A stretch of 64,000 bases of DNA from Symbiodinium sp. CCMP2592 (taxonomy: Eukaryota; Sar; Dinophyceae; Suessiales; Symbiodiniaceae). The notes under the pieces are model-generated. The model did no database searches and was not told the origin of the DNA. It saw only the letters and a list, made by a program, of their open reading frames with translations. The DNA lies in the NCBI GenBank assembly GCA_905221615.1, contig CAJNDT010002035.1, positions 243,501-307,500 of the forward strand, given 5' to 3'. The first letter of the stretch is position 1. Every line of letters begins with the position of its first letter. The position numbers were made by a program, and so were the translations under genes. Below are positions 1-64,000 of the stretch, piece after piece.

Positions 1-330
1 GCAACACAGCGACGGCACGATTGGAGCTGTGGGGATACTTAAGGCTTCCGTCACACAACTGCGCATCTGTGAATAAATAGCAAGCTCCATGGAGCAAACA
101 TGTGCTCAAGACGGGCAACATGCTGGCTTGTATCGGCCCCCGCCTCTCCTACGACTTGAGAAGCTGCACCAACTCGACTCGAATGCATTGGCATGTAATC
201 CCCATGTGCCGTTACACCGTTACCCGCACAACTCACTACAGACAGGCACGCAGAGACATGGATCACCGAAGGTATCGCCCTTGATGTATTTCTGTCTTGA
301 CTCTCCATTCATCGTTCGTTCCCTGGCTGC
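1..330 (+). repeat. Diverged copy of the 55.1-55.4 kb exon region
   Basis: This stretch aligns base by base, with substitutions and small indels, to about 55100-55430. Shared blocks include the sequence around 'gacggcacgattgga' and the block from 'ccatggagcaaacatgtg' to 'ctacgacttgagaag'. The first 75 bases keep an open plus frame reading TATARLELWG, as in the exon at 54988-55168, then diverge to a stop. The window starts inside this copy, so its left limit is unknown. Confidence 0.75.
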
Positions 331-413
331 TTGTTGACTTGATTCTCTACGTAACTACTATAATTATTATGCGGTTATGCTGTACTCACTCGCTCAATCA
401 AACATGTGCGACC

Positions 414-475
414 GACACACACACACACACACACACCCGCACGCGCACGCACACGCACACGCACACGCACACGCA

Positions 476-549
<74 letters not shown>

Positions 550-644
550 TGTGCGCCACCCACACACAACCACACACCACCCACACACCACCCACACATA
601 ACCCACACACAAAAACACACATACACACACACACATAGACACAC
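414..644. repeat. CA/TG dinucleotide microsatellite
   Basis: An almost pure (CA)n tract with CACGCA variants. Both strands give long open frames (His/Thr or Val/Cys repeats) that are repeat artefacts, not genes. Confidence 0.97.
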
Positions 645-675
645 CGCAGTGGTGCCCTACGAAAGCCTGAGCCAG

Positions 676-726
676 AAACCCAAACCTGAACCCTGAAAGG
701 GTCAGGGGTCAGGCTTTGGGGTTTAG
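676..726. repeat. Back-to-back C-rich and G-rich telomere-like tracts
   Basis: Degenerate CCCTAAA-type sequence runs directly into degenerate TTTAGGG-type sequence, with no room for an exon between them. The arms are complementary enough to form a hairpin. Confidence 0.6.
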
Positions 727-849
727 GCGCCCGCTGCCGAAGAACGCACTGCAGTTGTTTCTCGTGCTGCCAGTTCCGGCGCTTCGCGGACAGCTGCAAC
801 CACCTTCAAACGGACGTGACTGCCGAAGCGACTGCCACCGAAGCGACTG

Positions 850-1070
850 CCACAGGGTGGCCGGTTTCAGGCAATTGCGAGTGAAAGCGACCTGTTCATG
901 CCGTCACTTGCCCGAAAAATCGTATGCTCAAGAAAATCGAGCACGCGAGTCGCCCGACTATTGCAGATTACAGGTGTCCCTCTCGTGCTAACGGCTACAT
1001 GGAGAAACCTTCGATCCTAAAGCAAAGCCTTGCGGTTTACTTGTCTCAGCACTGCCCCAGGCGACCCCGT
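850..1070 (+). repeat. Dispersed repeat family, copy 1
   Basis: Shares an ordered series of blocks with 1615-1775 and 34050-34250: 'acctgttcatgcc', 'gagcatcgagca'-like, 'ggctacatgg', and 'aaagc.aag.cttgcg.tttac'. Copies are well diverged and carry no shared open frame, so this looks like an old mobile-element or segmental fragment. The rest of 730-2330 holds only short non-conserved ORFs and no gene I can support. Confidence 0.55.
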
Positions 1071-1614
1071 ACCGGAAAACTATGTACAGCGCCGACGCGA
1101 GGTGGGACTAACTAGTGGCAAACAAATTCAAAGGCAGTGACACATTCTGTGAGATATCAGACACTCCGCACCTCACGTCTTTCAAAGGTTGCCATATTAT
1201 GATGATGCCACGGCGACTTTTTCCATGGCAACGAGGCCGCGCGCCTCGCAAACCCGGCACACACTTAAAGCATGCCTGATCGAAATGGAGCCCCTCACCC
1301 AAACAGGGGAGCAGAATCTGAAGAAACGTGCCGACTGCCACAGTCAGGACCCATTATATTTCACAGCGAGATCGCCTGCCTGACATGGGACACGAAGGTC
1401 TTTACCCTGACTGCACCGCAGCTGCAGCTTGCTATATCTTACATAGGTTGCGCCGACTCAGCAGCTTCATCCAAAGTCGTCAGCTACATGACAGCTCTGC
1501 AACTGGAGAAGTAGGATAGGCTGATGGCTGCGCTCTCAAACAAGGCCAAGCGCCTTGGTGCAACCACCTTCAAACAGACGTAGCACCGCTAAAGCATAGC
1601 TTCGAATCGGCGAA

Positions 1615-1775
1615 ACCAGGCAGCTGTGGCAGGTACTGGGGGTGAGGCAACCTGTTGATGCCTCCACCTTCCTTGGAACCCTGTGCTGGAGAGCATCGAG
1701 GTATTGGCGACCACAGGTGTCCCCTCTCTCGCTGTCAGCTACATGGAAACTGCAAGAGGCTTGATGTGAGGGCCG
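1615..1775 (+). repeat. Dispersed repeat family, copy 2
   Basis: Second, partial copy of the family at 850-1070. It has 'caacctgttgatgcc', 'gagagcatcgaggta' and 'gtcagctacatgg' in the same order. Confidence 0.5.
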
Positions 1776-2824
1776 TAACGATTAGAGTGGGGCTTGAGGG
1801 TAAATTAGAATCAGAATGTGAAGCTGCAAGGACGATAACGGGATAAAGCTATCAAGTCAGTATTCTGACCCCTACACTACTGAACTTCTTAGGGCAACGT
1901 GATACGTTGCCTATGCGCAAGGTATTTCTGAATGCGCGTGCATACGATGAGTGGGTGGCTGTAGAGGCATTCGTGCTCGAGTCGTGCGACAGCTAGGTGC
2001 GATACAGCCCGAGAGACTAGTTCAGATGGAGGCCTTGTGGTTGTTCGATCCGGGTTTCACAATTCAAGTTGAAAAGATGTCTGAGCCCTGCAAAAGATGG
2101 GCCCCCGTAGTTTCCAGACAGCGTGTTCAACAAGCTGCACTGCGTCGGATCTGCAAGTCCTGCACCGGCCATCCCTCCTGTCACACACGAGGGCTTCGGC
2201 TCACTGCGAGCCTTGATGGGTTAAGGCCATCTGAAGGGCCCATGTACCAAGCTGTTTTGAGAACGTGGCCATAAACTAACTGCACATGAGCCCTTTCAAG
2301 TACAAGAACTGAACTACAGGATCGCGTGTCGGGTCTAGGATATTTAGGCGATGAGGGTTTAGGGGCTTAAGGATCGAGGCTCCGTGCGGTGATCCTCCGA
2401 CAATTGAAAATGGGCACTCTGCTCGTGCTGGCGTTGCTGAAGGAGAGGTGTACGAGGCCACTGTGGCCGACGACCATCAAGCCAGCTTCTCTATCACCAT
2501 CAGCATCATCCTCATCCACCATGGTAAGTGCCATCACGCAGAATGCTCTACACATATAACAGCCGCTAAACGCCGTCGGATTAAGTCAGTCAAAACTGTT
2601 GCACACCGCAGGCTATGCTCTAGAACTCGACAAGTTTCTGGAACGGTCGGCAGAGGCAGTGGTGATGATGGTAGCAGAAAGTGTGCAAGAAGAAAACAGT
2701 CGTGGTCGACGGCTTCGTCGTCGTCGTCGTCGTCACCGCCTGTCTCGCAGTAGCAGAACCAGCAGCAAACGTCGTAGCAGGACCATGTGCGAAATCTACT
2801 TTTAACCCACCGAACCACAAAAAG

Positions 2825-2909
2825 CTAAGCATGTCCTTGCACTCCGAAAAGCGAAGAACCAGGCTCCTTCACGCAGAATTCTCGGAAGTCAGCATACACC
2901 GACAGCAAC
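2825..2909 (-). CDS. Hypothetical terminal mini-exon
   Basis: On the minus strand a CCCTAA-rich tract (2925-2950) ends at CTCGAG, giving acceptor AG|G at 2909. The open frame reads LLSVYADFREFC and ends GVQGHA-stop at 2825. Its varied composition is unlike the surrounding repeats. It starts with one nucleotide of a split codon. No family recognised. It may be the last exon of the gene whose exons lie at 3362-11571, but the junction phase to 3362 is not clean, so it could also belong elsewhere. Confidence 0.5.
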
Positions 2910-3361
2910 CTCGAGGCATTTTCGGGTCTAGGGTTAAGGTTTAGGGTTCTCCTAATGGTCCAACTGGCAAGCGGTTTTAACTTGGCGCAACATCCATGCC
3001 TAGGTGGCATGTCTCTGGTCACGTGAGTCAGCTCAGCATCGAGATGGCCTAAACTCATGTCTGTATGTTTCGAGTCCAAACTAAACAAGGCTATGTATGG
3101 TCACAAAACAATAGAAGCACAAAGCCGTCATGCCGACAAAAAGCCATCAGAATGACAGCTCTACAATTGCAGATAACTACGGCAGAGTTTTTAGTAGTTA
3201 CAGCAATATTAAGGAACCATAAGAAATAATATTGATAGCTATCTCCCTGGGCTTCACCTTTGCGCTTGCGCCCTTAGAACAAAACGTGATCATCATACCG
3301 TTCAATACAAGCAGAAAAACACTAAGGCTAGACTCCATATAGATCCCTTGAAGAACCCCGC

Positions 3362-3435
3362 CCTCCCCTCGAAACTTGGTCGCCGGCAGCTCCTCAATGA
3401 GCTGCACCGCCTTCGCGTGATGTCGCTCGGAGGGC
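3362..3435 (-). CDS. Hypothetical mini-exon, telomere-like intron upstream
   Basis: Minus-strand acceptor: CCCTAAAGCC-type tract then CCCAG|G at 3435. The frame reads SERHHAKAVQLIEELPATKF then RGEG, a charged, helix-like stretch. A GC donor (GAGG|GC) fits the lower end. It begins with one nucleotide of a split codon, compatible with the two left over by the exon at 5405-5477. Product unknown. Confidence 0.55.
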
Positions 3436-4458
3436 CTGGGTCGGCTTGGCTTTAGGGTTGAGGATCGGACAAAACCCCCAAGTAGCCTTTAGCAGAGCCC
3501 TTATGGTCCGTAAAAATGGGTATTTAGGGAATAGAAGGCAGTAGGGGTTAAGGGTCGAGGGTCGAGGGTTCAGGACTTCGGCTTCAGGGCTGAGGCTTAG
3601 GTTAAGACGTCCTACGCGGTGCTAGAAGGATTTGGTAAGGCTTGTATGGGCGGGAGTCTAGAAGGCGAGGCAAAAGTAAGGATTTGATGAGGCTGCAATA
3701 GCAAACTCCACAGGCTGCTATAAGGATACGGTACGGCTTTTGCAGGATATGAAAAGGCTGGTCATGAGGATTTCATGTGGCTTTTGCATAAAACTGTCTA
3801 AATAAAAAAATCCTACGCCTGTATCTATACACATGTTTGTATGTCTATGTAGGGATATAGACAAAGATATGGATGTCGGTCTTGACATAGACATAGACAC
3901 AGGTATAGGTTTAGATATAGATATACATGTACAGACACCCATGCACGCGTGCATGTGGAAATGCATAAGTAAGTGTGCGCAGGTGTATTTACGCGCATGT
4001 ACATGTTGCTACAGACCATACATGTACATAGACATGTGCGTAGCTGTACCTGTGTCCGTTTCTGTGTCTGTGCATTTGTGTAAATGCCCGTGCGCATGTG
4101 TGAATGCCTGCATGCGTGCATGTTTCAAGAAGAAAAAGCAGTCTAACACGACCACAGTCTACAGAGCAATATAGTAACATCTCATTTGTGTTCTCTTAAT
4201 TATCGTCATAGTGGCAATCATATGATGATGCAGCAACATAGTAATATCTCCGTATAGTCCTCAATATAGTAGCACTTCGAAGTGGCATGGCGAGTTCGCG
4301 AGCCGAGGAGGGGACGAGCTTACGCACAGCATCAGGGGATCTGAAGACTCCTGGCGGTGATTAGGTTCAAAGTTTAGGGGTTTAGGGTTTAGGGTTTGGG
4401 ATTTGGGGCTTCAGAGTTTAGGGGTTTAGGGGTTTAGGGTTTAGGGGCTTAGGGAGTT
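3436..4458. other. Intron-like DNA with degenerate repeats
   Basis: Holds degenerate TTTAGGG tracts (3450-3605, 4362-4458), a weak 'aaggatttgg' periodic stretch (3610-3790) and a degenerate ATAGACATAGACA/ACATGTACAT repeat (3825-4130). A possible minus exon at 4285-4350 (frame SPDAVRKLVPSSAREL) is equally readable on the plus strand, so I do not call it. Confidence 0.5.
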
Positions 4459-4587
4459 CTAGGTGTCTTGCAAGGGCTCTACAACTCTAACTACAAGCAT
4501 TCAGAAAGTTGGTATCAACACCATGGCAACCGCAGACGCAATATTGTCAAACAACGCAGCAGAAATCGTAGCTACAGCAGCAACAGT

Positions 4588-4730
4588 GATGATGGTGGTG
4601 CTAGTGGTGGTGGTGGTGGTGGTGGTGGTGGTGGTGGTGGTGGTGGTGGTGGTGGTGGTGGTGGTGGTGCTGCTGCTGCTGGTGGTGGTGGTGGTGGTGT
4701 TGGCGGTAGTGGTGGTGGTGGCGGTAACAA
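4588..4730. repeat. (GGT)n triplet microsatellite
   Basis: Nearly perfect GGT repeats with a short GCT block. All frames are open because of the repeat, so the apparent Val, Gly and Pro ORFs are artefacts. Confidence 0.97.
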
Positions 4731-4945
4731 TGGTAGTACTGGCAGTAATACTTGTAATATCCGCAGCAACAGCAGTACTACTAGGAGCAGTACTAGTATA
4801 GTAGCAGCAAGCGCAGTCCTAGTCGTGGACGCCGGCTTCGTAGTAGATGTAGCAGGTAGCAGTTGTGGCAAAAGCGAAAATTAGTGGTCATGATAGACAT
4901 TCGGGCAGCCCCGGCAGCAGCGGTGGCAGCGTTGCTAGTAAGTAG

Positions 4946-4965
4946 TCGTAGTAGTGGTAGTAGTA

Positions 4966-5052
<87 letters not shown>

Positions 5053-5078
5053 AGTAGTAGTAGTAGTAGTAGTGGTTG
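4946..5078. repeat. (TAG)n triplet microsatellite
   Basis: About 40 uninterrupted GTA/TAG units. The minus strand reads poly-Thr or poly-Tyr, which is not coding evidence. Confidence 0.97.
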
Positions 5079-5280
5079 TAGTACGTCGTGGCAGTGGAAT
5101 TATGGAACAACATAAAATATAGTAGCACTACCTAAACCTTCTGCCACAGAACTCCGAACCCCATGTCCTTCTGCAGTTGACATCGCAGACCCAGCAAATA
5201 AACCCCAAACACGAACCGATCCGAAAACCCTATACTTAAACCCTAGAAGCCCTAAACCCTACAACCTACCTTTTGTCTCG

Positions 5281-5363
5281 ATTGTAGTTCCTTTTTTGGT
5301 TAACCAGAAACTCTATTATAGGATCCTAGCCATAAAACTGGTTAACAAAAAAGGAACTACAAT
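5281..5363. mobile_element. 83 bp MITE-like palindromic element
   Basis: Terminal inverted repeats of about 26 bp: 'attgtagttcctttttt' then 'ggttaaccag' on the left, the complement on the right with one base missing, around a 30 bp AT-rich core. Too short to encode anything. It sits in an intron-like stretch between CCCTAAA-type sequence and the exon at 5405. No clear target-site duplication seen. Confidence 0.75.
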
Positions 5364-5404
5364 GGAGACTGTAGGTACAACTTAAAACCCTACACAACCC
5401 AAAC

Positions 5405-5477
5405 CTCAAGCCGAGCTCCTCTCGGTTTGGTCCCTCCAGGAACCAGGAGCCCTTGCCGCGGAGTCGGAGTCGGCAGC
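5405..5477 (-). CDS. Hypothetical 73 nt mini-exon
   Basis: Acceptor GAACAG|GC at 5477, donor TTGAG|GTTTGGG at 5405; the intron begins with telomere-like GTTTGGGTTG. One frame is open throughout: CRLRLRGKGSWFLEGPNREE then LGL, while the other minus frames look less protein-like. It starts with two nucleotides of a split codon and leaves two, fitting the neighbours at 9048-9113 (leaves one) and 3362-3435 (needs one). Product unknown. Confidence 0.6.
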
Positions 5478-5524
5478 CTGTTCGGAAGAGTCGATTTTCT
5501 TTTTTGGTTGGTTCATTGGCACAT

Positions 5525-5625
5525 TGGGGTTTGGGTTTAGGATGGTTCAGGCTTTAGGGTTTTGGGGGGGATCCTTGGGGTTTGGGGCTTGGCAATGAGG
5601 TTTAGGCTTTAGGATCGAGTTTTTT
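5525..5625 (+). repeat. G-rich telomere-like tract
   Basis: Degenerate TTTAGGG/TTTGGGG repeats, lying upstream of the minus exon at 5405-5477 (so CCCTAAA-like in gene orientation). Confidence 0.7.
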
Positions 5626-5794
5626 CTTCATTGCTTTGACTTTTCTGCGGGGCTTCTGGTGGCTGCAACTGCTCCTCACATAAGTACCAAGCTACCGGGA
5701 ACAGACAGGCGTCTGCTCGCACGGGCTCTTCTTCCTGAGCACGTCTTGACACAGGCTACCACGTCTTGACACAGACTACCCGCCTCAACCCAGG

Positions 5795-6935
5795 TCAGGA
5801 GATCTTATTCCGGAATCCAGACGCCCAGCCCAGTCCATCGCAACCAAGAAATTCTCCATCGCCTGGTTTGGAGCACTTGCTCTGGAACCAATTCCGGATG
5901 GAAGCTTGTCCGTTGGTCGAGAGCAGATGGCTTTCGGCATCATAGATGTGACACCGGACCTCCACAGACGTGTCGTCGTATATGGCCTGCAAACATCTCA
6001 AAACCAGAAGCCGGCGATTGTTTCCGCTGCACAGGGCTCGGACATTGTCCGGCCCTGTATGCAGGAAGCATCAAGGGGCTTGAGGTCTTCCACCGCAGAG
6101 GGCTTCAATGAACTGGAGATCCTTGTTGATATTGAACTGCGTGAAGCGTAAAGCCCAACCTGGCACTAGGACAGGTTGGTTGGAAGGTCTCATAGCTGGC
6201 ACAGATCGAGTGCGGAATCGTGAGATGCGCGGCATGAAAGGAGCATGCCGAGAGTGGTCCTCCGAGCGCCACCAAACCCGCCAGAACTCCCCAGAATCTG
6301 ACTGCCAGACAATTTGATCAAGGGTGCTTTCAACAAGCTGCAGAATCCAACTTCCACAGATGAACATGTCATTGTCATCACACCTCACCGACAATACTCT
6401 GTCTTGTTTGCGTTCCTCTGAAAACGTGCAAGAAGTGAACAAGTTCTGGTCTTGCGCGACGTAACAGTCACATGGCTTTCGTCGTCATCTTCCCAGTCGC
6501 CAAGAAAGGATACAGCGAGAAATGGCAGACAATTTTGTCTTCCCATCTCTTCACGGATTCAACTTCACAGCTAGAGCCAATCCGCAACCAAGTCCGGTCA
6601 CGCTGGCATACCGACTGCATCTTCCGTCGAACTGTCACTGTCCGGTGATGGTCGTCTTCCAAGTCACCCAGGAAGAAGCTCGAGCGCAATGGCCAGTTGG
6701 GCTGCACAACGTCTTCAGTCTGTGCTGACCGAACCTCGCACGTCACTTTCAGCAACACGTTTACATGCACTGCTTGAACACAGCGGAGCACTTCGAGCCG
6801 CCTTTGGTTTGGGCACAGCAGGCTCAAAATACCATCTGCCCTGCGGTGGCGGATGGTATCCATGGGCGCCGACGGCACCCGTCTGTCAATCGACAAGTCT
6901 GATGGTGTCCTCTCATAGCAGGACGACAAGGTCAC
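5795..6935 (-). other. Region with unassigned minus-strand open frames
   Basis: About 1.1 kb free of simple repeats and telomere-like tracts, with three consecutive minus-strand open stretches in different frames (5795-6001, 6071-6442, 6468-6935; up to 155 codons). Composition is ordinary but I recognise no family, and the plus strand also has open frames. It could be a decayed mobile-element gene or several exons. 6940-7280 holds nothing I can name. Confidence 0.25.
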
Positions 6936-7289
6936 GCAAGGCTGAAATTCAAGAGCGTGGGATCTGTATGTGGATGCTGCAAGTCTACACTTAACTCAGG
7001 TTCTCGTCTTTATCCCAAGGGCCTGACTTCAGGGTTCGACTTCGATTGACCACAGTCTCGAGCTACATCTCTGAGAGATGCTCAGGTCCGCCTTCCAGGC
7101 TCCCCAAACGAGCTACCGACATCTCTCGGGTGTTGAGCACAAGGCATTGCGTGATCGCAGACAATCTGATACTTCCTGCTCTGTGTTCTTACATCAGAAG
7201 CAAGCCGAAGTGAATCATCCACGTTTCTGTGCATTTGTTGTTTTGCTTGCCTGCATAACCACATCTATCAAAAAAACTATGTAGACGAA

Positions 7290-7322
7290 CACACACACAC
7301 ACATACAAACACAAACACACAC

Positions 7323-7356
<34 letters not shown>

Positions 7357-7387
7357 GTGCTACCCCCCTTGGGTTATCCACCCTTTT
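7290..7387. repeat. CA/TA microsatellite plus left arm of an inverted repeat
   Basis: (CA)n passes into (TA)n, then 'gctacccccc' and 'gggttatccaccc'. Bases 7336-7387 are the inverted counterpart of 8021-8074. Confidence 0.8.
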
Positions 7388-8074
7388 GGGGTGGAAACGA
7401 CCGAATTGGCGCATTGCTCGGGCTGCGACGGATCCCGGATTGAAGATCTCACGGATTAAAGGGGAATGCTTGGTTGATGCCTTCTCAGGAACCCTTTTAC
7501 ATCCAAAGTATACATTACATAGGTTTCCAAAATCGTTTGTAGAACCCTTATAGATCTTTTCAGAAGTCTTGTGAATCCATACTATAGAACCCTGATAAAT
7601 CCTATAAGGAACCCTGATAGAACCCTTCATGGACCCCTGCAAAGACGTATCCAGTTCAAACTCTGGACTGCACCCGCTGCTGGAACAGAAATCTCAGGCC
7701 AAACAAACCCCCTTAACTTTAACATCTAATGCAAGCGAACATGTTGGGGTATGTATAACGAATTATACCAATTCAATTAGCCTAGTGAACTCAATAGGCC
7801 TCACAGGTGGGTTGAACTTCCAAACTCTGCATGCATCGGGATTGCTCCCATTGCCCTAAACACTTGCGCAGGCATGTGCTCTAGCAGCTGTTGTATTGTT
7901 TTGGCTCTGCACACATACTAGGGTTCAGAGTATACACGTACACACATACACAGTAGTCTTTTAAACTGGTAGACAGTGAGGGGAGAGGGGGTCAAGGGAA
8001 GAATACACAGGATTTACACCAAAACTGGTGGATAACTCGGGGGGATACCATATGTATATATATATATATATGTA
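7336..8074. mobile_element. Possible 0.74 kb element bounded by ~52 bp inverted repeats
   Basis: Left arm 7336-7387 and right arm 8021-8074 are inverted copies: (TA)n, CATRTG, a run of C, a GTTATCCACC block and TTTT. The interior has no transposase-like frame. It holds a degenerate 'aaccctnataga' repeat (7480-7640) and short ORFs. Either a non-autonomous element, or two solo copies of a short repeat in opposite orientation. Confidence 0.4.
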
Positions 8075-8544
8075 GATACCTATTTAGAACACGCAAGCCA
8101 CAAGCATCTGGAGTCGGCAATCGTGCCACGCATGCATACGTCTAGACAAACGCACGACATCGACAAAGAATGCATGTATGCACATGCACGTCCCTGGGCA
8201 TCGAGTACATTGGAATGCTGGCAGGACCTGTTTCGAAATGTCTCAATCCCAGATCCTGCCTGTCTTGGCCGCAATCGCCTTCACGTGAGACCTTCAGTGA
8301 ACCGCGCAGGCATCACTCTTGAATTTGGGCAGTCACTCACGGGGGGGGAGGGGGCTGTTTTGATGACACACGACGCTTTCAAGCTACTACGTACCACTTG
8401 CCTTAGTGCTTGCCCAGAAGCCCAGCTACCATCTGGTAGGTTACCGTCCCTATATCTCATCTATATCAACCCGCTGCAGGGTTGACTGAGTTTCAAGAAT
8501 TTCAGTACAAAAGCCCTATTGAAAGCCGAAACTGCACAACCCCA

Positions 8545-9047
8545 AATCATACTCTATGAAAGCCTCGAAGCTCTGGCAGCCTACGTGGCCCCTGAAACCC
8601 CGCACCGGGAACCCTAAACCCTGACCTTAAACCCTCAGACCTTGTAGAAACCCTCCTAAAGCGCCACAAACCCTCATTAAACCGCTCTTACCCCTTACAA
8701 AGACCCAAAATACAGCTTACCCCCCCCTGTTTAAACCCTGAAGCCCTCGCTTAGCAACCCTTGTAATTAAAGCCCTGTAAAAGTATATAGGCAAACAACT
8801 CCAAACCCTTATGGTGCTTGTTAAGACCAATAGACCACAAAACCCTTACAGTCACCCTTACAAACCTCCTTAGAGGAGCCCTGGAAAGAACCCGCTTCTG
8901 CTTGCTAAGACCCCTCCTCAAAAAGAAAAGGAGCCGAAACCTAAAACCCTTAAAAAAACAAAACCGACAAAACCCTAAACGTCACACTGCACCCTAAGAA
9001 CTCTTAACCCCGAAAACCTCTAAACCCTAAGCCTTAATGCTCAGCTC
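8545..9047 (-). repeat. C-rich telomere-like tract on the plus strand
   Basis: About 500 bp of degenerate CCCTAAA/CCCTTAA/CCCTGAA. In the orientation of the minus exon at 9048-9113 it is a TTTAGGG-like intron start. No open frame worth calling. Confidence 0.8.
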
Positions 9048-9113
9048 CTAGCCCGCGTGGGCCCAGCAAACGCCGACCAACTCGGAAGATGGGATCCTTC
9101 AGCTCTCTTGTTG
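9048..9113 (-). CDS. Hypothetical 66 nt mini-exon
   Basis: Open minus frame TRELKDPIFRVGRRLLGPRG between a C-rich upstream tract (9128-9205 read on minus) and a G-rich downstream tract. Acceptor CCCGAAG|C at 9113 is weak; the lower end fits a GA donor (CTAG|GA). With these limits it starts with two nucleotides of a split codon and leaves one, matching 9545-9597 upstream and 5405-5477 downstream. The plus strand is also open here, so strand rests on context. Confidence 0.45.
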
Positions 9114-9124
9114 CTTCGGGATGT

Positions 9125-9205
9125 TGGGCTTTCGGGTTTAGGGGTTTTAAGGTTTTGAGTCTAGGGTTTGGGGTTTTTAAGGGTTTAGGATGGTTTAGGG
9201 TAAGG
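9125..9205 (+). repeat. G-rich telomere-like tract
   Basis: Degenerate TTTAGGG repeats immediately right of the mini-exon at 9048-9113, mirror-symmetric with the C-rich tract on its left. Confidence 0.75.
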
Positions 9206-9544
9206 CTCCAGTTACTGTACTTAAACAGTGGGTTACTGGGTGCATATTATTGAAGCCATCTTGTTCTTGGTTACCCAATAGCCCCTTAAAATAACGGTAC
9301 CTTTTTTTCCTAAGTACTGGAGAACCCAGTGAAGGCTGCAAACTCACCGGCTCAGGAGAGTTCGCGGTTGCAAACTGTCCCAGGTTCAATATCGACGAAC
9401 GGGCTGTTAAACAACACGGAAGCCATAGAAGACCGCTTTGATTGCAAACGGAAGTCTGCTCCTTGAGAGCTAGCTTGCAGGGTATACCAAAGCTACGACC
9501 CACTGTTTGAGGCGTCTGGAAAAATGGATCACGAAAATCCCAAC

Positions 9545-9597
9545 CCTCGCAGTCTGCCTCCTCAATGCCGATAATGAATTGGCACTGCTTCTTGCAC
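9545..9597 (-). CDS. Hypothetical Cys-containing mini-exon
   Basis: Acceptor CTGCAG|G at 9597, preceded on the minus strand by AAGCCCTAAATCCC; donor GCGAGG|GTTGGGATT at 9545. Frame: CKKQCQFIIGIEEADCEG. It opens with one nucleotide and leaves one, compatible with 10964-11011 and 9048-9113. Three cysteines, no recognised domain. Confidence 0.55.
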
Positions 9598-9714
9598 CTG
9601 CAGCGGCTAAGGAATCCGGGATTTAGGGCTTAGAGGAGGACTTAAGGCACTTGGAATTTAGGCATTTAGCGTTCGGGGATTGCACCTGCAGTGCACAGGG
9701 CTTTGGGTTGGTTC

Positions 9715-9800
9715 GTAGCACCAGCGGCAGCACCAGCACAAGCAGCAGCAGAAGCGGCAGCAGCTGCAGCAGCACCACGACCGCCACCGCCACCGCTGAC
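9715..9800. repeat. CAG-rich trinucleotide repeat
   Basis: Interrupted CAG/CAC repeats. They give Ser, Ala and Cys homopolymer-like frames on both strands, which are not gene evidence. Confidence 0.85.
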
Positions 9801-10285
9801 AGCAGCTACAGCAACAGTATTCAGTATGATAAGGCAGTACAGCCCGCAAGAATCGAGAAACATTCAAGAGCAGCGTTCATTGGCGACTTAAAGGTACCGC
9901 AGTAACAAACGTGCCGGTGGTGCTGAGATCGATCTGACCTTGGTTTAGGGCAAAATCTGCAAGAAATTTCGATACCGTCTCCGACCAGGGGGAAGAATCA
10001 ATTTTATCGCTGTATATCTTTAAAGAGGTTCAAGAGGTTCTCGAGGCTTTGTCAGCTTACAAGGCTCTTTCAGGGTTCTGATGGTTCTTGATCTTTTGAG
10101 AATGATTGAAACTATTGGTTTAACACGTCCTTGCCAGGACAAGTCTTCCCCCTGGAAACAAAAGAAGCACGACACAGGGACGTAAAAGTCAGGTGCAAAG
10201 AGATGATTAACACAAATTCAACCCTGAACGATAACATCCTGTCTTGCACCCCATGCCATAGATCCTAAACTCTGTTAACTCCCAG

Positions 10286-10362
10286 GCCCTTGCAGACCTA
10301 GCAGTGCCACACACAGAGCTCAGCCCAGAACCGATCCTGTTGTGGCTGCCGCATGCCCTGAG
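10286..10362 (+). CDS. Hypothetical plus-strand mini-exon
   Basis: Plus-strand acceptor AACTCCCAG|G at 10286 after 'cctaaactctgttaact'. The frame reads ALADLAVPHTELSPEPILLW then LPHAL, with no stop for the length of the exon; donor near CTGAG|GGGC at about 10362. It lies inside what would be an intron of the minus-strand gene, so it belongs to an overlapping or interleaved plus gene. Product unknown. Confidence 0.5.
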
Positions 10363-10739
10363 GGGCGTTGTGTTTTTCTAAGGACAACTATGGAGCCTAC
10401 ACAACTGAAACACCGAAAAAACAACTAACAAATCCTTCTCTACTACAGGCCCTAAATCCTGGCTTGTGGAACTGTGGGGTCGGGGATGGGAGCCAACCTG
10501 GAAGGTGTAGACAGTGTAGACAGAATCGGGCTCGCCCTACCCGTTTAAACCTAAAATGCCCCTCCAAACCCTACTAGAAACCTTTCAAGATCTCGGAACT
10601 CTTATACACCCTCATAGAGCCCCTACACAACCCTTCTGGAAGCCTTGCTGACTACTTAGAGAACCCTTCTGAAAGCCTCTAGTTCACGAGCAGTGATAAG
10701 TGGGGTTTATAAGCAGGGAAGCTATAATCAAAAACCGTA

Positions 10740-10950
10740 TTAGGCGACCTACAACCCTACTCGAAACTACCCATGAAAGTCTCTTTTAACCCTGGAAGTC
10801 AACAAGGTGCCTTACCCTTGTAAAGCTCCTGCGGAACCCTAAACGCTAAACCAATAAACCTAATTCCTAAACCGCACCCTCAACTCAAACCCCCAAACCC
10901 TGAACCAAAACCCCTAAACCCCTTAACCAAATAGCCCTAAACCCTATTGA
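10740..10950. repeat. C-rich telomere-like tract
   Basis: Degenerate CCCTAAA repeats, left flank of the exon at 10964-11011. A related 'aacccttctggaagcc' periodic stretch runs through 10560-10690. Confidence 0.75.
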
Positions 10951-10963
10951 CCCTGAGCCCTCC

Positions 10964-11011
10964 CTGAACTCGACAGAGGTGCCTTTCCATTCGTGGCATA
11001 GCTTCCCGATG
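10964..11011 (-). CDS. Hypothetical mini-exon, frame ambiguous
   Basis: Lies between a C-rich tract (left) and a G-rich tract (11020-11080). Acceptor ATGAAG|C at 11011 gives IGKLCHEWKGTSVEF, which leaves two nucleotides and fits the neighbours' phases. An alternative acceptor at 11017 opens a second minus frame (KHREAMPRMERHLCRVQ). The donor is not canonical in either reading. Confidence 0.4.
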
Positions 11012-11520
11012 CTTCATCTGCATAAGCCTTGAGGGCTCAAGGCCTTGTTTAAGCGTTGAGGGCTGGGGGCCTTTAATGCTCAGGGTCGTTGTTTTTTGTT
11101 TGGAGCTCGTTTTTTGGTTTGTATGACTTTCCCGTCTGCCGGAGGGCCAGAGTCGGCTGCCAAATAGGTGTGGAGATCCCAGACAAGGGTCGTTGGGGTT
11201 TTTAGGGTCTATACATGGCATGGATCGCTGGGCAAGAGCTAAACCCTTCTGGTAGGCACACAGCCTGGCCGAGGCTTGTGAGTACCGCTAGAAGCCCAGT
11301 TGCACAACTTAGTTTAAAGCCACCCAAAGGGTCCTGGGTCCTAAGTACCCATATGGGGTATGCTCATACTAAACATGCACTTCCTTCTTTTTAAAGCCCT
11401 ACTCTCAACTTTCTAGGTACTTAGGATATTTTGGATTAAGAATACAGCCCCTTAGGGTTTAGGATTTAGGGAATATGTACAATCATACACCCCCCCAAAA
11501 AAAAAACTTTAAACCAAAAC

Positions 11521-11571
11521 CTATGCTGCAGAATTCTCTCGCAGTGAACCGATGAGAACACCGACGGGTAC
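11521..11571 (-). CDS. Hypothetical 51 nt mini-exon
   Basis: Clean acceptor TGTCAATTTCAG|G at 11571 and donor CATAG|GTTTTGG at 11521. The intron continues GTTTTGGTTTAAAG, and a CCCTAAACC-type tract precedes the acceptor. Of the three frames only one is stop-free inside the exon: YPSVFSSVHCERILQH. It starts with one nucleotide and leaves two. Product unknown. Confidence 0.6.
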   Translation of the reverse strand, partial: VPVGVLIGSLRENSAA

Positions 11572-11872
11572 CTGAAATTGACAATTCAGAGACGTTTCAG
11601 GGTTTAGGTTAATGGTTTAGGAATGTTTAGGGTCTAGGATTTAGGTTTCAAAACAGACTCGAAGAAAGCGAAACACCATATACGCTTTGACCCGAGGTGG
11701 CCCTTGATGGGCCTACAAAACACCTCTTTGAATGATGTGAAGTCCCTTAAATAGTTTCAATCAACAACGCAGACGAGCTTCCTAAACAAAGCCCTAAACC
11801 CTAAAACCCTAAAAGCGAAAATCCAAACCCAAGACCCTAAAACCCTAAACGCAAAACACAAAATCCTAAAAC

Positions 11873-11940
11873 CCTGCGGAGTTGGGTGCCCGGAGGCCCA
11901 CGTATGAGTTTGCAGCCTTCCAGCCCTTTCTGCGGCCACC
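11873..11940 (-). CDS. Hypothetical 68 nt mini-exon
   Basis: Acceptor TTGCCGCAG|GG at 11940, donor CGCAGG|GTTTTAGGATT at 11873. Frame: WPQKGLEGCKLIRGPPGTQL then RR. Flanked left by CCCTAAA (11790-11872) and right by TTTAGGG-like sequence (11968-12025). It starts with two nucleotides and ends in phase 0, which does not fit 11521-11571 directly, so an exon may be missing between them or the donor choice is off by two. Confidence 0.55.
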
Positions 11941-12824
11941 CTGCGGCAACGTGTTTCATGTTTGCCGGGTGAGGGTTGAGGGGTGAGCGTTTCAGGGTTT
12001 GAGATTTGAGGGTGGGGTTTAGCGTCTGTGTTTATTGGCAGACAAGATATCTGCAACACAAGGTACATGCTGGACAATAGCTTAGTGGCTTATTGTTATG
12101 CGTCGCGGCGGACGGTCACATCGTTTCACGAGGACTTTAGACGCTCAACAGTACTTCCAAACCGCAAACACTAAATTTAGACCTTCATGCTAAGCCCTCG
12201 AACCAGAAACACAAAAAGACTAATATAGGGGTCTTCATCAAAATACTATTACTTCATTAAACCATGCCACCATTGCCGGGCTAAAGTTTCTGACAGCAGC
12301 TGCGAGGTTCTGAGCAATCTGGAGGGTCCCAAGACTTCAGGGATTCGGGATTAGAAATGAAATTTAGGAACCTGATTAAGACATCCCCTCCAAAAAATAT
12401 TAGGGTTCATAACAAAAAACCTAATAGAGGTCCAGGTTTCTTAGTCGGGTTCCTATGTCAGGGTTTCAGGTCCCTCCGAACTCTTTTTTGAAGTTAGGGG
12501 GCCGATAAGTTGAGTGCTTTCGACCCTCGAACTCATCTGAAGAAGACGATGCCAAAAAGCCAATGTAGGCGCAGATCTCTAAACTCTTTCATCTCTAAAC
12601 TCTCTAAGCATGCTCAACACCAGAACTCCTGAACCCTCAACCCTGGCCTTATCCTTTCACCTGCTTACCTCACGTGCGAGCTTTGGACGCTGCTTCTGTG
12701 ACCCGAAACCCTCCCCCCAACAAGACAGCTCCTCCCTAAAGCTTAGATCCGTAAAAGCGCGAATATAGGCGCTAACTAACCGCGGGTTGGGGGATATTAG
12801 GCTTTTTTTAACGGACTATCGGGG

Positions 12825-12971
12825 ATGCTCTATGATCTTGCTAACTACTCCGATCCCTGCAGCACGTTCTTCACGTATCGGGCTGAAAGCGATCATTATG
12901 CTCAGGTCCCAAGACCGAAACATGTTCCTATGAACCGCAGTCAAATTGACAGTCTAGCTTTGCTTGAGTGA
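12825..12971 (+). CDS. Hypothetical short plus-strand ORF or exon
   Basis: ATG to TGA, 48 codons: MLYDLANYSDPCSTFFTYRA, then ESDHYAQVPRPKHVPMNRSQ. Varied composition, no repeat content. A donor TATGCTCAG|GT at about 12906 would cut it to an exon. No recognised family; Tyr-rich like the antisense-lying exon at 13162-13272. Confidence 0.4.
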   Translation: MLYDLANYSDPCSTFFTYRAESDHYAQVPRPKHVPMNRSQIDSLALLE

Positions 12972-13062
12972 CATCAAATCGGGGTATGAAACCCAAGCTT
13001 GAGACCCTAAGCTTTGGAGAAAAATGACATGTAAGGTTTTTTCGGATCGTCTTGTGGATGCG

Positions 13063-13185
13063 TCTCGCTGCCTGGCCTTACCATAGGAAAAAAAACAAAC
13101 CGCAAACCACTAAACCCTACACCCCTAAATCCCTAAAGCCAAACCCCCAACCCCCCCAAACCGGTTCTCGCCGCCTGGCCTTACC
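13063..13185. repeat. Telomere-like tract flanked by a 20 bp direct repeat
   Basis: Copies at 13063-13082 and 13166-13185 ('tctcgc.gcctggccttacc') match at 19 of 20 bases and bracket about 80 bp of CCCTAAA-type sequence. On the minus strand both copies read GGTAAGGCCAGGC, a donor-like motif. Confidence 0.75.
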
Positions 13186-13272
13186 GTGGTAGTACGCATC
13201 GCTGCAATAACCCAAGTCATAGTAGCGGTCGTGGTACTGGGCGGGGTACTGATCCTTCGGATTGGCGGATGT
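13162..13272 (-). CDS. Hypothetical Tyr-rich exon
   Basis: Thirty-seven codons open on the minus strand: SANPKDQYPAQYHDRYYDLG, then YCSDAYYHGKARRREP. Acceptor CACTTCCCAG|A at 13272 (alternative TTGTAG|T a few bases upstream); donor CCG|GTTTGGGGGG at 13162, or ACG|GTAAGG at 13186. The intron is the usual G-rich telomere-like start. The antisense frame is an Ile/Val-rich shadow created by Tyr codons. Product unknown. Confidence 0.55.
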
Positions 13273-13905
13273 CTGGGAAGTGGAAACTACAATAGGGGCC
13301 TGAATGATTACCTATACTTTTTTCGTGGGAGGGGGGGTCCATCATTTTGTAGTGCACTTGGCCCCAAAGCCCTTTTCTGATTATTACGGCCTGCATATTA
13401 TGCCCCTCCTCAGAAGCACCTGCTTAATTGATATCGGGGCCATAAGACCTAGCAGAAGGTTTTGCAAGTTCTTCTGACACCTATATGAACCAGGCAACTT
13501 CAAGGGTGCTACTGCAGCAACGGCCAGTCGGCCAGTCACGGTTTGGGGTGGTTGCCGTTTGAAGAGCTATGGGAGACACTGCAAACGATGCTAAGCAAAA
13601 TGCGTGGCATTCAGGTGTACTCGCAGGCAGGGTCTTTTGATTCCCTCCTGATCCCTGAGCTCATAACCCACATATGGTAGAAGGCAATATACCTTCGGGC
13701 AAAGACGAGCCGAAAGAGCCATTCATCAGGGGCTACCGAATGCTGGCTCACAGCCCTCAGCTTTATACCGGTGAAAGGTGGTAACGGCATCGCGCTCTTT
13801 AGTGGATCCAAAAACCTGTCTTTGGCGGGAGGGGAAAGGGGTGGAGTCTTAACCTTTTGAAAGGGCCCACAATGCATATCTGCATATCTGCAGAAGAGCA
13901 CTTGA

Positions 13906-13906
<1 letters not shown>

Positions 13907-13986
<80 letters not shown>

Positions 13987-14018
13987 TAGTAGTTGTTGTT
14001 GTCGTCGTTGTTGCAGTT
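13907..14018. repeat. (GTA)n triplet microsatellite
   Basis: More than 25 GTA units followed by GTTGTT/GTC variants. Long Thr or Val frames across it are artefacts. Confidence 0.96.
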
Positions 14019-14423
14019 GTAGTTGTAGGGAGTGGGGTGTCGGGTGTGCGGTGTGGTGTGTGGAGTGGGGCGGGTTGTGGGGAATGGGGAATGGGGCGGA
14101 TTGAAACTAATCTAAAGTTTAAGTTCGGCGCTGGTGTCACGTGATGCTCTCTAACCTCGCAACGTTGCATTGAGGCTTCCGGGCCCATGCTTCGGTTGGG
14201 TTGGTTTCGGGGTTTTGGCCGGGTGGTCCCCGGTATAATGAGCCCAAGCCTCAACATGCTCACGGCTTTTTGGAGGCATGTCCTTTTACTCTGAACCTCA
14301 AACCTTGAGAAGTCCCGGTTCTGGGCAAACTATCATAGATCTTGGGGCCATAAAGCCATGAGGCCCTTGAGCCGTAAATCGATGGGGTTCTGGATTTCCT
14401 ACACCGCTTACCTACAGTGGACC

Positions 14424-14511
14424 CCAGAAAGTTGGAACATGGTTTTAGGACTATTAGTGCTAGGATCTCTTATGCTTTGGCGGGAGGATAATGATATTCC
14501 AACCTTTCTGG
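14424..14511. mobile_element. 88 bp MITE-like element, copy 1
   Basis: Terminal inverted repeats 'ccagaaagttggaa' and 'ttccaac.tttctgg' around a 55 bp core. It matches 30230-30304 in inverse orientation in both arms, in the sub-terminal 'atggttt.agg' and 'gataatgatatt' blocks, and in about nine flanking bases ('cttctact'). Two copies establish it as a family. Confidence 0.75.
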
Positions 14512-14753
14512 CTTCTACTATATAGCCCTGACACTCAACACTGAACAGAACCCTCGACCCCGAAACCGTGTGAACTCCAGAGCGGAAGCCCCTTCAGCCC
14601 CGTACAAGCCGTACAAACCGAACCTCTTCAAGGGTAACTCACCGAAAAGAACACCTGAAAACCTGACTTTTGCAAACACATGTCAACACCACAATCAAAG
14701 GGGCGACCTTTCTAAATGCATATAAAACATAAACCCACGCCTTCGGTTAGAAC

Positions 14754-14817
14754 CAGCTAAGGCCCCGTCTTCGGAGAGCGTAATGCTGCGAGCTTGCCAT
14801 CTCCCGTCTGAGAGGGC
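14754..14817 (-). CDS. Hypothetical mini-exon
   Basis: Acceptor CCTAAACCTGAACCAG|GC at 14817: the C-rich telomere-like tract runs right up to the splice site. Frame: ALSDGRWQARSITLSEDGAL then AG, phase 0 at its start. A donor CTG|GTTCTAACC fits at 14754. Other minus frames are stopped or less balanced. Confidence 0.55.
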
Positions 14818-14994
14818 CTGGTTCAGGTTTAGGGATTAGGGCCTAGGACCTAGGAATTCGCGTTGAGGGCTGTGGGTCTCAGGCCAGTTGTAGATATGAC
14901 ATCACTCAAGTCGAAATGTTAATAACAACACCTCTATTCATCACGACGGTTAGACTACGGACCACCCTAAAGCCTTAAACACATCTCCAAAACA

Positions 14995-15115
14995 GCATCT
15001 ACCAGAAGCTGTGGCATCCGACAGCGAGGCTGCTACAGATCAGTCAGCTGCAAATTTCAACCTGCGTCCCGCAGATGCTTTAATTGACCAAGGGGGGGCA
15101 CACCGGTTCTTGTCA
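14995..15115 (+). CDS. Possible plus-strand exon
   Basis: Follows a C-rich 'ccctaaagccttaaacac' stretch and acceptor CCAAAACAG|C. The frame is open: HLPEAVASDSEAATDQSAAN, then FNLRPADALIDQGG. A (CAA)n tract at 15227-15256 lies further along and extends the frame artificially. No convincing donor; low certainty. Confidence 0.35.
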
Positions 15116-15239
15116 AAAGGCTTGGCTCGGCCGATTTTGTGCAAATTGGCACATTGGCAACACGAACAGCAAAGAACAACAACGAACGAACATCAGCCAA
15201 AAGCAAAGCGGTGGGGTAGGCGCAAACAGCAGCAACAAC

Positions 15240-15270
<31 letters not shown>

Positions 15271-15419
15271 CAACCAGCATTAAACGCGATGCCAAAGGAA
15301 ATTGAGCGAAACAGCCCTGGCCGTGACAAAACTCTCTGCCCAAGCACCGGAGGCTTGAGTGTAGAGTTTCGGGCAACATCCTCATTCAAAACCTAGGCAG
15401 CGTTCACAGTCTCAGGAAC

Positions 15420-15965
15420 ATGATGCGGCGACTTGCTGCATGGAGTTGTACCTCCCAAAAATCAGGAAAGACACGCCGCACCCTGCACCTGAAAGCGAGG
15501 GATTACTTGGCAATGGGATGCCTCCAGGCGAAGGTTGGCGGTGTACCCGGTGAGGCCTTGACCTTGCTCGGCTTACGGATGTGCTTAATATAGGGGCCCT
15601 AGTTTCAAATAGCATTGGGATTTGGGGCCCGCTGTACGATAGTTATAATAAGGAACCCCCAAAATAGTATAGGTAATTTTTTCAGCCCCTATAGTATACC
15701 TGAACCCGTTCTCTGCTATGATTTCCTCGTGCTGGTCCTTAGGTTGGTAGGCTTAAAAGACTTCTTTGTACATAGCTTGAACCTGAAGAGTCTGCTGATG
15801 GGTTAAGACCTAGATGCTACAACCATGAAAAGCACAAGGAAAGACCCTGGCTGCAAAGTTGTCGATCTCCTTAACGGCTACGTAGCTCTAGGAAAAAATG
15901 AAACCTCTGCGCCGCCCTGTGAACCTTTTAAGGGTGCGGGGTGGCCCCAACGGGATTCGAACAGG
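15420..15965. other. Unassigned stretch with competing frames
   Basis: 15420-15620 is open in two plus frames and one minus frame, so coding strand cannot be chosen. 15620-15930 shows nothing. A tRNA-like T-arm sequence on the minus strand near 15950 is discussed among the rejected items. Confidence 0.3.
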
Positions 15966-16639
15966 GCGTCTGTGGTTTGTTGGTTTGCTGTATGAAAGAT
16001 AGGCAGTGGCACAGTGAAACTTAGAGTACATTTCAATGCTAGACCCTACAACTGAACCCGACACACCAGCTGTAAATCCTACACCTGACCCTAAACCCAA
16101 CGCCACAATCCCTACATCATCTTATACAACCCCTTACCCTGAATCCTAAATCTTGCTCAGGCATCCAACCCCCACGAGGCCCCGACAAAAGCCCCAACCC
16201 CGAGACCCATCCACCCCGAAATATCCAAGACCCTCCTGAGCCTGCGGCCGCCGACCCAGGTCAACCTGATGACGAAGCCGTGTTGGACGGGTGCACTTTA
16301 GGGTTCCGGGTCTGCGGTTCAGGGTTTAGCTTGCAGGACTTCGCATGAGAGGTGCATGAGTCTCAGAACCAGAACAGGGACAGGGCCCGTACCCTGCCAA
16401 GTCTAGAGGCAGCCTAAGAAGCATAGAAGGAGAAGGATCTTAGGATTATGTAGAGTGTGATAGTACTGCTATTGATGTCCGGGGTTTCGCGCTTAAGCTT
16501 CAGGTCCGTGGAACTGATCGGTTCATTTCTTCAGAAGCAACAGGCGTAGAGTGTATAGACCTATGTTTCCCAAATTCTGTGCCCTACACCCTTGCTTCAT
16601 AAGAGCGACTACCAAAGAGCTACATGTTCAACCTCTAAC

Positions 16640-16740
16640 TTCCAAATGCATTTAAACCCTACAATTTGACCTGGCCTCGAAATCCTTAACCCCTACGCTC
16701 TAAATCACCCTCAACCTCCAAACACTCACTTTCGCTTCAG
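16640..16740 (+). repeat. C-rich telomere-like tract ending in an acceptor
   Basis: CCCTAA/CCCTAC/ACCTCC repeats run into TTTCGCTTCAG at 16740, the acceptor of the plus exon that follows. Confidence 0.7.
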
Positions 16741-16793
16741 GACCTTAGAACATGTTGGTGATGTGGCTCGGAAGCTGGGGAACGACCACAGAG
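16741..16793 (+). CDS. Hypothetical plus-strand mini-exon
   Basis: Acceptor TTTCGCTTCAG|G at 16741 and donor CACAGAG|GTTGCC at 16793. Frame: TLEHVGDVARKLGNDHR, a typical soluble-helix composition; the other frames are stopped. It starts with one nucleotide and leaves one. Shows the same architecture on the plus strand: C-rich before the acceptor. Product unknown. Confidence 0.6.
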
Positions 16794-17344
16794 GTTGCCC
16801 GAAGCTATGTCGTTTCTGAACTTAAACCAGCAGAAACCCTGAAACGAAGCTGGAGGCTAGGGATGTAGGGATAAACTCTATCTATAGAACCCGGTTACCG
16901 GAGTGCTCCTCTCTGTGCGCAAGGAACACCAGCAGGCCCAGTGTCTGCCCCGGTTTAGGGAATGTCCTGAATCACACTCCAAACTCCAATAATTATGAAA
17001 TTCGAAACCAAAACCCCGAGCTTCCGCAAAAGTGCAAAGAAGTATATTGCCACTCTAGTTCTATCAACGCTAAACCTCCAACCATCCCTAAGGCCGATGG
17101 GTTGGATAGGGGCTCCTTTCGGGTTTGAATTGGGCCAAGCTCCTCGCAGATTTTGCGAGGCAGCATCTATGTCTCTTCGCCTCGGCGCGAAGACAATGAA
17201 ACTTGTAATCTGCGGTGGCCTAGTGACTAGTGTTTGGGGATCAACTGTCTTAACTGTCAGGAATTATGCGAGACTTGATTGTCGCAATCCAAAAGACTTC
17301 ACAGGCACTTTAGTATTCACGGCCTCTCCATGCTACCCCCAGAC

Positions 17345-17395
17345 CCTGCATCGTCGGTCCAAGACTTAAGCGTCTGAGTTTGCTCCAGCCTTGAC
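17345..17395 (-). CDS. Hypothetical 51 nt mini-exon
   Basis: Acceptor CCTCCGACAG|G at 17395, 15-30 bases downstream (minus sense) of CCCTAAACC; donor GCAGG|GTCTGGGGG at 17345. Frame: SRLEQTQTLKSWTDDAG. It starts with one nucleotide, matching the two left over by the exon at 17623-17688, so these two can be joined directly. Confidence 0.55.
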
Positions 17396-17622
17396 CTGTC
17401 GGAGGCTGTAAGGTTTAGGGTCTAAGGGCTGACATGGGGTTTCGGGTTTAGGGTTGAGTTTCTGGATGCCGGGCAGGGGAGTTTATCTTTTTAAGTTGGG
17501 TTTCCTGCTGACTTACTAAATTCGCTTATTGTAAGTACAGAACAACATTGATCGCCCAGTGAAGATGTTGACCCTAGGTAACCCTGAACCCTAAACCCGA
17601 AAGCAACCCCCAAACGCCCAAC

Positions 17623-17688
17623 CCCGAGGTGCCCGGCTGGAAGTAGACATCCTCAGGGTCAAAGTCATGGGACAGTTTATCTAGGGCC
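17623..17688 (-). CDS. Hypothetical 66 nt mini-exon
   Basis: Acceptor GAACCAG|GG at 17688; donor TCGGG|GTTGGGCG at 17623, continuing into TTTGGGGG and TTTAGGG-like sequence. Frame: ALDKLSHDFDPEDVYFQPGT, an acidic, clearly non-repetitive sequence. One of the most persuasive mini-exons here. Product unknown. Confidence 0.65.
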
Positions 17689-17734
17689 CTGGTTCGTTGT
17701 TAAGGTTTTGGGGGCTATGTGGGACTCGTGTTCT

Positions 17735-18169
17735 TCAGGCTTCCTGTGGAAAAAGGGTTCCATTTGTCCGGCTATCCCATAGATAGCCTAGACAGACGAG
17801 AGAAGCACAAAGCACTACTGGGAGATCTCTAGTAGTCATAATGTCCTTCGAAGTTCTGCAAGCAGAGGTGCCGCGAGAGAGAGTTAGCGTGCCTTTATGT
17901 TTAGCAACGCTGATAGCAACCCTGAACTCTATCCCTCCAGGGGAACAAAAACCCCACCTAAAGATGTGCAAAGCAAACGGCGTCAGACAAGAACCTGTGC
18001 TTTCTAGGGGCAGAATGCTGCCACATGTCACTGTAGAGGCATTTTCTCCTGTCGTGCCTTCATTCTCGCAAAGCTGGTGTTTCTGCGCAGGTGCGTTGTG
18101 TAAGAATCGCCTGGCTGCTCTACCAAGTGGCTGGCTCCATTGATAAGGGAACCTCTTTCCCAAACCCAC
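17735..18169. other. Competing long ORFs on both strands
   Basis: A 100-codon plus ORF (17841-18143, starting MSFEVLQAEVPRERV) and a 144-codon minus ORF (17735-18169) overlap almost completely. The plus frame has the more protein-like composition, but neither has recognised motifs, so at most one is real. Confidence 0.3.
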
Positions 18170-18310
18170 GCGCTAAAGCTGAAACCCTGCGAAGCCAGAC
18201 CTTGCTCTACAAGGGACTACAGCTCTAACCTTACCCCCCCCCGGCCAAACTGAACTCGTCTGACATGTAACCCCAAACCGTGGACCCCAGAACAGCTCTA
18301 TATCCAAATG

Positions 18311-18390
18311 CCGTCTCTTTCGAAGGCGTCCTGGCTCCCGCCGGGGATCCTGATGAAGCCGAAGCCGCGACGGTCGTTGTAGTACTTCAC
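18311..18390 (-). CDS. Cold-shock-domain exon
   Basis: Acceptor CTAAGCACCAG|G at 18390, directly after CCCTAAACCCTAA. The phase-0 frame reads VKYYNDRRGFGFIRI then PGGSQDAF. VKxxNxxRGFGFI is the first strand and RNP-1 motif of cold-shock/Y-box domains (typical form VKWFNxxKGFGFI), which bind single-stranded RNA or DNA. The second motif (usually VFVH) would correspond to DAF and is poorly conserved or continues in the next exon. Cold-shock proteins are numerous in dinoflagellates. The lower end of the exon is uncertain. Confidence 0.6.
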
Positions 18391-18432
18391 CTGGTGCTTA
18401 GGGTTTAGGGCTTAGGGTTTAGGGTTTGGGGC
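18391..18432 (+). repeat. G-rich telomere-like tract
   Basis: Four near-perfect TTAGGG/TTTAGGG units abutting the cold-shock exon (CCCTAAA in gene orientation). Confidence 0.8.
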
Positions 18433-18658
18433 AGTTTCCGTTCTGTGTTTATTCAATAGCAGCCTCGGCTTCAAATTGCAAGGGTCTCATCACAAGCTCA
18501 AGCTCTTGCGTGCTTGCTTGCTAGTGTGGAATCTTGAGCCTCGGAATCCCGAAGCGAAAAAATACTGAAGTCACTGGAGGCCCTAAATAAAGTGCAATGG
18601 CCCGACAAGCCCAGCAAAGCCGAACAGGACTCGAAGGCACGAAAATCTGAAAGCTTTG

Positions 18659-18732
18659 CTATCCAAAACCATCTGAGGCCCACGGCACGGCCGGCTGTTT
18701 GAGTTCCCGAGACAAGGCCGTTTCCCAGCGAC
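18659..18732 (-). CDS. Hypothetical exon upstream of the cold-shock exon
   Basis: Acceptor GAGACAAG|GT at 18732 after CTAAACCCTTAGC. Frame: RWETALSRELKQPAVPWASD, then a stop at 18659. If a GC donor is used at CAGCCG|GC the exon would end in phase 0 and could join the cold-shock exon at 18390. The segment also contains an inverted repeat ('gagacaagg'/'ccttgtctc'). Confidence 0.4.
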
Positions 18733-19072
18733 CTTGTCTCAAGCTAAGGGTTTAGGTTTAAGATTCAGGGGTTGGGCCGGGGGTTGGGGGCATTTTTTCT
18801 GACATTGCAAGATTCGGTCCAGGTTGCCGTTTTTCCAAAGGCCTTTTCTGTGCTGCGGTCTGGCCGGGGGTCTGGGGTTTAAAGCTTGAATCCTTCCTTT
18901 GTTGTGCGACTACCCCTGGACTCACCGAAGGCTGTGTCTCTGACTGCACATCCATGGCATGTACATGTTAGTTCGATGTCGAAAATTATATTTGGACGAT
19001 AAGGGACATGTGTTGGCATTGCCGCCGTGAAGGACCAGGCCAAGTGGTCTACATACTTACGACAACACAACC

Positions 19073-19660
19073 TCAGCGTCCTTTTGTACGTGGCAGGACG
19101 ACGCTGATGGTGGTGGCGGTTCTGAGATCGCCGCCACCAGCATCACCACCGCAAGAACCGCAGCCACAGTCACCAACACCACCACCAACATCATTAGCAG
19201 CATTGTTCTCACCATTGCAAACACTATCCGTGCAGATCCTTGCCATCAATACCCTCACAGCACGGTTATCGTCGTCATCTGCAACTACATCGGCAATTAC
19301 GTTCCGTCCTCCGACCACTACGAATCCCGGACCCCGACAACAGAGAAATGCTGGGTTTCCGACGGTGCCGGAGGATCCGGTCCCTGCCAATGTGTCGCAG
19401 CAAGGTGGAAATTCACACTGCGGCTGTCCATCCGATAGGTATGCAACGGATATTCGATCTTTGCTTCCTGTGATAGGGGGCTTCGGTCCGCTTCTGACCT
19501 GAAACATGAACCCCGGATGCCAAATCTCAAACCAGAACCCTCGACCCTGCTGATGGTGCTGGTGCTGGTTCTTCTGCTGGGGTGGTCGCGGGGTGTGTGC
19601 TCCTGCCGTTGCCGCAGCTGGCAGTGTTCGCAGTCTGTTTTGCGGTTGCTGCACAACTTC
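19073..19660. other. Overlapping long ORFs, strand undecided
   Basis: A 193-codon minus ORF and a 164-codon plus ORF (19008-19502) overlap. The plus one is Pro/Thr-rich at first because of CAC/ACC repeats, then reads NAGFPTVPEDPVPANVSQQG near its end. The minus one is Gly/Asp/Val-rich. No motif decides between them. Confidence 0.3.
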
Positions 19661-19718
19661 ATTCTGCGATGGTGATGTAGGTGACGATCACTGGGATGAT
19701 GAGGACGATAAAACAATG

Positions 19719-19906
19719 ATGTTCATGATGATGACCGTGATGGTGAACACGATGATGAACACGATGACGAAAGCGATGGGAATTCTGAAGACGGTTCTGA
19801 TTCTGATCCTCACATGCCCGAAGCCTCTGTGTGCCTAGTGCCTACAGATATCCCAAAAGATCCCATCCCATCGGACGAACAACTGAAATTCGACCCGAGT
19901 TCCTAA
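19719..19906 (+). CDS. Asp/His-rich acidic exon ending in a stop
   Basis: Plus frame with an Asp-rich low-complexity start (EHDDEHDDESDGNSEDGSDS) followed by ordinary sequence (PEASVCLVPTDIPKDPIPSD, EQLKFDPSS) and TAA at 19904. A second acidic stretch in another frame just upstream (DVGDDHWDDEDDK, from about 19675) suggests splicing or a frameshift. Product unknown. Confidence 0.4.
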
Positions 19907-20039
19907 AGCCGGGACAACACATCCTGTGTAGGCGGCCTGAACAAATGGCTTATGATCTGGGGGGTAGTCGGCCCTCAGTCCCCCGCCTTCAGCAGGGACA
20001 GGAGGAACTTGCCCGGATCCTGACATGGTAAGCATGCCG

Positions 20040-20350
20040 CGAGACACTGAAATGCCCGGATGGTGACACAAAGCTGCGTGTAGGGCTTTTGTGGCATTGA
20101 TGGACAAGCTCGGCAAAACACGTGGGTCCACTCGCAGGTGCCCTGGGGCCCATCGGCTCCGACCCCACCACCTGTTTTCGTACTGATGTGGATACTGACG
20201 CGTGACACGAGTATATCTGAATGTGCAAACCTTTGCGCCCACCGAATTGCTGCCCAAGCAGGCCTGCAGGCCACGGCTGCCGCCTATGAGCTCCAGGGCT
20301 TTATGCAGGGACTGTACTTTGTTCGAAGAAACTACTTGAGCTTTCCCTAA
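20040..20350. other. Exon candidate readable on both strands
   Basis: Plus frame: SECANLCAHRIAAQAGLQAT, AAAYELQGFMQG. Minus frame over the same bases: SLHKALELIGGSRGLQACLG, with a donor GCAAAG|GTTTGC. Both look like protein, so I record the locus without choosing a strand. Confidence 0.3.
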
Positions 20351-20505
20351 CAATCAAGATAACATACTGTAGCTGATTGCGACACAAAGCATACCTTCAT
20401 TTCACGCGTGGGAGAGGGGGTTGGGGCGCGGTAAAGCCCTAAACCCTAGAAGCCTTCTCAGTAAATAAAGGTAAGTCTGGCACATCCTCCAGTCTACTAT
20501 TATAG

Positions 20506-20611
20506 TCCTACTGCCAGCGCTGCCCGCCGGAGCGGACATGCCCTCGAACAAGGACTGCTTAGGGATCGACACGGGTATGAAGTTGGCGGGTTACGGTGTT
20601 CCGAGTCCCTG
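20506..20611 (+). CDS. Hypothetical plus-strand exon
   Basis: Acceptor ATTATAG|T (alternatively CTGCCAG|C) near 20506-20517; donor CCCTG|GTTTGGGGTCTAGGG at 20611, again a telomere-like intron start, here on the plus strand. Frame: LLPALPAGADMPSNKDCLGI, then DTGMKLAGYGVPSPW. The minus frames are stopped. Product unknown. Confidence 0.6.
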
Positions 20612-20691
20612 GTTTGGGGTCTAGGGTCTATGGCCTGAGGTCAGGATTTGGATCATCCTAGATGTTAAACCCCCTAAACCATCCATGAGCC

Positions 20692-20960
20692 CTAGATGCC
20701 GACAGACCTTTGCCTGGCTCCTCTCTTTCGGCAACCCTTGTTAAACGCTATGGAAATACTCCAAGAAGCTTTTATCAAGATCATTATAAGTTCAATAATA
20801 GGAATGCTTAAGGCCTCGGCCGGTGAGCAGAGAAGGCAGCTGCTGCACGCCTTTGCCGACGTTGGACGGCCGACTTCTTGCTGGTAATGTATTTCTTGAA
20901 GTAGGGTCAGGGTAATGCGGCACAAGCGAATGGAGGAGCCCCGGAGCGCCTTTGGAGAAG
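20692..20960. other. Unassigned stretch with ORFs on both strands
   Basis: A plus frame (EILQEAFIKIIISSIIGMLK) and a minus frame are both open. It lies between a C-rich tract (20660-20690) and G-rich sequence (20960-21060), the layout expected for an exon, but boundaries cannot be set. Confidence 0.3.
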
Positions 20961-21147
20961 GGGGGGTTAGGGTTCGGATGAATTTGTGGGCTACCTTAGG
21001 GCCTCTAGGGCTTATAAGGATTTTGGGATCCCGTTTAGGGTGTTTTCATGGGGACTCTTGAATTTGGAGAGCACCTTATGTATTGCTTCGTTTGGGCTTG
21101 TAGGATTTGTTTGCTTGTTGAAACAAGCTGCTGGGGTTCATTGGGGT

Positions 21148-21299
21148 TTACAGGGTTTTCATCAAGAGTTCCGGGGCGCCTTTGTCTTCCTGCTGCTGCT
21201 GCACGCGACGCTCCATGTCCTCCGCGCCTGGTCCGTGTGCTGACTCTGTGTCTTCCTGCTGCTCAGGCTGCTCGTTCTTGGCTTCTGCCGGGATGCCGC
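21148..21299 (-). CDS. Acidic Q/E-rich protein, terminal exon (exon 4 of 4 seen)
   Basis: Acceptor TTAGTTGAG|GC at 21299; the frame GIPAEAKNEQPEQQEDTESA continues through ERRVQQQQEDKGAPEL to TAA at 21148. It starts with two nucleotides of a split codon, matching the one left by the exon at 21362-21448. The joined protein end is about 120 residues, rich in Glu, Gln and Asp and probably disordered. The 3' flank is GGGTTTA-like on the plus strand. Confidence 0.6.
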
Positions 21300-21361
21300 C
21301 TCAACTAACCACTCCAATTTGCGTTTGCACTGCAACATGCCCTTGCTAAGGGCAAGGCCAC

Positions 21362-21448
21362 TTATCGTCGCAGCACGCACTTCTTCGGCATGAGTGTCGA
21401 TGTCTCCTTGCTCCTGCGTCACTGCTTGCTCTTCCTCCGGGAGCACAC
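21362..21448 (-). CDS. Acidic Q/E-rich protein, exon 3
   Basis: Acceptor TTCGCCCAG|GT at 21448, donor ACGATAA|GTGGCC at 21362; 87 nt. Frame: VLPEEEQAVTQEQGDIDTHA, then EEVRAAT. Phases fit both neighbours (two nucleotides in, one out). The introns on either side are only 79 and 62 bp. Confidence 0.6.
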
Positions 21449-21527
21449 CTGGGCGAACGGAGGCACGTGCATTCATCCGAAATACTCGCGACCCACATGC
21501 TAAGGACGCAGCCGATCATCGTGCCAC

Positions 21528-21614
21528 CGTCTGCATCTTCGCGATGCTCCATTTCATTGTCTTCGGGTTCCTGCTGCACTTCCTGGTCCTCCTCCACGTC
21601 TTCCGCCAGATCGC
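21528..21614 (-). CDS. Acidic Q/E-rich protein, exon 2
   Basis: Strong acceptor CTTGTTTTCTTCGCAG|GC at 21614; donor GCAGACG|GTGGCAC at 21528; 87 nt. Frame: DLAEDVEEDQEVQQEPEDNE, then MEHREDAD. Two nucleotides in, one out. Confidence 0.65.
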
Positions 21615-21836
21615 CTGCGAAGAAAACAAGCCTTCTTTCCTTCTCTTTGAGGTTGCGGCCACCCTTCTCACGACCTACAAAACACTTGCAAAGGAGCTGA
21701 ACTCATTTTACCTTTACAAAGATAACAGAAAATACTGATGAGAATACTTGTAAGAACCAGAAACTGAAAGAGTGCGGACATGTTGTCATCCTAGATGCCC
21801 CTGTTAGTCCTGCAGAACAGACAACAAGCGCCCAGC

Positions 21837-21876
21837 CTCCAGCTTGCCCCTCTGCGTTCTCGCTGTCTGCATACTC
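21837..21876 (-). CDS. Acidic Q/E-rich protein, 40 nt micro-exon
   Basis: Acceptor ACGGGAGCCAG|GA at 21876 and a GC donor GCTGGAG|GC at 21837. Frame EYADSENAEGQAG, the same acidic composition as the downstream exons. It leaves one nucleotide, exactly what the exon at 21614 needs. The intron (222 bp) is GC-AG with AGGC at both borders. Upstream exons are not certain, though 22390-22545 is a candidate. Confidence 0.55.
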
Positions 21877-22263
21877 CTGGCTCCCGTGTTTCGATCGTAT
21901 GTCGAAATCAAAACAAAACAACTAGATTGTAAGAAGTTTACGACCGCACTGTGAGCTGTCAGAACAAACTATTTGATCTACCGGACGGAGAGTCCGGGCA
22001 AACGGCAAACCGCCTTGTGCCGGATTGCATGCGCATGACATGAAGCACATTGCTCGCCTAAAGGTTTAGGACCTCAAGACTTAGTGTTCTCTATCTCTCG
22101 CTCTCCAGGTATTCTGGTTCGGACTGCATCTATCTTTGGTTTGTGTTTGTCTGAACGTTAACATCACCCACCCACCCCCCACCCTGAATACCCACCAGAA
22201 CCAGTGGAGAAGCAGGAAAACCGCTGAAGAAGCAGGAACACACCAGGTGCTTGGAAGCGCGCT

Positions 22264-22365
22264 TTGCTGCTACTGCTAATACTACCACCAGTACTACCAG
22301 TACTACTACTTCTGCTGCTGCTGCTACTACTACTACTACTACTACTGCTACTACTAGTTGTAGTG
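22264..22365. repeat. Triplet repeat (TAC/TGC)n
   Basis: Interrupted ACT/TAC/GCT repeats, with a different repeat number in copy B (46345-46440). Confidence 0.9.
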
Positions 22366-22384
22366 GCAGCAGTAGCCAGCAGAG

Positions 22385-22545
22385 TCCTAGCACTCGCAGG
22401 CAATGGTTCAGGCTTTGGAAGGGGGAAGCGTTGGGATGGGGCGTAATAAACAGGACCAGCAAGAACCATCCTTCCCCTGACCACTACCACGCCATCAAAA
22501 CCATCATCCTCCAGCGGCAGCGGAACACTATCTCTACCGGTTGCT
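22385..22545 (-). CDS. Exon candidate conserved in both duplicates (copy A)
   Basis: Minus frame SVPLPLEDDGFDGVVVVRGR, MVLAGPVYYAPSQRFPLPKP. A telomere-like tract (22555-22600) lies upstream in gene sense. Copy B keeps the frame with about five amino-acid changes. The downstream end merges into a TAC/GCA triplet repeat (22264-22365) that gives a false poly-Ser tail. Confidence 0.5.
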
Positions 22546-23608
22546 CAATGAGTCAGGGTTTAGGGTTTAGGGGGTTGAGCCTGTAGGGTTTATAAGGTCG
22601 AAATGCCGCGATGGTGCTCCAATCTTCCTGTCACTAGCGGTCGCACACTCTGTCAACGAAAGCATCAAAAAAACGCCACCGCGATCAATGCAAAGATCGG
22701 GATTGGGCTCTTGCTGCTGGCGAACCTAGTCGGTATCAGTACGTTCGCAGCTGCCTGGGCTACTCCCTAAGGGGATCTGCTTACAAGGTTGCTTCTAGCA
22801 TTTCTAGCTCAAAAGGGACAGCTTGCTCGGGGACCTGACCTGAGGCTTCGGCGCCGGTCTCTTACGAAGCAGCATGTTCTCAAACAGAAATCTTGCAGGG
22901 TCCACCATGAGTAAGACAACAAGCTGAGAAACCCGGAATGGCTGGAGGCTGTTGTGCAAAACTCGCCCCCAGCAGTTAAGCGCATTGATACAAAGATCTC
23001 TCCTCCCTTCTACAAGCTTAACAATTACGGACACATCTCACCACTGGCCAACCCATATGTGGGCCATCAAACCTGAAACCCGGATCCTCCACGTGCAGTG
23101 GCATAGACAATGCAGCCATCTGGAGCAAGGGAAGGCAAGGCTGAGTTCCTTCAAAGCCCCCTTGAAACCCGTGTGTCGGATTTGCAGGGTTTCCACAGAT
23201 GAATACGAAGAGCATGGAAGCTTTCGGAAGATGCCTGCGAAACCCCACATGAAGTCAACCAAAGCTTTTGGCTGTACCTTCACTGGTTAGCCCCGAGCGT
23301 CCCTCGGCTGGACTCGTGCAAGTTCCCAACTGAAAGGAGGCTCGGCCAGAAGCAGAATTCAGCTTCCTAGGGACTTTCTATCTCAAGTAATTTTGTTGCA
23401 AAAAGATACGCTTGCAGCGGATTTGAGTCTCAGAACGCATCTGGAAAGTGAAATTTGGAAGCCAGCAGCCAAGACAACATCCAACCCGAGGAATGACGCA
23501 GTCTACACGTTTCGACTGCTAGCTGCTACGGCTCACTATATCAGTTAATTCAAACTCCTGCTGGTCTTCATATCTCGGTTCGCTCTTTTTGTAGTTCTGC
23601 CACAGATA

Positions 23609-23998
23609 GTGGCAACCGGAGCATATCACATTAGATCAATCACGGCACTTGATGACGGATCAGAGTTTACTACTGGTTCGACAGCTGGAGTTAGCCGGAT
23701 GGTAATGGTCTTGCTGTGTTATGAAGAGCGCCGCATCCGCAATACAACGATGCTACTGGAAGACTTCTCAGCCCTCAATCCGAGGTTTAATCCAAATCCA
23801 AAGCTCCTCAACGCAAGTAGCATACCTGTCAAACCCACACGCAGCGCCTGCTTTAGCATTCGGATCTTGGTGGCCTCGTTCGCTGCAGCTCTTGCATGGA
23901 AAGAGAATGCGGGTGGATTGAAACTATCACACCTAGACAGGCATGTCTCAACAGTCTTTCCCTGTAGTCGATACGGTCGATACTCGAAAGCTGCATGA
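23609..23998 (+). CDS. ORF conserved in both duplicates (copy A)
   Basis: 129-codon plus ORF. The core MVMVLLCYEERRIRN..MLLEDFSALN..FNPNPKLLN is identical or nearly so in copy B (47784-48083), and indels are absent over that core. Later residues differ (for example KENAGG versus QGNSGG). No recognised family. Could be a real exon or simply recent identity. Confidence 0.4.
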   Translation: MATGAYHIRSITALDDGSEFTTGSTAGVSRMVMVLLCYEERRIRNTTMLLEDFSALNPRFNPNPKLLNASSIPVKPTRSACFSIRILVASFAAALAWKENAGGLKLSHLDRHVSTVFPCSRYGRYSKAA

Positions 23999-24662
23999 CC
24001 CCACTACACTACAATAATCCCAGTTCTAAGCCGGTTTCACAGCAAGCCTGTGGGAGAAGCCGCACAGGGAAGCCGAACAGCATCGGCTCCTGGCCAAGAC
24101 TGAAACTCTCGTGGTTTGGAGTCGAGGTTTTGTTATGGTTGGGTGGCTCCCCCTAGGCTGTTGAACACTCTTGACACCGAGACGAGTCGAACTGGTGTGC
24201 ATGACTGCCCACGGCACAAACAGGTACAAACGCACGAATGCTCCAAGTTGAGTTATGTTTTGACGTCACATCTTCAACCACCACAAGCAACGATCTCGTG
24301 GAAACTGCTTCACAGGATTCTGGCTCTAGTCTCAACGCAAATAAAGTGGACATCAAACTTACGCCCTCCTTGCCACGACTGGAAACTGCTCAAAGGTGGG
24401 AATGCACGCTCAATGCCATCCCGTTTATAACCCTTACAAACTCTGAAGCCCCCGAGGCCCCTGCTGCCATGGTCGCCATTGATCAGAATGCTCTTTGTTT
24501 GTTTGTCAAGAGGTCCCCTCACTCTTCCAATGTATAGCAATGCAACACAAAAAGGTGATAGCAATAAGCATATGCAAACGACTTCCTATGTGCTTCTTGC
24601 AAAACCAGTGGCACTGAGCTTTGAAAGTTGTGCACACAATTGCATACGACTAGCCTCTCAGA

Positions 24663-24911
24663 ATGTTGAGCTGTCAGAGTGCCTGGCAACAATGCTTGTG
24701 CGCTGCAGTTCCGAGAGTCTGCCAAGACGCTCTTGGGCCGGAAGCCATTGCGATTTTCATGTTTTCCAGACGGCTGATTCAGCCGAAGGCGGAGTTTAGC
24801 GTGCGATCATGGAAAGAACAGGGCTTCTTGATGGCTCGAGACTCGACGCCTCCCAGTGCTCCACATGAAGCCTTCATGATGGCTGCCACGCCAAGCGTAG
24901 ACGCGCTTTAA
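24663..24911 (+). CDS. 82-codon ORF intact in both duplicates (copy A)
   Basis: Plus frame from ATG to TAA, with AIAIFMFSRRLIQPKAEFSV and RSWKEQGFLMARDSTPPSAP. Copy B (48720-48968) has the same length with only a few changes (QP to EP, DS to LS). Function unknown. Confidence 0.4.
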   Translation: MLSCQSAWQQCLCAAVPRVCQDALGPEAIAIFMFSRRLIQPKAEFSVRSWKEQGFLMARDSTPPSAPHEAFMMAATPSVDAL

Positions 24912-26029
24912 AGTCTCAAAACATCAAAACCTGTTCAGATTCATCGCAAAGCTGCTTCTACGCGCTTTCTACACTGCAAGCAAGCATGAAAAAAACGCGC
25001 CTTGTGCTTCTAGTGGATTGTTTCGACATCTTGCGGCATCGAGCCGTTTTCCACAGATCGAGGCGAACAATTGAAAACCTGTCGCTTTTGAGCAGAAGGA
25101 TGACCAGCATCATGCAAAGCACGCAACGTTTCGAATAACCCTGCAAGGACACGCGAACTCGTGGCTTGTCTTTTCTCCCCCTAGCCCAGCTCACTTCTTC
25201 GCAGAGTTCCTCTGAAGCTCCACTCAGGGATGTTGGAGCGCCCTGTCTCCGGACAGCGATGCAAAGCAAATTCATGTGTAGCTGACGGTGCAGCGATGTC
25301 AAACGTCCAAGAATCCGAACATGAGGCGCTGTGAGGGTACGCGGCTTACACGTAAGTTGCCAAGAGGGCCTGTCGGCATAAGCAACATCAAACTTCCGGC
25401 CGACTCGGCAGCGGACCCTCACAGCCTCGAAAATGAGGACAAATGACGTTCTTACGTCCCGAGATGTCACGAGACCTGAGCTAACAAACCCCAGAGAAGA
25501 TCGGAGCCACTCAGAGCATGATGACGAATGTGAAGAGAGCATGAATAGCATTACGACGCAGCGGCGCCTCTCTGGGCCGGCGGGCCCGTCTCAAGGGAGT
25601 CCCAAAACCAAAATGAGGACTCCAAGGACTCATAGATCATGCGCAGGCTCTTGGGCCCGACCACCCCGCCATGTCACCAAGGGCTGAGGCCAAGAGGCTG
25701 ACGTGAACTCCACGGAAGCTATAGCACCCTTTCAGGAACCCTTGTAGCACCCTTTAGCAGGAACTCGTATAGTAATTTTAGCACCCTTAAAACAATGCAG
25801 TGGTACACAAGATTCACAGGCTTTTGACAGCGTGCTCGACAGTAAAAGAACCCAAAACACCTCAGCGGTCGCAACATGCGTCGTGCCATTGCTCTCAACA
25901 AACCTTTGGTAGTTCTTCGCTTCATGGCCACAGCCCAGTGGGAGCAAGTTCGCACGCCAGCTTGAGGCTGTGGTTCGAGATGCTAGAGTGAACTGGGTCG
26001 GGGACTGTATAATTATAGGATTCTATATC

Positions 26030-26190
26030 TAAACTCTGGGCTTTGGGCGCGAACGCGAGACAGTCGGAGCAGTTTCAAAAGAAACGCTGCGGCAAGTGCC
26101 TTGAGTACCGTATCATCCTGCTTTCTGGAGGGAGCCAATTTGCCACCGGACCAGTTCGCACAGTCCAGACATTTGGCATCTATGTACACA
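26030..26190 (-). CDS. Possible minus-strand exon
   Basis: About 53 codons open on the minus strand: FVYIDAKCLDCANWSGGKLA, then PSRKQDDTVLKALAAAF. It ends at a stop near 26030 in AT-rich sequence. Acceptor not obvious. 25490-26020 and 26200-27200 hold short ORFs only, with nothing recognised. Confidence 0.3.
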
Positions 26191-27540
26191 AAGCCTCACA
26201 GAAAACACTCTGAAGGGTGGAAAGGTGACTGCTGACTACTGACCACTGGCCCTCAAGACCACAAAACATAGACAGCAACATTCCCCCTTCTATATTCCTC
26301 CATATAACCATTGCCACGGATCACCGGGAGATTGCAACTGGCCCAGCTTGGCGCTCCTTAGCTAGAGCCAGTCCGTGCAGCCACGAGAAGTTCTGATGTT
26401 CAAGCTGAAACTGTCAACGACTGGAACATGCTTAGCTTGATCTGCGGAGATATCTTCAAGAAGCCAAGCACCCCGCAGAAGTGGAGTGCCTCAAGCCACC
26501 TGGAAGGCCAGCAGATGGAAGACGGCTTAATCTGGAAGTCCCCCTGCAAGGCAGCATTGCAGAACCAGCAAAAACCCCAAAACGGTGCCTCTGAACCTCG
26601 TCCTCCCCATGGATCCACCTGGGAGCCAAAGCTCTGGACAGAGGGCTGTTTCATGCAAAGTATAGCTAGCTGTAGCTACGCAATGGGGCTAACCCTTCAG
26701 TATGATGCGGGTGTCGCCCAAAGACGCTCATTGTGGAGCCTTTGTGGACCTAACCCCAGGGTCGCACCTGAGGTGTGGGGTTATGTGAGTGCCTGGGTTC
26801 TGACCTCAGCGTTTTCGAACATGCGGAGTGACATGGCTCCTCATGGGGGCGAAATGGGTCCAATCTGTCTGTGGCAAAGCCGTTGGCACCCAGGGACCAC
26901 GATTGAAGACCTCACTTTTGGTTTTGACTCCTAGCCTCTTGTTCAGGAATTTGGAACAAAGAAGCCTGTTTCTCGATATGATCTGTTTCTTCAGTGTCAT
27001 AGAGCGTCATTCGCGGATGCCGGAAAGCATCAAGAAACTCGTGCTTCTCTGGCACTACACGCCGCCCCCTACAAGCATGCATCTCTTCTGTTGCTCAACG
27101 ACGCTACACGATCACAAAAACAGGACGTGAACAAGTTTCTGCAAGTTTGTGGTGAAAAGGTCTCGGATGGGTTTGCCGACAAAAGATCTGACACACGCTA
27201 GGACTCAGACCTCGTTTGAGACTTGAGACTCTTGCCCCAAATGTAAATGGGTGCGCCCCATCCAGGGCTGCGGCAGCGAATTTCCGTCCATTCGGACGAA
27301 AATGTTCGCTGGGTCCATGTGCAGGATCCTGGCATCAGCAGCTAGCCAAGGACGCATCCGCCCACGTTTTCTGAAAAATGTTTGACCCGTGTTTGGGAGA
27401 CATCTGACCCCAAATGCCTCCTGACCGTTAAGCCTGCTGAACCCTCGACACGAAAGCGGATGAGTCCAGGTCGTCAAGTCCAACATACGGCACAGCATGG
27501 CACGGCACATGTCGTGATGATCGGGTCCTCGGTTCAGAGG

Positions 27541-27570
27541 CTGCCGCCATGGCACTTGCCATGGCGGCGG
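27541..27570. other. Near-perfect GC-rich hairpin
   Basis: CTGCCGCCATGGCA and its near-complement TGCCATGGCGGCGG are separated by two bases (one mismatch in 14 bp). Could be a foldback or a short structured RNA element; no neighbouring gene explains it. Confidence 0.6.
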
Positions 27571-28404
27571 CCTGCCGGGTGCGACAAGAATCAAGCGTTG
27601 ACGACCAAAGCTAGAAATTACTGCAGCTCTGATGGCGATAATACTAGGCGACCACGCCCACTGCAACCCACCAAGACCAACACGACTGCCACCAAAGCAA
27701 CAACAAATGGCAGAAGTATTGCGCAAAACTGTTGACGAACGAGACATCCGACAATGGCAATCGTGGCGATTGTCGCCACCGGGGCGGCCTGCCTACCAGT
27801 GATAGCAGTGATAGCAGAACTGAAAGCAAGATGGGTGGCGGTAGTCAGTGTCGTAGCGACCGCAGCCATTAATGTCATCGCGCCCGCTGTGGTGATGGTC
27901 GTGGTAGTTGTGTCGCGGTGTTGTTCGTGGTGGCTGAGATTCGCCGCTGCTGGGGCTGTTGCTGAGTAGAACCGGCTACTCGGGCAGTGCAACAGCCAGC
28001 AATGGCAAGATCAATAACCGAAATTGGTCAGAAGCGTGGCAAGGATCCTCGGAGATAGGCTTAGCCTTCACCTAAGGACTCATCTGGATAGGATACCGGG
28101 AGTTCAGTTCTCTACAATGTGGAGCTGATGAGGGCCATAGGGGCAGGGGACGAGAAGAGGCATGCACAGACACAAACAGAAGTGAAAACGAAGCGACGAC
28201 CACAGCGAAAGTGTAACAAGTTGGAAGAAACGTGGTCGAAAGATCGAAGCGACAGACCATGAGGGACCAGGAGGACGAGACCGAGGCAAGACTATGATAC
28301 GGCCGGGGTGTCTTCAAGATCCTGCCTTACGTAGCCTAAAAAGGCAAAGCTTTAAGACTGTTGTTTAGATCGTGATCTCGCATCATCGTGTGATTTTCTG
28401 CAGG

Positions 28405-28513
28405 ATATGGGTAGTTGTCAAAATTAAGGTCCCTTTTGGGGTACCCTAAATTATAGGTGCCGTACTATAATTGGGACCCAAAAAGGGACCATAAGTTTGA
28501 CAACCACCCATAT
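28405..28513. mobile_element. 109 bp MITE-like palindromic element
   Basis: Terminal inverted repeats of about 36 bp with roughly five mismatches: 'atatgggtagttgtcaaa' and 'ggtccctttt' on the left, the complement on the right, around a short AT-rich core. No coding capacity. A single copy in this window. Confidence 0.7.
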
Positions 28514-28712
28514 GAGAGTCTGCAAAGCTCTTCCAGGGATTCCACACCGCGCCTGAATCCGGGGCGGAGATGGCAGCTCCTTCCTCGGAGGGTCGCAGCA
28601 GCATTCCGTTCAGAAGACCCGTACCCTTGTTTACTGGTCAGTTCTCAGTCCAGGTCACCCAAAACAAGACAACAAATAGCATAAGGGTATACTACTTACT
28701 GAACCCTAAGGC

Positions 28713-28816
28713 CCCAATGCTTGGGAACGGGGTCCCGTGCGGACCGAGATGCTGCTTCTGAGCCTCCTGACACCAGCGGGCCAGTTTTGCAATCCGGTCG
28801 GCCTGGCCGGTACAAC
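28713..28816 (-). CDS. Hypothetical 104 nt exon
   Basis: Acceptor TTGAACCCAG|GT at 28816, with C-rich telomere-like sequence upstream (28875-28900, minus sense). At 28713 a GC donor (ATTGGG|GCCTTAGGG) continues into TTAGGG. Frame: CTGQADRIAKLARWCQEAQK, QHLGPHGTPFPSIG, a balanced, helix-like sequence. It starts with two nucleotides and ends in phase 0. Product unknown. Confidence 0.6.
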
Positions 28817-29093
28817 CTGGGTTCAACACGATCCCCCTCAGTAAGAACAAGACTAATCACAGTAATGAACGGGCTGGAGGTTTGGGATTTAAGGTTCAAG
28901 GTATCCCCTCAATACAAGTACAATCAGTAAGTACAATAATACTAATTAATTACAGTCGTAAACATCGTCGCAAGAGTTGTAGCCCCTCAACTATGGGAAT
29001 AAGCAAAAGTCACAATAATCCTCAGTATCTCTTTCGAAAGAAGGCACGTACCCTGTTTTCCCCTTACTCAGTAAACGGGTACTTCTGTGACGC

Positions 29094-29321
29094 TTAGCCG
29101 CGGTATACTTTCGAGAGGTTCTCTGCCGCTGCTCTGGAGCTGGTTCCGCTGAGTGCGAAGATCACCTCGTACAACGGCCTTACTTCCCAAATATGCCACA
29201 GAAACGAACGGTCAAAAATTCGGGCTACTCCTAAATTATAATAATTGTAAATTCCCAGAACATGTACTGGAGAACTGAGCGGCAGCATGCACCAGGGATC
29301 CGTGAGATCTGCGGCCCGAGC
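29094..29321 (-). CDS. Hypothetical terminal exon joined to 29781-29860
   Basis: Acceptor GGGATGCTTCAG|GC at 29321 with CCCTAAAG about 40 bases upstream. Phase 0 matches the phase-0 end of 29781-29860. Frame: ARAADLTDPWCMLPLSSPVH, VLGIYNYYNLGVARIFDRSF, ending SKVYRG-stop at 29094. The frame stays open upstream of the acceptor to 29444, so an earlier acceptor is possible. No recognised domain. Confidence 0.55.
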   Translation of the reverse strand, partial: ARAADLTDPWCMLPLSSPVHVLGIYNYYNLGVARIFDRSFLWHIWEVRPLYEVIFALSGTSSRAAAENLSKVYRG

Positions 29322-29389
29322 CTGAAGCATCCCGATCGCCTCAAAAGACTCAAAGTCTTTAGGGCTGCTTTTTTTCTTTAGGGCTTGAC

Positions 29390-29780
29390 CCTGATCCCCA
29401 ACCCTGGAAACACCAAAAACCCAACACCCTTGCAAACCCTTCACACCAAAGCAATCTTAAAAGCCCTGAACGACCCCAAAGCCCAAAACACTACAACTGA
29501 AAAAGAAAGAACGCTACCAACACCACACAAAAAAAAACTCGAAGAGCTCGCCGGTCCTAAATGCGCAAAACCTAAACCATTACCTTAAACCCTGAACCCC
29601 AAAACCCCGAAGCCCTAAACCTGGAACCTAGAATCCAGAATCCCTAAACCCTAAACCTTGCATCCCTAAAGCCTCTAGATCCTAAAGCCCTGATTAGATC
29701 CCCAAACCCCAAAACCCTGAAACCCCAAAACTCAACCCGTAAGCCCCCAAATCCCCAAAGCCCTAAGTCCCTAAGCCCAC
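29390..29780. repeat. C-rich telomere-like tract
   Basis: Nearly 400 bp of degenerate CCCTAAA. On the minus strand it is the G-rich beginning of the intron between 29781-29860 and 29094-29321. Confidence 0.85.
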
Positions 29781-29860
29781 CTCCTCCGGAGCTTCATTGT
29801 CCGGCAACAGTCCGAAAGCTCGCTGGCAGATCCCTGGGCTCTCCACCAGCTCTTGCCAAC
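29781..29860 (-). CDS. Hypothetical 80 nt mini-exon
   Basis: Acceptor GAACCCGAAGCCGAG|GT at 29860; donor CCGGAGGAG|GTGGGCTTAGGG at 29781. Frame: WQELVESPGICQRAFGLLPD, then NEAPEE. Two nucleotides in, phase 0 out. Together with its 3' partner this is the clearest illustration of an exon cut out precisely between mirrored telomere-like tracts. Confidence 0.65.
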
Positions 29861-30025
29861 CTCGGCTTCGGGTTCAGGGGTTAGGGCTCTTAGGGCCTTG
29901 GGGTTTACCTAAGGATCCAAAAGCCTATTGTTTTTAGGGTTATACCCTCTAATTAAGGGGCCATAACCTACTATTTTGTAGGGTTTGGGGATACAGGTAG
30001 GGTTTAGGGGCTGGTGTTAAGTTTC
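29861..30025 (+). repeat. G-rich telomere-like tract
   Basis: Degenerate TTTAGGG repeats right of the exon at 29781-29860, interrupted by AT-rich bases. Confidence 0.75.
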
Positions 30026-30229
30026 ACTAGATGGGGAATGCATGTGGCTGCTACAGTATAAATCCCTGTAGAGAACCCTCAAAGGAGCCCTGCCCAAAGT
30101 GTAAACTCTTCCAAACTGTTCCGACCCCTATATCAAACCCCTGAACCCTAAGCCCTTAACCCTGAACGCCTAACTCAAACCCCCAAACCCCCAAACCCTA
30201 AACCCCCTTACAGTAGAAGCCAGAAAGTT

Positions 30230-30304
30230 GGAATATCATTATCGTAACCCCTTTATGGTAAATTATAGGGTATCCTACCCTGAAACCATATTCCAACTTT
30301 CTGG
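30230..30304. mobile_element. 75 bp MITE-like element, copy 2
   Basis: Inverse-orientation relative of 14424-14511, with the same terminal inverted repeats 'ccagaaagttggaa'/'ttccaactttctgg'. It is inserted within a CCCTAAA-type tract (30120-30345). Confidence 0.75.
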
Positions 30305-30354
30305 AGTTCCCTTTAAACCCCCTGAACCCGCAAACTTCCAAACCCCAAAAACCA

Positions 30355-30428
30355 GGTCAGTAGCTGACAATCCGGAGCCCGCTGTCACCGAAGACTAGGA
30401 CGTGCACGAGCTCGGGCCTCACAGGGTC
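30355..30428. CDS. Exon candidate between mirrored telomere-like tracts
   Basis: Lies between CCCTAAA (30305-30350) and TTTAGGG (30430-30510), exactly where exons occur elsewhere. The minus frame reads PELVHVLVFGDSGLRIVSY after CCCTGTGAG|G and could precede 29781-29860. The plus frame reads SVADNPEPAVTED after AAACCAG|G. Strand is unresolved. Confidence 0.4.
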
Positions 30429-30921
30429 TTGGGAGTTTGCGGGTTTAGGGGGTTGAGGGTTCAAGGTTTCAGGGTTTAGGGTTCAGGGTTTGGGGTTTAG
30501 GGCAAAGCTTAGGGTCTTGCTGAATGGAGTTTGTTTATGGGGTTGAATACGGCTTGTTGGTCGAGTTTTGCAGGGCTTCATCGCTCCTGAAAGTTCCGAA
30601 AACATGTATAAGCAATACGAATGATATAGGGGATTGCGGCGTATAACCTAGTACGGCCCCTGACAACCCTCTCAAGTTCCTATAAAACCCAGTCAACACC
30701 CGAAAAAATCCTACAAAGGCCTGCGCAGGAAGCCAAAGTCCTGGGCGCAGGCCGGCGACCTCAGCGTATGCGGCTTGCGGTCGTTGGGGCTTTCGGGGCT
30801 CACTGGCAGTCATCATCACCGTTAGTAGAAACCGCCAACATCTGTGTCTTGTTCCGCATCTTCGTAGGCACCGTCGACGCCTTCATCTCGATTTTCTGTA
30901 TCGCCATCATCACAATCGCCC

Positions 30922-31015
30922 ACCAGCACCAGCACCAGCACCAGCACCAGCACCAGCACCACCAACACCACCACCGTCGCCACCACCACCACCACCACCA
31001 CCACCACCGCCGCCA
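30922..31015. repeat. CAC/CAG trinucleotide repeat
   Basis: (CAGCAC)n then (CCA)n. The surrounding 30770-31600 is rich in CAC, ATC and CAA motifs, with a second ATC/CAT stretch at 31430-31545. The Asp, His, Val and Gly ORFs here are repeat-driven. Confidence 0.9.
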
Positions 31016-32042
31016 TAAGCAGGATTATCATTGGCCACCATACGCGCCATCATCATCAAGACAACGACGCCAAAAAGAAACACCACCTCAACAGCAGCAA
31101 TAGCAGCACAAGGATCACGACAGTCACAAAAACGACAGTGTAGGGGAAGTAACAACAAACACAACCAATCGGATGTGAGACTGGCCAGAATACAAGCAGA
31201 AGATAACGGCAGCGGCAGTGAGACTAGCATTGCAAAGCCGACATCAAGGACGACTTTTGAAGCCATGACATGAACATGAGCAATGAAACCACCAACGAAA
31301 CTCCCACACACTCACTGACACCGACCGTCTCAGTCTGCATCGTCCTCCTACGTCCTCATCATCACAGCCGTGACCATCAGACTAATCACCATGGTCATAA
31401 GACCCGCCATCTTGACCTGCATCACCACCGTCGTCACTATCACCCTCACCATCATGATCGTCCTTTTCACCATCATCGCTCATCGTCATCAGCATCACCA
31501 TCGGCATCATGATCATCATCATCATCATCACCAGCATCAGCAACAACAAACTTCCTTCCTCTTCTCTTCTTCAGCAAGCATGTCACCACCATGAAGCAAT
31601 CCACCGGTGGGTTAACTAAGCTAACCAATCCATCAATCCACAGCATGTCAAACCAAAATGATCAGATCCATTCGTTCATCAAGCAGTTCGCCACTCAACC
31701 AGTTCGCTCAATCCAACCCTTCCCTACATGCGTCCATGAACCCATCAACCAACAATCTGCATCATCGTCCTACTGCACTTTTGGTTTTGTGGACGTCTGG
31801 TGCTGCATGCCACAATGTCTGCTCAGCGTCTGCATGTGCTCTAGCACACATGCTGGCTTTTGCTTCGACGGCTCGTCGCCTAGGTCTGCGGCAGTTTAGG
31901 GAGGCTGCGCCACTGCTGCGTATGCAAGGACTTTACCATGCGAAGGACCGATGAAAGCTTCCGTGCGGTCCTTGTGCGCTTTCCTCCTAAGACCTACTGC
32001 TGGAAACTGGAGCTGTGGCTTTCGGGCTATTTCCCTCTGAGC

Positions 32043-32230
32043 TCATGGCCGCAGGTAGTCGATCGTCAGCTGCAGGATCAGGACTCCGTGCCGTGTCTGT
32101 TCCGCTGCCTCCTTGAAGAGCTGGTCGCCAAGGTCGCAGCCCCCTCGCGGCTCTCCGGCGGCCGCACTCGCCGCTCCCGCTGCTCCTGCTACGATGCCCA
32201 AGGATCGGCCATGGCAAAAGCTGATGCTGC
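32043..32230 (-). CDS. Hypothetical protein, terminal exon
   Basis: Acceptor TTTCCAAG|GC at 32230; stop TGA at 32043. The frame opens SISFCHGRSLG, then an Ala/Gly-rich hydrophobic stretch IVAGAAGAASAAAG, then CDLGDQLFKEAAEQTRHGVL, ILQLTIDYLRP. The two starting nucleotides match the one left by 32367-32510. The hydrophobic run could be a membrane segment or a flexible linker. Family unknown. Confidence 0.55.
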
Positions 32231-32366
32231 CTTGGAAATCACAGCGAACAACACCAAAGTCATGGGGCTATCAGGGTCACTACACGGGCTCAATATAAGG
32301 ATCTTTGTACTTAGACGAAGGTATATCTCTGCTCCGAGGGGCGCGTGGTCCCTCCGAAGCGCACAC

Positions 32367-32510
32367 CTTGCTCCAGCTGATGCAGGAGGCGGCTCTGGCT
32401 TTCGCCGTAAAAGCTGGAGATCAGGAAATCTGCCTCTTTGGCCCCTTTGCCTTCAGGCTCCTGCTCCCTCTCCGTGAGAAAGGGCTCCATCGCCATGGAA
32501 GGGCTGTATC
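32367..32510 (-). CDS. Hypothetical protein, upstream exon
   Basis: Acceptor GTGGAAGACAG|GA at 32510; donor CTGGAGCAAG|GTGTGC at 32367. Frame: YSPSMAMEPFLTEREQEPEG, KGAKEADFLISSFYGESQSR, LLHQLEQ. The phase agrees with the next exon across a 136 bp GT-AG intron. Charged and soluble-looking; no motif recognised. Confidence 0.6.
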
Positions 32511-32748
32511 CTGTCTTCCACGGGTTAATGGTTTATCGCGGGCTGTACCGGTGAAGGAACTGGCTACACACATGACGGTAGCCACAGCCAGCCGTGCCAG
32601 ATTTTGTAAAAAACTATGCAACCCACATCAGCCCATCTTGTGCATATCAGGTGCCCCGAAAAATCGAAAACCTCGAACCGTAAGCCCAAAACTGCAAATC
32701 GAACCCTAAAGAATAGCCCAAGACTTTCTCTTACCTTCCCCGTCACAG

Positions 32749-32930
32749 GCGCCGCCCTGCGCTTGCAACAATCAGTAGGATTCTTTGCACGGTTGGAGTG
32801 TGTAGCTGCAATGTCTACATCGCTTGTCCCTTGTGTTTGGGCCACCACTGCCATTGCCATAATGAAAGCCTTCTTCGACAAGGCAATCGGCAAGAGCCCA
32901 AAGCCTAGGGGCATGTTGTTGCGCTTCCAG
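32749..32930 (+). CDS. Hypothetical plus-strand protein, exon 1 seen
   Basis: Textbook acceptor TTCTCTTACCTTCCCCGTCACAG|GC (AG at 32747-32748) and donor GCTTCCAG|GTTGC at 32930. Frame: AALRLQQSVGFFARLECVAA, MSTSLVPCVWATTAIAIMKA, FFDKAIGKSPKPRGMLLRFQ. The middle is hydrophobic, a possible membrane helix. Two nucleotides in, phase 0 out, matching the exon at 33390. C-rich telomere-like sequence (32665-32710) lies upstream. Confidence 0.6.
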
Positions 32931-33337
32931 GTTGCAAAGGGTAGTGGCGCGGAGGTGGGTCCAGGAGTTCGGGGTTATGGTCCTATGCCGCCAAAAGCGG
33001 TATTGCGCAGATTTGTGGATGCTCGCCAGCCAATCTGACGGCGCTCGTCTGTATTGTTTGGGTTTTTCAATGCAAAGGCAAGTCGAAGTGCCAAAATCCG
33101 CGATTTTGCCTCGGTCCCTGCCCCGTTGTCCAGACACCCCCCTGTGCGTGCGCACATCCCGCGAAACAAAGAAAGCCTTCCATGATTTTGAGGGTCTGGG
33201 ACTGCGGGCACAAAGGATTTAACGCAAGCCTGTGGCTTCGTTCGACATCGGCTACTCACGGGGAGATTCTGTACAGTACATGATGAAACTCACATTGCTC
33301 GCTCACCTGCCCCCTCGATCTCTCTCTCCCTGTCTGT

Positions 33338-33338
33338 G

Positions 33339-33386
<48 letters not shown>
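33338..33386 (+). repeat. (CT)n microsatellite acting as polypyrimidine tract
   Basis: About 24 CT units run directly into GCAG, the acceptor of the next exon. Confidence 0.9.
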
Positions 33387-33388
<2 letters not shown>

Positions 33389-33389
33389 G

Positions 33390-33506
33390 CGTTTCGATAC
33401 GAAGCAAGCGCACCTGCATCAAACGCCATCTGCGGCAGCGCCAAGTCCACAACTGATTGACTTGCTGCAGAGCCGGCTTGATGTGCAAGCTGCGGGAGGA
33501 AAAGCT
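33390..33506 (+). CDS. Hypothetical plus-strand protein, exon 2
   Basis: Acceptor CTCTCTGCAG|C at 33390. Frame: RFDTKQAHLHQTPSAAAPSP, QLIDLLQSRLDVQAAGGKA, phase 0 at both ends if a GT donor at 33507 is used (GAAAAGCT|GT). The reading frame stays open to 33551 if that donor is not used. Confidence 0.5.
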
Positions 33507-33560
33507 GTCTTTCACTCACTCACTCACTCACAGAGCCACACCTCAGTCTGACACGCACAG

Positions 33561-33728
33561 GGCGGTGGAGCCGATCCAGCAAAGCAAAGGGAGCTTCTGA
33601 AGCAAATCGATACTTGGGACTGCAAGCCCTCCCATCGACGGGCGAGAAAGAAGTATCGGCCTTGCGAAACCCTAAACCTGAAACCTAAACCCAAGCCCTC
33701 AAAGTGCCAGGGGTCACGGTTGGGTTAA
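33561..33728 (+). CDS. Hypothetical plus-strand protein, terminal exon
   Basis: Acceptor ACACGCACAG|GG at 33561; phase 0. Frame: GGGADPAKQRELLKQIDTWD, CKPSHRRARKKYRP, a basic segment. It then runs in frame through a CCCTAAACC-type tract (ETLNLKPKPKP) to TAA at 33726. The coding end may be that stop, or an unseen donor near 33665. Confidence 0.55.
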   Translation, partial: GGGADPAKQRELLKQIDTWDCKPSHRRARKKYRPCETLNLKPKPKPSKCQGSRLG

Positions 33729-34049
33729 GGCGCGCACTCGTGAAAAAGGAACCTGGTGCGCAGTGGAGAAGTTGACAACTCACACCCCAGCCACAACCTC
33801 AGCTTATTGGATTGTGCTGCCTGCACACTCGGTAACGGGGTACTGTAAAGGATACAGAAGGCCCTAATGTAAATCCCTGCGCCCAAACCCCGATCGTAGG
33901 ACCTCTGTCGTGATGATCCCGAGGCCCTCAAGTGTTGAGAAGCTCCACCGCCGACAGCGTCAATGCAATCACATTTCGTGAGACGGTGAGGAAACATGCA
34001 TCGAGAATCGAAAAGAGGCCTCCGGCCCGGAGAAAGCAACTACCTGCAG

Positions 34050-34250
34050 GTTGGCAGGCAGTGGGCAACCTGTTCATGCCAACACTTTAGTTAGAATGGT
34101 GTGCTCGAGAGCATCGAGCACCCGAGGACTATGTACATGTCCCGCCTTCGCTATCGGCTACATGGGAAAGCTCTGCGATTCTAAAGCGAAGTCTTGCGAT
34201 TTACTAGACTTGTCTCAACAAATGCCAGAGGCGCGACCGTGGGATTGAAA
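34050..34250 (+). repeat. Dispersed repeat family, copy 3
   Basis: Diverged relative of 850-1070 and 1615-1775, with 'gcaacctgttcatgcc', 'gagagcatcgagca', 'cggctacatggg' and 'aagcgaagtcttgcg' in the same order. Confidence 0.55.
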
Positions 34251-34265
34251 TATCAAGCCGGTAAG

Positions 34266-34365
34266 CTCTTGTGCTGGCCGTTGTAAACTACGAAAGATAT
34301 CAGATGAAGATGCCCGGCTGCAAGAGTTTACCGAAAAACTGGCTCCAACGGCCAGGACGATGTAA
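34266..34365 (+). CDS. Hypothetical plus-strand C-terminal exon
   Basis: Frame SSCAGRCKLRKISDEDARLQ, EFTEKLAPTARTM, then TAA at 34363. Amphipathic, charged composition. Acceptor CCGGTAAG|C is weak. The overlapping minus ORF (34215-34451) is less balanced. Could follow the gene at 32749-33728 or be separate. Confidence 0.45.
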
Positions 34366-34945
34366 GACGCAGATGGACCATCATGGTGGAGAGGCCATCC
34401 TGCATTGAGTTTCGGCTTAAGGGTTTCGGGCCATTGATAAACATATTGCAATGCAAAGGTGGTTATGTGATACGGTTTAAGGAATACAATTCAGGGCTTA
34501 AGGTGTTTGAAGGATCAAAAGATTCACTTTACGCGCCCGGCTAGCATGAGTGACTTAGACGGGGCCGCAAGCGTGAGCCTACCCACAACTACTCACTCAG
34601 TCCCGTGATCTATCAAAGCTACTTACCTAAGTTGCGGGCTCAGGTACCGAAACCCATTCAAATTAATGTGTCTGTGACCTCCGACCCTGCTGTTTGGGTG
34701 GATGGACCCTCTGGGTACCCTATAGGGCACCGGGCTCATAGTTGAAGGGATTCAGGACTCAGAATTACTGCGAGACTTGTGGTCGCATGGTCTCATGCAG
34801 GAGCCTCCGCACGTAGACTGCAGGCATCATGGTCCGCTTAATCCAGTGACCGTAAGCATTTACACAGTTCGGCTTGGGAATCATCGTTTTAATATGGCTC
34901 TGCTGGAGTAACGTGACTGATTGTTTGGACCCCTATGCTACCCAC

Positions 34946-35154
34946 CTCACCCTCATCGTGTACACGTACATTATGGCTGGCTTCGTCCCCTTCGGTCTCG
35001 ATGGCAACCAAGTCCTCCTTTCCCCGGCTTGGCAACAGTTGCTCGCATGGCGGACTCGATGGCTGAGCGCATCGCTGCTTGCAAGCAGTGGACTTGGCGA
35101 ACATGAGGACCATTCTGCCCTTGGGTCCAAATCCGAGAAAGATGTCCCCAAATG
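34946..35154 (-). CDS. Hypothetical 209 nt exon
   Basis: Acceptor GCCGTCATTCACAG|CA at 35154; donor GGGTGAG|GTGGGTAG at 34946. Frame: FGDIFLGFGPKGRMVLMFAK, STACKQRCAQPSSPPCEQLL, PSRGKEDLVAIETEGDEASH, NVRVHDEGE. Two nucleotides in, phase 0 out. Four cysteines, acidic C-terminal part. No family recognised. Confidence 0.5.
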
Positions 35155-36424
35155 CTGTGAATGACGGCCTTGGGGGGAAGCTGGGTCGATGTGCCGAAGA
35201 CCAAGCACCAATGTCCGTGTCCGCAGAGTGACTGTGACCTTTGCAAGAAGCCTCAAACCCTAAATGCCCACCCACTTCTTCTTGGTACCCTCAAAGTCCC
35301 CCTGTGCCTGGTAAACCTTCTCATCGATGGTGCCGGTTACGAAGGGCCTGGATTAGATGGATTGCACCTACCATCGGGCGCTTAAAGAGTGTTTGGTTTG
35401 TCGGATGGCATTGGCTCAAGACTGGACGACTGCTTGGTTGTACAAAGGAATGCTTCTGAGTGTGACTGTGGGGAAAAAGATTGATCTCGAGGTTGCTCTT
35501 AACTGTCCAGATTGCATCGTGTAATTTCGCAGAGCGAGACAGAGCGAGAGAGAGACTGCTATGCGGAGATCCGCTGATGCGACACTTTGAGGAAAGAACT
35601 TCGCAAGACACATCCCGAGGGTCAGAATGCACCCTGCAATGTGCAAAGTCAATTCAGTTCGACGCTTCATCTACAAATAGACTTAGATGGGGAGAGCAGG
35701 CTGCGCGGTCCAGTATAACACATGAGCAACAGTGGTGAGCAATGATAATGGAAGACGGCAAACAGACAAAGAGACCTGGGAGTACCCAGTCGAACAGAAC
35801 AGACCGTGGCATACTCCACAACTCTGAGCTTTTGGCTGGACGTTGGTGCTGCCCAGTCGTCATGCCACATGCCAGAACCTCAGCAATGCCACGGGTACAG
35901 GAAGTTGGGGCCAAAGGGTTCGGGCTTTGGGTGAAGACTGCGGGAGTTCTAGCCCCAATGCTCCAGTAGAGTTTGCAGACACCTTTGGACTGCCGGGTGC
36001 TTAGGGTTTGTGAAAGCATCGGACCTGCGGGCAAGAATTTGTTCAGTGTTTAGGTGCACTGAGGGCTGCCATCACAACTGTATGCGTGATCTTGTGAGAA
36101 AGGAATGAGAACAACAATACAAGTGCAACGCTATATAGCACAAGATTGTACAAACAGAGCGAGACGACGAAGAACAGACTGCATAAGCCCTTTCCCAACA
36201 TGAACTCGGGCTTGAAACGGCTTGAACCTGTCGGTAAGATGAAAGGGATCCTAAGATTAAGGCCCTTTTGAAAGGGGGTTTATGAATCAAGGAGGGTCGG
36301 TCGTCATTAAGAGTTATCGAGTTGTCCAAGCATCCAGCAGGATTTGAGGTTGTTCAAGCTCTATTCTGCACCTGTGAAGGACCTCCAAGCCTGTTTGACG
36401 AAGCACCTCACGGGCCGGAACTCT

Positions 36425-36535
36425 TCACTCAAAACCTTAAACCCAGAACCCTTAACCCTGAACCCAAACTCCAGAGCCCTTCACCCCAAAGCCAATACCC
36501 TACATCCAGCGAAACCCAAAACCCTAAACTTTAAC
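36425..36535. repeat. C-rich telomere-like tract
   Basis: CCCTAAA/CCCTTAA/CCCAAAA repeats, followed within 40 bp by the G-rich minisatellite at 36545. 35480-36420 has only unconvincing ORFs. Confidence 0.7.
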
Positions 36536-36544
36536 CTGCTCATC

Positions 36545-36815
36545 GCAACAGGGCTGGTCAGGGTTCTTGCTATAGGGCTCTTGCAGCAAGGTGTTTATTG
36601 TAGGCTTCGTACTGTCGGGATTCTTACTGTAGGGTTCTCTGTAAACCTCTTTAACTACGGGCTTATTATAAACAGGTTCTTGTTGTGGGGCCCGCATAGG
36701 CTTCTTACCAGAAGGCTCATATTACGGGATTCGCCTTATGGAGTTCTTAGGTCGGCGGCTCTTACCATAGGGTTGTAATAACAGATTGTGTTTACAGGTT
36801 TCTTGTTATACGGCT
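36545..36815 (+). repeat. Degenerate minisatellite, 'gggttcttactatagg' type
   Basis: About 270 bp built from variants of GGGTTCTTACTATAGG / GGCTCTTGC, around 15-22 bp per unit. The complement (CCTATAGNAAGAACCC-like) resembles the degenerate repeats at 7480-7640 and 10570-10690, so this is a second repeat family beside the telomere-like one. Confidence 0.65.
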
Positions 36816-38586
36816 CTGAATATAAGGTTCAAGATTTAGGGCTATTGCAGGGTTTCCCAGGGTTTTAGAACTGACATCATAAAGGGTTGTGTCGGGTTCT
36901 CAACAGACACTTTGCGGTTCTGGATTCCAAAAAACACTGGACCCAGCTGACCTCCAGCTTCCCTCTGACATGCACCACGAAATAGCATGTTAAAATGCCT
37001 GAGCTCTAAACCCCATTTGGAACCAGGAGCTTGAGCACAAGCCTGCAATGTCCAACCGCTCTCCCAGCCTCTAAGTAAACCCTAAGCCTACACCTGGTTG
37101 TGATGGATGCCAGCACGTGAACCCGCTCAGCAGGCTCGCAAAAGCTTCGAAGCCAATAAATTCCAAAACGCTAACCCTAGACTCTAGACCCTTTACTGCC
37201 ATCCAAGGCCATGGCGGCAGGGCGGTGATGCGACCAGCCCCGTCCTGACTCGGCTGAGTGTTTTGTCCCACCGGCCCAGCTGACTAAGTCGCACCACAAG
37301 GAGAGAGGGTGTCTTTCGAGTTCTTCAAGCCTTCCGAAGGAGCGCGTTTTTCAGCATCGTCTGTTTGGGGTTCGCTTGGGTGGGGCTTGTGTCCAGGATG
37401 ACGTAGGTGTGTTCCTTCATCCGGGGGCGGCTGCGCGTTCTGGGATGCTCCCCTTCTCACGCAGCCCACGCTCATCCAAGCCTCCCGAGAAAGTCCAGCA
37501 CGATATCATTACCATCAACACCATCGGAAGGTGCCATGCAAGAGTTTGTCTCGGCCCTTGCCTTACTACGAGGCTGCTTTTAACAGAGCGCTCACATTCC
37601 TCGTAAACATCCAGAAGTGGTTAGGCTCCTTTAGGAAGAAGATGAATGCAGACTGCCTCATGACCTTTCACCGGAGAACCGCAAAGTTCCCTATAGCCTA
37701 AGTGCTGCGACACATCTGCGATCACAGTCGGCACTGTTATCCTTCAAGATATCTCTCCGAGGGCTCCGGCTTTGAGCATATCGACTTTGTTAGGACATTA
37801 GGGTCAATTGATTCATAGACTTCGAAAAGTTCGCAACTGGCACAACAACCACCTGACAACAGTCACTGGCAAATAGAAACCGTATCACGAAGTGTAAGAC
37901 TCACAGAGTTGACAGAGAAGCAATGGCAATGAGCATAATGACAATGGGAGCAGCATAAACTGGTAAACCCCTTCCCTGTAGCAACGTCTACCCCCAGAAA
38001 CGACAGTCACGACAACGGTGTACGTGATCTTCTGAGAGCAACGATACACGTGCAAGGCAATACCAAAGCCCTCCCCGAGTCCCCTGCCCTGGCTTGGACT
38101 GCTCCAATGGGCTTCCCAGCCATCTGCCTTGCGAGTGTTCCGCAGCTGCGGATTAGTGGTGGAGGCTCTTCACAATCTTAGTTGCCTTTAAGACTTCCGA
38201 ATACGGAGTTAGGGGGAAAAATAGGGTTTAGGATTTACTGAAGACCCGAAGCTTCAGAACGACAAGCGCTCGAACGATGGGGTTTGAGCTCTCGGGGTTT
38301 GGGCTCCAGGCACGATACATGTGTTCGGCCCTAACTTTGCTTTTCTGCCAGGGAGCTTGCTTGGACGAGAGCGTGCGGGGGATCGGTGTGCTCTAATTGC
38401 CGGTGATGCATTCGGGGAAAAGCTATACTGAGCGACATAACGTCGCCGGCATCAGTCAGGGCACACGGTGCAGATTTCGGCCAAGGCCGCGTTCTTGCAG
38501 TTCCGCTCGACGGAACTCGCCGTAACATCCCCGGCTGTCGTGCTCACCAACTTGATGCATAGCCCTCCCTCCAAAGTGCCATGTCT

Positions 38587-38881
38587 TTAGATGGCATCGT
38601 GCTCCCGCCACAGTCGAGTCAATGCGCTCGCGCTTATTTTGGCCTTTAAACAGCTCATTTTGGCCTTCAGTAGGGACACACTGCGAGGCTTCTCCGGGTT
38701 CCTGGGCGGTCGCTCGCACTGCTTCGTTAACGGGCTGCTCTCACTGTCACTCTTTGGGATGGCTTTCACTATTGATGCAGCCCTCGGCTGGCCTGAGTCC
38801 AATCGCTGTTCTTCCAGGCGGCCGGCTTCTTCCAAGTCTTCCACTTGGCTCCTCCACATGAACTGCTGCTTACGCTTTCGG
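38587..38881 (-). CDS. Charged hypothetical protein in tandem unit 1
   Basis: Minus frame after C-rich telomere-like sequence and CCAAAAG|C: RKRKQQFMWRSQVEDLEEAG, RLEEQRLDSGQPRAASIVKA, IPKSDSESSPLTKQCERPPR, to stop at 38587. Hydrophilic, Arg/Glu/Ser-rich. The frame survives in all three units, and the unit 1/2 differences are substitutions only, which supports coding. An internal donor could instead splice it to the other minus frames at 38331-38580. Confidence 0.5.
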
Positions 38882-40191
38882 CTTTTGGGGTCTGGGGTTG
38901 GGATTCAGGAGTTAGGAGTTCAGGGTTTAAACACGATATCAATGAACCCAAACCGAAACCAGCCCAACAACAGAATCTCCCAGCCCTGAACTCTGTACTT
39001 CCTCAACTCCCAAACCCCTTGATTCGTTGGACCCTGAGCCCTTCGTTCTGGAAACCTTAACAGAGCCGAAACATAATTTTGATTTTAAAACCTATGAAAC
39101 CTTCTAAAAATAACAAACTCTTCTAAAATCCAAAAAAGAAACAAAACCTTCTACAGCCTAAGGCGCTTACATCAGAAGCTGCCATTAACAGAGTCCTCAC
39201 ATTCCTCATAAACATCCAGAAGTGCTTAGGCTCCTTTAGGAAGAAGATGAATGCAGACTGCCTCATGACCTTTCACCGGAGAACCGCAAAGTTCCCTATA
39301 GCCTAAGTGCTGCGACACATCTGCGATCACAGTCGGCACTGTTATCCTTCAAGATATCTCTCCGAGGGCTCCGGCTTTGAGCATATCGACTTTGTTAGGA
39401 CATTAGGGTCAATTGATTCATAGACTTCGAAAAGTTCGCAACTGGCACAACAACCACCTGACAACAGTCACTGGCAAATAGAAACGGTATCACGAAGTGT
39501 AAGACTCACAGAGTTGACAGAGAAGCAATGGCAATGAGCATAATGACAATGGGAGCAGCATAAGCTGGTAAACCCCTTCCCTGTAACAACGTCCACCCCC
39601 AGAAACGACAGTCACGACAACGGTGTACGTGATCTTCTGAGAGCAACGATACACGTGCAAGGCAATACCAAAGCCCTCCCCGAGTCCCCTGCCCTGGCTT
39701 TGACTGCTCCAATGGGCTTCCCAGCCATCTGCCTTGCGAGTGTTCCGCAGCTGCGGGGGAGTGGTGGAGGCTCTTCACAATCTTAGTTGCCTTTAAGAAT
39801 TCCGAATACGGAGTTACGGGGGAGTTTAAGGTTTAGGATTTACTGAAGACCCGAAGCTGCAGAACGACAAGCGCTCGAACGATGGGGTTTGAGCTCTCGG
39901 GGTTTGGGCTCCAGGCACGATACATGTGTTCGGCCCTAACTTTGCTTTTCTGCCAGGGAGCTTGCTTGGACGAGAGCGTGCGGGGGATCGGTGTGCTCTA
40001 ATTGCCGGTGATGCATTCGGGGAAAAGCTATACTGAGCGACATAACGTCGCCGGCATCAGTCAGGGCACACGGTGCAGATTTCGGCCAAGGCCGCGTTCT
40101 TGCAGTTCCGCTCGACGGAACTCGCCGTAACATCCCCGGCTGTCGTGCTCACCAACTTGATGCATAGCCCTCCCTCCAAAGTGCCATGTCT

Positions 40192-40486
40192 TTAGATGGC
40201 ATCGTGCTCCCGCCACAGTCGAGTCAATGCGCTCGCGCTTATTTTGGCCTTTAAACAGCTCATTTTGGCCTTCAGTAGGGACACACTGCGAGGCTTCTCC
40301 GGGTTCCTGGGCGGTCGCTCGCACTGCTTCGTTAACGGGCTGCTCTCACTGTCACCCTTTGGGATGGCTTTCACTATTGATGCAGCCCTCGGCTGGCCTG
40401 AGTCCAATCGCTGTTCTTCCAGGCGGCCGGCTTCTTCCAAGTCTTCCACTTGGCTCCTCCGCATGAACTGCTGCTTACGCTTTCGG
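40192..40486 (-). CDS. Charged hypothetical protein in tandem unit 2
   Basis: Copy of 38587-38881 with W to R and S to G changes only and no frame disruption. A minus ORF shared by units 2 and 3 (41111-41383, 39506-39778) ends in a hydrophobic stretch (AAPIVIMLIAIASL); in unit 1 its upstream part is interrupted by a stop. Confidence 0.5.
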
Positions 40487-41876
40487 CTTTTGGGGTCTGG
40501 GGTTGGGATTCAGGAGTTAGGAGTTCAGGGTTTAAGCACGATATCAATGAACCCAAACCGAAACCAGCCCAACAACAGAATCTCCCAGCCCTGAACTCTG
40601 TACTTCCTCAACTCCCAAACCCCTTGATTCGTTGGACCCTGAGCCCTTCGTTCTGGAAACCTTAACAGAGCCGAAACATAATTTTGATTTTAAAACCTAT
40701 GAAACCTTCTAAACATAACAAACTCTTCTAAAATCCAAAAAAGAAACAAAACCTTCTACAGCCTAAGGCGCTTGCATCAGAAGCTGCCATTAACAGAGTC
40801 CTCACATTCCTCATAAACATCCAGAAGTGCTTAGGCTCCTTTAGGAAGAAGATGAATGCAGACTGCCTCATGACCTTTCACCGGAGAACCGCAAAGTTCC
40901 CTATAGCCTAAGTGCTGCGACACATCTGCGATCACAGTCGGCACTGTTATCCTTCAAGATATCTCTCCGAGGGCTCCGGCTTTGAGCATATCGACTTTGT
41001 TAGGACATTAGGGTCAATTGATTCATAGACTTCGAAAAGTTCGCAACCGGCACAACAAGCACCTGACAACAGTCACTGGCAAATAGAAACCGTATCACGA
41101 AGTGTAAGACTCACAGAGTTGACAGAGAAGCAATGGCAATGAGCATAATGACAATGGGAGCAGCATAAGCTGGTAAACCCCTTCCCTGTAACAACGTCCA
41201 CCCCCAGAAACGACAGTCACGACAAAGGTGTACGTGATCTTCTGAGAGCAACGATACACGTGCAAGGCAATACCAAAGCCCTCCCCGAGTCCCCTGCCCT
41301 GGCTTTGACTGCTCCAATGGGCTTCCCAGCCATCTGCCTTGCGAGTGTTCCGCAGCTGCGGAGGAGTGGTGGAGGCTCTTCACAATCTTAGTTGCCTTTA
41401 AGACTTCCGAATACGGAGTTAGGGGGGAGTTTAAGGTTTAGGATTTACTGAAGACCCGAAGCTGCAGAACGACAAGCGGTCGAACGATGGGGTTTGAGCT
41501 CTCGGGTTTGGGCCCCCTGCACGCTACATGTGTTCGGCCCTAACTTTGCTTTTCTGCCAGGGAGCTTGCTTGGACGAGAGCGTGCGGGCGGATCGGTGTG
41601 CTGTAATTGCCGGTGATGCATTCGGGGAAAAGGTATACTGAGCGACATACAGTGGTCGGCATCAGTCAGGGCACACGGTGCAGATTTCGGCCAAGGCCGC
41701 ATTCTTGCAGTTCCGCTCGACGGAACTCGCCGTAACATCCCCGGCTGTCGTGCTCACCAACTTGATGCATAGCCCTCCCTCCAAAGTGCCATGTCTTTAG
41801 ATGGCATCGTGCTCCCGCCACAGTCGAGTCAATGCGCTCGCGCTTATTTTGGCCTTTAAACAGCTCATTTTGGCCT

Positions 41877-42130
41877 TCAGTTGGCACGAGGTTGCTCAAG
41901 TACTACATGCATAAGCGACACACTGCGAGGCTTCTCCGAGTTCCTGGGCGTTCGCTCGCACTGCTTCGTTAACGGGCTGCTCTCACTGCCACTCTTTGGG
42001 ATGGCTTTCACTATTGATGCAGCCCTCGGCTGGCCTGAGTCCAATCGCTGTTCTTCCAGGCGGCCGGCTTCTCCCAAGCCCTCGTTTGCTTCCACTTGCC
42101 TCCTCCGCCTGAAATGCTTGCGCTTTCGGT
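41877..42130 (-). CDS. Charged hypothetical protein in tandem unit 3, altered
   Basis: Acceptor CATCATGCAG|AC at 42130. The frame RKRKHFRRRRQVEANEGLGE then continues as in units 1-2 (AGRLEEQRLDSGQPRAASIV) until the insertion near 41890-41925 replaces the end with MHVVLEQPRAN and a stop at 41877. Possibly a decayed or diverging copy. Confidence 0.4.
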
Positions 42131-42532
42131 CTGCATGATGATAAGGCCTCAAACCCGTGAGTCCACAATCCTCTGCCGACGCACTGTAAAGTCCTAAACC
42201 TTCAACCCAAAGCCACAAAACCGGAAACAGTCAATGCTTGACCTGCCGGCTTCCATTTGTCCGTGGTGTCTGTCCAATCCTTCCCGGAGCTGCCTCGCGT
42301 TGTAACTAAACTGCGAAGAAGAACCACGGCTAGACTAAACGTGCTAGTATAACAACAATGAGAAAGTGTAACACTCCTTCTAGCCTGTGCCATGGTGATC
42401 TTATCATAAGTGTCATTACCGCTTTCCTATCCCTTCGCATTTCAGTGGGGCGGCTGGGCTGTTCCCCTGTGGCCACGCTTAATGCTGTTCTTGGGTTTTT
42501 CTTAGCTTTTCTTAATACTAAGAGGCCGTGGC

Positions 42533-43134
42533 AATAGCAGCAGCAGCAGCAGCAGCAACAGCAACAGCCACAACCACAAGAGAACAACAACAACAACCAC
42601 AACCACAACCACAACCACAACCACAACCACAACCAACAACCAACAAACAACAAACAACAAACAACAAACAACAAACAACAAACAACAAACAACAAACAAC
42701 AAACAACAAACAGCAACAACAACAAACACACAAACAAACAAACAAACAAACAAACAAACAACAAACAACAACAAGCAACAACAAACGACAACAACAAACA
42801 ACAGTCAGCAACAACAAGCAACAACAAAAACATCAATTACACCACCAACAACAACATCAAAAACACCAGCAGCAACAACAACAACAGCAGCGGCAACAAC
42901 AGCAGCAGCAACAACAACAACAAACAAACAACAAACAACAACAAACGACAACAACAAACAAAAACCAGCAACAACAGGCAAAAGAACATCAATTACACCA
43001 CCAACAATAACAACAGCAACAGCAACCACAACAGCAACAACAACCACAACCAAAACCAACAAACAGCAACAACAACAACAACAACAACAAACAGAAAACA
43101 AACAAAAAACAAACAAAAAACAAACACCAACACC

Positions 43135-43196
<62 letters not shown>

Positions 43197-43198
43197 CC

Positions 43199-43239
<41 letters not shown>

Positions 43240-43264
43240 AACAACAACAACAACAACAACAACC

Positions 43265-43355
<91 letters not shown>

Positions 43356-43412
43356 ACAACAAACCACAAACCACAAACAACAAACAACAAACAACAAACA
43401 ACAAACAACAAC
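42533..43412. repeat. Very long CAA-type repeat array with CGA block
   Basis: About 880 bp of (CAA)n, (ACAAC/ACAAA)n, (CAGCAA)n and, at 43200-43240, (CGA)n. One strand is almost pure purine-plus-C without T. It yields a 292-codon Val/Cys/Leu frame and others that are artefacts. Confidence 0.96.
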
Positions 43413-43555
43413 AGGGTACAAACCACAACTGCAGCCCCGTCAACCCATATATCTGCTTCTTGACTGTACATTCGGTAGAGACAAAAACAGGAGCCCCGTC
43501 ATGTTGTTTTACCCCAACAACAACAACACAGTGCCTATGGTTGCCTGTGATGTAT

Positions 43556-44020
43556 ACTGTCTGGTGTGTATTTTCAATGGATTTAATGCGTATTTCACTG
43601 GATTTGGTGTGTATTTCCATGGTTTTTCGCGTGTATTTCGGTGGATTTGGTGTGTATTTCACTGGATTTGGTGTGTGTGTCAATGATATTGGTGTGTATT
43701 TTCAATAGATTTGGTTTGTATTTCAATGGATTTGGTGTGTGTTTTAATTGAAGTTTATGTGTATTTCAGTGGATTTAATGTGCATTTCAATCGATTTGGT
43801 GTGTATTTCAGTGGACTTGGTGTGTATTTCAATGGATTTGGTGTGTATGTCAATGGATTTGTTGTGTATGTCAATGGATTTGGTGTGCATTTCAATGGAT
43901 TTGGTGCGTATTTCAATGGATTTGGTGTCTATGTCAATGGATTTGGTGTGTATTTGGTGTGTGTTTCAGTGGAAATGATTTTGGTGTGTATTTTCAATGG
44001 ATTTGGTGTGCATTTCAATT
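43556..44020 (+). repeat. 21 bp minisatellite
   Basis: About 20 variant copies of 'ggatttggtgtgtatttcaat'-like units (21 bp). Because 21 is a multiple of three, all frames show a 7-residue period such as MDLVCIS, and a 165-codon ORF crosses it. Low-complexity DNA is the simpler reading. Confidence 0.9.
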
Positions 44021-44215
44021 CCCCACTGTGCAGATTATGCATTTGCGAGGCCTGTGCAAACTACTGTATAGCAACTGGTAACTATAGTTTTGAGTGTACG
44101 GGTATCCAACGCAAACCCCTCAAAATTCCAGACAAGCCCTTCCAACACCCATTAGAACCCCTTCTGGATTTCGCAGATTCCTTTTCCTGTGGTGGAAATG
44201 TGGTGTAATGTGGAC

Positions 44216-44391
44216 GGTTGTTGTAAAGGGGGGGGGGTCAAAACAACAGACGGGGTTCCAGTTTTTGCCTCTACAACGAGGGGTAGAGACAAAGTCCTGA
44301 TTTCAATGGTGCCTTTGTCTCTACCCCCTGTAGTAGAGGCAAAAACTGGAGCCCCGTCTGTTGTTTTGACCCCCCCCCCTTTACAACAACC
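44216..44391. mobile_element. 176 bp foldback/MITE-like element with ~78 bp TIRs
   Basis: Left arm from 'ggttgttgtaaagggg' to 'ggtagagacaaag' and a near-perfect inverted right arm enclose only about 20 bp. A diverged solo arm lies at 43479-43516 ('gagccccgtcatgttg'), so the family has at least one relic nearby. Confidence 0.8.
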
Positions 44392-44640
44392 ACCCAGCCT
44401 AGACCGCATTTCTATCATGGGGCAGTTGCTGTGTAAACCATGGCTTGCACTTCCCAAAACACTACAGGCACCCTATGCGGTCGCCGGAAGCATTCCCAAT
44501 TGCTTCTAATTAACAACAAGTACGGGCCGCAGTTTTTGTTTTTGTCTGTACCAACAACAACAATGACAGCAATGGCAACAATCGCAACAATGACAAGGAT
44601 ATTGACGTGATGATATCCAGCGCAACCATGAGACCAACAG

Positions 44641-44682
44641 GTGTGTGTGTGTGTGTGTGTGCGCGTGTGCGCGTGTGCGCGG
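44641..44682. repeat. (GT)n microsatellite
   Basis: GT/GC dinucleotide run. 44400-45280 around it has no supportable gene. Confidence 0.9.
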
Positions 44683-45285
44683 AAAACTTCTCGAAGCTAT
44701 GTGAAGACGAGAAGAATGCCATCAGAAACTGTGCACATTATACAGCAATGAGGTAATGCAGTGCTTCAACCAATGTTTCTTGACCATCTACAACAATACT
44801 ATATGCAATTTCGAGCTGCAGTGGATTTCTGGCGACAGTAGGGAAGTTCGTTCTGCCACCTGGCCTCTCGGCGCACGCTCCGGCTGCCCGTCCCAAGACT
44901 CGTCCTTCTCGCCCTGCAAAGCCAACGTAGTGAGGCTTTGGACGAGTTCATGTGGACGCAGTCACATACGAACGCTTGCATATGCCTACCTGCATCTGTT
45001 CATATGTATGCGCAGGCAAAAACATAGACAACACACATAATGAATGCAGACCACCTTCTGTGCCCACATGCATGTACACAAGTTGGACGGCGGGCTGGAA
45101 CAAGCTTCAGCACTTGGCTAGAGACTGCAGGCTAAGCACTTCCCCAAAACATGCTTGACGCTCGAAACGCCCGAACGGTTTCAAGGACGGCACCTTCGCT
45201 GGCACAGACTCCTTCTCGATGAAATCGTCCGTGAAGGTGTCCTCAATACAAATAGCACATGCCTCACTCTTGAACAACACCCACC

Positions 45286-45462
45286 ACCACAACCACATTC
45301 ACAACAACCACAGCAACAACCACAACCGCAGCAATTACCACAGCTACGGCTACAACTACGACTGCTACTACAACTGCTACTGCTCCTGCTACTCCTACTC
45401 CCACTCCTCCTGCTGCTGCTGCGACGACTCCGATAACTACAACTAAGACAACAGCTGCTGCT

Positions 45463-45498
<36 letters not shown>

Positions 45499-45511
45499 GA
45501 CTACTACTACG

Positions 45512-45563
<52 letters not shown>

Positions 45564-45565
45564 GG
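45286..45565. repeat. CAA/CTA/CTG triplet repeats
   Basis: Mixed triplet repeats ending in (CTA)n. ORFs across it are artefacts. Confidence 0.93.
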
Positions 45566-45835
45566 CTAGCGCGCCCCGAGGCGCCTGGGCGCTTTATGAA
45601 ACACATCTACCGCCACTAAGGGGATTAGCGTAATTTTGCAAAATGCTCAAAGAGCAGGAATTCCAGAAACTACTCGCAGGGCTTAAACTTGTAGTTTCGG
45701 GGTCATTCTTGAGTTTCAGTGTGTATAGTAATGCTGTTTGCTCTGCTGGCAAACGGATCACAACTGTAAAGCCCATGAAGAGTGGCACATGTTTCTTCTG
45801 CGCCGCTGTGCGTGTCACTGCTTCAGTGCTTACAG

Positions 45836-45836
45836 G

Positions 45837-45914
<78 letters not shown>

Positions 45915-45915
45915 G
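45836..45915. repeat. (TAC)n microsatellite at the edge of duplication B
   Basis: About 26 TAC units, ending some 55 bp before the left breakpoint of duplication B. Confidence 0.95.
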
Positions 45916-46449
45916 TACGTAAGTCTATTTCATAAACGGCTGACACGCCTTCTCAGCTGAGATGGCCTGTGTTTCGATCGTATGTCGAAATCAAAACAAA
46001 ACATCTGGATTCTAAGAAGTTTACGACCGCACTGTGAGCTGTCAGAACAAACTATTTGATCTACCGGACGGAGAGTCCGGGCAAACGGCAAACCGCCTTG
46101 TGCCGGATTGCATGCGCATGACATGAAGCACATTGCTCGCCTAAAGGTTTAGGACCTCAAGACTTAGTGTTCTCTATCTCTCGCTCTGCAGGTATTCTGG
46201 TTCGGACTGCATCTATCTTTGGTTTGTGTCTGTCTGAACGTTAACATCACCCACCCACCCCACACTGAATACCCACCAGAACCAGTGGAGAAGCAGGAAA
46301 ACCGCTGAAGAAGCAGGAATACACCAGGTGCTTGGAAGCGCGCTTTGCTGCTACTACGACTACTACTACCACCAGCGCTACCAGTACTACTACTACTTCT
46401 GCTGCTGCTACTACTACTACTCTACTACAACTAGTGGCAGCAGTAGCCA

Positions 46450-46610
46450 GCACAGTCCTATATAGCACTTGCAGGCAATGGTTCAGGCTTTGGAATGGGG
46501 AAGCGTTGGGACGGGGTGTAATAAACAGGACCAGCAAGAACCATCATTCCCCTGACCACTACCACGCCATCAAAACCATCATCCTCCAGCGGCAGCGAAA
46601 CACTATCTCT
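46450..46610 (-). CDS. Exon candidate conserved in both duplicates (copy B)
   Basis: Minus frame SVSLPLEDDGFDGVVVVRGM, MVLAGPVYYTPSQRFPIPKP: the counterpart of 22385-22545, with conservative changes and the same upstream telomere-like tract. Confidence 0.45.
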
Positions 46611-47783
46611 ACCGGTTGCCCAAAGAGTCAGGGCTTAGGGTTTAGGGGGTTGAGCATGTAGGGTTTGTAAGGTCGAAATTACGCGATGGTGCTCCAATCT
46701 TCCTGTCACTAGCGGTTGCACACTCTGTCAACAAAAGCATCAAAAAAAGCCATCGTGATCAATGCAAAGGTCGGGATTGGGGCTCTTGCTGCTGGCGAAC
46801 CTAGTCGGTATCATTGCGTTCGCAGCTGCCTGGACTACTCCCTCAGGGGCTCTGCTAAGGGACAGCTTGCTCGGGGACCTGACCTGAGGCTTCGGCGCGG
46901 GTCTCTTACGAAGCAGCATGTTCTCAAACAGAAATCTTGCAGGGTCCACCATGAGTAAGACAACAAGCTGAGAAACCCAGAATGGCTGGAGGCTGCTGTG
47001 CAAAAACTCGCCCCCAGCAATGAAGCGCAGTGATACAATGATCTCTCCTCCCTTCTACAAGCTTATAACAATTACGGACACATCTCACCACTGGCCCACC
47101 CATATGTGGGCCATCAAACCTGAAACCCGGATCCTCCACGTGCAGCGGCATAGACAATGCAGCCATCTGGAGCAAGGGGAGGCAAGGCTCAGTTCCTTCA
47201 AAGCTGCCCTTCAGGGAAGCACTAGTCACTAGTTCATTGAAACCTGTGTGTCGGATTTGCAGGGTTGCCACAGATGAATACGAAGAGCATGGAAGCTTTC
47301 GGAAGATGCCTGCCGAAAACCCCACATGAAGTCGACCAAAGATTGTGGCTGTACCTTCACTCGTAAGCCACGAGCGTCCTCGGCTAGACTCGGGTAAGTT
47401 CCAACTGTAGGAGGCTTGGGCAGAAGAAGACTTCAGCTTCCTAGGTACTCTCTATCTCAAGTATTCCTACCCGATGTTGTTGTCAAAAGATACGCTTGCA
47501 GCGGATTTGAGTCTCAGAACGCATCTGGAAAGTGAAATTTGGAAGCCAGCCGCCAAGACAACATCCAACCCGAGGAATGACGCAGTCTACACGTTTCGAT
47601 TGCTAGCTGCTACGCCTCACCATATCAGTTAATTCAAACTCCGGCTGGTCTTCATATCTCGGTTCGCTCCTTTTTGTAGTTCTGCCACAGATAGTGGCAG
47701 CCGGAGCATAACACATTAGATCAATCACGGCACTTGATGACAGATCAGAGTCTACTACTGGTTCGACAGCTGGAGTTAGCCGG

Positions 47784-48083
47784 ATGGTAATGGTCTTGCT
47801 GTGTTATGAAGAGCGCCGCATCCGCAATGCAACGATGCTACTGGAAGACTTCTCAGCCCTCAATCCGAGGTTTAATCCAAATCCAAAGCTCCTCAACGCA
47901 AGTAGCATACCTGTCAAACCCACACGCAGCGCCTCCTTAAGCAACCGGATTTTGGTTGCCTGGTTCGCTGCAGCTCTAGCATGGCAAGGGAATTCGGGCG
48001 GATTCAGACTATCACACATAGACAGGCATGTTTCAACAGTCTTACGCTGTAGTCGATACGGTCGATACTTGAAAGCGTCATGA
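47784..48083 (+). CDS. ORF conserved in both duplicates (copy B)
   Basis: Counterpart of 23609-23998, shorter at the 5' end; the core frame is preserved. Confidence 0.35.
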   Translation: MVMVLLCYEERRIRNATMLLEDFSALNPRFNPNPKLLNASSIPVKPTRSASLSNRILVAWFAAALAWQGNSGGFRLSHIDRHVSTVLRCSRYGRYLKAS

Positions 48084-48719
48084 CTCCACTATACTACAAT
48101 AACCCCAATTCTAAGCCGGTTTCACAGCAAGCCTTGGGGAGAAGGCGCACGGCCACCCCAAAAAGCATCGGCTCCTGGCAGTCCAAGACTGGAATTCTCG
48201 AGGTTTGGAGTACAGGTTTGTCTGATGGCTGGATGGCTCTCCCCCTGGGCTGTTGAACAGACTTGACACGGAGACGAATAGAACTGGTGTGCATGACTGC
48301 CCACGGCACATGTACAAATCCACGAATGCTTGAAGTTGAATTATGTCTTGACGTCACGTCTTCAACCACCACAGGCAACGATGTCGTGGCTGCTGCTTCA
48401 CAAGATTCCTGGACATCACACTTAACCCTTCCTTGCCACGACTGGAAACTGCTCAAAGGTGGGAATACACGCTCATTGCCATCCCGTATAACCCTTCTAA
48501 ACTCTAAAGCCCCGAGGCCCCTGCTGCCATGATCGCCATTGACAAAGCTGCTTGCTTGTTTGTCAAGAAGCCCCCTTACTCTTCCAATGTATAGCAATGC
48601 AACACAAAATGGTGACAGCAATAAGCATATGCAAACGACTTCCTATGTGCTTCTTGCAAAACCGGTGGCACTGAGCTTTGAAAGTTGTGCACACAATTGC
48701 ATACGACTAAGCTCTCAGA

Positions 48720-48968
48720 ATGTTGAGCTGTCAGAGTGCCTGGCAACAATGCTTGTGCGCTGCAGTTCCGAGAGTCTGCCAAGACGCTCTTGGGCCGGAA
48801 GCCATTGCGATTTTCATGTTTTCCAGACGGCTGATTGAGCCGAAGGCGGAGTTTAGTGTGCGGTCATGGAAAGAACAGGGCTTCTTGATGGCTCGACTCT
48901 CGACGCCTCCCAGTGCTCCACATGAAGCCTTCATGATGGCTGCCACGCCAAGCGTAGACGCGCTTTAA
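48720..48968 (+). CDS. 82-codon ORF intact in both duplicates (copy B)
   Basis: Counterpart of 24663-24911, full length with a few substitutions. Confidence 0.4.
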   Translation: MLSCQSAWQQCLCAAVPRVCQDALGPEAIAIFMFSRRLIEPKAEFSVRSWKEQGFLMARLSTPPSAPHEAFMMAATPSVDAL

Positions 48969-49659
48969 AGTCTCACAACATCAAAACCTGTTCAGATTCA
49001 TCGCAAAGCTGCTTCTACGCGCTTTCTACACTGCAAGCAAGCATGAAAAAAACGCGCTTTGTGCTTCTAGTGGATTGTTTCGACATCTTCCGGCATCGAG
49101 CCGTTTTCCACAGATCGAGGCGAAAAATGGAAAACCTGTTGCTTTTGAGCAGAAGGATGACCAGCACCATGCAAAGGACGCAACGTTTCGAATAACCCTG
49201 CAAGGACACGCGAACTCATGGCTTGTCTTTTCTCCCCCTAGCCCAGCTCACTTCTTCGCGGAGTTCCTCTGAAGCTCCACTCAGGGATGTTGGAGCTCCC
49301 TGTCTCCGGACAGCGATGCATAGCAAATTCATGTGTAGCTGACCGTGCAGCCGATGTCAAACGTGCAAGAATCCGAACATGAGGCGCTGTGAGGCTCCGC
49401 GGCTTACACGTAAGTTGCAAAGAGGGCCTGTCGGCATTAGCAACATCGAACTTCCGGCCGACTCGGCAGCGGACCCTCACAGCCTGGAAAATGAGGACAA
49501 ATGACGTTCTTACGTCCCGAGATGTCACGAGACCTGAGCTAATACACAACATCAACAATCTTGTACCTGTGCTGGGGTCTGGAGTGAACAACCCTCCTGC
49601 CCAGTAAACTTAAAGCAGAAGCGCCAGCTTGATGAAAGCAGCAAGAGCGACAGCACCAG

Positions 49660-50085
49660 CCACAACGACATTGACGACGACGACAACAACAACAACAACA
49701 ATAACAACAACTACAACTACAACTACAACTACAACAACAACAACAACAACCACCACAACCGCAACCGCAACGGGCAAGGACAAGGGCAAAGACAAGAGCA
49801 ATAATCAGCAACGCAGCAGCAACGAAAACAAAAGAAGACTAGCAACAACACGAAGAAGGGCGACCGCCTTAGCAAAGCCAGCTAAACCCAATATATGGCA
49901 GCCTAGTGGTACGTCGTCGTGGTGGCAGTGGCAGTGGCAGTGGCAGATGGCAGATGGCAGATGGCAGATGGCAGATGGCAGATGGCAGATGGCAGATGGC
50001 AGATGGCAGATGGCAGATGGCAGTGGCAGTGGCTGTGGCTGTGGCTGTGGCTGTGGCTGTGGCAGTGGCAGTCGTAGTAGTAGTC

Positions 50086-50122
<37 letters not shown>

Positions 50123-50335
50123 CTGTAGCTGTAGCTGTAGCTGTAGCTGTAGCTGTAGCTGTAGCTGTAGCTGTAGCTGTAGCTGTAGCTGTAGCTGTAG
50201 CAGCAGCAGCAGCAGCAGTCGCAGCAGCAACAATCCCACAGCAGTCGCAGCAGCAGCAGCAGTCGCAGCAGCAGCAGCAGTTGCAGTAGCAGTAGCAGTA
50301 GCAGTAGCAGTTAGAAACATCTAGCAGTAGTGGTA
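49660..50335. repeat. Compound tandem-repeat block
   Basis: Successive arrays: (ACA)n, (GGCAGAT)n at 49925-50020, (GGCTGT)n, (GTA)n, (GTAGCT)n at 50120-50200, (CAG)n. One frame is open for 231 codons only because of the repeats. Confidence 0.95.
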
Positions 50336-50689
50336 ATCAAGGAATTTCGGAAGCCGAGGAAACGCCAAGCTCAATGAACCGAGGCTGCCACAAGTGGCCA
50401 CGTCCGAAGAAAGCTTGGAAGTCCTCTCTTCAATATACTACGGCACGCTACAATATTCCATAATATCTCAAGGCATACTGAAGTACGTATATCATAATAC
50501 GCAATATTTTGCACACAGTCATGTAAGCTAGCTCCAAACAGGAAGAAAACTGTTGCAAAAGCTCAGTGCTGCAATGCTCCCAATGTTCGAAGGAAGCCCG
50601 GCAAGTGTGCTGCTGGGGACCAACTTCAAGTTTTGTGAGCCCTGCCTGGTATGCACTGCTGCTCGGACTTGCCCGTTTTGCGGTTTCTA

Positions 50690-51270
50690 TAGGTTTATGG
50701 ATAATATAGGTTCGGGGTTTCTATAGGTTTATGGATAATCTACGTAAGTTTGGTGGTTCTATAGGTGTTTTTTGCTGCTACTTTGTTCAGGTGTCTTGTC
50801 GTTTCGGTGTCTTTAGGGTTTGGGGATTCGACCTTAAGTTTCACGGGGCGCATTGTACAAGTGAAGTAAGTAAGCTCTAAGGCCACCAGTGAGAAAAAGC
50901 CGATCGAACAACTGCAGGCTCGTAGTCCTCGCGGAAGATACGCCAGCTCCGAGTCGTTATCTCACTTGCCGGCGTCTGCGTCCAGTGGGACTGTGGCCAG
51001 TCCTCGCTCGGTTTGCAGCATGCCATAGCATGGCATGACGAGTACAGTATGCCATGCAAAACCATCCCATACCGACGTACACCATAGTATACCAAGTCAT
51101 TGTATGCATGGCTGCACGATACTTCCCGAAACCATAAGTGAGTACCGGAGTATGCTAAAGTGCGCTGGAATATGCTAGAGTATACTAGACCATAATGAAG
51201 CATACTGGAACATATGAAAGTATACTAAAGACGAAAGTATACAAGAGTTTACAAGAGTATCCCCTAGCAT
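50690..51270. repeat. Degenerate short-period repeats
   Basis: 50690-50830 has 'gtttctataggtttatgga' repeated, then a TTTAGGG-like patch. 51000-51260 is built from variants of 'agtatactaaag' and 'gtatgccat'. No gene seen. Confidence 0.6.
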
Positions 51271-51522
51271 ACTCCAGCCTTTATCTACTGGAATCAACGA
51301 GGTGATGGCACTGCTGCCTGTTGCCTATGTTGTCACAAGGGCTTACCTTGCATCATCGCCCCAGTCTTGAGGGAAGTCTTCATGGCTAGAAACGACGGAA
51401 ATTCTCAAGAAGCTCCACCCTCTTCCGTGCAAAGCATTGCAAGCTGCAGTAAACTCTACCATAAAGAACAGACTATGTAGCATGGAACTGTGCATATGTA
51501 TGTGTTTATATATGTATATATG

Positions 51523-51524
<2 letters not shown>

Positions 51525-51580
<56 letters not shown>

Positions 51581-51582
51581 GA
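51525..51582. repeat. (TA)n and (TGTA)n microsatellite
   Basis: A TATA run passing into TGTA units. Confidence 0.93.
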
Positions 51583-51739
51583 GCAGCAAACAGCAAATGT
51601 TTCGCCCTTGGCTTGCCGGCGGCCTTGTAAAGACATGCTTGTGCTCAAAGCCTCGCTGCTTGAGTGACGACTTCCAATCCAGCTTGAAAACACGTGCACT
51701 TGAGATCCCTCCGTTTTTGCGACGCAGCATACCGCAAAG

Positions 51740-53910
51740 AAACGAAAATCTCAAGCATTCGCTTGTCAAGCTCTGGCAGAAGTTGTCTTTTCTGTCACTG
51801 GTAACTACTGCACACCTGAAACATTCTGAAACCATGGAAAACAATCCTCCGCGGCCGAGGAAGTCTTGCCCGCTAAGGGTCGCAGCGCAATGGCAGCCAA
51901 GGCTCCCCAGGCCACCTCGTTTCACGTTTCATGCAACTTGGCTGCTCTCCCAAACCGGTGCTCCTGTAGCCGGGCCACTCCCTCTCCATCCCCGTTCCAT
52001 GTATGCAAGATACCCAGGCAGTTCGGAAGCAGTCGCTGATGCTTTGGGGACGCGCGGGCACCTTACGACATAATTCGCCTCAAACAGAGCTAGAGTCAAG
52101 AGGTAAGTAAGTGCAAGCAGGGGTTAAAGGCTTGGGAGCGACAGCGACCGCGACCGAGCCGGACGTGCCAGACCACCACTTCTCAGCGAATGGCGCGCGC
52201 TTCCGATCCAAGACCCCTGTGCAGGAGGCCTCTTCATGGTCGGCTCTTTTGCAGAAGCCACAGAACACTGAACACAGACCACACATCACGCCGCACAATC
52301 AAACGCGGGAAGGGGCCTGCAGGCGCAGTCAAGGTAAGGTCCCTGTGCAATAAAAGCTCCACGAGACCCCTGCGAGAACATCCGCTTCGTCCACACAATG
52401 CCGGCTGGTTGAAGCCTGGACGCAGAATGTGTCATTTGAGGTCTGCCCATAGATGAAGCGTGGTTTGTGGTTTTGTGGTCTGTCAGGCTTGAGGGATGTG
52501 GCGGTTTTAGAACACTCGGATGTCGTTTCCTTTCGGCCCTGAGTTCAAGCCCTGGGGATTGGGAACAATGGGTTCGTATGTTGCGTGGGGTGAGCTTTGG
52601 TGCCTGAGCCTGCGGATTCACCTTCTTGCGGGTTTATAGTAGGAGTGAAGTTGAGGGATCTGATACACTTTATTTAAATATTTAAGCCTGACGTTGAAGG
52701 TCAAACAACCTGTCATCCGCAATCACCGATCTGTTCCCTCAGCCCGAAGCCCAAAACCCGGAAACCCCTAAAACTAAAGCCCCTGCAGCGCCGGCTGGAA
52801 GACACGAGCACTTGAGATTTGTGGTGCTTATGAATGTCAAAGGACTGAAAATCTCTAGCATTCGCGAGTCAAACTCTCGCAGAAGTTGTCTTTGTTGCTA
52901 CTGAGAACTACTGCACATCGGAAACCATGGAAAATAATCCTCAGCGTCTACGACGGAGGAAATCTGGTCCGAAGCCCTCCGAGGTGCATGCGCAGCGTCG
53001 CAGCTGCCACACAGGCCAAGACTCCCTAGGTTCCAACAATCTGAAACGACTGCAATGTACCGGCCAGCTCGTTTCATGTTTCACGCCACTTGGCTGCTCC
53101 CCCCAACCAGTGCTTCTCGCAGCAGCTGCTGTTTACAGTTAGCCGAGCTACTCCTTCTCCCTCGGTTTCGTGTGTACAAGATCCGGACGCAGTCGCTAGT
53201 AAGTACTTCAGGGACGAATGTCACCTTACTTACGACGCCGTGTCAAGCGGGGCTAGAGGCACCTGCAAGCAGGGAGTACAGGCTTGTGACCGCGACCGAG
53301 CCGGACGTGCCGAAAATCTCAAGCATTAGCATTCGCTTGTCAAGCTCTTGCAGAAGTTGCCTTTGTTGCTATTGGTAATTACTGCACACCTGAAACATTC
53401 TGAAACCACGGGAAACAATCCTCCGCGACCGAGGAAGTCTTGCCCGAAGCCCACCGAGGTCCATGCTAAGGGTCGCAGCGCAATGGCAGCCAAGGCTCCC
53501 CAGGCCACCTCGTTTCACGTTTCATGCAACTTGGCTGCTCTCCCAAACCGGTGTTCCTGTAGCCGGGCTACTCCCTCTCCATCCCCGTTCCATGTATGCA
53601 AGATACCCAGGCAGTTCGGAAGCAGTCGCTGATGCTTTGGGGACGCGCGGGCACCTTACGACATAATTCGCCTCAAACAGAGCTAGAGTCAAGAGGTAAG
53701 TAAGTGCAAGCAGGGGTAAAAGGCTTGGGAGCGACAGCGACCGCGACCGAGCCGGACGTGCCAGACCACCACTTCTCAGCGAATGGCGCGCGCTTCCGAT
53801 CCAAGACCCCTGTGCAGGAGGCCTCTTCATGGTCGGCTCTTTTGCAGAAGCTACAGAACACTGAACACAGACTCCACATCACGCCGCACAATCAAACGGT
53901 CCGTGTGCAA
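51740..53910 (+). repeat. Three local copies of a ~0.55 kb repeat
   Basis: Copies at about 51740-52310, 52800-53330 (diverged) and 53325-53910 share 'gcattcgcttgtcaagct', 'gaaaccatggaaaacaatcc', the 'ggccacctcgtttcacg' block and the 'gaccgcgaccgagccggacg' block. The first and third are nearly identical from 51838 and 53410 on. Plus frames recur in them (for example ATATATEPDVPDHHFSANGA and RFRSKTPVQEASSWSALLQK), suggesting a duplicated exon set without an identified product. Confidence 0.8.
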
Positions 53911-54300
53911 AAATAGCTCCGCGAGGCCCCTGCGAGAAAGTTCAAGTGCTGCTGCTGCGGGAAGCATTAGGGCCGGAGGTCAGCAGATGCCCTCGGAATC
54001 TTGCGGCACTAGACCTTGAACAGACTTGTGAAGCTACCTGCTTGCAATACACCCTCCCAACCAATGCGGAAGGAACAGCTCAGGAAGTCAAACCTAGCCA
54101 TCACTTCGCAAGCGGATGTACCATCGTCTTCTTTGTGTCGGTCATCTCCAGCAACAGCAACAGCAACAGCAGCCATCATCTACACCGTCGCCACCATCAC
54201 CATCATCGCCCGCATGTCACACCTTCAACATCTTAGCATGAACATCCCGTGAATCAGAGCCGCACGACAGCCTGGGATCCTTTGGGACGAAAGCCGAAAG

Positions 54301-54660
54301 TCATTCCTCTTCCAGGGGCCCCTGCCAGAACAGCACGTCCTGAAGCCTAAGCGGGCTTTCGTGCTCCAGGATTGCAGGCTGTGGTTCGGGGATCACGATC
54401 CAATACGCGGCTCTGTTCGATGCATTGCTGGTGCTTGTCTGCGAGTGTGTACTTAGCGTACTCACCTTCGCAGCCGTTGCGGTCACCCCTATGTGCTTGA
54501 TTATGTATGCCACCTCGCTCTGTTGTTCCTGAAAGAAGCACACTTTCTCGCGTGGCGTAAAACCGAGGATGCACAAACTTCGCAAGGCTTTCAGGCGTTC
54601 GGGTTTGGTTGCTTTGGTTTTTTGGGCGGGGGAAGGCGGGACTGTAGTGAAACTCAGCAA
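54301..54660 (-). CDS. Hypothetical protein, 119-codon minus ORF
   Basis: ATG to stop. Frame includes PERLKALRSLCILGFTPREK, VCFFQEQQSEVAYIIKHIGV, then a Ser/Thr-rich linker and AAYWIVIPEPQPAILEHESP, LRLQDVLFWQGPLEEE. Composition is even and no repeats contribute. It may be a complete small gene or a long terminal exon. No recognised domain. Confidence 0.45.
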   Translation of the reverse strand: MLSFTTVPPSPAQKTKATKPERLKALRSLCILGFTPREKVCFFQEQQSEVAYIIKHIGVTATAAKVSTLSTHSQTSTSNASNRAAYWIVIPEPQPAILEHESPLRLQDVLFWQGPLEEE

Positions 54661-54987
54661 ATCACGGCTCCAGCAACAAAACGAACTTTAGCTTTGGCAC
54701 TGCGAAATCTGTTTTTGCTGCGACAACTGAATTGACGGGCACAGCAAAGCTGGCCCCAATGTCCATTTGGAATCGGCGTAACACAGGTTAGCTCTGCCCA
54801 GCAAGGGCTTGCTCTCATGACGGCATTCTCCCATCACTTTCTCAGGACAAGATGATGTTTATATGCTGGCCCTGCTCAGGCCCCAATGGCAAAACGTCGT
54901 GAAAACAGTGATAGCTTGCAAACAAACGCATCTGTATGCTTGATAATGCCCACCCTAACTGTTACCTAACATCCTTTCGACAAACAG

Positions 54988-55168
54988 AATTCAAGACCCC
55001 TTACACGCCCACTCCGCTGGGATTACCGGCGAGCTCCGCCCTGCCCGCCGATGCAGCAATGGAGACGTCGGAGCACATCCGTGAGGATGCCAACAACATT
55101 AGTAAGACAGCGACGGCACGATTGGAACTGTGGGGAAGACATGCTCAACCAGAAAACGCCTCCATCAT
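54988..55168 (+). CDS. Hypothetical 181 nt plus-strand exon
   Basis: Acceptor CTTTCGACAAACAG|AA at 54988; consensus donor ATCAT|GTAAGT at 55168. Frame: FKTPYTPTPLGLPASSALPA, DAAMETSEHIREDANNISKT, ATARLELWGRHAQPENASI. Two nucleotides in, two out. Its 3' half is duplicated, truncated, at the very start of the window (1-75). Product unknown. Confidence 0.6.
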
Positions 55169-55554
55169 GTAAGTACGCAGGTGGGAATACCTAACTCCAT
55201 GGAGCAAACATGTGCTCAAGACGGGCCACATGCTGGCCTGCTTCGGTCCCAACCTCTCCTACGACTTGAGAAGAACCGAATGCATGGGCACTCATCCGCA
55301 TGACGTTACGCCGTTGCCCGCACGACACACTTCAGGCAGGCCCACAGCGACACATATCACCGAAGATATCGACATTGATGCATTTCTGCCTTGTTTCTTG
55401 ATTCATCTGTTTGGTCTCAATGTAATTGTGATTATGCAGAAACTCAATCACCCACACTCAATCCGACATGTGCGAGAATGTGCATGTGCACAAACGCTTA
55501 TGCTTATATAATGTATGCTGCATGCTGCTTATATTCTATGTAAACGAACATACA

Positions 55555-55805
55555 GACATATATACATACATACATACATACCTACGTGGTAACCTACGTG
55601 CATGCCTGCGTAGCTACCTAGTCACCTACCTACGTACGTACATACCAGCATATTTACCCATACACGCATGCATACACAAATACACGCATGCATACATACC
55701 TGAATATCTGCATACCGACATACCTGTCTACCTGCCCTCCTACATGCATGCATGCATGCATGCATGCATACATCATACATACATACATACATACATACAT
55801 GCATG
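55555..55805. repeat. ATAC/GCAT tetranucleotide repeats
   Basis: Interrupted (ATAC)n and (GCAT)n runs. His/Tyr/Met ORFs across them are artefacts. 55810-56570 shows no supportable exon, apart from weak telomere-like patches near 56310 and 56490. Confidence 0.9.
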
Positions 55806-56579
55806 CACGCAGGTGGCATACACGACGAATGTGCAAGAGCGAACGCATTGCAGATGTGCAGGAGGGAAGACAAGAACGTGCTGCATCAACGATCTTTTTC
55901 CAACCGCTTCACTCTCGTGGGTGTCGGCTGCATTGCAGGAGAAGGCATAACCTGCATGGTCTCGCGAGGTTTCGCTTTGTGAGGGGGGTATACTGTAGTG
56001 CTATAGTGCGGGGCCGTCATGCTGTAATGCTAGATACTACCTGGCACCTCCTGAATGAATGGCAATCGCTCAGTCTTCATTGCTCTGAGGGAGAGTCGTG
56101 TGTTGTATCTTGTTGTTTTCAATTCATCCTGGGGTTCGGGCGTTTTTACGTTTATGCAACCGCGGTCCAGGCTTTAAAGTTCAGGAATCTGCCCCAACAC
56201 GGTGGGTGATGCTCTCGCTGGGGTGCCTCCCACAGGCTCACATCCTTTTCATCCCAACAAGAAAATGAGATCCCTGAAGCCCCGGTTGCAGCCAACAGCT
56301 CAAACCCTTAAACTCTAAACCCTGGGCCACGCAAATAAACAAAGAATGTGCAAGGTTTTAGGGCTTGGGCTGAGTGCGCATATAGGTCCAGAATCCCGGG
56401 CTTGCAGTCAGGATCCGGGGCTACGCGACTGTTCGCGGGGCCTGCACGTATACTTCCTGTTCTATCTTTAAGGGTATTTGTGGGCTTTGGGGTTTAGCTG
56501 TGCTCCGTGCATTCATGCTTTAAGGACCTGGAATGGAGTGAGGGGTGTTCGGGACCCTAGAACCTTTTCAGACCCAATA

Positions 56580-56647
56580 AGGTTCCCAAACCCTAAACTT
56601 TGGCCCTAAACCCTACTCCCCCACCAACTACATCTTGGATCGCTGAG
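56580..56647 (+). repeat. C-rich telomere-like tract ending in an acceptor
   Basis: CCCTAAACTT and CCCTAAACCC repeats, then ACATCTTGGATCGCTGAG, which serves as acceptor for 56648. Confidence 0.65.
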
Positions 56648-56741
56648 GCCCCCCGCCAGCGAGTGCGGCTCGTGCCCCTGCAAAGACTGCTGGCAATCCT
56701 ATACTAAAGAAATCATAGAACACCACTCTAGTTTGCGGTAG
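56648..56741 (+). CDS. Cys-rich hypothetical terminal exon
   Basis: Acceptor ATCGCTGAG|G. Frame: PPASECGSCPCKDCWQSYTK, EIIEHHSSLR, stop at 56739. The CxxCxCxxC spacing could bind a metal, but the segment is too short to assign. One nucleotide in. Confidence 0.45.
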
Positions 56742-56984
56742 AGGATGTGGCTCGAGAGGGTGGCCTACATTTTAGATGCAAGACTCACAGGCACATGGAG
56801 AGCGTAAAACATTAACTGTATAAGCTCTTGCACGACTTGGCTGGCTGACCTGCATGTGCTGAGACATGGTGCTGACGGGACCGTCCACACAGCCTACGGC
56901 ACAGTAATCACGACCACTTTGACTTGAAAGGCTAGTAACCAATGAAGAGGGGAACTCTCAATAAGATTACGCTATAGTAGAACG

Positions 56985-57290
56985 AACCAAAGCATAGTGT
57001 AGTATAGTACAGTACAATATGGTATAGTTCCTCGTACCAGTCTCAGCTTAAGTTCTAGTCTTAATCGTAATATCTACTCTAAATCGTGTTAGCATGAGTA
57101 TCAATATCTGTACTTGCATTAGCATTAATACACATGTTAGTATGTGTATTGGTATTAATATTGGTATTAGTATTAGCATGTTTATTCGTATTCGTGTTTG
57201 CATACTATGAGCATTCGCGCAATAAATGTGATCACTAGCATCAGTACGAGTGTAAGCATTCGTACTCGATTTAGCATTAACATTTGTACC
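56985..57290. repeat. Degenerate AT-rich short-period repeats
   Basis: 'agtatagtacagtac' variants, then 'attagtattagcat' variants with a 6/12 bp period. No gene. Confidence 0.7.
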
Positions 57291-57315
57291 CCAATCTCTG
57301 GGCTCCCTGCCTCAG

Positions 57316-57398
57316 CCTGGCGCCGCGGCCGCTGAGGAGAGGCAGCGCGCAGGACCTGACGCCGCCCAGCAACGCATCATCATGCAGAACTTGCGCAG
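57316..57398 (+). CDS. Hypothetical plus-strand exon
   Basis: Acceptor GGGCTCCCTGCCTCAG|C at 57316; donor TTGCGCAG|GTTGAGGGTTC at 57398, again a telomere-like intron start. Frame: PGAAAAEERQRAGPDAAQQR, IIMQNLR. The frame stays open past the donor to 57537 (LDVMRRRRLWECPSEASRPA), so a longer exon is possible. Confidence 0.55.
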
Positions 57399-57903
57399 GT
57401 TGAGGGTTCAAGGTGTCTCTATCCGAAACCCACCACGTTTAAGGCCAACTAGTCTAGATGTGATGCGTCGAAGAAGACTTTGGGAATGCCCTAGTGAGGC
57501 TTCGCGGCCGGCCGGAGTTCGCAAAAGCAACACCTAATGTCTGCAAGCTGCTTAGACAGCGCTGAAGCTAAAGCTCATGTTCAAAGCACTATGCCTCCTT
57601 CGCAGCTGCAATAATGTGCAATAGAAAAACCGCATAAACCGACGTTTGCACATCAGATATGTCTGGTAAAACAATACCGTCGTCACCCGGAAGATTGCAT
57701 GCAGGTTCGAAGTTCTGCAAGCCCTGATGCCGTAGGCTTGGCCATCTTCCCTTGAACTGCTCTCAGAGAAGATGCACATACAGTCTTGATGCAGACATCC
57801 CCATGAATTTGGATGCCTGTGAGCCGTCACCTTTCGAACTTTTGCACGACAAGCTCCTGGTGCCTTTGAAGCTCGGGGGTCTGCGAGTTTCGTTCCCTGC
57901 TGA

Positions 57904-58311
57904 GTGCGATGTCTAGGTGGGCGGGTCTGCTCGCGTTGGAGGGGCGGGCATGTCCAACGCTCAAAGCATCAGTACCACCAAAACCTGATGCCGACCTGGG
58001 GGGGTTGCCCGAGTGCGGATACGTCTCATCCTGCGTCAATGTGGCATCGAGGAGAAGGCGCTTTCAGGCCCGTTTGGGGCTGCGTCGTGGTCCGTGCAAG
58101 ACGCTGGCACCAAGAACACTTCGCAGAGACCGCCGAGACTCGACAGTTTTCGGGCAGCGAGGGGACTCTGCCGCTGCTGGAGCTGGGCATCCCCGGGCAG
58201 ATTGCAAGACTGGCAGCAGGCCAGGTCCCGCTCTTCGAAGCCGAACAATCGTTGCTGTGCGCTTCGCACGGGCTACAACGCACATGTGCATCGGACGACC
58301 CGCGAGCGTAA
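57904..58311 (+). CDS. Possible plus-strand coding segment
   Basis: 135-codon plus ORF whose second half is protein-like: WHQEHFAETAETRQFSGSEG, TLPLLELGIPGQIARLAAGQ, VPLFEAEQSLLCASHGLQRT. Other frames on both strands are also open (GC-rich), so confidence is limited. 58315-58760 contains a short diverged repeat ('cgacc.nanncnagcactcgc') and further ambiguous ORFs; 58770-59320 shows nothing. Confidence 0.35.
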   Translation: MRCLGGRVCSRWRGGHVQRSKHQYHQNLMPTWGGCPSADTSHPASMWHRGEGAFRPVWGCVVVRARRWHQEHFAETAETRQFSGSEGTLPLLELGIPGQIARLAAGQVPLFEAEQSLLCASHGLQRTCASDDPRA

Positions 58312-59324
58312 AACCTGCCGTAGGGGATCGGACCAAAACAGGCTTATTCCCAGCTGTACTGGACGACCCGACAAGCTAACACTCGCTGTTTCCGCAATTT
58401 GTCCCGAAACTATCTAGAGGTCCCTACGACCGTAGCACTCGCCGTTTCGCCCAGCGACCTTGGGCTAGTTCACACGTATGCTGGAGGACCGCACGACCGC
58501 AACACCAGCCGGGTCAAGAAGAATGTTTATAGTGACCCTAATAGAACTCTGTCTTTCCCAAAGCTGCGAACTGTGAAGTGCTTCGGAACTCACGGGGCTT
58601 TGCGGATCAACAGAATCCGACACCTGAACCTCCCAAGCCCTCTTGGGCTCAGACAGAGAACGACTCGAAACCCAAGTCAATATTCGACACTGTCTAGAAG
58701 GCACCTAGACCTAGCCATTGAGGGCCGTTACGCGACCTTCCAATCGCATCTTTAGAATGCTACGGACCTTTTCGTCATGTAACCTGCAACAGGCGGTCCA
58801 TCGTGGAAACCAGGCTCAAAAGGTGCGATGCTCTAGGTCAAGGCAACGGTTCCAGGTTTGTTGGCTGTATTCTTGCCCATCGGCTCTGACCCTAGCACCA
58901 GGGTTGCCACTACGCATGCTCTTGTAGTTTCAACCGAAAGCCCGTTAGCTTGAAGCTTGTCGCTTTGTTGTGCAACCTGGACTGGATTCGGATGTTACTG
59001 TTTCAGAAAGCAACGGGGATCCATCCACACTTTTTGTACAAACTATGCTAATATGTTGAATATCTTAATAAGTTGAAGACTGCAACCTTGGGGCTAATGC
59101 TGCAGTCCCACTGAGTCCCACTCAAGCGACATAGTCAAAAGGACCCCAACTGAGACGCCGCAAATTAGAAGGAATTTCCAATGGCCCCACATGGCCAGGA
59201 GATTCAAGACCGCCAGCATGAAAAGAGGCCGCCGAGATCCAGGCCTGAGCCAATCCCGCGCGGCTCTTGGCCTCGAGCGCAGAGCACGTGAGGCAACTTG
59301 GCCCAGGGTGGCACCCCTTTTTAG

Positions 59325-59423
59325 TCACAGTCGTTTTGTCTTGGCCTCCAATGCCATCTTCTGAAGCGCGTGAGTTCTCGGCCGCCGCTGGTCGAAGGCT
59401 TCGAATGCATCCTCTGCGTTCTC
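59325..59423 (-). CDS. FAD monooxygenase, exon 7 (last seen)
   Basis: Acceptor TGTTTCGAG|GA at 59423, preceded by pyrimidine-rich CCCTTGTTGCTTGCATCC. Frame: ENAEDAFEAFDQRRPRTHAL, QKMALEAKTKRL, TGA at 59325. This is the helix after the C-terminal FAD motif in KMO/UbiH-type enzymes (ALxxFxxxRxPxxHAL). Phase 0 joins to exon 6. The stop makes the protein about 80-100 residues shorter than typical kynurenine 3-monooxygenases. A GC donor at TTGGAG|GC could instead splice to exons I cannot identify. Confidence 0.65.
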   Translation of the reverse strand, partial: ENAEDAFEAFDQRRPRTHALQKMALEAKTKRL

Positions 59424-59632
59424 CTCGAAACACTCGCAGGATGCAAGCAACAAGGGCTCGAAGCGTCCGATCTACGAGCTTGGATTCATGAGCAGTGCTA
59501 CTTCTATCCGTCTGTGCCTATGCAACCAAACAGCCCCGCTTTGAAAGAGTGGCAGCGTGCTCTCTTTGTACGCTGTAGAGTTTCTCCCAAAGCCTGCACC
59601 TTCAAACGAGCCCCCTCCATCCCTGGACTGGC

Positions 59633-59682
59633 CTGCAGAGCGATGCCCAGCACAGAGGCGTCCTCCAAGCCGCTGTTGATGC
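59633..59682 (-). CDS. FAD monooxygenase, exon 6
   Basis: Acceptor GATCCCATGCCAG|GC at 59682; GC donor GCTCTGCAG|GC at 59633; 50 nt. Frame: INSGLEDASVLGIALQ, matching the GxNxxxEDxxxL segment that follows GD-type FAD motifs in this family. The first codon is completed by the G left at exon 5, giving the conserved Gly. Followed by a 209 bp intron. Confidence 0.75.
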
Positions 59683-59959
59683 CTGGCATGGGATCGATAG
59701 GAAGTCGATAGCTTGGCCCTGGTACCATTCCGCCTTTCAAAACGCTGAATGAAATTGCCCTAATTGTCATGTTCATTACAATGCTGTTGCTTTTTCTGTT
59801 CATGCTTTCTGATGGTGGTGATGTTGATGTTGATGCTGTGGATGGCGATCATGCTGATGCTGCTGCGCTGATGAACATCATTATGAATGATGGTCATGCT
59901 CGTCGGGTTGGCTATGGTATCGCGAATGTCGCTGGTCGGCTGCAAGTACGTGTATGACC

Positions 59960-60004
59960 AGTAGCGGTGTTCGTCGTCGTCGTCGTCGAAGGAGCAGCCG
60001 CAGC

Positions 60005-60039
<35 letters not shown>

Positions 60040-60180
60040 TACGAGTCACAGTTGCAACAACAGCAGCAGTGCCAGCAGCAGGAGCAGAAGCAGTCGTCGT
60101 GGTTGTTCTCATTTCTGCTGTTATTGTCGTTGCTGTCGTAGCGGTCGTCGTCGTCGAGGGAAAGGTAACGGTGGTGATAG
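59960..60180. repeat. Triplet-repeat block inside the exon 5-6 intron
   Basis: GTC/GCA/CAG/GAG triplet repeats within the 653 bp GC-AG intron. The Ala, Ser and Arg ORFs here are artefacts. The adjacent 59790-59900 is 'gatgttgatgctg' rich. Confidence 0.9.
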
Positions 60181-60335
60181 TACGTAGTGGTAATTTTTAG
60201 AAGGATAGAGTGAGATGGTTGCGAAGCTTCTTCGAGAGGCCGACACATCTCGAGAGCTGAGAGCTCACAAAGACCAAGCGTCTTCCGCGCGCCCCGAGTT
60301 CCATGAATGCTTTAAGTGGCTTCAAGGCCATGGGC

Positions 60336-60392
60336 CTTCCAGCAAGGCTGGCTGCACAGCATGTGCGGCAGCCCCGATGAGGCAGATCCAGC
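60336..60392 (-). CDS. FAD monooxygenase, exon 5 (second FAD motif)
   Basis: Acceptor TGCCGGACAG|GC at 60392; GC donor CTGGAAG|GC at 60336; 57 nt. Frame: WICLIGAAAHAVQPALLE. In class A flavoprotein monooxygenases this is the GD motif (LLGDAAHxxxPxxxQG), whose Asp contacts the FAD ribose. Here the Asp is Ala (codon GCT), the most unusual residue in the gene. Phases match on both sides. Confidence 0.75.
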
Positions 60393-60640
60393 CTGTCCGG
60401 CAGCTCCCAGGTACTTTGGGAAATTTCTCGATCTTCGGTTTCATGATTCCAGGTCTTCAGGAGGTCACAGCTGATTGTTCTAAACAAGGTCTGTCGAGCC
60501 GCACAGGGATCTCATCGAAGCTCTGTTCGGCCACATTTTGGTGTTTGAAGTCTTTTGCAGAAGGTTGTGCTCTGATACGGGCAATCAGAAACTCGGAGGC
60601 CTATGGCCTATGTGACAACATCCGGACATGCAGCTGTCGC

Positions 60641-60713
60641 CTGCCGGACTCAGGGAGGAGCACTTAACAACGACGCCGCCAAAGGCTTCGCAGTCATAGA
60701 ACTTGCGATAAGC
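60641..60713 (-). CDS. FAD monooxygenase, exon 4
   Basis: Acceptor CAAGATCAG|GC at 60713; GC donor GTCCGGCAG|GC at 60641; 73 nt. Frame: AYRKFYDCEAFGGVVVKCSS, LSPA, the strand leading into the second FAD motif. It begins in phase 0 and leaves one nucleotide. Introns of 119 bp (upstream) and 248 bp (downstream) are both GC-AG. Confidence 0.75.
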
Positions 60714-60832
60714 CTGATCTTGCACTCCGAATTGTTGAAAGCGGCTCGGAAGCTTTCTGCAAATTAGCAAATGTGCCCACGTGCCGCATGTGCGCATGAA
60801 CTGGACTCGCGAAGCGAAGCTGAGGCTGCAGC

Positions 60833-61516
60833 CTCCTCATCCAGCAAGTTGTCGGCCGCGAACTTGGCGTGGGTCTGAACATACTCCTTCAGCTTCTGCA
60901 AGTTGTCATCCGTCGCTTCCATGCTCGTGAGAAACTCCTCATCAGATTCTGGTTGTACCCGGAGGTATATGCTCCACTCACCGCTAGGCTTGAGGCACAC
61001 GTAGCCTTTGTCACCAAGGACAAAGTGAGTGTCTGTGTTGACCTCAGTTTGTCCCGGAACGCCCCTGGAGTTCATGAAGCGCAGTTGGAATGGCCAGGGA
61101 TCTGCATCGGCGCTGAAGTCTGCCACGTGCTCCTGGCACAAGCGCCGAACCTTCGAGCGGTTTCCATCCGCGGCGACCAGGCGCTGGGAAACTGCGGTCT
61201 TCTGCGAGCCATCTGGAAGCTCAAACGTGCAGGTCCGAGCCTGAAAATCAATGCTCTCGAGCTTGTGCTCCCAAAAGAAGGAGATCTTCTCATCAGCCTC
61301 CGCGGCCTCTAAAAGCCAACTGGAGACTTGGTCTCGCATGATGCAGATACCAAACATAGGGATCTTTCTCACCGTCGTGTTGTCGGATATAACGTGCAGC
61401 TGTTGCACTGAGAGTCCGGTCTCTTTGGCCTTCGCCGCGATCGCCGGATCCAGGCGCTTCAACGCAAACAAGCCCTTGTCGTTCAGCACCACCTGGGGAA
61501 ATCTGCCCATAAGGCA
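60833..61516 (-). CDS. FAD monooxygenase, exon 3 (main catalytic/FAD exon)
   Basis: 684 nt, 228 codons, phase 0 at both ends. Acceptor AACTATAAG|TG at 61516; GC donor GATGAGGAG|GC at 60833. It begins CLMGRFPQVVLNDKGLFALK, aligning with the GRSxNLALxxRGxxAL region of kynurenine 3-monooxygenase. It then carries the family fingerprint RLVAADGNRSKVRR (the DG motif, which contacts FAD and NAD(P)H) and the sheet region FQLRFMNSRGVPG, YVCLKPSGEWSIYLRV. The Arg and Tyr used by true KMO to bind kynurenine are not apparent, so the substrate is open. Predicted role: NAD(P)H-dependent aromatic or related hydroxylation. Confidence 0.85.
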
Positions 61517-61577
61517 CTTATAGTTCCAAACTGAACCCCTCCAGTTAAAAAAAAAAACGCTACTGGCTTTGACTCAC

Positions 61578-61652
61578 CCAATGGACCGGGTACGAGCCGG
61601 AGACGTTCTCAGGGCGTGCTCGGCCATCAAAGACCGCCACCGTGGAGCCAGC
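61578..61652 (-). CDS. FAD monooxygenase, exon 2
   Basis: Acceptor CAGCTTGGCAG|GC at 61652; donor CATTGG|GTGAGT at 61578, the only canonical GT donor in the gene. 75 nt, phase 0 at both ends. Frame: AGSTVAVFDGRARPENVSGS, YPVHW. This is the second strand of the Rossmann fold (xVxVFD/E), whose acidic end binds the adenosine ribose of FAD. Confidence 0.75.
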
Positions 61653-61689
61653 CTGCCAAGCTGTTCTCTAAGGTTTTACAGACAGGCAT

Positions 61690-61820
61690 GTGCCTATGCA
61701 TGTGTGTATGTCTACACACACATATATATAATATACTATGTATATACACATACATACATAATCAGACATATACATAGAAGCACGCAAAAATCCACACACC
61801 CACACTCTCTCTCACACACA

Positions 61821-61861
<41 letters not shown>

Positions 61862-62110
61862 ATGCATGTGCACAAGTACAGGTGCGTACAAATAAACAAA
61901 TTAAACAAACAGGATATGTAAATATATATATGTGCAGATTATGCGCACACAGACTTACATACCTACACGCATGCACAATGCATGCATGCATGCATGCATG
62001 CATGCATGCATACGTACATGTGTACCTGCAGACCTACGTTCATACACACATACACAAATACAGTACATGTATACATATATCCGTACGTATGCATATCTAC
62101 ATATACACAC
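61690..62110. repeat. Microsatellites in the exon 1-2 intron
   Basis: (TATACA)n, (TG)n at 61820-61865 and (GCAT)n at 61975-62012. ORFs across them are artefacts. Confidence 0.92.
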
Positions 62111-62315
62111 ACGTACGCACATGCGCACGCAAGCAATGAGTCTGAGTGCACACTGTGCATAAACACATTCGTGCGCACTGACGTATACTGTACACTGCAA
62201 TGGTCCACGCTACATATGTTTGTACGTGAATACGGACATGAGCGTCCATGAACAGAGCTGTATCTAGACATCCGTTTTCTAGTTCCCTGAAACTCTGTAC
62301 TGGAATCTGCCAGGC

Positions 62316-62378
62316 CTTTGCAATGAATCCGGCAGCTGCGAGACCGGCCGGGCCAGCACCGATAACAAGGTAGTCCGC
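62316..62378 (-). CDS. FAD monooxygenase, exon 1 seen (Rossmann GxGxxG)
   Basis: Acceptor CCGTGCCACCAG|GC at 62378; GC donor ATTGCAAAG|GC at 62316; 63 nt, phase 0. Frame: ADYLVIGAGPAGLAAAGFIA, the dinucleotide-binding GAGPAG loop at the N-terminus of the FAD domain. The true start codon must lie in an upstream exon that I cannot identify, so only a few N-terminal residues are missing. The following intron (663 bp, GC-AG) is filled with TG, TACA and GCAT microsatellites. Confidence 0.8.
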
Positions 62379-62733
62379 CTGGTGGCACGGTGAATGCGGG
62401 GTATGGGCACGTGCATACACGTATGTAAAGGTCATTCCCGGCCGGTACAGATCTGAAGTTCAGGCATCGGAAAGACAAATCGCAAGAAACCTGGCCACTC
62501 CTGTCAGACAAATTCCCAAACCTGCAAGCCGAGGGCCCTCCTGGCTCTGTGGGGCAAGGCTTGATTACATTGCTCGCACGTAAAGCTGCTGATTCATGCT
62601 GATTCCTCCAGCTCCAATCTGACGAAGGTTCGTCGTGGTGCTCTTTAGCCGTCGCGTGCGCTCAAGAAACATCTAGACCAGGGGGGCAAAACAGGCTGCG
62701 GGTCCAGCTCTTGCAAGCTAGTCTAAAACATTT

Positions 62734-62952
62734 GTGGAGTTTCATGAGAACAAAAACAACAACCTAGGAGCATTTGTAAAGGACCAGCTCCATCGTGCTC
62801 TTGTCAAGTACGGATTTGAGCTTTCCATAACTAGGTCATACCAGGTCGATTGTCGAAGAAAGAATCTTTCTGGCGTGATGCCCGGTTCCCGCCAGAATTC
62901 TGTGTTATGGGATCGAAAATTTGAGATACCAAACGTCCGAAACGTGCTGTAA
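62734..62952 (+). CDS. Possible plus-strand ORF upstream of the monooxygenase
   Basis: 72 codons, ATG to stop: MEFHENKNNNLGAFVKDQLH, RALVKYGFELSITRSYQVDC, then RRKNLSGVMPGSRQNSVLWD. Non-repetitive and protein-like, divergent to the monooxygenase. A minus frame overlaps it. A TAAACCCTAAACC patch lies just beyond (62968). Confidence 0.35.
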   Translation: MEFHENKNNNLGAFVKDQLHRALVKYGFELSITRSYQVDCRRKNLSGVMPGSRQNSVLWDRKFEIPNVRNVL

Positions 62953-63289
62953 GCCTCGCACCCTGAAGAGTAAACCCTAAACCAGACCTCAGACGAATCC
63001 CAAGAGAACATGTAAGTCCCAAGTTCCCCAATTTCTTTCTAACTGTACAGTAGAGGGAAGCCACCTGTTCAACCCGTTCAAGGTTGACGGGCATGCATCC
63101 TGCACCCGAGATCCTGCTGCATACTATGGGGTCTACTATAATGCGAAAATAGATTTGAACGTAATGCCTGTCATGTCTTTCGTATACGACAAGAATGCTC
63201 TACAACTCTACTATAAAACGCACTATGGTATGTACACCAGTATTCTGCACTCGTATCCCAGCAGCAGCAGCAGCAGCAGCGGCAGTACC

Positions 63290-63346
63290 CTTCTGGCCCT
63301 GCCATTGGCAACGGACCGAGTCATCTCTCCCTGTCGCTCGCTCTCG

Positions 63347-63402
<56 letters not shown>

Positions 63403-63460
63403 ATCTCTCTTCTTCTCCCAGACTGAGGGGGCGAGTTTAAGCCCCTGCCCGCCTCTTACC

Positions 63461-63503
<43 letters not shown>

Positions 63504-63520
63504 CCTCTCTCGTGAATCTT
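63290..63520. repeat. (CT)n microsatellites
   Basis: Two long CT arrays (63345-63408 and 63465-63511), preceded by (CAG)n at 63260. Poly-Leu/Ser and Arg/Glu frames are artefacts. 63530-64000 shows no supportable gene. Confidence 0.95.
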
Positions 63521-64000
63521 GCCACTGGAGAATGCGAAGCACCGTCTAAGCATGCAGGGGTGAGAGCGCAATCACTCTCTCTTGCTCTCCCTCCCCTTCC
63601 ACGGTCAGGCCTGCATAGCGTCTGCACCAATGTCTTGCATTTTGCAGGCGGCTTTTGAGCCGAAAGGAGCCACACAGGACGTCGTCAGGAGTACATGTCA
63701 TGAGAAGGGAACCGTCAAAACAAGACGCAACAACAACAAAACGATGCGAGATCCGCATCGCTAGTACACCGCAACGACTCGAAGCGCGCACACCGAGGGC
63801 TCCACAAAAGATCAGAAAAAGAATGCTGTGAATTGGAGCCATGAGAGCTGAGAGGATCATCTCAGCGATTCAAGCCGCAAGAGGCTTCGTGTGAGGGTTA
63901 GGATATGCACAGACGACAAGAGGTGTCTTTCGGCCGCTGTTTCAAATCCCCATAGTACTGACGACAGCATCAGCGGGCACTACAGCGGTCTCCCAGCCCA

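Follow-up and report, generated by a model that had tools for sequence, protein, structure and literature searches.

The question raised by this locus is whether telomere-like repeats stand, with a polarity, at the splice sites of very small exons. A telomere heptamer with polarity at splice sites, if true, would connect exon recognition, and perhaps intron growth as well, with telomere-type DNA. Genes of Symbiodiniaceae are described as carrying about 15 introns apiece, with short exons and a majority of GC or GA donors (PMC10666404). In a sequence-only reading of the window (the whole stretch of 64,000 nt that was analysed), short segments lying between CCCTAAA and TTTAGGG tracts were taken to be mini-exons, and the tracts to be mirrored intron ends.

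Telomere-type tracts and their abundance

The 64-kb window is nuclear DNA of Symbiodinium sp. CCMP2592, in which all 310 aligned codons agree with the BNA4 protein of CCMP2592. Tracts were counted as 14-mers matching two heptamers at no fewer than 11 of 14 positions, and five first-order Markov shuffles provided the background. In the window, (TTTAGGG)2 was matched by 621 14-mers on the G-strand (shuffle mean 6.4) and (CCCTAAA)2 by 602 on the C-strand (shuffle mean 24.4), which placed this class far ahead among the 20 cyclic heptamer classes made of the same letters (runner-up 164 and 225). The telomere-type tracts in the window are real and specific to this heptamer. TTTAGGG is given as the dinoflagellate telomere repeat (PMC11453091), and exact 21-mers of it number 148,652 genome-wide (73,488 + 75,164), compared with 0 + 1 for a backward control. 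Since the window lies inside a 901-kb contig, the tracts belong to the interstitial telomeric sequences, defined as a species' repeat away from chromosome ends. Scans for tRNA genes and Rfam families gave no match, and protein scans for relatives among viral contigs found none. Seventeen viral contigs with three heptamers were compared for tract layout only.

Gene models, exons, and splice sites

The KH-domain gene was resolved by homology into 12 exons of 26-75 nt and a 15-nt micro-exon. It was aligned with P0032, a protein cluster that includes an MMETSP transcript member, in 23 blocks, from which 12 and the 15-nt block were retained and blocks 1-9 (weak and scattered) and a 2-nt block were discarded; no counterpart of P0032 residues 1-141 was located by the spliced alignment. 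Moving the boundary of this gene's second exon from 11898, which needed the 2-nt filler block, to 11890 restored the frame. Across the 12 exons, 154 of 171 codons were identical, and the joined exons gave 184 stop-free codons whose product matched Pfam KH-I_KHDC4-BBP at 1.2e-24. The NPHP3-like gene was modelled on P0034, a predicted protein of Symbiodinium sp. CCMP2456, by retaining the first nine of 16 alignment blocks (155 of 236 codons identical over 9 exons); eight of the nine exons, when joined, form a single open frame. Two further genes served as counter-examples.

2139..13254, minus strand: KH-domain (KHDC4/BBP-like) gene segment, from spliced alignment and Pfam
13254-13180, 11940-11890, 11027-10983, 10357-10332, 9938-9924 (15 nt), 9597-9558, 9096-9053, minus strand: KH gene exons in gene order, first part
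8291-8260, 5477-5419, 4350-4316, 3435-3388, 2909-2867, 2177-2139, minus strand: KH gene exons in gene order, remainder
28551..32499, minus strand: NPHP3-like gene segment, from spliced alignment of P0034
32499-32343, 32230-32050, 30759-30721, 30417-30365, 29860-29781, 29339-29284, 29178-29102, 28816-28756, 28583-28551, minus strand: NPHP3-like exons
59334..62381, minus strand: BNA4-like monooxygenase gene in 7 exons (6 introns), counter-example
21256..21880, minus strand: acidic-protein gene segment in 4 exons (3 introns), second counter-example

None of the nine introns of the BNA4-like and acidic-protein genes holds a tract window. The last two exons of the BNA4-like gene were based on P0002-P0004 only, and P0036-P0038 were used only for the acidic gene; blocks of P0035, P0037, and P0038 at other places in the window were put down to chance.

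The mini-exons proposed from the sequence held up in part. Four of the ten coincide with homology-supported exons (5405-5477 with 5419-5477, 9048-9113 with 9053-9096, 11873-11940 with 11890-11940, and 29781-29860 with identical ends), which makes four of the five that lie inside the KH and NPHP3-like genes, and 11521-11571 is intronic in the KH model. Segments 17623-17688 and 18311-18390 were part of both homology queries and gave no accepted homology: an alignment of the former (9 of 20 codons) was at chance level, and a cold-shock domain in the latter was reached (Pfam 5.5e-4) only with seven added letters, the exact letters giving no match up to 0.01. Segments 20506-20611 and 57316-57398, included in one of the two homology queries, found no match.

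Modelled donors of the KH and NPHP3-like genes (n=20) comprise 15 GC, 3 GT, and 2 GA, and the acceptor is AG|G in 27 of 27 listed introns. These sites are of the dinoflagellate spliceosomal type (AG|G acceptors; GC, GT, or GA donors), which amounts to consistency rather than proof because the aligner itself demanded AG, permitted only GC, GT, or GA donors, and gave a slight bonus for G. The suggestion that the repeat permutation G|GTTTAGG supplies the donor failed, in that none of the 20 modelled donors is GTTTAGG. The only telomere-like donor is the one at 29780 (gtgggcttaggg), and non-telomeric letters separate exon from tract.

Polarity of the tracts at intron ends

The tracts that flank exons of the two genes, named in the sense of the gene, are as follows.

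13103..13154, minus strand: TTTAGGG-type tract, 25 nt past the donor at 13179
11967..12028, minus strand: CCCTAAA-type tract, 26 nt ahead of the exon at 11940
11786..11875, minus strand: TTTAGGG-type tract, 14 nt past the donor at 11889
10831..10949, minus strand: TTTAGGG-type tract, 33 nt past the donor at 10982
9618..9710, minus strand: CCCTAAA-type tract, 20 nt ahead of the exon at 9597
9124..9205, minus strand: CCCTAAA-type tract, 27 nt ahead of the exon at 9096
8934..9038, minus strand: TTTAGGG-type tract, 14 nt past the donor at 9052
5524..5616, minus strand: CCCTAAA-type tract, 46 nt ahead of the exon at 5477
5197..5392, minus strand: TTTAGGG-type tracts past the donor at 5418, interrupted by a hairpin element
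4364..4454, minus strand: CCCTAAA-type tract, 13 nt ahead of the exon at 4350
3445..3578, minus strand: CCCTAAA-type tracts, the closest 9 nt ahead of the exon at 3435
2919..2951, minus strand: CCCTAAA-type tract, 9 nt ahead of the exon at 2909
30435..30507, minus strand: CCCTAAA-type tract ahead of the exon at 30417
29864..30014, minus strand: CCCTAAA-type tract ahead of the exon at 29860
29564..29767, minus strand: TTTAGGG-type tract past the donor at 29780

The introns range in length from hundreds of nt to thousands and enclose other sequence. Along those of the KH gene, G windows peak 25-100 nt past donors, most C windows stand 0-125 nt ahead of acceptors, and the opposite strand is nearly absent; the gap from exon to nearest window is 14-58 nt past donors and 9-46 nt (once 148) before acceptors. 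Across 19 introns of the KH and NPHP3-like genes, 203 sense TTTAGGG-type windows and 0 of the other strand were counted at 5' intron ends, and 287 sense CCCTAAA-type windows and 12 of the other strand at 3' ends. The mirrored polarity that had been claimed is thus present in these counts, which are partly a matter of ascertainment through the exons used as bait. On sides next to exons that were never bait, the KH gene has 141 windows of the right polarity and 1 of the wrong, and the NPHP3-like gene 0 right and 11 wrong, so that polarity outside bait exons is based on one gene, the KH gene. When sides are counted instead of windows, the never-bait subset as a whole has only 7 right and 2 wrong. 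The tract at 29564-29767, along with the one at 29388-29495, extends into the final 150 nt of its intron, a stretch with 11 windows of the wrong polarity, and the support of the NPHP3-like gene for mirrored colonisation comes only from its bait-used exons.

The claim of a G-rich start and a C-rich end for all such introns was too strong, given that both tracts are found in 5 of the 19 introns, a 5' tract only in 4, a 3' tract only in 7, and none in 3 (4, 5, 8, and 3 of 20 introns with the micro-exon included). Tracts at the two ends of an intron are independent (5/4/7/3, Fisher p 0.65) and those beside an exon show a leaning to occur on both its sides (7/4/1/5, p 0.13), which fits splice-site signals rather than intron signals. 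Tract-bearing introns are longer (p 0.002), and the AG-free stretch before their acceptors is not generally longer.

An annotation-free test on nine tract-rich stretches gave 16 mirrored cases vs 3 at score 10, a bias much of which is shared by scrambled-score codon models; the right-polarity fraction was 0.72 in the real run and 0.52-0.73 in 25 scrambled runs. Tract spacing in these stretches favoured C-then-G over G-then-C at 70-100 nt (14 vs 7), but not at 100-130 nt (7 vs 13). Pfam searches of selected open pieces from at least four of the nine gave DUF829 and F5/8 type C domains, with too few splice sites to be informative.

Interpretation and known systems

The preferred reading, to which a probability of about 0.45 is assigned, is that pre-existing introns were colonised near their splice sites by telomere-type repeats, whose orientation is retained as splicing tolerates or uses it. 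Heptamer repeats scattered in huge numbers genome-wide would settle within existing spliceosomal introns near splice sites, and a single orientation would be retained, TTTAGGG-type inside the 5' end and CCCTAAA-type before the 3' end. CCCUAAA runs before an acceptor would be AG-free and could give C-rich stretches and branch-point-like CUAAA; each UUUAG|G unit would be a ready-made dinoflagellate AG|G acceptor, likely to be used if it stood before the real one. Such an AG ban near acceptors leaves the absence of C tracts after donors unexplained. G runs have a role in splicing in other organisms, and GGG runs past donors could here be intronic enhancers that aid the splicing of very small exons set between long introns. 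Telomerase at breaks, slippage, and transposition are candidate routes of arrival. This reading builds on the tracts themselves, on two genes with their exons and the polarity observed there, and on the genome-wide abundance of the repeat, from which we infer that splicing holds the orientation; the tracts could mean that telomere-type DNA is now part of exon marking in this coral-symbiont alga. That this dinoflagellate lineage uses the repeats throughout its genomes as a general splice-site signal is unlikely; telomere-derived DNA spread by telomerase or break repair would then have been co-opted as a mini-exon code and may have given rise to introns too.

It is somewhat unlikely that interstitial repeats simply lie anywhere non-coding in tract-rich regions, with the KH polarity a chance run aided by bait chosen between C and G tracts. 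Tract crowding does occur in about half of random stretches (9 of 20), neighbouring tracts are C-then-G and G-then-C equally often (62 and 62), and the NPHP3-like gene, whose never-bait sides lack the polarity, has its value attained in 715 of 24,578 placements over other tract-rich stretches. The KH structure, however, is equalled in just 7 of 22,530 placements elsewhere in tract-rich DNA, its never-bait polarity is matched in 579 of 22,530 placements and 0 of 3,506 circular shifts, and it has zero C windows within 225 nt past 11 donors although its region has 264. Pairing of each intron's two ends, which would draw the splice sites together, is highly improbable. An intron's own ends form duplexes no stronger than ends taken from different introns do (mean energy -67.3 vs -71.6), a tract is confined to a single end in 11 of the 16 introns that bear any, and C and G tracts flanking an exon could equally pair and loop it out; these points outweigh the 5 of 19 introns whose two ends carry complementary tracts and the hairpins of paired ends proposed for Amoebophrya introners (PMC7789003).

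Whether the introns themselves arose from a telomere-type sequence, as the sequence-only reading also allowed, has to be separated from their colonisation. Colonisation with mirrored polarity agrees with the data, strongly in the KH gene; origin from an element is not supported, given the non-telomeric letters at the exon, the lack of a direct-repeat excess, and the lack of inter-intron similarity outside tracts and a self-hairpin. Birth by healed breaks, in which telomerase caps one or both sides of a double-strand break in coding sequence and the rejoined insert becomes an intron, is distinctly unlikely. Joining two caps would leave exon-(TTTAGGG)n-(CCCTAAA)m-exon. This has the polarity observed, which by its letters is that of a head-to-head telomere fusion, and one-side healing would yield one-sided introns such as the 11 of 16; telomeric repeats at repaired breaks are described in mammals (PMC2246262), and a telomerase origin has been proposed for plant telo boxes (PMC3022908). 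The KH tracts, however, rarely touch the exon, donors are not built by the repeat, and long introns hold other sequence. A transposable introner with telomere-like inverted ends, inserting in exons and spliced out, is quite improbable, even though introners with terminal inverted repeats are known in Symbiodinium microadriaticum (PMC9860276) and the polarity at the intron ends is inverted. The published dinoflagellate rule asks for an 8-20 nt inverted repeat within 30 nt of both intron ends and 3-5 nt boundary direct repeats (PMC10666404); a search for exact matches found such an inverted repeat in 1 of 18 introns of the KH and NPHP3-like genes, the one at 29780-29340 (8 nt). Direct repeats of 3-6 nt at most of the 27 introns stem from the shared AG|G context, and no excess or target-site duplication beyond it was found (mean 3.11 vs 3.00 in shuffled pairs, p 0.27). 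An all-against-all comparison of the 27 introns of this window found no families, only 7 short matches (6 of 26-54 nt in or near heptamer tracts and 1 self-hairpin), and the majority of introns with any tract carry just a single one.

Intronic G-run enhancers and C-rich 3' splice-site tracts are G-rich past the donor and pyrimidine-rich before the acceptor, as here; they are general in composition, whereas the Symbiodinium tracts repeat one telomere heptamer. Introners of Symbiodinium, Amoebophrya, and Prorocentrum likewise concern dinoflagellate introns with inverted end sequence (PMC9860276, PMC7789003, PMC10666404), but the introns compared here show no excess of target-site duplications and no families, and the inverted repeat of the rule in just 1 of 18. 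Mammalian interstitial telomeric sequences at repaired breaks also place telomere repeats inside chromosomes, with no intron-end polarity described in the accounts cited (PMC2246262, PMC8537989, PMC7215372); the Symbiodinium tracts outnumber them by far and are degenerate. Plant telo boxes are short telomere motifs linked to gene structure, more frequent in introns one and two and of a proposed telomerase origin, but are described as single, promoter-linked motifs concentrated in 5' UTRs rather than splice-site tracts (PMC3022908). The AAACCCT/AGGGTTT repeats of Eimeria, for which the cited accounts describe no strand-aware splice-site placement, are alike in being very many interspersed telomere-type heptamers of an alveolate, outside coding sequence and in bands (PMC4287421, PMC9131526).

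Gene models and other features of the window

The search query for the KH gene (2139..13254, minus strand) was a chimera of peptides from islands and matched proteins P0032 and P0033; the P0032 cluster contains an MMETSP transcript, whose source is a relative, other than this locus. By spliced alignment, residues 142-326 of P0032 were placed on the minus strand in 12 exons of 26-75 nt, with 154 of 171 codons identical, and no place in the window was found for its first 141 residues. Seven of the 12 exons were absent from the query. The alignment also holds a micro-exon:

9924-9938, minus strand: micro-exon of the KH gene, a 15-nt block in the P0032 alignment (SDRS; SDRT in P0032)

It contributes five codons, shared with the neighbouring exons, and CCCTAAACC lies immediately upstream of its acceptor. 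The second exon ends at 11890 (11898 in an earlier alignment), which leaves the polarity counts unaffected; with this end and the micro-exon included, the 13 joined exons give 184 stop-free codons. Joined without the micro-exon, they match KH-I_KHDC4-BBP (1.2e-24) over a span of five exons.

The NPHP3-like gene (28551..32499, minus strand) was modelled from P0034, a predicted protein of strain CCMP2456, as nine exons with 155 of 236 codons identical and an open frame across eight joined exons. Its fifth exon (29781-29860) has the same ends as a short segment that the sequence-only reading had called an exon, and such calls held for four of the five segments within the two genes.

Other features of the window
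59334-62381, minus strand: BNA4 / kynurenine 3-monooxygenase-like gene, from a BNA4 match
37570-41881: tandem repeat, unit about 1.6 kb (37570-40276 versus 39175-41881, 98% match)
21883-25484 and 45966-49542: direct duplication of about 3.6 kb, 91% identical
5285-5370, 28405-28515, 44185-44420, 14420-14525 and 30215-30310: MITE-like hairpin elements with long inverted arms

The BNA4 protein of Symbiodinium sp. CCMP2592 matches an open frame at 60764-61573 (minus strand), and its spliced alignment has 310 of 310 codons identical over five exons. The sequence thus places the window in the nuclear genome of a coral-symbiont dinoflagellate. The BNA4 copy may be decaying, because the public protein stops early, at 312 aa, whereas its paralogue P0003 has 446 aa. 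The tandem unit holds short telomere-like tracts, and the duplication copy at 21883 begins beside acidic-protein exons. Two hairpins (5285-5370 and 30215-30310) seem younger than the telomere-like tracts, since they interrupt them.

Telomere-type tracts and their polarity at splice sites

Tract windows were 14-mers resembling (TTTAGGG)2 (G windows) or (CCCTAAA)2 (C windows) at no fewer than 11 of 14 positions, and were scored as right where sense G followed a donor or sense C preceded an acceptor. Windows numbered 621 on the G strand and 602 on the C strand, where Markov shuffles gave 6.4 and 24.4; in window counts the telomere heptamer far exceeded the 19 other classes of the same letters. 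Within tracts the commonest unit was GGGTTTA, and G-run spacing peaked at 7 (66 of 137 intervals). Genome-wide, with overlapping matches included, the exact 21-mer (TTTAGGG)3 was counted 73,488 + 75,164 times in the 1.098-Gb assembly and its backward control 0 + 1 times. Twenty 10-kb stretches of the same genome, from many contigs (L026-L045), split into nine crowded with tracts (365-707 windows) and 11 almost free of them (0-20); the tract-poor contigs might be other DNA or a different genome compartment. Many dispersed CCCTAAA-type tracts were also seen in L003, a 12-kb 'viral' IMG/VR contig that is possibly eukaryotic DNA.

Polarity was counted over the first and last 150 nt of 11 KH introns (micro-exon left out) and eight NPHP3-like introns. 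The first 150 nt held 203 G and 0 C windows and the last 150 nt 287 C and 12 G windows; a tract window lay on the right strand at 21 of 38 splice sides and on the wrong strand at two. In successive 25-nt bins past the donors of the KH gene, G windows numbered 14, 40, 47, 34, 13, 12 and 15, with C windows at zero through 225 nt; upstream of KH acceptors, C windows numbered 39, 54, 55, 32 and 19, with G windows at 0-1 through 200 nt. G tracts in this gene were confined to upstream introns. The KH polarity value was unmatched by any circular shift of at least 300 nt at four window sizes, and the NPHP3-like value was matched by some shifts at three of the four. When each structure was slid over nine tract-rich stretches, the observed value was reached 7 times in 22,530 placements with the KH structure and 715 times in 24,578 with the NPHP3-like one. 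On another contig, L031 carries at 3150-4090 (plus strand) three coding-like pieces, every one preceded by a CCCTAAA tract and followed by a TTTAGGG tract; a Pfam search of these pieces gave no match.

Bait peptides were picked largely from islands between a C tract and a G tract, so the flanks of bait exons tend to be right by construction. Sides adjoining never-bait exons were right in seven cases and wrong in two over both genes. For KH these sides held 141 right versus 1 wrong windows, a result equalled by none of the 3,506 shifts and by 579 of the 22,530 placements; in the NPHP3-like gene they held 0 right versus 11 wrong. The case for strand polarity therefore depends chiefly on a single gene, aided by the blind success of the sequence-only reading. 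No tract windows were found at the introns of the monooxygenase gene (six) and the acidic gene (21256..21880, minus strand; three), and the feature is therefore limited to some genes or introns. As an observation, the polarised tracts are real and out of the ordinary: the pattern is strong in one gene, and a second gene bears it out only in part.

Origin and orientation of the tracts

The 20 modelled donors comprised 15 GC, 3 GT and 2 GA, and the nearest KH tract windows started 14-58 nt past donors and ended 9-46 nt (once 148) ahead of acceptors; tracts are therefore distinct from splice sites, and the suggestion that the repeat itself supplies the donor was not borne out. The sequence-only reading had further proposed that these introns were born from, or colonised by, a telomere-type sequence and that the two ends of an intron may pair. 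Introns of the window were examined for target-site duplication, for shared families and for pairing specific to their own ends, and none of these was seen; one of 18 introns conformed to the introner inverted-repeat rule. The two ends of an intron carry tracts independently, and the flanks of an exon tend to agree, non-significantly. Neither birth from the repeat nor own-end pairing is supported.

The tracts are read instead as having colonised introns already present, with an orientation that splicing would maintain. From their letters, CCCTAAA tracts before acceptors would be AG-free and offer a branch-point-like CTAAA, and TTTAG|G placed there would itself serve as an acceptor. G-runs past the donor may be splicing enhancers, a role known from other organisms. 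Counting against colonisation with maintained orientation, the AG-free stretch is not, as a rule, longer in tract-bearing introns, and orientation by splicing leaves unaccounted for both the absence of C tracts after donors and the restriction of G tracts to upstream KH introns.

Comparison with published systems

A dinoflagellate review (PMC11453091) gives the telomere as TTTAGGG and names introners and unusual splice sites as well. Introners with TIRs are described in Symbiodinium (PMC9860276), introners also in Amoebophrya (PMC7789003), an introner rule with splice statistics in Prorocentrum (PMC10666404), heptamers in Eimeria (PMC4287421, PMC9131526) and telo boxes in plants (PMC3022908); in the available parts of PMC7023079 and PMC10235076, TTTAGGG occurs only as telomere repeat or probe. 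The literature searched, as far as its available parts extend and with Roy and colleagues (Current Biology 2023) and PMC5032977 outside it, holds no report of splice-site-polarised telomere-type repeats, and their polarised occurrence at splice sites is provisionally regarded as new.
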